This document shows, in pieces, positions 1 through 25,672 of a stretch of 25,672 bases of DNA. The notes beneath the pieces are model-generated. The model was not told the DNA's origin and did no database searches. It was given only the letters and a program-made list of their open reading frames with translations. Within the stretch, counting starts at the first letter, position 1. Every line of letters begins with the position of its first letter. This DNA is from a virus, in the IMG/VR virus record IMGVR_UViG_3300009154_000245, positions 1 through 25,672 of that record. One strand, 5' to 3'. Made by a program: the position numbers and the translations under genes.

Positions 1-235
1 CATAAGAATGTTTATTTTTATTATTACTTTTCCAAATGCTAAACATCTCATGATTAATATCAGAAGAACTAATTCCACACCCAGTGCCTTCTAGCTCTCT
101 ACTCAGATTATAAGATGCTCCTGAACGAACATGAAGTTGGGTTAAAGGAGAAAGCGTCTGCATCATTTCTCTCCATTCATTCCAGTCTTTTTCAAACTGT
201 TTGTGATACTGCTTTGCTGTCATTGTTTTCATCAT
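1..235 (-). CDS. Hypothetical protein, truncated by window edge
   Basis: Reads MMKTMTAKQYHKQF... with no stop before the left edge, so only about the first 78 residues are visible. The visible part is hydrophilic, with Trp/Glu-rich stretches (DWNEWREMMQ). Two consecutive ATG codons (233-235 and 230-232) lie 6 nt after a good -10 box, so the first ATG would be the mRNA 5' end. I recognise no family. Confidence 0.75.
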   Translation of the reverse strand, partial: MMKTMTAKQYHKQFEKDWNEWREMMQTLSPLTQLHVRSGASYNLSRELEGTGCGISSSDINHEMFSIWKSNNKNKHSY

Positions 236-241
236 ACCAAT

Positions 242-269
242 ATTATGAAGGAATATAGCCTTTAGTCAA
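242..269 (-). promoter_or_regulatory. Early sigma70-like promoter
   Basis: TTGACT-N16-CATAAT, then ATTGGT and ATGATG. The 6-nt gap to the ATG implies a leaderless transcript for the left-edge gene. Confidence 0.8.
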
Positions 270-459
270 GATTTTTTATTTTACAATACTTTACGTTAAC
301 GCCTGTAGCTTCTTTAACCGCTTGATGGGAGCGATAGTTCAAATTACCAAACCCTACTTGACATTGATAATCATCAAGATCTGCAACTAGTTCAGAGGGA
401 AGCTTTTTACGCTTATCATAAGCTTCGTATTCAATATCATAAATTAAAACTGTTTTCAT
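262..459 (-). CDS. Hypothetical protein (65 aa)
   Basis: Last gene of a three-gene minus-strand late unit. Its ATG overlaps the upstream stop as TAATG, implying translational coupling. The start MKTVLIYDIEYEAYDKRKK is hydrophilic. No signal peptide, membrane segment or known motif is visible. Its 3' end covers the -35 of the promoter of the next gene. Confidence 0.7.
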   Translation of the reverse strand: MKTVLIYDIEYEAYDKRKKLPSELVADLDDYQCQVGFGNLNYRSHQAVKEATGVNVKYCKIKNLD

Positions 460-785
460 TAATCAAGCTTCCCGTAATATTGCTCAAGCCGTCTTCCATC
501 AACATTTTCAATACTGTATTCAGATGTATAAACAATAGCTTCAGGAGTTTTATTAATAAACTCAACTATATTTTTAACTTCTTTATTTGTAAGTTCTGTT
601 GTACCAACAGTGTTATCTATATGAGGAAAAGGACAGGTAAAAGCTCTATTAGAATTTGTACATACTTTAATATAGAATGTTATATCTTTATCCTCTATAC
701 TTAAGTTGTTATTAAATTGCTTAGGGCTATATACGGTAAACTCCTCAAAGGAATATACTTCCCCAATTGTTCTTTTTTTATACAT
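459..785 (-). CDS. Hypothetical protein (108 aa)
   Basis: Middle gene of the 982-to-262 unit. It follows the upstream gene by 2 nt and ends in a TAATG overlap with the next gene. Soluble, mixed-charge protein (MYKKRTIGEVYSFEEF...). I recognise no family. Expression is probably from the late promoter at 988-993. Confidence 0.75.
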   Translation of the reverse strand: MYKKRTIGEVYSFEEFTVYSPKQFNNNLSIEDKDITFYIKVCTNSNRAFTCPFPHIDNTVGTTELTNKEVKNIVEFINKTPEAIVYTSEYSIENVDGRRLEQYYGKLD

Positions 786-787
786 TA

Positions 788-982
788 TTATAATTCTTTA
801 TTATTAGTAAGAAATACTTGCTTAGGATTAGCACCAAACTTACCAGCTAAATCAACATCACCTCTAAAAGATTCTACTTGATCTATATTAACCATCCTGC
901 CTCCAGTAAGAACTTGTACTGATTGACTAAGCTGCTCTGGGGTAAGCATATTAATAATATCACGTAATCTTGCAAATGTCAT
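788..982 (-). CDS. Hypothetical protein (64 aa)
   Basis: First gene of a late minus-strand unit. The start MTFARLRDIINMLTPEQLSQ is fixed by TAAATA-N5-ATG directly upstream. The N-terminal half looks helical and the rest is polar. A short protein of this style (LTPEQLxQxVxVLTGG) is familiar from phages, but I cannot give a function. Confidence 0.75.
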   Translation of the reverse strand: MTFARLRDIINMLTPEQLSQSVQVLTGGRMVNIDQVESFRGDVDLAGKFGANPKQVFLTNNKEL

Positions 983-987
983 AAAAT

Positions 988-993
988 TATTTA
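988..993 (-). promoter_or_regulatory. Late promoter (T4-like)
   Basis: TAAATA-ATTTT-ATG in front of the gene starting at 982. The 5-nt spacing implies a leaderless mRNA. Confidence 0.75.
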
Positions 994-1260
994 TTAATCT
1001 ACTTCTACAAGATCGTAATCTTTAAGAATAACGGCTCTAGTAAAGGGGTGCTTAAGGAAAGCTTTTGCATCAGTAAGCTTCTCGAATGCAAATTGCTGAT
1101 CGCGCTTACCAGTACTCAAGTCAGTTCCTCCTCCAACATTGCGACCGTTAAACTTTTCCATACACAATGTTTCTAATTGTACCTCTGAATCAGTATACTT
1201 GTGTTGAGCTTTCATATATACCAACAGACTATACTCTTTGTTCGTTTGTTTTTTCATCAT
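994..1260 (-). CDS. Conserved-type phage hypothetical protein (88 aa)
   Basis: Starts MMKKQTNKEYSLLVYMK at tandem ATG codons 6 nt after an early -10 box. The central GGGTDLSTGKRDQQFAF segment followed by a helix resembles a short phage family of unknown function with a GGGT...RD..F.F pattern; this is from memory only. Single-gene early unit, followed directly by a late promoter for the next gene. Confidence 0.75.
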   Translation of the reverse strand: MMKKQTNKEYSLLVYMKAQHKYTDSEVQLETLCMEKFNGRNVGGGTDLSTGKRDQQFAFEKLTDAKAFLKHPFTRAVILKDYDLVEVD

Positions 1261-1266
1261 GCCAAT

Positions 1267-1294
1267 ATTATGGCTGAATTTCGGAATAGGTCAA
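1267..1294 (-). promoter_or_regulatory. Early sigma70-like promoter
   Basis: TTGACC-N16-CATAAT, then ATTGGC and ATGATG. Nearly identical from -10 into the gene to the promoter at 242-269, including the doubled ATG. Confidence 0.85.
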
Positions 1295-1770
1295 CTCTTT
1301 TTTATTAGCTCAGGAGAATACTGAGGCGGAACAGCTATAACTGCTTCGTTTTTAGCAGTTTCTAGCTTAGCTGTTCTCTCTCTTAGCTCACTAGAGGAAT
1401 ATACATGACGGCGCTTATGGTAGTGAAGCTCTATACCATTGTCAATGCAATATTGTTTACCTGTAAAGTCTCTATTCTCATACTCTTCACTCAAAAAGCG
1501 AACATTTATTGTTTGTGTCATTAATAGTTGAAGCAAATCAAACTCTGTACTATATACAAGAATCTCATCTACATATTTACATGCTTGAAGCTGGACATAT
1601 CTCTCATAAATGCTCTGCACAGGCTTATTTTTAACTCCTGGTCTATCAATTGTTGGGTCAACCTGTAAAGCTACTTTAAGATAATCACAAAGTTCTCTTT
1701 CCATTCGAAGCATAGTAACATGACCGCAATGTAATAGATCAAAAGAACTGCAATTAAATCCAATTTTCAT
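1291..1770 (-). CDS. Cytidylyltransferase-like nucleotidyltransferase (TagD/RfaE type)
   Basis: 159 aa, the usual length of glycerol-3-phosphate cytidylyltransferase-like enzymes, which join CMP (or AMP) to a phosphorylated substrate. Visible motifs: N-terminal strand MKIGFNCSSFDLLHCGH with the HxGH nucleotide-binding signature (residues about 14-17), and a C-terminal SSSELRER segment in the place of the family's RTxGISTT-type motif. The substrate cannot be read from sequence; cell-surface or capsular precursors are typical for the family. A degenerate late-type box (TAAGTG) lies 5 nt upstream of the ATG, divergent from the plus-strand gene at 1819. Confidence 0.8.
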   Translation of the reverse strand: MKIGFNCSSFDLLHCGHVTMLRMERELCDYLKVALQVDPTIDRPGVKNKPVQSIYERYVQLQACKYVDEILVYSTEFDLLQLLMTQTINVRFLSEEYENRDFTGKQYCIDNGIELHYHKRRHVYSSSELRERTAKLETAKNEAVIAVPPQYSPELIKKS

Positions 1771-1807
1771 ATAAACACTTATCTGTAATTATAAAATGCT
1801 CAAGCAT

Positions 1808-1813
1808 TAAATA
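1808..1813 (+). promoter_or_regulatory. Late promoter (T4-like)
   Basis: TAAATA-TTTTT-ATG ahead of the plus-strand gene at 1819. Confidence 0.75.
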
Positions 1814-1818
1814 TTTTT

Positions 1819-2022
1819 ATGAGGTTTGATTCTCTATTAAATAAGTTTCTTACTGAGTATAATGCTCAACCTATAGAAGGCATTATATATGAACAGTATA
1901 GTATTATAGAGAAAAAAGGGTTCTATTATTTGTTCAACGAAAATAGGAGTAAGATTTTAGGATCTGGTAAGTCAGTTAAGCAAGTAAAAGAGTTAGCCGA
2001 TACTATTAATAGTGGTTGTTAA
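1819..2022 (+). CDS. Hypothetical protein (67 aa)
   Basis: An isolated plus-strand gene among minus-strand genes. MRFDSLLNKFLTEYNAQP... begins exactly 5 nt after a TAAATA late box. Small soluble protein with a basic GSGKSVKQVKEL segment; this is too short for a P-loop protein. Its TAA stop overlaps the TAA of the convergent gene, the two stops sharing the palindrome TTAA. Confidence 0.75.
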   Translation: MRFDSLLNKFLTEYNAQPIEGIIYEQYSIIEKKGFYYLFNENRSKILGSGKSVKQVKELADTINSGC

Positions 2023-2195
2023 AACCAGGGCTTGTCAATATAATCTGCTTGATGTTTCTTTGTTTCATTATAAGCTAATCTCAATTTAAAATGATTAAGA
2101 GTGTTTCCAAGCTCATTAACCAGAACATTTAACTCTAGTTCGTTTTGTATTTGGAACTGTTCAACAAGCTCTATCAAGCGCTTTAATACTGTCAT
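2019..2195 (-). CDS. Small helical hypothetical protein (58 aa)
   Basis: Reads MTVLKRLIELVEQFQIQNEL...YIDKPWF. A leucine/glutamate pattern over most of its length suggests a coiled coil. Convergent with the gene at 1819, with overlapping stop codons. A TAAATA box lies 11 nt upstream of the ATG, a longer gap than usual. Confidence 0.65.
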   Translation of the reverse strand: MTVLKRLIELVEQFQIQNELELNVLVNELGNTLNHFKLRLAYNETKKHQADYIDKPWF

Positions 2196-2206
2196 AGTAT
2201 TAAAGA

Positions 2207-2212
2207 TATTTA
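2207..2212 (-). promoter_or_regulatory. Possible late promoter
   Basis: TAAATA 11 nt upstream of the ATG at 2195; the spacing departs from the usual 5 nt. Confidence 0.4.
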
Positions 2213-2216
2213 TTCT

Positions 2217-2516
2217 TTAATATTTACTTTTTGTAAAAGAAGCCTTCTCAGCAGGCTCATTATAGCCAGTATGTATGGGATAGAAATAAGGTTTTACCTC
2301 TTCTGTTGAATACGTAAAATGTGTTCCTGGATATTCTTTCATCTTTCTTGTACAGTATACTGCTGCTTCTCTAACAGCAGAATTACCATTAGAAGCTTTG
2401 ACAATTTTATCATATGATATATTAGGATTAATAGAAAAGGTACAACCAGGGTCGCTCACAGTAACCTTTACTAACCAGAGCTGGGGACGTAAACTATATT
2501 TCTTAACTTTTGCCAT
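2217..2516 (-). CDS. Hypothetical protein (99 aa)
   Basis: I take the start MAKVKKYSLRPQLWLVKVTV at 2516, because a promoter with 6-nt spacing precedes it and the reading frame upstream overlaps the previous gene. Basic, soluble protein ending KASFTKSKY. No family recognised. It overlaps the end of the upstream gene by 14 nt. Confidence 0.7.
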   Translation of the reverse strand: MAKVKKYSLRPQLWLVKVTVSDPGCTFSINPNISYDKIVKASNGNSAVREAAVYCTRKMKEYPGTHFTYSTEEVKPYFYPIHTGYNEPAEKASFTKSKY

Positions 2517-2814
2517 ATGAACAGTATAACACCTCAGGTCTAATAACGCAAGGAACAAAATCAAAATATTTGTTACCGTCTTTATCATACCACATTTGAC
2601 CGCCTCTGAAAGAAAGAGCAGGATCATCTTTAAGATATGATAGTTCTAAAGCGGCCATAGTTTCTTTTGCAAGATAGGTATTCATTATTTGTTCTTTCGT
2701 TTTCTCTTTCGGAGGCTCATCAAATTGCTTTAAGAGCTCTCCTAATGTATTAGGCCCAGTCGTGACTATTTTAATAGTAAAAAAGTTTTTAATATATTCG
2801 AATAATGCGAGCAT
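2503..2814 (-). CDS. Hypothetical protein (103 aa)
   Basis: Reads MLALFEYIKNFFTIKIVTTG... with a hydrophobic first 20 residues (possible anchor) and a soluble region containing WYDKDGNKYFDFVP. It overlaps the upstream membrane protein by 26 nt, so it probably belongs to the 3288-to-2503 operon. No family recognised. Confidence 0.7.
   Translation of the reverse strand: MLALFEYIKNFFTIKIVTTGPNTLGELLKQFDEPPKEKTKEQIMNTYLAKETMAALELSYLKDDPALSFRGGQMWYDKDGNKYFDFVPCVIRPEVLYCSYGKS
2523..2551 (-). promoter_or_regulatory. Early sigma70-like promoter inside upstream gene
   Basis: TTGCGT-N17-TATACT-N6-ATG. It lies wholly within the 3' end of the gene at 2503-2814 and gives the 2516 gene its own transcript. 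Confidence 0.75.
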
Positions 2815-2962
2815 AAAGACTAGTTATTAGTACCCAAACAGATTGCGACATCCAACCAAGAATAAACCCTAATAATATTAAGGTCAACCCTACAGAGCAA
2901 TCGTTAATTACTATTTTAGTTACTGTGTAAAGCCAATTACCGAGCGTACGGATCAGCTTCAT
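2789..2962 (-). CDS. Small single-pass membrane protein (57 aa)
   Basis: I use the ATG at 2962 (MKLIRTLGNWLYTVTKIV) rather than a TTG further upstream. One strong membrane segment follows (VGLTLILLGFILGWMSQSVW). It overlaps both neighbours in the same operon. Function unknown. Confidence 0.65.
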   Translation of the reverse strand: MKLIRTLGNWLYTVTKIVINDCSVGLTLILLGFILGWMSQSVWVLITSLYARIIRIY

Positions 2963-3116
2963 TGGTGTAAACCTGACAAAGATTAAAACCTTCACCAAGA
3001 GACTCTTGTAAAAAAGATCGTGCTTCTTCTGCAGATTCTGCTTTTACTTTTTTATACCCCATAAAAATAGGAGGGCATTTATCGTTGCGATAGGTTTCAA
3101 ATAAGTACGAGTTCAT
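2937..3116 (-). CDS. Small hypothetical protein (59 aa)
   Basis: Reads MNSYLFETYRNDKCPPIFMG...EADPYAR. It starts inside the end of the 3097-3288 gene (20-nt overlap) and ends inside the start of the membrane-protein gene, as expected in a coupled operon. The segment VKAESAEEARSFLQE looks like a helix. Confidence 0.7.
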   Translation of the reverse strand: MNSYLFETYRNDKCPPIFMGYKKVKAESAEEARSFLQESLGEGFNLCQVYTNEADPYAR

Positions 3117-3288
3117 TTTTCTCCGGGGTTAGATTTACTACACTTAGAAAGTTCTCGAGCTGTTCTGCTTCTAGCTTTACATCAAATCTTTTACTAATAT
3201 CATGTACAATACTGTTTAAGATAGTTTCATTATTGACAATAGACGTCAATACCATATTAACTATATGTTGGTTATTTTTGCTATTCAT
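3097..3288 (-). CDS. Hypothetical protein (63 aa), operon head
   Basis: MNSKNNQHIVNMVLTSIVNN... begins exactly 6 nt after TATAAT of a strong early promoter. Amphipathic, helical, acidic C-terminal half. Head of an early operon of at least four overlapping small genes. No family recognised. Confidence 0.75.
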   Translation of the reverse strand: MNSKNNQHIVNMVLTSIVNNETILNSIVHDISKRFDVKLEAEQLENFLSVVNLTPEKNELVLI

Positions 3289-3294
3289 TTATGT

Positions 3295-3323
3295 ATTATA
3301 GGCTCCTTTTTAACATACATCAA
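3295..3323 (-). promoter_or_regulatory. Early sigma70-like promoter
   Basis: TTGATG-N17-TATAAT-N6-ATG. An AAGGAG occurs inside the spacer, upstream of the -10, so it would not be in the mRNA if transcription starts at the ATG. Confidence 0.85.
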
Positions 3324-3334
3324 TAAAAGATTTA

Positions 3335-3583
3335 CTATTTACCCTCTTCCAATTCTCTCGCTGTTTCTTTTGCATCATTATATTCAAGATGTTGAGAAGA
3401 ATCTATAATAAAATCAAGAAACAAATCATACATTTCATTAAGCTTTTTATTATTCTTTATTAAATGTTTAGCTGTATCATCGAGAGTATTTAGAAACTTA
3501 TAAAACAAGATGTTATAACGCGAGAGAAACAATCTATCACAAGCTTTTTTTATTTCTTCTTTTTCTTTCGAAGAGGTAATCAT
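3335..3583 (-). CDS. Hypothetical helical protein (82 aa)
   Basis: MITSSKEKEEIKKACDRLFLS..., highly charged and probably all-helical. A weak TATAAC box lies 7 nt before the ATG, without a clear -35, so it may instead be read through from the unit starting at 4287. No family recognised. Confidence 0.7.
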   Translation of the reverse strand: MITSSKEKEEIKKACDRLFLSRYNILFYKFLNTLDDTAKHLIKNNKKLNEMYDLFLDFIIDSSQHLEYNDAKETARELEEGK

Positions 3584-3600
3584 GATAGAGGTTATAGAGC

Positions 3601-3669
3601 TTAAAAATATATGCTATAGGAAATAAAATAAACAGAGCAACAAATACCTCGATACATTTTTTCACTCAT
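3601..3669 (-). CDS. Possible 22-aa hydrophobic peptide
   Basis: MSEKMYRGICCSVYFISYSI... overlaps the stop of the upstream gene as ATGA, the same coupling seen between genuine genes here. It ends in an aromatic, hydrophobic tail. Too short to be certain. Confidence 0.35.
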   Translation of the reverse strand: MSEKMYRGICCSVYFISYSIYF

Positions 3670-3926
3670 TTACTTATATCAAATCCTTCATCTTCGAGAA
3701 TAATCTGAGCGCTCTCTTCAGCAATATTAATAGCGTCTTGATAATCTTTATCCTGAATACATTCAACAACAGCATCAACCTCGTTGGCTACAACGCTTGT
3801 ATCAGCTAGATCATCTAGCTCCATAGGGACATATTTGTTAATATTGAGGTTGATCAACCAGCGAGCTACTTCATGCTCATCGTGACCCGCATCAATATAT
3901 TCCTGTACTTTAGAAGTTGTAATCAT
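3666..3926 (-). CDS. Acidic hypothetical protein (86 aa)
   Basis: MITTSKVQEYIDAGHDEHEV..., strongly acidic and helical. It begins inside the end of the upstream gene (17-nt overlap), so it is co-translated with it. Acidic small early proteins are common phage host-takeover or mimic candidates, but nothing specific is visible. Confidence 0.7.
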   Translation of the reverse strand: MITTSKVQEYIDAGHDEHEVARWLINLNINKYVPMELDDLADTSVVANEVDAVVECIQDKDYQDAINIAEESAQIILEDEGFDISK

Positions 3927-4287
3927 AAAACTTTATCGCTTGTTCGCCTTTCTTGTGAAGGCCAAATAAACTATACTGTGTTCTTTGTCCGACTTCTGCC
4001 CAACGTTTAGCTTTAGAGCGCCAACTAAGGGTCTTTACTCTATTCTTTGGGTTGCTAGTTAACTTATATTCCTGAGAATGGTTGTCAGAAAAGTGACCGC
4101 AGAAACCGCCTGGGTGAAAATCTTTAGGCTTACGCGTACATTCTGAATCCAATTCACGAATCATAATTCTACGAGGGCTAATAACTTCTATTACTTCCCA
4201 TGCATCTCTATCTGTATAATGAAATTCAGTTACATGCTGACCGACAAATGGCGCTTGTTCAGGTAATTGTACTGTCTTAAGGTTCAT
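3910..4287 (-). CDS. Conserved-type phage hypothetical protein (125 aa)
   Basis: Pattern VGQHVTEFHYTDRDAWEVIEVISPRRIMIRE..., a basic strand-turn segment, and a C-terminal IKFYDYNF match, from memory, a widespread phage family of unknown function (VG...YTDR.A..VI.V, ending YYDYSF). Early promoter directly upstream, 6 nt to the ATG. Head of a unit continuing to 3666 and perhaps 3601. Confidence 0.75.
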   Translation of the reverse strand: MNLKTVQLPEQAPFVGQHVTEFHYTDRDAWEVIEVISPRRIMIRELDSECTRKPKDFHPGGFCGHFSDNHSQEYKLTSNPKNRVKTLSWRSKAKRWAEVGQRTQYSLFGLHKKGEQAIKFYDYNF

Positions 4288-4293
4288 ACAAAC

Positions 4294-4321
4294 ATTATGG
4301 TTGAATTATAAAATTAAGCAA
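4294..4321 (-). promoter_or_regulatory. Early sigma70-like promoter
   Basis: TTGCTT-N16-CATAAT-N6-ATG. The -35 overlaps the last codons of the nuclease gene. The spacer ends TTCAACC, close to the TTCAGCC found at 1267 and 18444. Confidence 0.8.
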
Positions 4322-5471
4322 GCTTTATTAAAAAAGGTCTAAAGTAGTTTATATCTCTACGAAGATGACGATAAGACGCATCAAATTCCGCATATCTTTT
4401 GTTATTCTTATCAATCTGAATATATTCTGGCTTATGTTCTAAATAAGCTAACATAGATTTTCTATCATATTCTACCGCCCATCCTGTATCTATATCTACA
4501 TGAATCATACGATGATTTGCTTTATCTTTTATTTCATCTGGGTACACTCTAAACATTCTTTTTGACATATTACCTTTTACATCTGCAGTATAACTATTGT
4601 ACCACGAATCTTTCTTAAATTCGAAATCAATACCCTGTAACTGTTTATCACGCTTGTCATGAAACCAAGTTACCTTGTTATATGTCTTTTTAAGATAAGA
4701 GAAAACTATTTCTTCTGCTTTAACTCCTTTGCGAACGTTCGGTTTATCTCCAAAAGCTTCTATGGTAGTCTTAGTCCATTTACTAGTAACTCTATCACTC
4801 ACTATCTTCTTATTGTAGGTGACTTTTTCTTCTTCTGCAACAACTTTCTTTATATCATACTGTTCTCGGAGCTTTTTAAACCCCTCAATCCAGTTCTCTC
4901 TTTTATCTTGAAAGACTTGACATTCACCGGATTCACAACTAATGAGAACAGTAATATCTGAAATAGCGATACCGGTGCGCTCTTCAAACATATAACTATA
5001 AGCGCTAGCTTGCATGAAGTAATCCCATATATATTCACGCTTCTTTAGTTTAGAACTCGTCTTAAAATCAATAATTGATAACATATCGTCAAACCTACCA
5101 ACACAATCTACCTGACCTGCAACTCTCAGCTTATCTGAATATAGGTGTTGCTCCATACATCTTATGTCACTAATACGGGTTAAAAGAGGTTTAAACTGAT
5201 TAAACATACCTCCTATAGTATCTAGCGGAACTTTATTATCAAGGAACTCTTCACAAAGCGAATGAAATGCGGTTCCTCTCTTAGCGGCAAAATTTTTAAT
5301 CCTATCAGCTTCTTCATCTCCAACACGATCGCGCCATCTTTTAAGACCTTTCTTTTTTTCTTCAGATAGAACTGTTGTGACTGAAGGATACTTCTGTCCT
5401 TCAGGTGTTACGTAATACCTTGTTCCTGTTTCCAAAGTTACTTTTTGTAACTCCGGTAATTTAATTCTCAT
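4314..5471 (-). CDS. RecB/MGME1-like PD-(D/E)XK exonuclease with a second nuclease-like domain
   Basis: 385 aa. Domain 1 (about 1-215) has the RecB/Cas4/MGME1 layout: RGTAFH with H70, E107, GQVD with D122, IIDFKTSSK with D135 and K137, then Q154 in QASAYSYMF, the RecB-type Q-x3-Y motif. This predicts a metal-dependent exonuclease for phage DNA recombination or repair. Domain 2 (about 240-385) repeats the core pattern of the same fold: helix Glu (KAEEIVFSYL, E253/E254), GIDFEF with D282, and ADVKGN with D297 and K299. The second assignment is my inference from motif order. Single-gene early unit with its own promoter. Confidence 0.85.
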   Translation of the reverse strand: MRIKLPELQKVTLETGTRYYVTPEGQKYPSVTTVLSEEKKKGLKRWRDRVGDEEADRIKNFAAKRGTAFHSLCEEFLDNKVPLDTIGGMFNQFKPLLTRISDIRCMEQHLYSDKLRVAGQVDCVGRFDDMLSIIDFKTSSKLKKREYIWDYFMQASAYSYMFEERTGIAISDITVLISCESGECQVFQDKRENWIEGFKKLREQYDIKKVVAEEEKVTYNKKIVSDRVTSKWTKTTIEAFGDKPNVRKGVKAEEIVFSYLKKTYNKVTWFHDKRDKQLQGIDFEFKKDSWYNSYTADVKGNMSKRMFRVYPDEIKDKANHRMIHVDIDTGWAVEYDRKSMLAYLEHKPEYIQIDKNNKRYAEFDASYRHLRRDINYFRPFLIKLA

Positions 5472-5478
5472 TACCTAC

Positions 5479-5507
5479 AGTATACTCGACACTTAAAATA
5501 TAGTCAA
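5479..5507 (-). promoter_or_regulatory. Early sigma70-like promoter
   Basis: TTGACT-N17-TATACT-N7-ATG in front of the nuclease gene. Confidence 0.8.
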
Positions 5508-5526
5508 GCTTTTTATGTAAATTTAC

Positions 5527-6018
5527 TTATTTATATACAATCATTAATGCAGTTGATGTTCCTAACTCTACATTACTGTTAGAATCAATAGAAATATATT
5601 CATCAAATTCATGTACTGTTTTATTAACTACTACAGTACCATCAACAGGAATTACGTAGCAATTACTGAGTAATCTTGATTCTCTTATTATTTCTGCTCT
5701 ATACTCTCTTGCAACATCTACCGGGCTGAATGCTACCCACTTAACGCCGGAGGGAATTAAAAATTTGCGCGTTGTTGTAAACAAGCTCTTAACGTTATAA
5801 AAACCTCCTTTTTCAAATATTGTGCCTGTGGTTTCCTCTACCCCTCCGCCGTCAATAATAAATAAGTAGTGAGAGTTCCATCTAGGCTCAATTTTATATG
5901 TATTTGAGAATTCTGGCCCTTTTTCAATTCCTCTGCATACTGTAAATTCAGTAAAATGAAAAAGCTTATCCTGTTTTGCTTTCTCTTCCTCTAATGTATA
6001 CTTGCTCTCAATATTCAT
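5527..6018 (-). CDS. Hypothetical protein (163 aa), possibly cupin-like
   Basis: Start MNIESKYTLEEEKAKQ at 6018, chosen because TAAATA-N5-ATG precedes it exactly; a start at 6048 would overlap the collar gene. The body is strand-rich, with glycine turns (IIDGGGVEETTG, FEKGGFYNVKS, LIPSGVKWVAFSP) suggesting a cupin or jelly-roll. Late class and next to tail genes, so it may be a virion or assembly protein; this is unproven. Confidence 0.65.
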   Translation of the reverse strand: MNIESKYTLEEEKAKQDKLFHFTEFTVCRGIEKGPEFSNTYKIEPRWNSHYLFIIDGGGVEETTGTIFEKGGFYNVKSLFTTTRKFLIPSGVKWVAFSPVDVAREYRAEIIRESRLLSNCYVIPVDGTVVVNKTVHEFDEYISIDSNSNVELGTSTALMIVYK

Positions 6019-6023
6019 GTATA

Positions 6024-6029
6024 TATTTA
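6024..6029 (-). promoter_or_regulatory. Late promoter (T4-like)
   Basis: TAAATA-TATAC-ATG, overlapping the end of the upstream collar gene. Confidence 0.75.
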
Positions 6030-6575
6030 CACTTTCATTATGTAGCACAAAGCATAATAAGGTGGAAGGTTAGCATTAGTACCTGATTGGCCTTCAGCTG
6101 CTACAGTAATATTAGCGGCCCCAATTTGACCATTGCCTTTGATAGCATTAGTAGTTGATGAAAACAAGCTTGTATCAAGAATGCCAAATAATGCTGTTCC
6201 TTTTCCTCGCGAGCTACTAACGCCTAATATAGCATGCACGTGGCCGGAGTCAGATGCTGTATGTGAATGACTTACTACTATTGCATCCTTTAATCCACCT
6301 GTTGTTCCTACTGCTGGTGTTGTTACTCCTGCTCCTACTACAAATCTATCAACAAGATTAGGAGTGCTATTTGTACCATCACAGAGAACCCACCCGGAGG
6401 GAATGGCGTTTGCAGCGCCTGACCATAATATAATACCCCCAGAAGGTACATTTGAAGCAAGTGAAACGACTTGGGTAACAGATGCACTATATGTAGTACC
6501 CCCTTCGGAGTAAGGAACTAATGCAGCTCCTGCAGGCTGTCTTTGAGTCAATTGAGATATTGCTACATCTGCCAT
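6027..6575 (-). CDS. Phage tail-collar domain fibre protein
   Basis: 182 aa. Residues 1-40 are the MADV module (MADVAISQLTQ...VPYSEGGTTYSA) shared with three other genes here, probably a docking domain. The collar domain follows (IPSGWVLCDGTNSTPNLVDRF, similar to T4 gp12 and Mdp proteins), then a HSHTASDSGHVHA stretch of His-x-His pairs that in gp12-like fibres bind metal along the trimer axis, and the typical ending NLPPYYALCYIMKV. Likely a short receptor-binding fibre. Late promoter with 5-nt spacing. Confidence 0.9.
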   Translation of the reverse strand: MADVAISQLTQRQPAGAALVPYSEGGTTYSASVTQVVSLASNVPSGGIILWSGAANAIPSGWVLCDGTNSTPNLVDRFVVGAGVTTPAVGTTGGLKDAIVVSHSHTASDSGHVHAILGVSSSRGKGTALFGILDTSLFSSTTNAIKGNGQIGAANITVAAEGQSGTNANLPPYYALCYIMKV

Positions 6576-6580
6576 TTAAA

Positions 6581-6586
6581 TATTTA
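6581..6586 (-). promoter_or_regulatory. Late promoter (T4-like)
   Basis: TAAATA-TTTAA-ATG, immediately downstream of the terminator of the structured RNA. Confidence 0.8.
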
Positions 6587-6588
6587 TT

Positions 6589-6619
6589 AAAAAAAGAGCG
6601 TATATATTGCTATATACGC
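6589..6619 (-). terminator. Rho-independent terminator of the structured RNA
   Basis: Perfect 9-bp stem GCGTATATA/TATATACGC with a 4-nt loop, followed on the minus strand by TC and seven T. Confidence 0.85.
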
Positions 6620-6990
6620 CCTAATCTCGCGTCACGGTTTACGCAAAAGAAACTAGCAATCTGCCAAGTCAATTACATCGTATTCGAATTTAAATGGCTA
6701 TAACTATCTAGCCTAGTTAAATGTAATCAGCCTACGTACTGTGCTATGTTGTTACATCATAGCGAAGCTTTAAGACTTGTAATATTAGCCAGGGATGTTT
6801 ACACTGTATGATTTTCGATTTAGCAGGCTTACTTCTTATTAATTTCACTTAATAGTTGCTACTATCATACTCCCGTTCATTTACAAGTATATCTACTTGT
6901 ATTCGCCTGTGGGTCTCGGCGTTGGACTATTCAAGATTTACCTTCGAGGTCCCAACCTCTACTTCTTACAGATTTGCTATCAAAGAACTT
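6589..6990 (-). ncRNA. Candidate structured non-coding RNA, about 400 nt
   Basis: The interval between two collar genes (6576-7118) holds no convincing ORF. On the minus strand it has a sigma70-like promoter, a terminator, and many inverted repeats that can form a multi-stem RNA: 6946-6959, 6904-6921, 6883-6900 (7-bp perfect stem), 6852-6865, 6743-6763, 6696-6713, and a longer-range 7-bp pairing of 6672-6678 with 6721-6727. The collar genes on both sides are complete, so it is not an intron. It does not match what I remember of tmRNA, RNase P or group I introns. Large ornate phage RNAs such as GOLLD or ROOL are the nearest concept, but I cannot show homology. Confidence 0.7.
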
Positions 6991-6996
6991 ATAATG

Positions 6997-7024
6997 ATTA
7001 TATGTACTTTTCTAGAGGAAGCAA
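6997..7024 (-). promoter_or_regulatory. Sigma70-like promoter of the structured RNA
   Basis: TTGCTT-N16-TATAAT, predicted start near 6990. No ORF follows it, unlike the other early promoters here. Confidence 0.75.
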
Positions 7025-7118
7025 CTAGCTTTTTTAAATTTTTATAAAATTAGCTATAAACCCAATAGAACAAACACCTAACAAACCTAAAGCTGTTACT
7101 AAAATCATGTAATAGTTA

Positions 7119-7661
7119 TTACAGCTTCATTATATATGCAAGGGCATAAAAAGGCGGTAAGTTCTGATTGGTGCCTGATGAGCCTTCTGAATTGATAGTA
7201 ATTCCTGTTTGATTTTGTGTAGTTCCAATTGGATTTGGGTCATAATTTTTTCCAAGAATGACCAGGTTGCTTCCGCCGCCTACATTCCTGCCATAACTTG
7301 GAGATACAAGGTGAGAATGACCAGGATCTGTTATTCCGTGACTATGGCTAACTACAATAGCATCTTTTGAACCCCCCGTTTGGGTGTTCGATCCCGTAAT
7401 ATTGGTATTAGCTATACCTGCGTTGTCAACATTAGCTCCAACAATAAATCTATTTCTTAAATCAGGTGTATTGTTTGTACCATCACACAATGCCCAGCCT
7501 GTTGGTATTGTGGCTAATGAACCATACCACATAGATATGAGCCCTTTAGGTAGAATGTTGCTCAACGCAGCATTATATGTTGTCCCGCCTTCTGAATAGG
7601 GAAATACAGCCGAGCTATTAGGCTGTCTATTAGTTAATTCAGATATGGTTACGTCGGCCAT
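7119..7661 (-). CDS. Phage tail-collar domain fibre protein
   Basis: 180 aa paralogue of the collar protein at 6027. The MADV module (MADVTISELTNRQPN...) is followed by ISMWYGSLATIPTGWALCDG, an RFIVGA segment, a HSHGITDPGHSH metal-binding-type stretch and the ending NLPPFYALAYIMKL. The two proteins agree in ends and core but differ in the segments between, as expected for fibre variants. Late box TAAATA 6 nt upstream. Confidence 0.9.
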   Translation of the reverse strand: MADVTISELTNRQPNSSAVFPYSEGGTTYNAALSNILPKGLISMWYGSLATIPTGWALCDGTNNTPDLRNRFIVGANVDNAGIANTNITGSNTQTGGSKDAIVVSHSHGITDPGHSHLVSPSYGRNVGGGSNLVILGKNYDPNPIGTTQNQTGITINSEGSSGTNQNLPPFYALAYIMKL

Positions 7662-7667
7662 ATCTAA

Positions 7668-7673
7668 TATTTA
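7668..7673 (-). promoter_or_regulatory. Late promoter (T4-like)
   Basis: TAAATA-TTAGAT-ATG (6-nt gap). Confidence 0.65.
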
Positions 7674-7682
7674 ATAAAAAAC

Positions 7683-7898
7683 TTATTTCTTTTTCTTCTT
7701 AGTCTTTTTTTTCTTTTTCTTCTTAGGAGCAGCTTCTACCTCATTGAGATAATCAAAGTTAGGTAGATCCTTCTTAAGGACATCATACTTAACGTATTCT
7801 GCTAATGTAAGGGCCTTGTCCTTAACTGTAAAAGCTAAGTCTTCTACCTTCCACTTAACAGCTTCAACTGCATCTAATACTTTGTCGAATAGGCTCAT
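7683..7898 (-). CDS. Small helical protein with poly-lysine C-terminus (71 aa)
   Basis: Start MSLFDKVLDAVEAVKWKVED at 7898, fixed by TAAATA-N5-ATG. The first 45 residues are an amphipathic helix pattern. The last 13 residues are lysine with one threonine, encoded by mixed AAA/AAG codons. The basic tail suggests DNA, RNA or membrane binding; late expression makes packaging or virion DNA contact conceivable. Confidence 0.75.
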   Translation of the reverse strand: MSLFDKVLDAVEAVKWKVEDLAFTVKDKALTLAEYVKYDVLKKDLPNFDYLNEVEAAPKKKKKKKTKKKKK

Positions 7899-7903
7899 AA
7901 TAG

Positions 7904-7909
7904 TATTTA
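7904..7909 (-). promoter_or_regulatory. Late promoter (T4-like)
   Basis: TAAATA-CTATT-ATG. Confidence 0.75.
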
Positions 7910-7958
7910 TTATATAATGTTTAAAAATAAACAAAAAACTTATGATTTAGACGACATA

Positions 7959-8126
7959 TTATTTTATAAAAAAACTGTAATACTTTATAAGGAACTGAAC
8001 CATTATGAATGATACTATACCAATCATAGCTACAAGAAAAACAGAGTTTGATTTTTTAATTCTATATTCATTCTTTTCTAGATAATCCATAGCAGCATTA
8101 TATTGTTTTATATGTTTACTGTCCAT
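7959..8126 (-). CDS. Small C-tail-anchored membrane protein (55 aa)
   Basis: Start MDSKHIKQYNAAMDYLEKNE at 8126 rather than the upstream TTG, because a TAAATC late box lies 5 nt before it. Charged N-terminal helix, then a membrane segment (FLVAMIGIVSFIMVQFLI) near the C-terminus. Divergent from the gene at 8174. Confidence 0.7.
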   Translation of the reverse strand: MDSKHIKQYNAAMDYLEKNEYRIKKSNSVFLVAMIGIVSFIMVQFLIKYYSFFIK

Positions 8127-8131
8127 ACAAT

Positions 8132-8137
8132 GATTTA
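8132..8137 (-). promoter_or_regulatory. Late promoter variant
   Basis: TAAATC-ATTGT-ATG, divergent with the box at 8163. Confidence 0.6.
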
Positions 8138-8162
8138 TATACACTAATGTCTCTAGCAAGCC

Positions 8163-8168
8163 TAAATA
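8163..8168 (+). promoter_or_regulatory. Late promoter (T4-like)
   Basis: TAAATA-CTGGT-ATG ahead of the gene at 8174. Confidence 0.7.
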
Positions 8169-8173
8169 CTGGT

Positions 8174-8458
8174 ATGTTCAACGCAATTAAAAACCATTTT
8201 AGTAAAGCTTATAATGTTGCGTTCTGGATACTATTTGCTCCGGGAATGATTGTAACACTATCCGGTGTTTACGAATTATATACAAAATATTTTGATGAGC
8301 TGACTAAACAAGATCACATGCAATTTTTTTTAAGATTCTTTTTTCCTATTTCTCTTGCGCTATATATAACAGTATTAGAACGTAGACAGAGATTACAAAA
8401 AGATGATCTTATTAAAAGAGGAAAAGATTATTTAAGACGAAAGCGATCGGCTAAATAG
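8174..8458 (+). CDS. Two-pass membrane protein (94 aa)
   Basis: Start MFNAIKNHFSKAYNVAFWIL at 8174, fixed by the late box 5 nt upstream; an earlier ATG at 8147 lies upstream of the promoter. Two hydrophobic segments (AFWILFAPGMIVTLSGVY and FFLRFFFPISLALYITVL) and a strongly basic C-terminus (RGKDYLRRKRSAK). Membrane topology resembles holin or accessory lysis proteins, but I cannot assign one. Confidence 0.7.
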   Translation: MFNAIKNHFSKAYNVAFWILFAPGMIVTLSGVYELYTKYFDELTKQDHMQFFLRFFFPISLALYITVLERRQRLQKDDLIKRGKDYLRRKRSAK

Positions 8459-8508
8459 ATAACATATAGTACTACTGCAACACAAACTAAAATTGAAGAT
8501 ATACTCAT
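8428..8508 (-). CDS. Small membrane peptide (26 aa)
   Basis: MSISSILVCVAVVLYVIYLA followed by DRFRLK: one membrane segment with a positively charged cytoplasmic end. Its ATG overlaps the stop of the upstream gene as ATGA, like the other joints in this operon. It runs antisense over the end of the 8174 gene by 31 nt. Confidence 0.55.
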   Translation of the reverse strand: MSISSILVCVAVVLYVIYLADRFRLK

Positions 8509-8777
8509 TTTAATATATTATCACAAAACTTAAGAGATTCACTCTTTGCTTCATCTAGAGTTTTATATTTACCTACTATTGCACCCGAACATGTTGCGGT
8601 GAATGTCCCTTTTATATGCTCAGTAATTACAATATAATAGCATTTATAATCTTTATACACCCATTGGTTTTTGAGAGGATTCTCCCGCCATGTAGTTTCA
8701 TCAATCATACGCTGACGCTTCTTTCTTGAATAATATTTTGGTTTAGCTGGCAACAGCTGATATTCGATAACGCTCAT
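8505..8777 (-). CDS. Hypothetical protein (90 aa)
   Basis: MSVIEYQLLPAKPKYYSRKK..., with a basic N-terminal third and an LDEAKSESLKFCDNI helix at the end. ATGA overlaps on both sides place it fourth in the 9485-to-8428 early operon. No family recognised. Confidence 0.75.
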   Translation of the reverse strand: MSVIEYQLLPAKPKYYSRKKRQRMIDETTWRENPLKNQWVYKDYKCYYIVITEHIKGTFTATCSGAIVGKYKTLDEAKSESLKFCDNILK

Positions 8778-9025
8778 TTAGAAAAAGCTTTGTTCCACAT
8801 TACTTCAAAATTAACACCTATAAAACGAAAACCGAACTCCCAAAACGTTTTGTGAAATGTACCGTAGAGCTTTGGAAACAGATTAAATTTAAAAGAGTTT
8901 AGAATATATAATCCTAGTCCATTATTAAAAATAATTTTAAAGAACGGTCTACTAATAAAGACTCTAGGGTCATTAGCCCAATTACCATATGCATCACTTT
9001 TATCAGGTCCAAATTTAATTATCAT
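8774..9025 (-). CDS. Aromatic-rich hypothetical protein (83 aa)
   Basis: MIIKFGPDKSDAYGNWANDP... then an unusually Phe/Trp-rich stretch (FFKIIFNNGLGLYILNSFKF, WEFGFRFIGVNFEVMW), possibly membrane-associated. Joined to both neighbours by ATGA overlaps. Confidence 0.7.
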   Translation of the reverse strand: MIIKFGPDKSDAYGNWANDPRVFISRPFFKIIFNNGLGLYILNSFKFNLFPKLYGTFHKTFWEFGFRFIGVNFEVMWNKAFSK

Positions 9026-9252
9026 AATCTGTCATACCATTCTTTTTCAAATACTATAGAATGTGTTACCTCAGCGGTAAGAAGGTGCCTAGTTACAAAC
9101 CCTACTTTTTTAATAGTGCTGTGCGATAGAACAGAATCATTATCGTTTTCTTTAATTTCAGGATCATTAAACTTCATACTCATTAAATTATCGCCATAAT
9201 GGCTCGAAAGAGCAACAGTATGACTGGCTAACATTCTTTCTTTGCGTGTCAT
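9022..9252 (-). CDS. Hypothetical protein (76 aa)
   Basis: MTRKERMLASHTVALSSHYG..., soluble and mixed-charge. Second gene of the 9485 early operon; TAATG overlap upstream, ATGA overlap downstream. No family recognised. Confidence 0.7.
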   Translation of the reverse strand: MTRKERMLASHTVALSSHYGDNLMSMKFNDPEIKENDNDSVLSHSTIKKVGFVTRHLLTAEVTHSIVFEKEWYDRL

Positions 9253-9485
9253 TAAAAGTTACAATTTGGATTATTGTTTATAATGTCTGGATCTTCTGGA
9301 ATAGACTCTGAATTGCCTCGAGTAGTATGATTAGTGCAACCGCGCTTATGCTCACTATTGCCACACGTTTTAGTACCATTATATGTTTCATAAAACATTT
9401 CATCTAAAATATCATAACACTCATCAATATTTACATCGTGCTTACGCAATATACTATATAATTCTGATTTAAATTGATCACTCAT
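9252..9485 (-). CDS. Hypothetical protein (77 aa), early operon head
   Basis: Start MSDQFKSELYSILRKHDVNI at 9485, fixed by an early promoter with 6-nt spacing; the frame extends to 9614 but would then overlap the upstream gene by about 100 nt. N-terminal half helical and acidic; the C-terminal half is Asn/Ser/Pro-rich with Cys and His (KTCGNSEHKRGCTNHTTRGN), a possible but unproven metal site. Confidence 0.7.
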   Translation of the reverse strand: MSDQFKSELYSILRKHDVNIDECYDILDEMFYETYNGTKTCGNSEHKRGCTNHTTRGNSESIPEDPDIINNNPNCNF

Positions 9486-9491
9486 AATATT

Positions 9492-9520
9492 AATATAGCT
9501 TCTTTTTTGAAGTAAATCAA
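9492..9520 (-). promoter_or_regulatory. Early sigma70-like promoter
   Basis: TTGATT-N17-TATATT-N6-ATG. The -35 overlaps the last codons of the upstream gene. Confidence 0.8.
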
Positions 9521-10077
9521 TCCCAAAGATTTTTATAGTATATACTGAATAGCTGTAGACCTCTTTTTTGTCTTTTTTCGCCGACTGTAAACGCTTGTTG
9601 GTCTCTGGTATCACTATATGTATCTAGATCTATCTGCCATTGAAAAGCAAATATAATATCGTCTATAACAGCTCTCCATTCATCTTCTGTAAATGCATTA
9701 GGACCTTCATATCCCGGTTCATTAGACCCTGCATATACTTCATCTACGGTTAATTGCTCTATATTACCAAATCTATCTTCTCTATGCCATTTAATACTAG
9801 TACCGTGAAATTTATCTCTCATTGCTTTAAGAACAGGAATCGTTTTCCTAGCAATATACCAAGCAGCATTCCATTTATCTAAATCATCATACCCTCTAAA
9901 CAACCGTTGTAATGCATATTTACAATTGTAGTAAAGCCCTGAAGTAAGTTTGTAGTAATATTTCCAGAAAAATAGATAGGAAGCTTCTATATATTTATTT
10001 TTAGAAAATACAGGCTCACTATACCACTTGCCCATTATTCGTTTTACTTGCAATTCTACTTCTTCTTTACTTTTCAT
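9517..10077 (-). CDS. Conserved-type phage hypothetical protein (186 aa)
   Basis: The segment LFRGYDDLDKWNAAWYIARK...RDKFHG followed by a C-terminal EDEWRAVIDDIIFAFQWQID resembles a widespread phage family (RGysD.D.W....ylA....l..lk...hG...EW...l..mi.gF) of unknown function; this is from memory. Third gene of the 10429 operon, starting 11 nt inside the previous gene. Confidence 0.8.
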   Translation of the reverse strand: MKSKEEVELQVKRIMGKWYSEPVFSKNKYIEASYLFFWKYYYKLTSGLYYNCKYALQRLFRGYDDLDKWNAAWYIARKTIPVLKAMRDKFHGTSIKWHREDRFGNIEQLTVDEVYAGSNEPGYEGPNAFTEDEWRAVIDDIIFAFQWQIDLDTYSDTRDQQAFTVGEKRQKRGLQLFSIYYKNLWD

Positions 10078-10270
10078 TTTTTGTTGGGTAAATTTTATTA
10101 AGAATGTAGTAAACTGTTTTGTAGATTAGATATACAGAGCTTGTAATAGCGCCGTAAATACCAAGCATCTTTAGATAAAGCATTGCATCTCCGCAAATAC
10201 ATAAGAAGCTTGTTACGGCGATACCAAGTGTTGTATACATTGCAATTTCTTGTTTTTTGAATTGATTCAT
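10067..10270 (-). CDS. Small two-pass membrane protein (67 aa)
   Basis: MNQFKKQEIAMYTTLGIAVT... with two membrane segments (TTLGIAVTSFLCICGDAMLY and LGIYGAITSSVYLIYKTVYY) and a basic end YPTKNEK. Its ATG follows the stop of the AbrB-like gene directly (TAAATG). Confidence 0.7.
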   Translation of the reverse strand: MNQFKKQEIAMYTTLGIAVTSFLCICGDAMLYLKMLGIYGAITSSVYLIYKTVYYILNKIYPTKNEK

Positions 10271-10429
10271 TTATTTTTCCTTTGTTAGTATGAAAGACCC
10301 ATTCTTTTGAGGCTTCCATTTGATGTTATCTCCTTCAACCCAACCTACTTGGTTGAGCAATTCTTGAGGTAAAAGTACATAATATTCGTCAGAGAGCTCA
10401 TTGTGCTCGACTTTTAGAGTATATGTCAT
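10271..10429 (-). CDS. AbrB/SpoVT-like DNA-binding protein (52 aa)
   Basis: Start MTYTLKVEHNELSDEYYVLL at 10429, 6 nt after TATAAT. The body LPQELLNQVGWVEGDNIKW...GSFILTK matches the swapped-hairpin AbrB/MazE pattern (lP.ell...gw.eGD.....ng...l.k). Similar tiny proteins occur in marine T4-like phages, as I recall. Probably a transcription regulator. Head of an early three-gene operon. Confidence 0.75.
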   Translation of the reverse strand: MTYTLKVEHNELSDEYYVLLPQELLNQVGWVEGDNIKWKPQKNGSFILTKEK

Positions 10430-10435
10430 ACTCTT

Positions 10436-10464
10436 ATTATACACCCGTCCAGCGATAGCTCCAA
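10436..10464 (-). promoter_or_regulatory. Early sigma70-like promoter
   Basis: TTGGAG-N17-TATAAT-N6-ATG. It lies inside the last codons of the 10437-11117 gene. Confidence 0.75.
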
Positions 10465-11117
10465 CGTACAATAGAGTTGCAAGCAGCTTGAACCGTTAAA
10501 CGAGAAAAGAATATAAAAGGATTATATATTTCTTTTAATATGGGATAATACCATTTAGATTTTAATTTCCTATGCTTAGCCATTGCTCTATCTGTTTGTA
10601 ATACAAATTCTTTGTCCTCTAGTTGACGCTTTTGCGCATCCTTTTCAGACTCTAAAGACCATTCCAAAAGTTTAGTCGATTTGACTTTACCATCTATTGC
10701 CTTAACCTCGTAGTCTAATAATAACCTCCTACCACCAATCTCTTCTACAGCTAACATGGTAAAGGTATTTGTAAGCTTTGTTTTTACAAATACTACCTTT
10801 GTTTCTTCAATTAACTTGATTTTCTCTTCTTTATGTTCTTTATATTTAACTTTAAAGTATACTCTTTCTAGCCATGATCTATTATCTTTCCAGCTTAAAA
10901 AAGGTAATTCGTAAGGTATTTTTTTTCCTGTAGGTTTTCTTTCTTCTAAAAAGATCTCACCTTTTACATTTATCTTATAAGTTCCTAAAAAGTTCTCTAA
11001 ATCTTTAGTTTGAAATTCGGTTGGAAACTCTGCGTTATTAGCCTTTAGGAAGCCAGTAACTTCTTTTGGCGCTTTGAGCTTTAACCCTTCAATAATAATT
11101 GTGTCGAACATTCCCAT
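10437..11117 (-). CDS. Conserved-type phage hypothetical protein (226 aa)
   Basis: The N-terminus MGMFDTIIIEGLKLKAPKEV and the following FQTKDLENFLGTYKI resemble a recurring phage family (MGMFDtii...lp.p......FQTKdL...l..Y.i...G.L) of unknown function; from memory. The middle is strand-rich and the C-terminal third basic. Late box TAAATA 5 nt before the ATG. Confidence 0.8.
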   Translation of the reverse strand: MGMFDTIIIEGLKLKAPKEVTGFLKANNAEFPTEFQTKDLENFLGTYKINVKGEIFLEERKPTGKKIPYELPFLSWKDNRSWLERVYFKVKYKEHKEEKIKLIEETKVVFVKTKLTNTFTMLAVEEIGGRRLLLDYEVKAIDGKVKSTKLLEWSLESEKDAQKRQLEDKEFVLQTDRAMAKHRKLKSKWYYPILKEIYNPFIFFSRLTVQAACNSIVRWSYRWTGV

Positions 11118-11122
11118 GCGCT

Positions 11123-11128
11123 TATTTA
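11123..11128 (-). promoter_or_regulatory. Late promoter (T4-like)
   Basis: TAAATA-AGCGC-ATG, overlapping the stop of the lipoprotein gene. Confidence 0.75.
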
Positions 11129-11326
11129 ATATGTGGCTCCAAAAATTTCAACTGTTCTATTATGATATTTACTACCATCTGGAGAGTCGAGCATATTATT
11201 ATTAGTATTAGGTCCCCAGTTGATTGAGTCTTCACTCAGGCGTTGACGATAATAATCTTTTGGCGATTTATATTGTGTAGATGCACACCCTGTCAAAAGT
11301 AAACTCAAACAAACTAAATAACGCAT
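11126..11326 (-). CDS. Predicted small lipoprotein (66 aa)
   Basis: Start MRYLVCLSLLLTGCASTQYK at 11326, 6 nt after a -10 box. The N-terminus is a short signal peptide ending in a lipobox (LLTGC), so Cys would be lipidated and the mature 50-residue polar chain tethered to the envelope. Candidates are an o-spanin or a superinfection-exclusion lipoprotein, but there is no partner evidence. Confidence 0.8.
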   Translation of the reverse strand: MRYLVCLSLLLTGCASTQYKSPKDYYRQRLSEDSINWGPNTNNNMLDSPDGSKYHNRTVEIFGATY

Positions 11327-11332
11327 TATCAA

Positions 11333-11360
11333 AATATAAAGGAAATAAGAATTATAGCAA
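11333..11360 (-). promoter_or_regulatory. Early sigma70-like promoter
   Basis: TTGCTA-N16-TATATT-N6-ATG in front of the lipoprotein gene. Confidence 0.7.
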
Positions 11361-11365
11361 CTACT

Positions 11366-11920
11366 TTATACACCAAGGCGTATCATACTTAGTGTAGGTG
11401 TTTTAAAAGTATTAGTACTATAAAAATTTTCACAAATGCCTCGTAGTCTAATGTAATCTGTAGCTACAAGAGATACAATTGCAGATATAGTCATTGGAAC
11501 ATCAACGCCATTTAAACCAATAGAAGTGTCATTACGCGCTATAACAGTGCCTGTATTTTTTACTAAAAGAATACCGTTTCTATAATATGCACTAGTAGTT
11601 GAAGTAGTCAGATAGCCAGTTATTAAATATATACCACCTAAACCTGAGGGAACAGTAAGACGAGAATTGCTAACAGCATTATTGTAGAAGCCACTTGAAT
11701 CAAAAGTAGTGGAGTTAAAATTGCAATCTGTTTCAACATTAGCCAAAATACCGGTCATTGTAGCTTTTGTAACACTTGCGCCGATATAATTCACTGGCTG
11801 GCAAGCAGCTGTTATACTAGAAACAAGAGTTTTGTTTGTATCAGAACTTGTTGTATATGGTATAAAATTAGATCCGTTTGGTACTCCTGTTGTTAGATCA
11901 GATATTAATACATCGGCCAT
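11366..11920 (-). CDS. MADV-module tail fibre protein, jelly-roll-like C-terminus
   Basis: 184 aa. Begins with the MADV module (MADVLISDLTTGVPNGSNFI). The C-terminal 120 residues (SGFYNNAVSNSRLTVPSGLG...YLITGY...YRNG...YIRLRG) follow the alternating strand pattern of C1q/TNF-like phage fibre heads. Probably a receptor-binding or decoration fibre. Its own late box lies 5 nt upstream, after the bilin reductase gene. Confidence 0.75.
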   Translation of the reverse strand: MADVLISDLTTGVPNGSNFIPYTTSSDTNKTLVSSITAACQPVNYIGASVTKATMTGILANVETDCNFNSTTFDSSGFYNNAVSNSRLTVPSGLGGIYLITGYLTTSTTSAYYRNGILLVKNTGTVIARNDTSIGLNGVDVPMTISAIVSLVATDYIRLRGICENFYSTNTFKTPTLSMIRLGV

Positions 11921-11925
11921 TTAAA

Positions 11926-11931
11926 TATTTA
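11926..11931 (-). promoter_or_regulatory. Late promoter (T4-like)
   Basis: TAAATA-TTTAA-ATG. Confidence 0.8.
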
Positions 11932-12600
11932 ATAGTTATATGTTGGAAAAAGTGTCTTTTCAATAAAGTCTTTTGCTGCATCTTCACCTATATATTTTGC
12001 TAAAGCCTTCTGTGTCTTAGAGTTCTTACGTTGACCTATGGAATATTTATTTTGACCATCTATATGGGCTCTTGTTTCATCCCAGTTAAGAAACTTATTA
12101 TTCTTATCAAACTCTTTAGTGACAGCTATATAGAGATCAAATAGAGTTATACATTTTATTTCTGATTCTTCATACTTCTCCCTAGGGCTTATAGCTATAA
12201 ACTCTGGTGAAAAAAATTCTGTCCACCCGGGAAGGTCTCTCTGTAAATCCTTTAAACTGTCTTTAATAGAGCTTATAGAAGATTGTAATATCATATCATG
12301 GTAAGGGCTTGGAGTATAGTCACAAAATACTCCAGTTATTTTACCGCCCAGGCTTATTGCATCATAGCCAAAGATAGGAAGAGCTTTATAGTAAGAAGGA
12401 AAGAAAACACAATGCACAACTTCAATAGCATCATTGTATGATTTAAAGTATTCTAAATGACCATAACGAACGGAAGGACTAGAATAGATATGATTGTACC
12501 AATCACAATTATTAATACTTGTGTGAGGAAGATCTGTTCTAAAAAATCCTTTATCGCTTTTTTCTTTTAGCTTTTTATAAAGATCGTTCAGGGAGCTCAT
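11929..12600 (-). CDS. Ferredoxin-dependent bilin reductase (PcyA/PcyX-like)
   Basis: 223 aa, normal length. Family landmarks: HLE with E50, VVHCVFFPSYYKALPIFGYD with H63 and D80, WTEFFSPEFIAI, and a late HIDGQNKYSIGQRKNSKT helix before the ending LFPTY. H63 and D80 have the same 17-residue spacing as His88 and Asp105 of PcyA, and E50 sits near the Glu76 position; the PcyA Asp220 position is Ser194 here. The enzyme reduces biliverdin to a phycobilin with ferredoxin electrons. Residues favour the PcyA/PcyX branch over PebS; the product (phycoerythrobilin or phycocyanobilin) cannot be decided. It starts 26 nt inside the heme oxygenase gene. Confidence 0.9.
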   Translation of the reverse strand: MSSLNDLYKKLKEKSDKGFFRTDLPHTSINNCDWYNHIYSSPSVRYGHLEYFKSYNDAIEVVHCVFFPSYYKALPIFGYDAISLGGKITGVFCDYTPSPYHDMILQSSISSIKDSLKDLQRDLPGWTEFFSPEFIAISPREKYEESEIKCITLFDLYIAVTKEFDKNNKFLNWDETRAHIDGQNKYSIGQRKNSKTQKALAKYIGEDAAKDFIEKTLFPTYNY

Positions 12601-13192
12601 TTATTTTATCTGCTAGTTGGTGATGAAACTCATAAGCTTTATTAACCTCTTCAATAAAGCTATCTACATTTGTTTCATCTAGACCATCTTCAATCATTCT
12701 ACGAATTAGCTTTATTTCATTTCTAAGATCATTAAAATCATATTTACTGTTAAAGCGGATATTACGTTTAATAATTTGACCGCCATACATATCGGCAAGC
12801 CATCGTATATATAGTTCTGCTTTTTGTAAAAACTTATCTTTAAAAAGAAAGTAATTTAACCACTCTTTATTAAAAATATATTCTGATCTATCTATATTAA
12901 TACCTAGGAAGCGAATATATTCGTTTAAATCGTTATTTATTTTTCGTGATTGTAACAGATCTCTATCTACAGGAGTACTGTAAAACAAAAACATTTCGAC
13001 AGCTTTATAGATAGGAAGCAAATTGTTAAGATATATAGCATATTTAAAATCTGAAAGAGAGCCATCTATCATACTCTTAATAAAAGGATGCTTCTCAATA
13101 GCATCGTGCTTTTCTTTTGTAGCTTTCTTAATTTGTTTAGAGAACTTATTTGGTCTGTAGGCTGTAATGACATTCAGTAAATGTAGAAACAT
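12575..13192 (-). CDS. ho1: Heme oxygenase
   Basis: 205 aa. KATKEKHDAIEKHPFIKSMI gives the proximal heme-ligand His (H29) in its usual T...H..aE..pF setting. It is followed by YLNNLLPIYKAVEMF and the distal-helix glycine motif WLADMYGGQIIKR (G137, G138). It opens heme to biliverdin, iron and CO, supplying the substrate of the bilin reductase encoded next with a 26-nt overlap. A late-type box (TAAATT) lies 5 nt before the ATG, and the PEP-CTERM/prepilin genes lie upstream on the same strand. Confidence 0.9.
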   Translation of the reverse strand: MFLHLLNVITAYRPNKFSKQIKKATKEKHDAIEKHPFIKSMIDGSLSDFKYAIYLNNLLPIYKAVEMFLFYSTPVDRDLLQSRKINNDLNEYIRFLGINIDRSEYIFNKEWLNYFLFKDKFLQKAELYIRWLADMYGGQIIKRNIRFNSKYDFNDLRNEIKLIRRMIEDGLDETNVDSFIEEVNKAYEFHHQLADKINELPERSL

Positions 13193-13197
13193 ACAAT

Positions 13198-13203
13198 AAT
13201 TTA
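13198..13203 (-). promoter_or_regulatory. Late promoter variant for the bilin operon
   Basis: TAAATT-ATTGT-ATG ahead of the heme oxygenase gene. Confidence 0.6.
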
Positions 13204-13440
13204 TTAAACTACATTAATAAAACTATCTGTTGCACGAGCAAAATGTTGATAGTCGTCGTAAAAATAGCCAACCTCTTCTCCAAATTTACTAGTGCCTTTA
13301 TGACGAGCTAGTATCTTCCACTGCTCTGTAAACTTTGGTCCATGAAAATCTAATATATCTTTTTCCGTAACATAATGTGAAGATGTCTCGACACCGAACG
13401 ATGTTTTGTAGTCAATTTTTCGTCTTTTGCAGAACTTCAT
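13204..13440 (-). CDS. Hypothetical protein (78 aa)
   Basis: Start MKFCKRRKIDYKTSFGVETS at 13440, overlapping the prepilin stop as ATGA; an in-frame start at 13458 is less likely. Basic N-terminus, then a soluble Tyr/Phe-rich region (GEEVGYFYDDYQHFARAT). Third gene of the 14896 unit. No family recognised. Confidence 0.7.
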   Translation of the reverse strand: MKFCKRRKIDYKTSFGVETSSHYVTEKDILDFHGPKFTEQWKILARHKGTSKFGEEVGYFYDDYQHFARATDSFINVV

Positions 13441-14195
13441 GGGGATAGTGGGGACCATAATTTCATATCGTTTAATTGATTATAAGGCATAATGGTAACA
13501 TGTCCATCTAAAAATGCAACAACAGCATTGCCATTATAGCGTGCAGATACATATCCAGTAACCTTGGGGTTACTTAAATCATCATACTTTGTCGCCCACT
13601 TCCCGGGATAAGCTGGAGCATCAGCATAATAAAATCCTCTATATCTTTTACCTACAGCTTCACTTCTTGTTGTTACAAACGCTACAGTGTTACCCGGCTT
13701 TGGTACTTGTACTAATCGAGTGGCTACTAACCCCTTTTTATTTAAAGATCCATATGATGTATAATCATTACCCCCAATAAAGTTTGCATTGAGACCTACA
13801 GAAGGCAATACGCTTACAAGATATGTTTGCGTAATACCACCTTGACTTACAATGAAAGACTTTGATTCATTAACATGTGTGCCGCCTAAAAACCCGTAAT
13901 TAAAGTAGGGAGCAAGTCGCCATGGCCAACGATGTGCTTCATGCATATCTTCACCTTCCATGAGATGTCCGTTTGAATCGTAGGCTGTTCCATTTGTATC
14001 ATATCCTTTCATAAGAACTCCTTCATTATCAGCTGAATGAGCTAGATAAGCAGTAACTGTGGTCTTGCATGCGGCAACATCAGCTGCTTTTTTTCCTGCA
14101 TCGGAAGCTTGCTTATATGCTGGTAACCCTAAACCAGCTAATATTCCAATAATACCAACGACAACTAAAAGCTCTACTAGGGTGAATGCTTTCAC
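13437..14195 (-). CDS. Prepilin-like protein with FLDGHV C-terminal motif
   Basis: 252 aa, GTG start overlapping the upstream stop as GTGA. The N-terminus MKAFTLVELLVVVGIIGILA is a class III (type IV prepilin/pseudopilin) signal: cleavage before F, with Glu at mature position 5, followed by the helix. The C-terminal part contains YNGNAVVAFLDGHVTIM, the DGH(V) motif of the large PulG-like (H-X9-DG/DUF1559-type) families abundant in Verrucomicrobiota, Planctomycetota and Lentisphaerota. Processing would need a PilD-like peptidase of the host. Highly unusual in a phage; it may alter host pili or secretion, or coat the envelope. Confidence 0.88.
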   Translation of the reverse strand: MKAFTLVELLVVVGIIGILAGLGLPAYKQASDAGKKAADVAACKTTVTAYLAHSADNEGVLMKGYDTNGTAYDSNGHLMEGEDMHEAHRWPWRLAPYFNYGFLGGTHVNESKSFIVSQGGITQTYLVSVLPSVGLNANFIGGNDYTSYGSLNKKGLVATRLVQVPKPGNTVAFVTTRSEAVGKRYRGFYYADAPAYPGKWATKYDDLSNPKVTGYVSARYNGNAVVAFLDGHVTIMPYNQLNDMKLWSPLSP

Positions 14196-14896
14196 TTAGC
14201 AAATTGTCTAATAATGAGAGCAATGACGAGAGCGGTAGCAAAATATTTAAATATCTCAGGCTCAGGAACTATATTTACGTAAGGACTAAAAGCAGATTCA
14301 GAAGAATAAAATTGCGCAGTTGTGCCTGTCATACTAGAATAAGTTCCAACTAACCCAAGGCCGTTATTAGAGAGTGTACCAATCTTCCACTGGTCAAATG
14401 CACTTGTAACATCGATAGCTTTCCATCCTGCCTCAGTAAAATTAACAGAAGCTATTGTGGGTTGGTTTAATAGATTATTCTTATACCAATCAAGAGGGCT
14501 TGAAGCGTATTGAATATTATCAAATGAATCAGTTAGCGCTACTACCTTAAGAGTAAATGTAACTCCAGATGTAAGGTAAGAATAAGAAGGAGGTCCTTGA
14601 TAGCTCGGATCAACTGCTCCAGGTACTCTAAAGCGCTGTAAATCGAGATATAGTAATGCAGTGTTACCAGATTGAAAGTTAGAGATATCAGACATCTCAA
14701 TACCTGCGACATTAAAATGATATTGATACGGACTACCGGCTGTAATATCATTTACACCAACATAGAAAGGAGTGCGAGTATCGCTATAAGTCCCATAATA
14801 CATATAATAGTCAGCATCATTAGTAATACCGACAGTAGCCGCTTTAGAAATTATAGGCAGTAGACAACATAGAGTTAATAGTATTTTCTTTAGCAT
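14192..14896 (-). CDS. PEP-CTERM-type exported surface protein
   Basis: 234 aa. N-terminal signal peptide MLKKILLTLCCLLPIISKAA, a strand-rich exported domain in which AIDVTSAFDQWKIGTLSNNG resembles the lDVT...W..g...n.G motif of DNRLRE-type domains, and a C-terminal VPEPEIFKYF + membrane helix + basic end RQFAK. That tripartite tail is the PEP-CTERM sorting signal, cut by exosortases (EpsH/XrtA) of Gram-negative hosts. Head of the unit 14896-13204, with a late box 5 nt before the ATG. Inference: delivered to the host surface late in infection. Confidence 0.85.
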   Translation of the reverse strand: MLKKILLTLCCLLPIISKAATVGITNDADYYMYYGTYSDTRTPFYVGVNDITAGSPYQYHFNVAGIEMSDISNFQSGNTALLYLDLQRFRVPGAVDPSYQGPPSYSYLTSGVTFTLKVVALTDSFDNIQYASSPLDWYKNNLLNQPTIASVNFTEAGWKAIDVTSAFDQWKIGTLSNNGLGLVGTYSSMTGTTAQFYSSESAFSPYVNIVPEPEIFKYFATALVIALIIRQFAK

Positions 14897-14901
14897 GTAA
14901 G

Positions 14902-14907
14902 TATTTA
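14902..14907 (-). promoter_or_regulatory. Late promoter (T4-like)
   Basis: TAAATA-CTTAC-ATG ahead of the PEP-CTERM gene. Confidence 0.8.
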
Positions 14908-15025
14908 TTTATGCTTTTTTCTTAATCCAAAGAAGCTTGCAATTGATATGGCTAAAATAGTAATGACAAAACTACACTAAAATATTTATGTGGAAAACCG
15001 TATAAAATGCATATATATTGTTTAT

Positions 15026-15334
15026 ATGAATAAACTACTAGTCACTCTCGCCGCCAGCGTAATGCTTGCAGGCGTTGCTCTTGCTGACTCTGGTACTGCT
15101 TCTAATACAAGCGGTAATGATGAGGTAACAGTTGAGAGCGTTTGGACATGCATTGGTGATCTACTACTTGTTAGGCCCATTGGAGCTGCAACTACGGTTG
15201 CTGGCTTTGGTGTGTTTGCAGTAGCATCGCCTTTTGCTGCAATGGCTGATGCGACAGAAGAAGTATATGATACGGTTGTAACTGCACCCGGTGAATATAC
15301 ATTCTGCCGCGATCTTGGCGACTTCTCCAAGTAA
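15026..15334 (+). CDS. Small exported protein (102 aa)
   Basis: Start MNKLLVTLAASVMLAGVALA at 15026: a classic Sec signal peptide with cleavage after ALA. The mature part has VWTCIGDLLLVRPIGAATTV and a second hydrophobic patch (GFGVFAVASPFAAM), then DTVVTAPGEYTFCRDLGDF. This resembles a bacterial family of small exported proteins with a D.LLVRP.G...T..G...F..s.PF..l pattern, function unknown; from memory. A TATATT box lies 6 nt before the ATG, without a good -35. Confidence 0.8.
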   Translation: MNKLLVTLAASVMLAGVALADSGTASNTSGNDEVTVESVWTCIGDLLLVRPIGAATTVAGFGVFAVASPFAAMADATEEVYDTVVTAPGEYTFCRDLGDFSK

Positions 15335-15341
15335 TCCTAAT

Positions 15342-15372
15342 TCTAGCCAAGAGTTCAATCCTTTTGGCTAGA
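15342..15372 (+). terminator. Hairpin, probable terminator
   Basis: Perfect 9-bp stem TCTAGCCAA/TTGGCTAGA with a 13-nt loop right after the exported-protein gene. The following TTAAAT is a poor T-tract and is also the late box of the next gene. Confidence 0.5.
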
Positions 15373-15373
15373 T

Positions 15374-15379
15374 TAAATA
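15374..15379 (+). promoter_or_regulatory. Late promoter (T4-like)
   Basis: TAAATA-TTTCT-ATG ahead of the gene at 15385, abutting the hairpin. Confidence 0.75.
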
Positions 15380-15384
15380 TTTCT

Positions 15385-15543
15385 ATGACCTTTAAAGAAT
15401 ATATGCGTCAACAGTTACGCAAAAAGAAAAAGAAATCACCTCTTCCTCAAGCAGATAAAACACCTCTTGTTACCAGTGCTGATATGATACCAACTCAATC
15501 TCTGCCTGCTGCTACAGGCGGCAACCAGCCAAGTCTCTCTTAA
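15385..15543 (+). CDS. Small basic hypothetical protein (52 aa)
   Basis: MTFKEYMRQQLRKKKKKSPL then a Pro/Thr/Ser-rich tail (PTQSLPAATGGNQPSLS). The lysine cluster suggests nucleic-acid or membrane contact; the tail is probably disordered. The start is supported by a late box with exact 5-nt spacing. Confidence 0.65.
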   Translation: MTFKEYMRQQLRKKKKKSPLPQADKTPLVTSADMIPTQSLPAATGGNQPSLS

Positions 15544-15551
15544 TTTTTATA

Positions 15552-15579
15552 TTGCCAGTTTTCTAAATTCCGTTACAAT
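15552..15579 (+). promoter_or_regulatory. Early sigma70-like promoter
   Basis: TTGCCA-N16-TACAAT, 9 nt before the ATG of the signal peptidase gene. Confidence 0.65.
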
Positions 15580-15588
15580 AACGGTATA

Positions 15589-15930
15589 ATGAAATTAAAG
15601 ATTATTGCCTTAACGGGTCTGCTTGCTATTAACGCATTTGCAGAAGATATTGCAAAGCTTCGTGTGCATGGCAATTCAATGTACCCTACCTTTAAGAACG
15701 GTGACCTTATTTACATTGATAAAGATATTCCATATAGCTCTTTACGAGAAGGTGATATTGTTTGCTTCAACGATCCAGAATATAGTCAAGAGATTTCAAC
15801 TTGTCATAGAGTTGTTTTGCAGACCTTTAAAGGATTTATTGCAAAAGGTGATAACAATTTCCTTTGTGATGGAAATTATATTATCCAACAAAACTATGTT
15901 GGTAAGGTAGTTAAAATTATTTCTGAATAA
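15589..15930 (+). CDS. Signal peptidase I-like protease, Ser-His type (S26)
   Basis: 113 aa. After a signal peptide (MKLKIIALTGLLAINAFAED) come the S26 boxes: HGNSMYPTF with nucleophile S30, REGDIVCF, TCHRVV with H73 in place of the bacterial catalytic Lys, and AKGDNNFLCDG with D88/D94. Ser-His is the arrangement of SipW, archaeal and ER (Sec11) signal peptidases. It would act outside the inner membrane and could process the phage's own exported proteins encoded nearby; this is inference. Shorter than host LepB, and it may be soluble in the periplasm after its own signal is cut. Confidence 0.85.
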   Translation: MKLKIIALTGLLAINAFAEDIAKLRVHGNSMYPTFKNGDLIYIDKDIPYSSLREGDIVCFNDPEYSQEISTCHRVVLQTFKGFIAKGDNNFLCDGNYIIQQNYVGKVVKIISE

Positions 15931-16075
15931 CTGCGTCTTTAGGAAGCCAAGCTTCTAGAGTAAGATTAGCACCAATATAACCGGTTTGTGCTAACTGCTT
16001 TGTTTTAGAATCTGTTGTATAAACACCATAACCACCACACTTTAGTTTTTTAACAATTGGTTTTTCGTCAGCCAT
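15917..16075 (-). CDS. Small hypothetical protein (52 aa)
   Basis: MADEKPIVKKLKCGGYGVYT...EAWLPKDAVIQK, a compact strand-rich protein. Convergent with the signal peptidase gene (14-nt overlap at the ends). Own early promoter with 6-nt spacing. No family recognised. Confidence 0.65.
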   Translation of the reverse strand: MADEKPIVKKLKCGGYGVYTTDSKTKQLAQTGYIGANLTLEAWLPKDAVIQK

Positions 16076-16081
16076 AAACCT

Positions 16082-16109
16082 ATTCTATAATAAAGTAATT
16101 AAAAAGCAA
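16082..16109 (-). promoter_or_regulatory. Early sigma70-like promoter
   Basis: TTGCTT-N16-TAGAAT-N6-ATG. Confidence 0.75.
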
Positions 16110-16110
16110 C

Positions 16111-16719
16111 TTAAGCTTTGTTCTGTAACTTATCAGCAGCCATTGTCAAGATCTTAATAGTATCTGCTTTAGAATATTTCTTGGGGTGGTTGATTAATTT
16201 ATCAACTAAATCAAGAGCTTCATGATTAACATTGTAATGTGAGTTAAGAGCGGCTTGTTCTTCTGATTCTTCTTTAGCAGAAATTGCAGCTTTAATAGCA
16301 GAATCACGACGAGCGAGATACTCTTCTTCGGTCTCTTCTGACTTAGGCTTGACAACCATCTCCATGTTATCTTCATCCTTGGCTTCTTTTTTCTCTTTAA
16401 CAACTGATTCTTTAACACGTTTTGTTGTAAATACAGGGCCTCCTAAAGCACCTGATTCATCTTTATAGCCTGGTGGCTTTGTTGTTGGTGTAGTAGCATC
16501 AAATTTTGTTTTTGCCCATTCAATCACACCAGCAAATTCTTCAGGTGAAAGAGCAAATTTGGTAGCGAGATTGGCATCACTCTTAAGCATGTCGAGTATT
16601 TCAACCAACCGCTTTGAATTGGCTTGCTCTAAACTAGCATCTGAGTATGTACCTTCGTTAATTACTTTAAAGCGCTTGTTAACATAACTTTCGAACATCT
16701 TAATATCATCAAGGGTCAT
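16111..16719 (-). CDS. Acidic, helix-rich hypothetical protein (202 aa)
   Basis: MTLDDIKMFESYVNKRFKVI..., helical N-terminal domain (LALSPEEF-like region), a Pro/Gly linker (TTPTTKPPGYKDESGALGGP), then a highly charged KE-rich coil (about 105-160) and a helical end. Such layout suits a scaffold or internal structural protein, but no family is recognised. Late box 5 nt upstream, divergent from the gene at 16787. Confidence 0.75.
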   Translation of the reverse strand: MTLDDIKMFESYVNKRFKVINEGTYSDASLEQANSKRLVEILDMLKSDANLATKFALSPEEFAGVIEWAKTKFDATTPTTKPPGYKDESGALGGPVFTTKRVKESVVKEKKEAKDEDNMEMVVKPKSEETEEEYLARRDSAIKAAISAKEESEEQAALNSHYNVNHEALDLVDKLINHPKKYSKADTIKILTMAADKLQNKA

Positions 16720-16724
16720 ACTAA

Positions 16725-16730
16725 TATTTA
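16725..16730 (-). promoter_or_regulatory. Late promoter (T4-like)
   Basis: TAAATA-TTAGT-ATG. Confidence 0.75.
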
Positions 16731-16775
16731 TCTTATGACTCGTTATTTTCTGTAAAAATGCATGTATTAGTTGAC

Positions 16776-16781
16776 TAAATA
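16776..16781 (+). promoter_or_regulatory. Late promoter (T4-like)
   Basis: TAAATA-ATTAT-ATG, divergent from the box at 16725. Confidence 0.8.
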
Positions 16782-16786
16782 ATTAT

Positions 16787-17092
16787 ATGAGAAATATTAA
16801 TTTAAAAGTTACAAAAGCCAATATAAAGAATGGTGAACAGGTTAATCCAGGAAAATGCCCTATAGCAAACTCAATTATGGAACAGGTAAAGAATGTTTAT
16901 TATGTTAGAGTGTTACCTGAAGAAGCTGCAATCAAAATCAAACATGGCAATAAAATTACTACCTATAAGAGCGATCTTCCTAAAGTAGCTAATAACTTTA
17001 TTAGAATGTTTGATGACGGTGCAAAAGTTAAACCATTCTCTCTTAATTTGAGCTTTAAAAAAATAAACAGAAAAATAGCTGACTTAATATAA
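16787..17092 (+). CDS. Conserved-type phage hypothetical protein (101 aa)
   Basis: Layout I..GEQVNPGKCPIANSI, a strand-rich middle, and NNFIRMFDDGAKVKPFSLNL resemble a common small phage family (I..G....P..CPva.Al ... fi..fD.g..v.PF.F) of unknown function; from memory. Late box with exact 5-nt spacing. A 9-bp AT-only inverted repeat (17088-17107) overlaps its stop. Confidence 0.75.
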   Translation: MRNINLKVTKANIKNGEQVNPGKCPIANSIMEQVKNVYYVRVLPEEAAIKIKHGNKITTYKSDLPKVANNFIRMFDDGAKVKPFSLNLSFKKINRKIADLI

Positions 17093-17118
17093 TATTAAAA
17101 TATTATACACCTATTGAA

Positions 17119-17124
17119 TAAATA
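17119..17124 (+). promoter_or_regulatory. Late promoter (T4-like)
   Basis: TAAATA-ATTAC-ATG. Confidence 0.8.
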
Positions 17125-17129
17125 ATTAC

Positions 17130-17795
17130 ATGGCTAATTATCAAACTGTACTATTACAGCCCACATTTCAGCTTTATACACATAATTCTAGTGCAGCAAG
17201 CGCATTTGTAAATTACCCAGGTATAACAAGAGTAAGTAGTGTTAACCCTTCTAACCCTGCTAGCGTACGTTCTTGGACACCGGATTTACCTGTTGACTTT
17301 CAACTAACTTGGTTAACTTCCTTTACGCCTGGCTCTTCTTATCAAGTAGTACTCTCTGCTAATGCTAGTGTTGCACAAGAAGGTTCATATCCAGGCATTA
17401 CAATAAGACCGATTGTTGGCCCGTTTGCGTTTTTATCTATGCCTGCAAATTCATTGCCTATTAATATTTTAACTGCTACTGTTACTAATTCTGCTGGTAC
17501 AGTGCCGCTGTCGTCTGTACTCGGATTTGCTTGGACAGTTGTAATCGATAATACAAGTGTTGCATATCCCGCGTTCAATTCTTGGAAGCGTTATGATCAA
17601 TCACTCATTGGATCCTTTAACGAAACAAATACATTAACATATCTTTATCCTAATTCTTCCTATTATATTGCTCTCGGTAATTCAAGTAGCTTCACAATCA
17701 ATATACCTCGTCGTAATAATTACCTTATTACCAACGATGCAAGGTTCATTACCACAAATAATGGTAACTACATTATAGTAAGTTCAAATCCTTAG
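17130..17795 (+). CDS. Probable virion/fibre protein (221 aa)
   Basis: Ser/Thr/Asn-rich, strand-dominated protein (MANYQTVLLQPTFQLYTHNS...). Its last 40 residues have repeating NYLITND/NYIIVSSNP-type short strands. Composition and late promoter fit a structural or fibre role. No signal peptide. No specific family recognised. Its stop overlaps that of the convergent gene at 17792. Confidence 0.7.
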   Translation: MANYQTVLLQPTFQLYTHNSSAASAFVNYPGITRVSSVNPSNPASVRSWTPDLPVDFQLTWLTSFTPGSSYQVVLSANASVAQEGSYPGITIRPIVGPFAFLSMPANSLPINILTATVTNSAGTVPLSSVLGFAWTVVIDNTSVAYPAFNSWKRYDQSLIGSFNETNTLTYLYPNSSYYIALGNSSSFTINIPRRNNYLITNDARFITTNNGNYIIVSSNP

Positions 17796-18004
17796 ACAAA
17801 CCTTAAGCCAGGTCGCTCTTCTTCAGTAAACAGCTCTAGTATAGATATCTTCTCTAGCAAAAACCATTCGTGATTTATCTTAATGCATTTACCGGAAGAT
17901 GAAAACTCATTTATCTTACCCTCATGTATTATAAATTTGTTAACAGCAGTATTGATAAAGAGAATCTTCCTATCAATTAATTCTTTGTGTGTATATTTCT
18001 TCAT
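17792..18004 (-). CDS. Hypothetical protein (70 aa)
   Basis: MKKYTHKELIDRKILFINTA..., soluble, with a strand pattern. Its ATG follows directly after the T-tract of a strong terminator, so expression must come from read-through or a promoter I cannot see (only a degenerate TAATTT precedes it). Convergent stop overlap with the gene at 17130. Confidence 0.6.
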   Translation of the reverse strand: MKKYTHKELIDRKILFINTAVNKFIIHEGKINEFSSSGKCIKINHEWFLLEKISILELFTEEERPGLRFV

Positions 18005-18005
18005 A

Positions 18006-18062
18006 AAATTAAAAATAGAAACCCCATGCCGAAAAGAAGAGCTAAACTCGGCATGGGGTTTC
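18006..18062 (-). terminator. Strong rho-independent terminator
   Basis: 15-bp perfect inverted repeat (18018-18032 with 18048-18062, core ACCCCATGCCGA) followed on the minus strand by TATTTTTAATTTT. It ends the transcript of the gene at 18108-18434. Confidence 0.9.
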
Positions 18063-18107
18063 GTTGATTATATTACTGTTATCTTGGGCTCTTCTTAAGC
18101 TGTAATA

Positions 18108-18434
18108 TTAGCTCTGTTTAGACCACTTACCGTTGATCTTGATAGCATTCTGGAGAGCGCTATCCGAGATTGCGGTAGTAACGTCGGTCACACCGAGTTC
18201 CGTCCGAACGTCCTGAACGCTTTTACCAGCGCGAAGGAGCTTCAGCGCGGGACGAGCAATATAGTTAGTCACGAAACCTTCAGGTTTCGAAGCCAAATAC
18301 TTGGCGTTAGTAAGACGGGACTTACCGGTAATAATACAAACCAAACGAGGAGTCACCTCGCGAGAGGACTTGGCGGCGTTCTCTCGGTTAGCCGGGTTCT
18401 TACGAACCGTTGGTTCTAGCAATGTGCTATTCAT
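18108..18434 (-). CDS. Hypothetical protein (108 aa), likely highly expressed early gene
   Basis: MNSTLLEPTVRKNPANRENA..., very basic. The middle RLVCIITGKSRLTNAKYLAS recalls a C..TG.sR.TN..YL motif seen in marine phage hypotheticals (from memory), then a helical region (LKLLRAGKSVQDVRTELGV). The coding sequence is visibly GC-richer than its neighbours and prefers C-ending codons. With a near-consensus promoter and a strong terminator, this points to a monocistronic, strongly expressed gene, perhaps a host-takeover or DNA-binding protein. Confidence 0.75.
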   Translation of the reverse strand: MNSTLLEPTVRKNPANRENAAKSSREVTPRLVCIITGKSRLTNAKYLASKPEGFVTNYIARPALKLLRAGKSVQDVRTELGVTDVTTAISDSALQNAIKINGKWSKQS

Positions 18435-18443
18435 GATCCATAT

Positions 18444-18471
18444 ATTATGGCTGAACCGCGGAAAGAGTCAA
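18444..18471 (-). promoter_or_regulatory. Early sigma70-like promoter
   Basis: TTGACT-N16-CATAAT, 9 nt to the ATG. Spacer ends TTCAGCC, as at 1267. Confidence 0.85.
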
Positions 18472-18493
18472 CTGTTTTTTTGAAATTTTATAA

Positions 18494-18724
18494 CTACTTG
18501 ATATACCAATATCTATGTTGCTCTGGATCAGTGAAAAATCCTTTTTCATCATATGTCCATCCAATACTTGGAGTAAATGTTTCTGATGCACTAAGCCCTG
18601 GTACATTGAGTACGAAAGGGTTAGACACATCAATTAATATATCTTCTGTAGGATAGGAGCTAATATTATCTAACACAATAATATTAATAATTTTATTCTC
18701 TTTTACTACTGCATACGTTTTCAT
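18494..18724 (-). CDS. Small phage tail-associated protein (76 aa)
   Basis: Start MKTYAVVKENKIINIIVLDN at 18724, fixed by a late box 5 nt upstream; the frame upstream runs into the fibre gene. The pattern AVV.....NIIV.D, then IGWTYDEKGFF and an ending with Tyr/Trp, is a familiar short protein next to tail-fibre genes in T4-like marine phages, possibly a fibre assembly or tip partner. Last gene of the fibre array. Confidence 0.7.
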   Translation of the reverse strand: MKTYAVVKENKIINIIVLDNISSYPTEDILIDVSNPFVLNVPGLSASETFTPSIGWTYDEKGFFTDPEQHRYWYIK

Positions 18725-18729
18725 TATTT

Positions 18730-18735
18730 TATTTA
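18730..18735 (-). promoter_or_regulatory. Late promoter (T4-like)
   Basis: TAAATA-AAATA-ATG, overlapping the end of the fibre gene at 18733. Confidence 0.7.
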
Positions 18736-19452
18736 TGCCCAGGTAACAATAACTACACCTGCGGAACCAGCAGATGAGCTTCCTCCTCGGCATCCTTCTG
18801 TATAAAAATAATTACCTCCCCCGCCTCCAACAGTAATAGAGATTACATCTCCTACAGTTGCTTCAACCGTACCGTAAGCATAACCCCCGCCTCCTCCTCC
18901 ACTATTACATACCCAACCCCCCCTTTGATTACCTCCGCCAATACAGGTTGGAGCACAAGATTGCCCGGTTCTTCCACAAGGAGTTGCATTACCTCCAGTA
19001 CCATATCCTAAAAATCCTGCTCCTCCGTTGCAACAATATTGCCCAGTTCCGCCAGTAGAATTTTGAATATTTCCTCCCGCACCTGAACCTCCAGAGCAGG
19101 TACCACATCCTCCACCTATGCCTCCTGTAGCATACATGTAGTTTCCAAAATATGAGGTTCCACCACCCCCGGAACGGGTACTTGAACTACCTCCGTTATC
19201 TGTTCTCCCGCCTCCACCGCCACCTACAACCTGCACCGTAAGAGTAATGGTTGGTGTAAAGAATTGTGTCCATATACCATTTTTATTGATCCACCCTGTC
19301 TTTACTGTTTTCCATGTCCCGCCATCATTTATAGAAATATTTTTTACTGTTTGCCATGTACCTCCATTGTTTACAGATATACTAGATGAACCTGATCCAG
19401 ATCCTGAAGGTACTGTAAAACTACCACTTGATGTGAATGTCTGACTTGGCAT
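18733..19452 (-). CDS. Glycine-rich fibre-tip protein, cysteine-containing
   Basis: 239 aa. Starts with a short Gly/Ser lead, then two copies of the NGGTWxTVKxISINDGGTWK module ending WINKNGIWTQFF (about 25-65). The C-terminal part is a glycine-rich domain (VQVVGGGGGGRTDNGG... to AGVVIVTWA), like the polyglycine-helix tips of T-even gp38 adhesins and the common VLVVGGGGGG phage domain. It contains about nine Cys, unusual for this class. Probably receptor binding. Confidence 0.85.
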   Translation of the reverse strand: MPSQTFTSSGSFTVPSGSGSGSSSISVNNGGTWQTVKNISINDGGTWKTVKTGWINKNGIWTQFFTPTITLTVQVVGGGGGGRTDNGGSSSTRSGGGGTSYFGNYMYATGGIGGGCGTCSGGSGAGGNIQNSTGGTGQYCCNGGAGFLGYGTGGNATPCGRTGQSCAPTCIGGGNQRGGWVCNSGGGGGGYAYGTVEATVGDVISITVGGGGGNYFYTEGCRGGSSSAGSAGVVIVTWA

Positions 19453-19457
19453 AATAA

Positions 19458-19463
19458 TATTTA
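19458..19463 (-). promoter_or_regulatory. Late promoter (T4-like)
   Basis: TAAATA-TTATT-ATG. Confidence 0.75.
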
Positions 19464-20363
19464 GTTAACGGGCCCTACTAAAGCGTTCCCTGTTAAAGTA
19501 TATGCTTTACCGTTACTCACCAAAGCATATCCCGGTGATTGTGTAGAGGTATATATCTTAGTGCGATACGCGCAGTTATAATAATTTGACCATCCTTGAG
19601 TAGATGGCTGTCCAAGAGCTCCTCCGTTCCCCGCTGTAGCGTAAGCTGCATCTCGGTTTGCTGATGAGGAGCCTCCTAACCCTCCTGCAAGCTCTGTACC
19701 GTTTGAACCAAAAAACCCTCTAAATGAACCAGATCCTTTGCATGTACCCTCTCCACCGGCTACACCTGCATTAATACCTGCACCGCCTCCGCCGCGGGCA
19801 GGTTGAACATTGGATACTGCATATGGAAAAGCCACAGTTGTTCCCCCGCCTCCCCCGCCGCCAATCGTACCATTATTAATAATTGCTAATGCATAGTCTA
19901 ATGAAATAGCGTTTCCTCCATTTGTACCGGCTGTAGAGCTGGTATACCCACCGGATGAGCCAAAGCAGGTACAGGGTGAACTGGTACCACCCGATGTTGT
20001 TCCCCCATCACCTCCTTTACCTGCAATTATAGCATTATTGGTGAGGGTGATGGAACTGCCGGCAGGCCATGTGCCTGTAACTAAAGATGCAGTTCCGGTA
20101 GAAGTACTTCCTACATTACCTGTTACAACAAAACTAACATCAACAGGAGTTGATGAATAATCTCCAGTTTGTGTTTCATATAATGATCTCAAGTTAATAT
20201 TATTACCACCTGTTATAGTAATAGTAGTATCAGAAGCATAAAACTTAGTCCATACACCTGCTTTGTTGATCCAGCCGGACTTTACCGCCTTCCATACACC
20301 ATCATAAACACTGAGTTTTTTTACTGTTTTCCAGGTACCGTTATCATTAACTGAAAATGCCAT
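19461..20363 (-). CDS. Glycine-rich fibre-tip protein, MAFSV module
   Basis: 300 aa. MAFSV module (MAFSVNDNGTWKTVKKLSVY ... WINKAGVWTKFY, residues 1-44), then a strand domain (ITITGGNNINLRSLY...TGNVGSTSTG) also present in the gene at 21605, then a glycine-rich tip (AIINNGTIGGGGGGG...) like those at the C-terminus of phage host-specificity proteins. Ends LTGNALVGPVN. Variant late box TAAGTA 5 nt upstream. Confidence 0.85.
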   Translation of the reverse strand: MAFSVNDNGTWKTVKKLSVYDGVWKAVKSGWINKAGVWTKFYASDTTITITGGNNINLRSLYETQTGDYSSTPVDVSFVVTGNVGSTSTGTASLVTGTWPAGSSITLTNNAIIAGKGGDGGTTSGGTSSPCTCFGSSGGYTSSTAGTNGGNAISLDYALAIINNGTIGGGGGGGTTVAFPYAVSNVQPARGGGGAGINAGVAGGEGTCKGSGSFRGFFGSNGTELAGGLGGSSSANRDAAYATAGNGGALGQPSTQGWSNYYNCAYRTKIYTSTQSPGYALVSNGKAYTLTGNALVGPVN

Positions 20364-20368
20364 ATGTA

Positions 20369-20374
20369 TACTTA
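20369..20374 (-). promoter_or_regulatory. Late promoter variant
   Basis: TAAGTA-TACAT-ATG. Confidence 0.5.
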
Positions 20375-21328
20375 ATTAAATGTTATTGTGCCTGATGATG
20401 TAAAACTATATACTTTGTCTGTTCCAACTGTAGTAACAGTTACCCCTCCGGTAGTTATAGGTATAGGCGCTGTAGATAATGCACGAACTATTACAACACC
20501 ACTTCCTCCGTTTCCTCCATTGCCGCCTGATCCACCGCCCCCTCCTCCACCACTATTAGCTGTACCTCCGGACCCGCTACCCGAAGACCCGTCACCCGGA
20601 CTAGCTCCATTACCACCACCGCCTACTCCTCCACCACCGCCGTTTCGACCTTCACCTTTTCCACCCCCTCCCCCTCCTGCATAAGCTACAGAAACACCAG
20701 AAATAGATGAAGAAGCACCTGCTCCACCACTACCGCCAGTAACGTTATCACTTGATCCTCCTACTGCTGCAGCGCCGCCGCCCCCTCCACCTGGACGTGC
20801 CCCTCCTCCACCATTATATCCTTGTACGGGTGAAGTAGCAGGCGTATTACCTGCCCCACCAGCCGTTAGCCCTTGGCCCCCTCCTCCACCTGAACCACCT
20901 ATTCCTCCTGCAGTACTAACTTTTCCCCCACCTCCTCCTCCTGTACTAGTATAACTAAAAGCTGAAGAGTCTCCTCCATTTGAACCGGATGAACTTGAGC
21001 TACCACCGATACCACCTGCACCACCATTTCCTACAGTTATTGTATAAGTTGTACCTAAATTTAATTGTATTTGTGAGATGTACCTAAAACCACCTGCTCC
21101 TCCTCCGCCTCCTCCTGCATAGGCCCCAAGCCTAGCAGCTGCTCCTCCACCTCCTCCACCTCCTCCACCAACTATTAATACATCAACTAAAGGATCGGCT
21201 GCATAAAACTTAGTCCATACACCTGCTTTGTTGATCCAACCTGATTTTACAGCTTTCCATGCACCATCATAAACACTAAGCTTTTTTACTGTCTTCCAAG
21301 TACCATTATCATTTACGGAAAATGCCAT
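20372..21328 (-). CDS. Glycine-rich fibre-tip protein, MAFSV module
   Basis: 318 aa. The same first 44 residues as the gene at 19461, nearly identical also in DNA, but the rest is a different glycine-rich domain: VLIVGGGGGGGGGAAARLGA..., long runs of G with A/S/N, closing with GSGVVIVRALS and a small strand domain (VTVTTVGTDKVYSFTSSGTI). Only a poor late-like box precedes it (AATGAAAATG), so it may be read from upstream. Confidence 0.85.
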   Translation of the reverse strand: MAFSVNDNGTWKTVKKLSVYDGAWKAVKSGWINKAGVWTKFYAADPLVDVLIVGGGGGGGGGAAARLGAYAGGGGGGAGGFRYISQIQLNLGTTYTITVGNGGAGGIGGSSSSSGSNGGDSSAFSYTSTGGGGGGKVSTAGGIGGSGGGGGQGLTAGGAGNTPATSPVQGYNGGGGARPGGGGGGAAAVGGSSDNVTGGSGGAGASSSISGVSVAYAGGGGGGKGEGRNGGGGGVGGGGNGASPGDGSSGSGSGGTANSGGGGGGGSGGNGGNGGSGVVIVRALSTAPIPITTGGVTVTTVGTDKVYSFTSSGTITFN

Positions 21329-21340
21329 AAAGCATTTTCA

Positions 21341-21571
21341 TTAAACCTGGTACCATATATCACCGCTAGAACCACCCGTAGGTGTACTTGTAGAAATTGT
21401 TCTAGCACCTGCAGCGTTTGTTCCAATAGAAGGCTTTCCAGTTACTGAATTCCATGCTACAGGAAGATTAGTAATAGTTGATTTGTATGTGGTTGTACCA
21501 TCGGAATAAGGAACAACACCGGTACCCACGGGTGTACCTGCATCTAGATCTGAAATTGCTACGTCGGCCAT
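21341..21571 (-). CDS. Short MADV-module fibre protein (76 aa)
   Basis: MADV module (MADVAISDLDAGTPVGTGVV ... TTTYKSTITN) followed almost directly by WNSVTGKPSIGTNAAGARTI and the ending GGSSGDIWYQV, a closing motif commonly seen in phage fibre proteins. Minimal version of the modular fibres; it may be a small subunit or a remnant after loss of the central domain. Confidence 0.75.
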   Translation of the reverse strand: MADVAISDLDAGTPVGTGVVPYSDGTTTYKSTITNLPVAWNSVTGKPSIGTNAAGARTISTSTPTGGSSGDIWYQV

Positions 21572-21578
21572 ATAATAA

Positions 21579-21584
21579 TATTTA
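21579..21584 (-). promoter_or_regulatory. Late promoter (T4-like)
   Basis: TAAATA-N7-ATG. Confidence 0.6.
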
Positions 21585-21604
21585 TTCTTTTAATAATATT
21601 TTTT

Positions 21605-22369
21605 TTAACTTATACTACCGTATGTCGTACCTTGTGGAGACCAAGTAACGGTTTTATTATTTAGAACAACGGCGTTACCACCTGCGCCTTGTGAGCATAC
21701 ATATCCGAAAGCACCTGGACCTCCATTTCCACCTCGGGGAGAACCAGCACTCCCTAAAGCACCGCCTGTACCACCAATACCATCCACACAATCCCAAGGC
21801 CAAGCACAATATTTCCAGTACCCCCCAGCTGTTGCATTATATAGTTGACCATTTACCAAGCCAGCACCAGTACCACCCCGAGCATCTCCTCTGCCGCCTG
21901 ATGCACCGATTGAACCTCCCCCTCCTCCGCCACCAGCAATTATACCATTATTGATAATCAAAACATTATTACTCAAAGAAATCGCGGCTCCTCCCGCTGT
22001 ACAAGCACCCCCACCTGCTCCTGCAACATACACGCCCGCTGCAATGTTAATAACTATTTCACTTCCAGTAGACCATGTACCAGTAACGAGTGACGGTATA
22101 CCTGAGCTTGTACTACCTATATTACCATTTATATTAAAAATAACCGATACAGCATCGCTAGAACTGTCTCCTGTTTGATTGGTATAAAGTGTTCGTAGAT
22201 TGATGTTGTTTTGCGATGTTACATTTACTGTAGTTGTACCGCTATAAAATTTAGTCCAAATACCATTCTTGTTAATCCATCCCGATTTTACTGCTTTCCA
22301 TGTACCATCATTAACACTAAGCTTTTTTACTGTTTTCCATGTACCATTGTCATTAACTGAAAATGCCAT
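21605..22369 (-). CDS. Glycine-rich fibre-tip protein, MAFSV module
   Basis: 254 aa; start MAFSVNDNGTWKTVKKLSVN at 22369, where a late box lies 5 nt upstream (the frame extends 15 codons further into the tRNA region). MAFSV module 1-44, the NNINLRTLYTNQTGD strand domain shared with the gene at 19461, then a glycine-rich tip with Trp/Cys segments (GGYWKYCAWPWDCVDGIGG). Probable receptor-binding variant. Confidence 0.85.
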   Translation of the reverse strand: MAFSVNDNGTWKTVKKLSVNDGTWKAVKSGWINKNGIWTKFYSGTTTVNVTSQNNINLRTLYTNQTGDSSSDAVSVIFNINGNIGSTSSGIPSLVTGTWSTGSEIVINIAAGVYVAGAGGGACTAGGAAISLSNNVLIINNGIIAGGGGGGGSIGASGGRGDARGGTGAGLVNGQLYNATAGGYWKYCAWPWDCVDGIGGTGGALGSAGSPRGGNGGPGAFGYVCSQGAGGNAVVLNNKTVTWSPQGTTYGSIS

Positions 22370-22374
22370 ACATA

Positions 22375-22380
22375 TATTTA
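22375..22380 (-). promoter_or_regulatory. Late promoter (T4-like)
   Basis: TAAATA-TATGT-ATG, lying between the fibre array and the tRNA-Tyr gene. Confidence 0.75.
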
Positions 22381-22390
22381 TTAAAATATT

Positions 22391-22473
22391 TGGGCAGAAG
22401 TGGATTCGAACCACTGAAGGCGTAAGCCAGAAGATTTACAGTCTTCCCCGTTTGGCCACTTCGGTATCTGCCC
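22391..22473 (-). tRNA. tRNA-Tyr(GTA)
   Basis: 83 nt with 7-bp acceptor GGGCAGA/TCTGCCC, anticodon loop CTGTAAA, long variable arm as expected for Tyr, T-loop TTCGAAT, discriminator A. CCA not encoded. Confidence 0.95.
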
Positions 22474-22475
22474 AT

Positions 22476-22547
22476 CTGTTCGGGTAGGGATCGAACCTAC
22501 GACCAATGCATTAACAGTGCACCGCTCTACCGCTGAGCTACCGAACA
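22476..22547 (-). tRNA. tRNA-Asn(GTT)
   Basis: 72 nt, acceptor TGTTCGG/CCGAACA, anticodon loop CTGTTAA, T-loop TTCGATC, discriminator G as usual for Asn. CCA not encoded. Confidence 0.93.
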
Positions 22548-22552
22548 AAACT

Positions 22553-22640
22553 CGGACAGAGTAGGATTCGAACCCACGGTACCGTTTAAGGCACTTCTGA
22601 TTTCAAGTCAGATGCAATAGACCAACTCTGCCATCTGTCC
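22553..22640 (-). tRNA. tRNA-Ser(TGA)
   Basis: 88 nt, acceptor GGACAGA/TCTGTCC, anticodon loop CTTGAAA, long variable arm, discriminator G, all standard for Ser. Confidence 0.95.
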
Positions 22641-22655
22641 AACATATTATATATC

Positions 22656-22731
22656 CTGCACCTGGTTGGATTCAAACCAACGCTCTATTGATTAGAAATC
22701 AATTGCTTTATTCAACTAAGCTACAGGTGCA
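22656..22731 (-). tRNA. tRNA-Arg(TCT)
   Basis: 76 nt, acceptor TGCACCT/AGGTGCA, anticodon loop TTCTAAT-type reading AGA, T-loop TTTGAAT, discriminator G. AGA is favoured in AT-rich phage genes. Confidence 0.92.
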
Positions 22732-22741
22732 GTAAGATTGG

Positions 22742-22832
22742 TACCTCCGATAGGATTTGAACCTATATTGCGCTCACATCTAGAGCTTCACGAGTATAAA
22801 TCGTGGGTCTTAACCAGTTAGACGACGGAGGC
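22742..22832 (-). tRNA. tRNA with anticodon TAT (Ile) and long variable arm
   Basis: 91 nt. Acceptor GCCTCCG/CGGAGGT, D-stem GTCT/AGAC, anticodon stem CACGA/TCGTG with loop TTTATAC, T-stem ATAGG/CCTAT. The anticodon reads UAU (AUA codon, Ile). The variable region is 22 nt with a GCTC/GAGC stem, which is class II (Leu/Ser/Tyr) architecture and unexpected for Ile. CCA is encoded (22739-22741). Confidence 0.8.
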
Positions 22833-22864
22833 ATAAACCTCCTATCGTATTCGAATAACCCAAT

Positions 22865-22990
22865 TCACGGACATCCTGCCACATAGGGGCGGTTATGGTT
22901 ATTATAATCATCAGCTTTTGAGCCACAAACCCTACTAATAACTATAAAGATTAAAATTGCAATTGTCCAAATAATAATAGTAGGTCTCAT
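22865..22990 (-). CDS. Small membrane protein (41 aa)
   Basis: MRPTIIIWTIAILIFIVISR followed by a polar tail (VCGSKADDYNNHNRPYVAGC). One N-terminal membrane segment. Its ATG directly follows the upstream stop (TAAATG), as in other coupled pairs here. Confidence 0.6.
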   Translation of the reverse strand: MRPTIIIWTIAILIFIVISRVCGSKADDYNNHNRPYVAGCP

Positions 22991-23281
22991 TTATTTTACC
23001 TCGTTAATATCATCATCTAATAACCCCATGATATCAATGCCATGTTTATCATCGAAGTAAGTGCGAACCTGCTTTACTACAGCATCATAGTCCTTCTTAT
23101 TCCTCTTGTAACGCATATCAAGCTCAAGAAAGCGCTTGGTAACTTTATCATAAGCATCAGCATCGAATTCTTTTTGATTTAAAGTCTTGATCTCTCTAGC
23201 TATTTTCTCTGATTCTCTAACAATCCATTCATAGCTAGAATTATGAAACTCAATCTGTTCTAAAAGATAATCAACTTCCAT
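22991..23281 (-). CDS. Coiled-coil hypothetical protein (96 aa)
   Basis: MEVDYLLEQIEFHNSSYEWI..., a nearly continuous charged helix pattern (about 1-80) ending in an acidic tail (LLDDDINEVK). Early promoter with 6-nt spacing. No family recognised. It lies between the tRNA cluster and tRNA-Leu. Confidence 0.75.
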   Translation of the reverse strand: MEVDYLLEQIEFHNSSYEWIVRESEKIAREIKTLNQKEFDADAYDKVTKRFLELDMRYKRNKKDYDAVVKQVRTYFDDKHGIDIMGLLDDDINEVK

Positions 23282-23287
23282 ATTGTT

Positions 23288-23315
23288 AGTATAAAGGTAT
23301 TTTAAATTAGTGCAA
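23288..23315 (-). promoter_or_regulatory. Early sigma70-like promoter
   Basis: TTGCAC-N16-TATACT-N6-ATG. Confidence 0.75.
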
Positions 23316-23320
23316 GCACT

Positions 23321-23393
23321 TCGCCTAGGTCAGACTCGAACTGACACTTGAACGATTTTAAGTCGTTTTTCTCTGCCATTGGAATACTAGGCG
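23321..23393 (-). tRNA. tRNA-Leu(TAA) with short variable loop
   Basis: 73 nt. Acceptor CGCCTAG/CTAGGCG, anticodon stem AACGA/TCGTT with loop CTTAAAA, T-arm GTCAG-TTCGAGT-CTGAC, discriminator A. The loop is that of a UUA-reading Leu tRNA, but the variable region is only 5 nt (CAAGT) where bacterial tRNA-Leu normally has a long arm, and the D-stem is only 3 bp. Confidence 0.85.
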
Positions 23394-23401
23394 AATACAT
23401 A

Positions 23402-23554
23402 TCAAGGATATCGATAGATCTTCTTACCTTTTTTGATAATGTAGTTCCGAATCTCTTTGCCTTCTTTAGTAGCCCAATTGACTACTTCATCATAGTTATC
23501 TTTAAACTTCTTACTAAAACAATTTCTTGGCTTATCACCTTTTCCAGCGCTCAT
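23402..23554 (-). CDS. Small basic phage protein (50 aa)
   Basis: Start MSAGKGDKPRNCFSKKFKDN at 23554, fixed by an early promoter 6 nt upstream; the long upstream extension is excluded. The M(S/T).GKGD.PR....F..N(W/Y)D opening is a familiar short-protein motif in many phages, function unknown. The remainder is basic and helical. Confidence 0.75.
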   Translation of the reverse strand: MSAGKGDKPRNCFSKKFKDNYDEVVNWATKEGKEIRNYIIKKGKKIYRYP

Positions 23555-23560
23555 ACATAT

Positions 23561-23589
23561 AGAATAGACTATATCGTAAAGAAAATCAA
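23561..23589 (-). promoter_or_regulatory. Early sigma70-like promoter
   Basis: TTGATT-N17-TATTCT-N6-ATG, back-to-back with the late box at 23590 on the other strand. Confidence 0.75.
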
Positions 23590-23595
23590 TAAATA
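23590..23595 (+). promoter_or_regulatory. Late promoter (T4-like)
   Basis: TAAATA-N7-ATG ahead of the long fibre gene. Confidence 0.6.
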
Positions 23596-23602
23596 TTAAG
23601 AG

Positions 23603-25672
23603 ATGAATTATATCACTTATACAGACAATCTGACAACATTTGTATATGTTAAAGGTTATAATTTTAAATGGACACAATACGTTCTTTTAAGTACTACAAG
23701 CGATAATACTTTCTATACAGCTTCTGCTTTTAATCCTTTCTCTTCATATCCAAGGCTTTCTGCTATATTTCCGGAGTTTAACGGTTTTGTTTACACCAAC
23801 TATGAAGTTGTTGATGATAATCAGCTCAAAGTTAATTTAGCCAGTATTTCTGGAGCAGGTAAGTACGATATCATTACGTTGAATGGTGCGGGGTATGTTA
23901 AGTTATCTGATAAAGGGTATCTTGTTAATTCTATTTCTCAGGTTACCCATACCCCTACACCTACATATACACCAACGAATACGCCTACACAAACAGTTAC
24001 ACCTTCTGTAACGCCAACTTTCACCCCTACGCCTTCTAATACACCATCACAGACGCCAACTAATACACAGACACCTACCAACACGCCAACACCTTCTTTA
24101 ACAAAAACGAATACACCAACACCTACTCCAACCTCAACAACGCCATCTGCATGTCTTAACAACTGGTCACTTGTAAACTTTAGTGGAACTACATTTAGGA
24201 ATGGTGATGCAATTCCTCAGATTACAGATCAGGAAGAATGGAATACTGCTACAGGTCCAGGTTGGTGTTATTATGATAATGACCCTACAAATGGTGCTAT
24301 TTATGGCAAACTATACAATAGGTATGCTGTGACTGATGTGAGAGGATTGGCTCCAGAAGGCTACCATGTGCCATCTCTAGCAGAATGGGAAGATTTAATT
24401 ATATGCTTAGGAGGCTCAGATGCAGGGGGCGGTATATGGCCTGTTGCAGGTGCCAAGATGAAGACCACTGGCACAATTCAAGATAATGACGGATTATGGA
24501 ATTCGCCTAATGTAGCTACAAATGAAAGTGGATTTTCAGTAGTACCAGCTGGTTGCAGAACTGGAGGATTTATAAATTTACATTCAAGAGGCAGCTTCTG
24601 GGTTAATGATAGTGATACCTGTATTAATTTTAATAATGGTGCCTCATATATTTACATTGGTGGTGATAGTACAACAGTTGGTTATTCTGTACGGTTAAAA
24701 CAAGGTGAAATACCAATTCCTACACCTACAATGACACATACTGTAACACCCACTCCAACCGTTACCATAACACCTACAACACCATATGTATATAATTATA
24801 TTACTGATAATAATGAAGTTATAACTATTTCAAATCCTGAAATTGCAAATTTTATTATTGTAACGACAACTGTTGAGACATTTAGTGCCTCTCTCGACTT
24901 ACAGGTGCTAGGCTTTACTAATTATTTTGATATCGGTAATTTTTCTAACTGTAGTCTAGCTTTTAATTACGGAAGCGGACTATCAGCTAATAAACAAGAA
25001 ATTTTTGTAACTGAGAACGCTACTATTTCTAGCAATTTAGGTAACTTGTATACAATTTATTATACAAATACAGGTTCTCTCATATTAGGAATTGCTGCAA
25101 GTGGTGTATATGTACCTCCTATCACAAGTTACCCTCCGCCCTCGAATACACCAACACCTACAGTAACCCAAACACCGACGCTTACCTTAACTAATACACC
25201 TACTCCTACTCCGACAATAACACTAACACCTACAGTAACCCAAACATCAACACCAACACCTACACGTACTCCACCTAATACACCTTTACAGACATCAACA
25301 CCGACCCCAACACTATCGGCTATAGCAGTAACATCTACACCAACACGTACTCCACCTAATACACCTTTACAGACATCAACCCCAACCCCAACACTATCGG
25401 CTATAGCAGTAACATCTACACCAACACGTACTCCACCTAATACACCTTTACAGACATCAACACCGACGCCATCTATTACACCTACAACAACGCCATCTAT
25501 TACGCAAACAATAACACAAACACCAACACTATCGGCTATAGCAGTAACATCTACACCAACGCCATCTATTACACCTACAATAACGCCATCTATTACACCT
25601 ACAACAACGCCATCTATTACGCAAACAATAACACCAACAAAGTCACCAACACCGACAATATCGGCTTCTCCA
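23603..25672 (+). CDS. Long Thr/Pro-rich fibre protein with FISUMP domain, truncated by window edge
   Basis: Open for 690 codons to the right edge. Residues 1-112: strand-rich head ([20 protein letters not shown]). About 113-182: Thr/Pro linker ([19 protein letters not shown]). About 184-368: Fib_succ_major (FISUMP) domain, recognised from [39 protein letters not shown] and the later [12 protein letters not shown] and YSVRLKQGE segments. About 370-396: second Thr/Pro linker. About 397-510: another strand domain. About 511 to the edge: Thr/Pro repeats containing a perfect 27-residue tandem unit. Such Thr/Pro stalks space globular domains, so this is probably a long fibre or surface adhesin. 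A 3' end lies outside. Confidence 0.85.
25262..25504 (+). repeat. 81-bp tandem repeat, about three units
   Basis: Near-identical 81-bp units start at 25262, 25343 and 25424, each beginning ACACGTACTCCACCTAATAC. The third diverges after about half, and its second half (CACTATCGGCTATAGCAGTA) reappears near 25528. It keeps frame (27 codons) in the Thr/Pro stalk of the fibre gene. Confidence 0.9.

Follow-up and report, generated by a model that had tools for sequence, protein, structure and literature searches.

The virus record IMGVR_UViG_3300009154_000245 (IMG/VR) raises the question of why the hexamer TAAATA recurs five nucleotides before start codons on both strands, and whether the messages of this phage may begin at the start codon itself, as a sequence-only reading of the DNA had proposed for its late genes. 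In the following, the window denotes the whole stretch of 25,672 nucleotides that was analysed, and the gap is the number of nucleotides between a promoter element and the start codon.

Box-to-start spacing in the window

Exact TAAATA-N5-ATG has been found at 17 sites on both strands of the window, whereas 200 dinucleotide shuffles of the window contain 0.98 on average and never more than 4, and the 14 other hexamers composed of the same letters average 0.93 at this gap. Gaps of 4, 6 and 7 nt between TAAATA and ATG occur at 0, 2 and 2 sites, respectively. Sixteen of the 17 exact sites precede plausible genes (Table 1), and the exact site with ATG 1568 is intragenic and opens merely 15 codons. 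When one-base variants of the box are included, the gap-5 count amounts to 34 against 13.9 expected; as the variant class is just moderately over chance, single variants are weak evidence. The 19 starts at 5 nt that the sequence-only reading had counted comprise 16 exact boxes and three one-base variants, its coordinates are all correct, and the start at 18724 is a further exact site absent from its list. From the four starts to which it had assigned gaps of 6, 7, 7 and 11 nt, those at 7661 (6), 21571 (7) and 2195 (11) lead genes, but the second gap of 7 (23590 on the plus strand, ATG 23603) opens just 5 codons. Between the alternative starts 8147 and 8174, the relative retains 8174 only.

The GC content of the genome is 36%, and TAAATA is common in it (56 copies anywhere in the window), which would fit an origin of the pattern by AT-rich chance or by an artefact of gene calling. 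Against this stand the 17 sites where about one is expected, the low count of the same-letter hexamers, the flat background of neighbouring gaps and out-of-frame ATGs, and the preservation of the pattern between relatives, among which it recurs over hundreds of kilobases. These controls already refute an origin by chance or artefact, and we consider its probability negligible.

Table 1. Late boxes, variant boxes and early promoter elements in the window, with the gap to the start codon.
Element	Position	Strand	Gap (nt)	Start	Gene and remarks
TAAATA box	988..993	-	5	ATG 982	788-982; kept in G004
TAAATA box	1808..1813	+	5	ATG 1819	1819-2022; kept in G004
TAAATA box	2207..2212	-	11	ATG 2195	2019-2195; kept in G004
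TAAATA box	6024..6029	-	5	ATG 6018	5527-6018
TAAATA box	6581..6586	-	5	ATG 6575	6027-6575, tail-fibre-like
TAAATA box	7668..7673	-	6	ATG 7661	7119-7661, tail collar
TAAATA box	7904..7909	-	5	ATG 7898	7683-7898; kept in G004
TAAATA box	8163..8168	+	5	ATG 8174	8174-8458; start kept in G004
TAAATA box	11123..11128	-	5	ATG 11117	10437-11117; kept in G004
TAAATA box	11926..11931	-	5	ATG 11920	11366-11920; kept in G004
TAAATA box	14902..14907	-	5	ATG 14896	14192-14896; gap same in G004 although upstream changed
TAAATA box	15374..15379	+	5	ATG 15385	15385-15543; kept in G004
TAAATA box	16725..16730	-	5	ATG 16719	16111-16719, divergent from 16787-17092; kept in G004
TAAATA box	16776..16781	+	5	ATG 16787	16787-17092; kept in G004
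TAAATA box	17119..17124	+	5	ATG 17130	17130-17795; kept in G004
TAAATA box	18730..18735	-	5	ATG 18724	76-aa gene; likely start internal to longest ORF
TAAATA box	19458..19463	-	5	ATG 19452	18733-19452, glycine-rich fibre-like
TAAATA box	21579..21584	-	7	ATG 21571	21341-21571; kept in G004
TAAATA box	22375..22380	-	5	ATG 22369	21605-22369, tail fibre
Variant TAAATT	13198..13203	-	5	ATG 13192	haem oxygenase; weak alone
Variant TAAGTA	20369..20374	-	5	ATG 20363	tail fibre; weak alone
Variant TAAATC	8132..8137	-	5	ATG 8126	weak alone
TTGACC-N16-CATAAT	1267..1294	-	6	ATG 1260	
TTGATG-N17-TATAAT	3295..3323	-	6	ATG 3288	
TTGCTT-N16-CATAAT	4294..4321	-	6	ATG 4287	
TTGACT-N17-TATACT	5479..5507	-	7	ATG 5471	PD-(D/E)XK exonuclease
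TTGCAC-N16-TATACT	23288..23315	-	6	ATG 23281	
-10 TATAAT	10436..10441	-	6	ATG 10429	TTGGAG 17 nt upstream; weaker
-10 TATATT	11333..11338	-	6	ATG 11326	TTGCTA 16 nt upstream; weaker

The late box in an uncultured T4-like clade

A scan of the spacing beyond the window, which the sequence-only reading had named as a check, has turned out favourable; besides the window itself, it has taken in five related contigs, 79 contigs that bear gp23 and nine isolates of T4-like phages (RM378 partially), with genes called by a simple ORF picker. In-frame ATGs at gap 5 number 15 in G000, 24 in G002 and 15 in G004, and in the 79 contigs 135 in-frame ATGs have been counted at this gap versus 0 and 0 out of frame, with GTG starts peaking likewise (20). 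Among all genomes scanned, the in-frame peak is confined to this clade and HTVC008M, a cultured T4-like ocean phage of Pelagibacter. In an unbiased scan of hexamers at 1133 starts, the five top signals include both TAAATA, at -11..-6 with z 48, and TATAAT, at -12..-7 with z 27. In the close relative G004, box and spacing are better conserved than the flanking sequence, and gp4 orthologues fall into two groups with gaps of 5-6 (22 contigs) or 28-34 (5 contigs). At gaps of 4-5 in the 230-kb relative G007, the start codons are 34 ATG, 19 GTG, 1 TTG and 0 CTG, and this near-absence of TTG is the expectation under leaderless translation (PMC4633059). The association with gene class is visible in the same genome, where 7 of 16 late core genes have a box close to the start versus 1 of 14 early core genes (P=0.03). 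Through its TAAATA core, the late box of the clade conforms to the TATAAATA-like element of T4-type late promoters; its first two positions are weakly conserved (A at 0.60/0.65; TA in T4), and since these two bases vary, strict TATAAATA-N5-ATG is missing from the window.

G007 carries homologues of the T4-like superfamily proteins gp23, gp20, gp17 and gp43, with identities to HTVC008M of 31, 29, 35 and 31%, respectively. Its ORF130 is a gp55 homologue (E 7.7e-19) with a conserved core; none is present in the window, itself a fragment, and phmmer searches of G007 with HTVC008M queries have given no match for gp33 and gp45, both perhaps too divergent. The clade comprises at least 600 gp23 relatives in IMG/VR, to which isolates are at most about 34% identical, and several of its genomes encode the ribosomal protein bS21. 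Regarding the host, prepilin homology in the genome_contigs collection has given just weak matches to Patescibacteria, Spartobacteria and Phycisphaerales, and Spartobacteria, considered as a leaderless host, have shown neither SD (Shine-Dalgarno sites) nor a leaderless peak at a GC content of 50%, in 89 kb that amount to too little data.

Early promoters and a candidate leaderless layout

In leadered genes of T4 and Melnitz, a pyrimidine and a purine are favoured at positions 5/6 after the box, agreeing with the known start point, and therefore a gap of 5 is expected to set +1 on the A of ATG. In G002, 88% of gap-5 sites have a pyrimidine at -1 versus 56% of non-box starts. A second class of elements, TTGAnn-N16-18-TATAAT of sigma70 type, ends exactly 6 nt before the start codon in G007 and at about nine genes of the window. 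With the shorter -35 TTG, 25 such sites at gap 6 have been counted in G007 and 29 in the 79 contigs, adjacent gaps holding 1-3, and TTG precedes 61% of the gap-6 TATAAT sites versus 11% of late boxes, where the upstream profile is flat. Bacteroidota-type promoters (TANNTTTG), tried as the early class, have shown no enrichment. To place +1 on the start codon, the late and the early class need gaps of 5 and 6, respectively, and each peaks there; this is the spacing that would be predicted of promoters for leaderless mRNAs. As the early genes match the layout with a sigma70-type promoter, it appears to be phage-wide and not late-specific, and this early part is new here, the sequence-only reading having covered late genes alone. 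Its remark that no SD sites are visible extends beyond the window: SD is near background throughout the clade, in contrast to its strength in T4 and in the leadered genes of HTVC008M and Melnitz, and at boxed clade genes the duplex energy is not under the control level. Neither promoter class is found at half or more of the genes, and the layout is not universal, since G007 gp23 (major capsid) and gp18 (sheath) are apparently leadered, with GGAG/GGAGG-like SD sites.

The best reading, which we hold to be highly probable, is that gp55-type promoters at late genes and sigma70-type promoters at early genes give rise to leaderless mRNAs (0-2 nt) phage-wide. The window would then be a piece of an uncultured T4-like phage with its promoter-proximal genes on leaderless messages. 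The late promoter, with a TAAATA core and no -35, would be recognised by a gp55-type sigma factor, and its start point, 5-6 nt past the box, would coincide with the A of AUG; host sigma70-type promoters at early genes, with the -10 ending 6 nt before AUG, would have an equal outcome. Ribosomes would engage the 5'-terminal AUG or GUG with no SD contact, and operon-internal genes, which have few SD sites, are probably served by translational coupling or weak non-SD initiation. The in-frame peak at gap 5 supports the earlier proposal that the mRNA starts at the start codon; from the observed positions, spacing, frame, conservation, class association, lack of SD and the gp55 homologue in a relative, we infer the 5' ends, the gp55 dependence and the mode of translation. 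One may further postulate a lineage essentially leaderless in early and late genes, with phage bS21 tuning host ribosomes to such mRNAs; the leaderless part is strongly supported by the sequence patterns, the role of bS21 is speculation, and the combined proposal we consider doubtful.

Transcription could instead start 1-3 nt upstream of the ATG, giving short real leaders that would be functionally near-leaderless with a 5' end distinct from the start codon. Such leaders would fit the gap distributions of G005 (peak at 6-7) and G007 (spread across 4-6) and the many gap-6 sites of the form Y-R-T-ATG, in which transcription might begin at the purine two bases before the ATG, but the peak of the window's clade is sharp at 5 with a pyrimidine at -1, the early class peaks exactly at 6, and the gap-4 sites of G007 use ATG and GTG equally often, as would fit +1 on the codon purine, which leaves short leaders unlikely. 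Late promoters may also be real but secondary, with long polycistronic mRNAs yielding most protein and leaderless initiation being minor. In the 79 contigs, roughly two in three boxed genes stand behind the first gene of their run, as this would predict; run-internal boxed genes, however, are without SD for internal initiation, and box and spacing are conserved beyond the flanks, so that we rate a secondary role as quite unlikely.

Still less probable, to a degree that makes it remote, is a box acting at the mRNA level, as an AU-rich element attracting ribosomes in an SD-poor host on transcripts that begin farther upstream. Another start signal could be expected in a clade without SD, and many run-internal genes are boxed as well, yet the early genes bear a different motif with sigma70 geometry, its own gap and a -35 at ~34 nt, which counts against a ribosome signal because the ribosome has no need of a -35; moreover, the box is the known late promoter core of T4 and cyanophages, where it lies far upstream (PMC2988020, PMC2984593).

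With leaderless promoter-proximal genes as the preferred reading, a widespread uncultured T4-like clade would apparently be without leaders in its early and late programmes. Its hosts are predicted to have ribosomes that accept 5'-terminal AUGs well, which offers a clue for host prediction, and the layout would correct the annotation of start codons, for example that at 18724.

Comparison with known systems

T4 late transcription is the textbook system, with SD leaders. The clade shares with it the TAAATA core, the lack of a -35, an AT-rich spacer, the association with late genes and, in a relative, a gp55 homologue. T4 boxes lie about 20-30 nt upstream of the starts, whereas those of the clade abut the ATG, and 87% of such boxed T4 genes have SD 4-mers, which are absent in the clade. 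A raw gap-5 count of 10 in T4 holds 1 in-frame site, equals that of other same-letter hexamers and is not start-linked. Late promoters in T4 are served by gp55/gp33/gp45 (reviewed in PMC2988020), and those of the cyanophages S-PM2 and Syn9 follow NATAAATA (PMC2984593). The clade box equals the cyanophage box and resembles NATAAATA at the first two positions; unlike in the clade, the boxes of S-PM2, Syn9, P-SSM4 and S-CREM1 peak 19-28 nt upstream.

The clade probably overlaps the Far-T4 phages, a large group of uncultured aquatic T4-like phages whose gp23 is long (Roux 2015, PMC4360716), in whose description the word "promoter" is absent from the text. RM378 has been rejected as a cultured member, as the 100 kb tested show no such spacing and few blastp-detectable shared proteins, and the clade gp23 has no blastp match inside the 100 kb compared. 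Searches of the open-access literature have brought up no account of leaderless T4-like genes; a mention in the Syn9 transcriptome work is possible.

Among cultured phages, HTVC008M has TAAATA-N5-ATG with little SD at gp2, gp4, gp48, gp25, gp3, tape-measure and csgF, which renders the leaderless reading directly testable; it differs from the clade in the SD leaders on most of its other genes and in early promoters that are not positioned for leaderless starts. Late-promoter prediction has been reported as unsuccessful in pelagimyophages (PMC7029224), and the leaderless layout may partly account for this. Bacterial leaderless genes, such as those of mycobacteria, likewise start on the start codon, with ATG or GTG only and no SD (PMC4633059); compared with mycobacteria, the present case would be that of a T4-like phage with two promoter classes, of which the phage itself specifies one.

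Late boxes at a fixed distance from start codons

The window, an IMG/VR-type virus record, is probably a fragment of a larger phage genome; it is overlapped by the contigs G001 (32.5 kb) and G002 (69 kb). Its genes include those for tail fibres and collar, for a T4-like exonuclease and, among accessory functions, for haem oxygenase. The exonuclease protein is 94% identical in the close relative G004 and about 70% identical across its first 210 residues in the more distant G005-G008. The lineage is T4-like, since gp23, gp20, gp17, gp18, gp21, gp43, gp46/47, uvsX and gp55 have been recognised in the 230-kb G007 by similarity to the cultured Pelagibacter phage HTVC008M. At least 600 viral contigs carry relatives of G007 gp23, the best 80 at 72-100% identity; gp23 of isolates reaches about 34%.

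Counting both strands, TAAATA-N5-ATG occurs 17 times in the window, as against about 1 in dinucleotide shuffles (maximum 4, n=200), while gaps of 4, 6 and 7 nt between this late-promoter core and ATG yield 0, 2 and 2 sites, and 14 other same-letter hexamers average 0.93 at gap 5. One exact site, at ATG 1568, is intragenic. The sequence-only reading had proposed 19 late starts at this spacing; all its listed coordinates are correct, and the 19 comprise 16 exact sites and three one-base variants. Its spacing has been borne out by measuring the TAAATA distance for every open reading frame, to start codons in and out of frame: the in-frame peak lies exactly at gap 5 (window 15, G002 24, G004 15; out-of-frame 0-1), and 79 further gp23-bearing contigs (846 kb) show 135 in-frame sites at gap 5 (out-of-frame 0) and a further 60 at gap 6 (out-of-frame 6). 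In these contigs, 20 GTG starts lie at gap 5. The peak is spread over gaps 4-7 in the distant G005 and G007. Between G002 and G004, box positions are about 89% identical and those further upstream about 72% (our own sums over listed positions), and at start 14896 the 5-nt gap is retained in G004 although the flank has altered. The gp4 orthologues of 27 contigs are bimodal, with gaps of 5-6 in 22 and 28-34 in five.

Boxes abutting the start codon precede 7 of 16 late core genes in G007 (gp3, gp15, gp17, gp21, a tail-tube gene, two baseplate or fibre genes) versus 1 of 14 early ones (P=0.03). Exceptions among late genes are gp23 and gp18 (major capsid, sheath), which retain Shine-Dalgarno (SD)-like leaders (AAGGAG, TTGGAGG) even though SD sites are scarce elsewhere in the genome. 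G007 encodes a gp55 homologue; gp33 and gp45 were looked for there and not detected.

A sigma70-type class with its own spacing

Beyond the late genes of the sequence-only reading, a new finding is an early class likewise held at a fixed start-codon distance. Non-box genes are enriched in TTGA-N16-21-TANAAT (G007 17, shuffled 1.3), and the promoter ends 6 nt before the start codon in 25 cases in G007 and in 29 across the 79 contigs, where neighbouring gaps hold 1-3 each; G002 has seven at gap 6 and four at gap 7. A pattern check of eight larger contigs for exact TTG-N-TATAAT-N6-ATG gave 44 sites versus 2 in the reversed control. About nine window genes have such a promoter, among them the exonuclease gene (gap 7), and in G007 they precede gp32, gp43, gp61 and the exonuclease gene. 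Because alignment places TTGA near -34 in the early sites and reveals no -35 element in the late ones, two different promoter classes are present. These early promoters argue against a Bacteroidota host, although in silico work has connected one marine Far-T4 cluster with Flavobacteriales (PMC13037479). The adenylyltransferase related to HldE/RfaE hints at a host with LPS.

Proposed leaderless expression from both classes

The sigma70 -10 element spans -12 to -7, and +1 is therefore the seventh base after it. The T4 late box spans -13 to -6 (numbering after PMC2988020), which makes +1 the sixth base after the box. Gaps of 6 (early) and 5 (late) thus both make the start codon's first base the predicted +1, and these are the gaps observed. 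In keeping with this numbering of the late box, leadered promoters of T4 and Melnitz are enriched for pyrimidines at the fifth base after the box and have a purine at the sixth. In G002 a pyrimidine directly precedes 88% of gap-5 starts versus 56% of non-box starts. Boxed genes start with ATG or GTG and hardly ever with TTG, as in mycobacterial leaderless translation (PMC4633059). The earlier remark that no SD sites are visible has held: ahead of boxed genes, SD complementarity does not exceed the control level, and other clade genes lie near background, whereas T4, Melnitz, C48C1 and leadered HTVC008M genes give a clear signal.

From geometry, conservation and lack of SD sites, the best reading is leaderless expression from both classes, for which we infer 5' ends and translation: mRNAs would start at AUG or GUG, ribosomes would read them via the 5'-terminal codon, and internal genes would rely on coupling.

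Five of ten related contigs (G007, G005, G016, G017, G018) encode a ribosomal protein bS21 that scores above the PF01165 cut-off, and HTVC008M likewise encodes S21; this protein may be relevant to initiation on leaderless or non-SD mRNAs. In a Candidatus Nealsonbacteria MAG (L220-L229, G009; Patescibacteria), -10 elements peak 6 nt before start codons without SD excess, which suggests that this genome, too, has many leaderless genes. The window's tail-fibre genes share repeated N-terminal modules, MADVxISxLT... and MAFSVNDNGTWKTVKKLS..., followed by glycine-rich domains, and every copy except 20372-21328 has its own late box or variant.

Features of the window and of the relative G007
Feature	Location	Strand	Remark
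Adenylyltransferase related to HldE/RfaE domain	window 1291-1770	-	
Tail-fibre genes	window 6027-7661, 11366-11920, 18733-22369		repeated N-terminal modules
Accessory block	window 12575-15930		haem oxygenase, prepilin-like protein, DNRLRE-type protein (hydrophobic C-terminus), archaeal-type signal peptidase I
Six tRNA genes	window 22390-23394	-	Tyr, Asn, Ser, Arg, Ile(tat), Leu
Low-complexity Gly/Val-rich reading frame	window 23938-24162	-	possibly non-coding
bS21 gene	G007:C1:39344-39463	-	PF01165 above cut-off

Comparison with known phages

Both ingredients, T4-type late promoters and leaderless genes, are already known; the open-access literature searched yielded no report of leaderless T4-like genes in either or both promoter classes. 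Late-promoter prediction has been reported to fail in pelagimyophages (PMC7029224). Unlike the window clade with its gap of 5, T4, S-PM2, Syn9, P-SSM4 and S-CREM1 have boxes about 19-30 nt upstream, and the scan of early promoters found no comparable spacing peak in T4, S-PM2 and Syn9. HTVC008M is a second lineage with the gap-5 late layout: it has 11 in-frame gap-5 sites, at genes including gp2, gp4, gp48, gp25, gp3, the tape-measure gene and csgF, with little SD, and its environmental relatives retain the layout at gp4. It differs from the window clade in that SD leaders precede most of its other genes and in that its early promoters lack the placement expected for leaderless starts.
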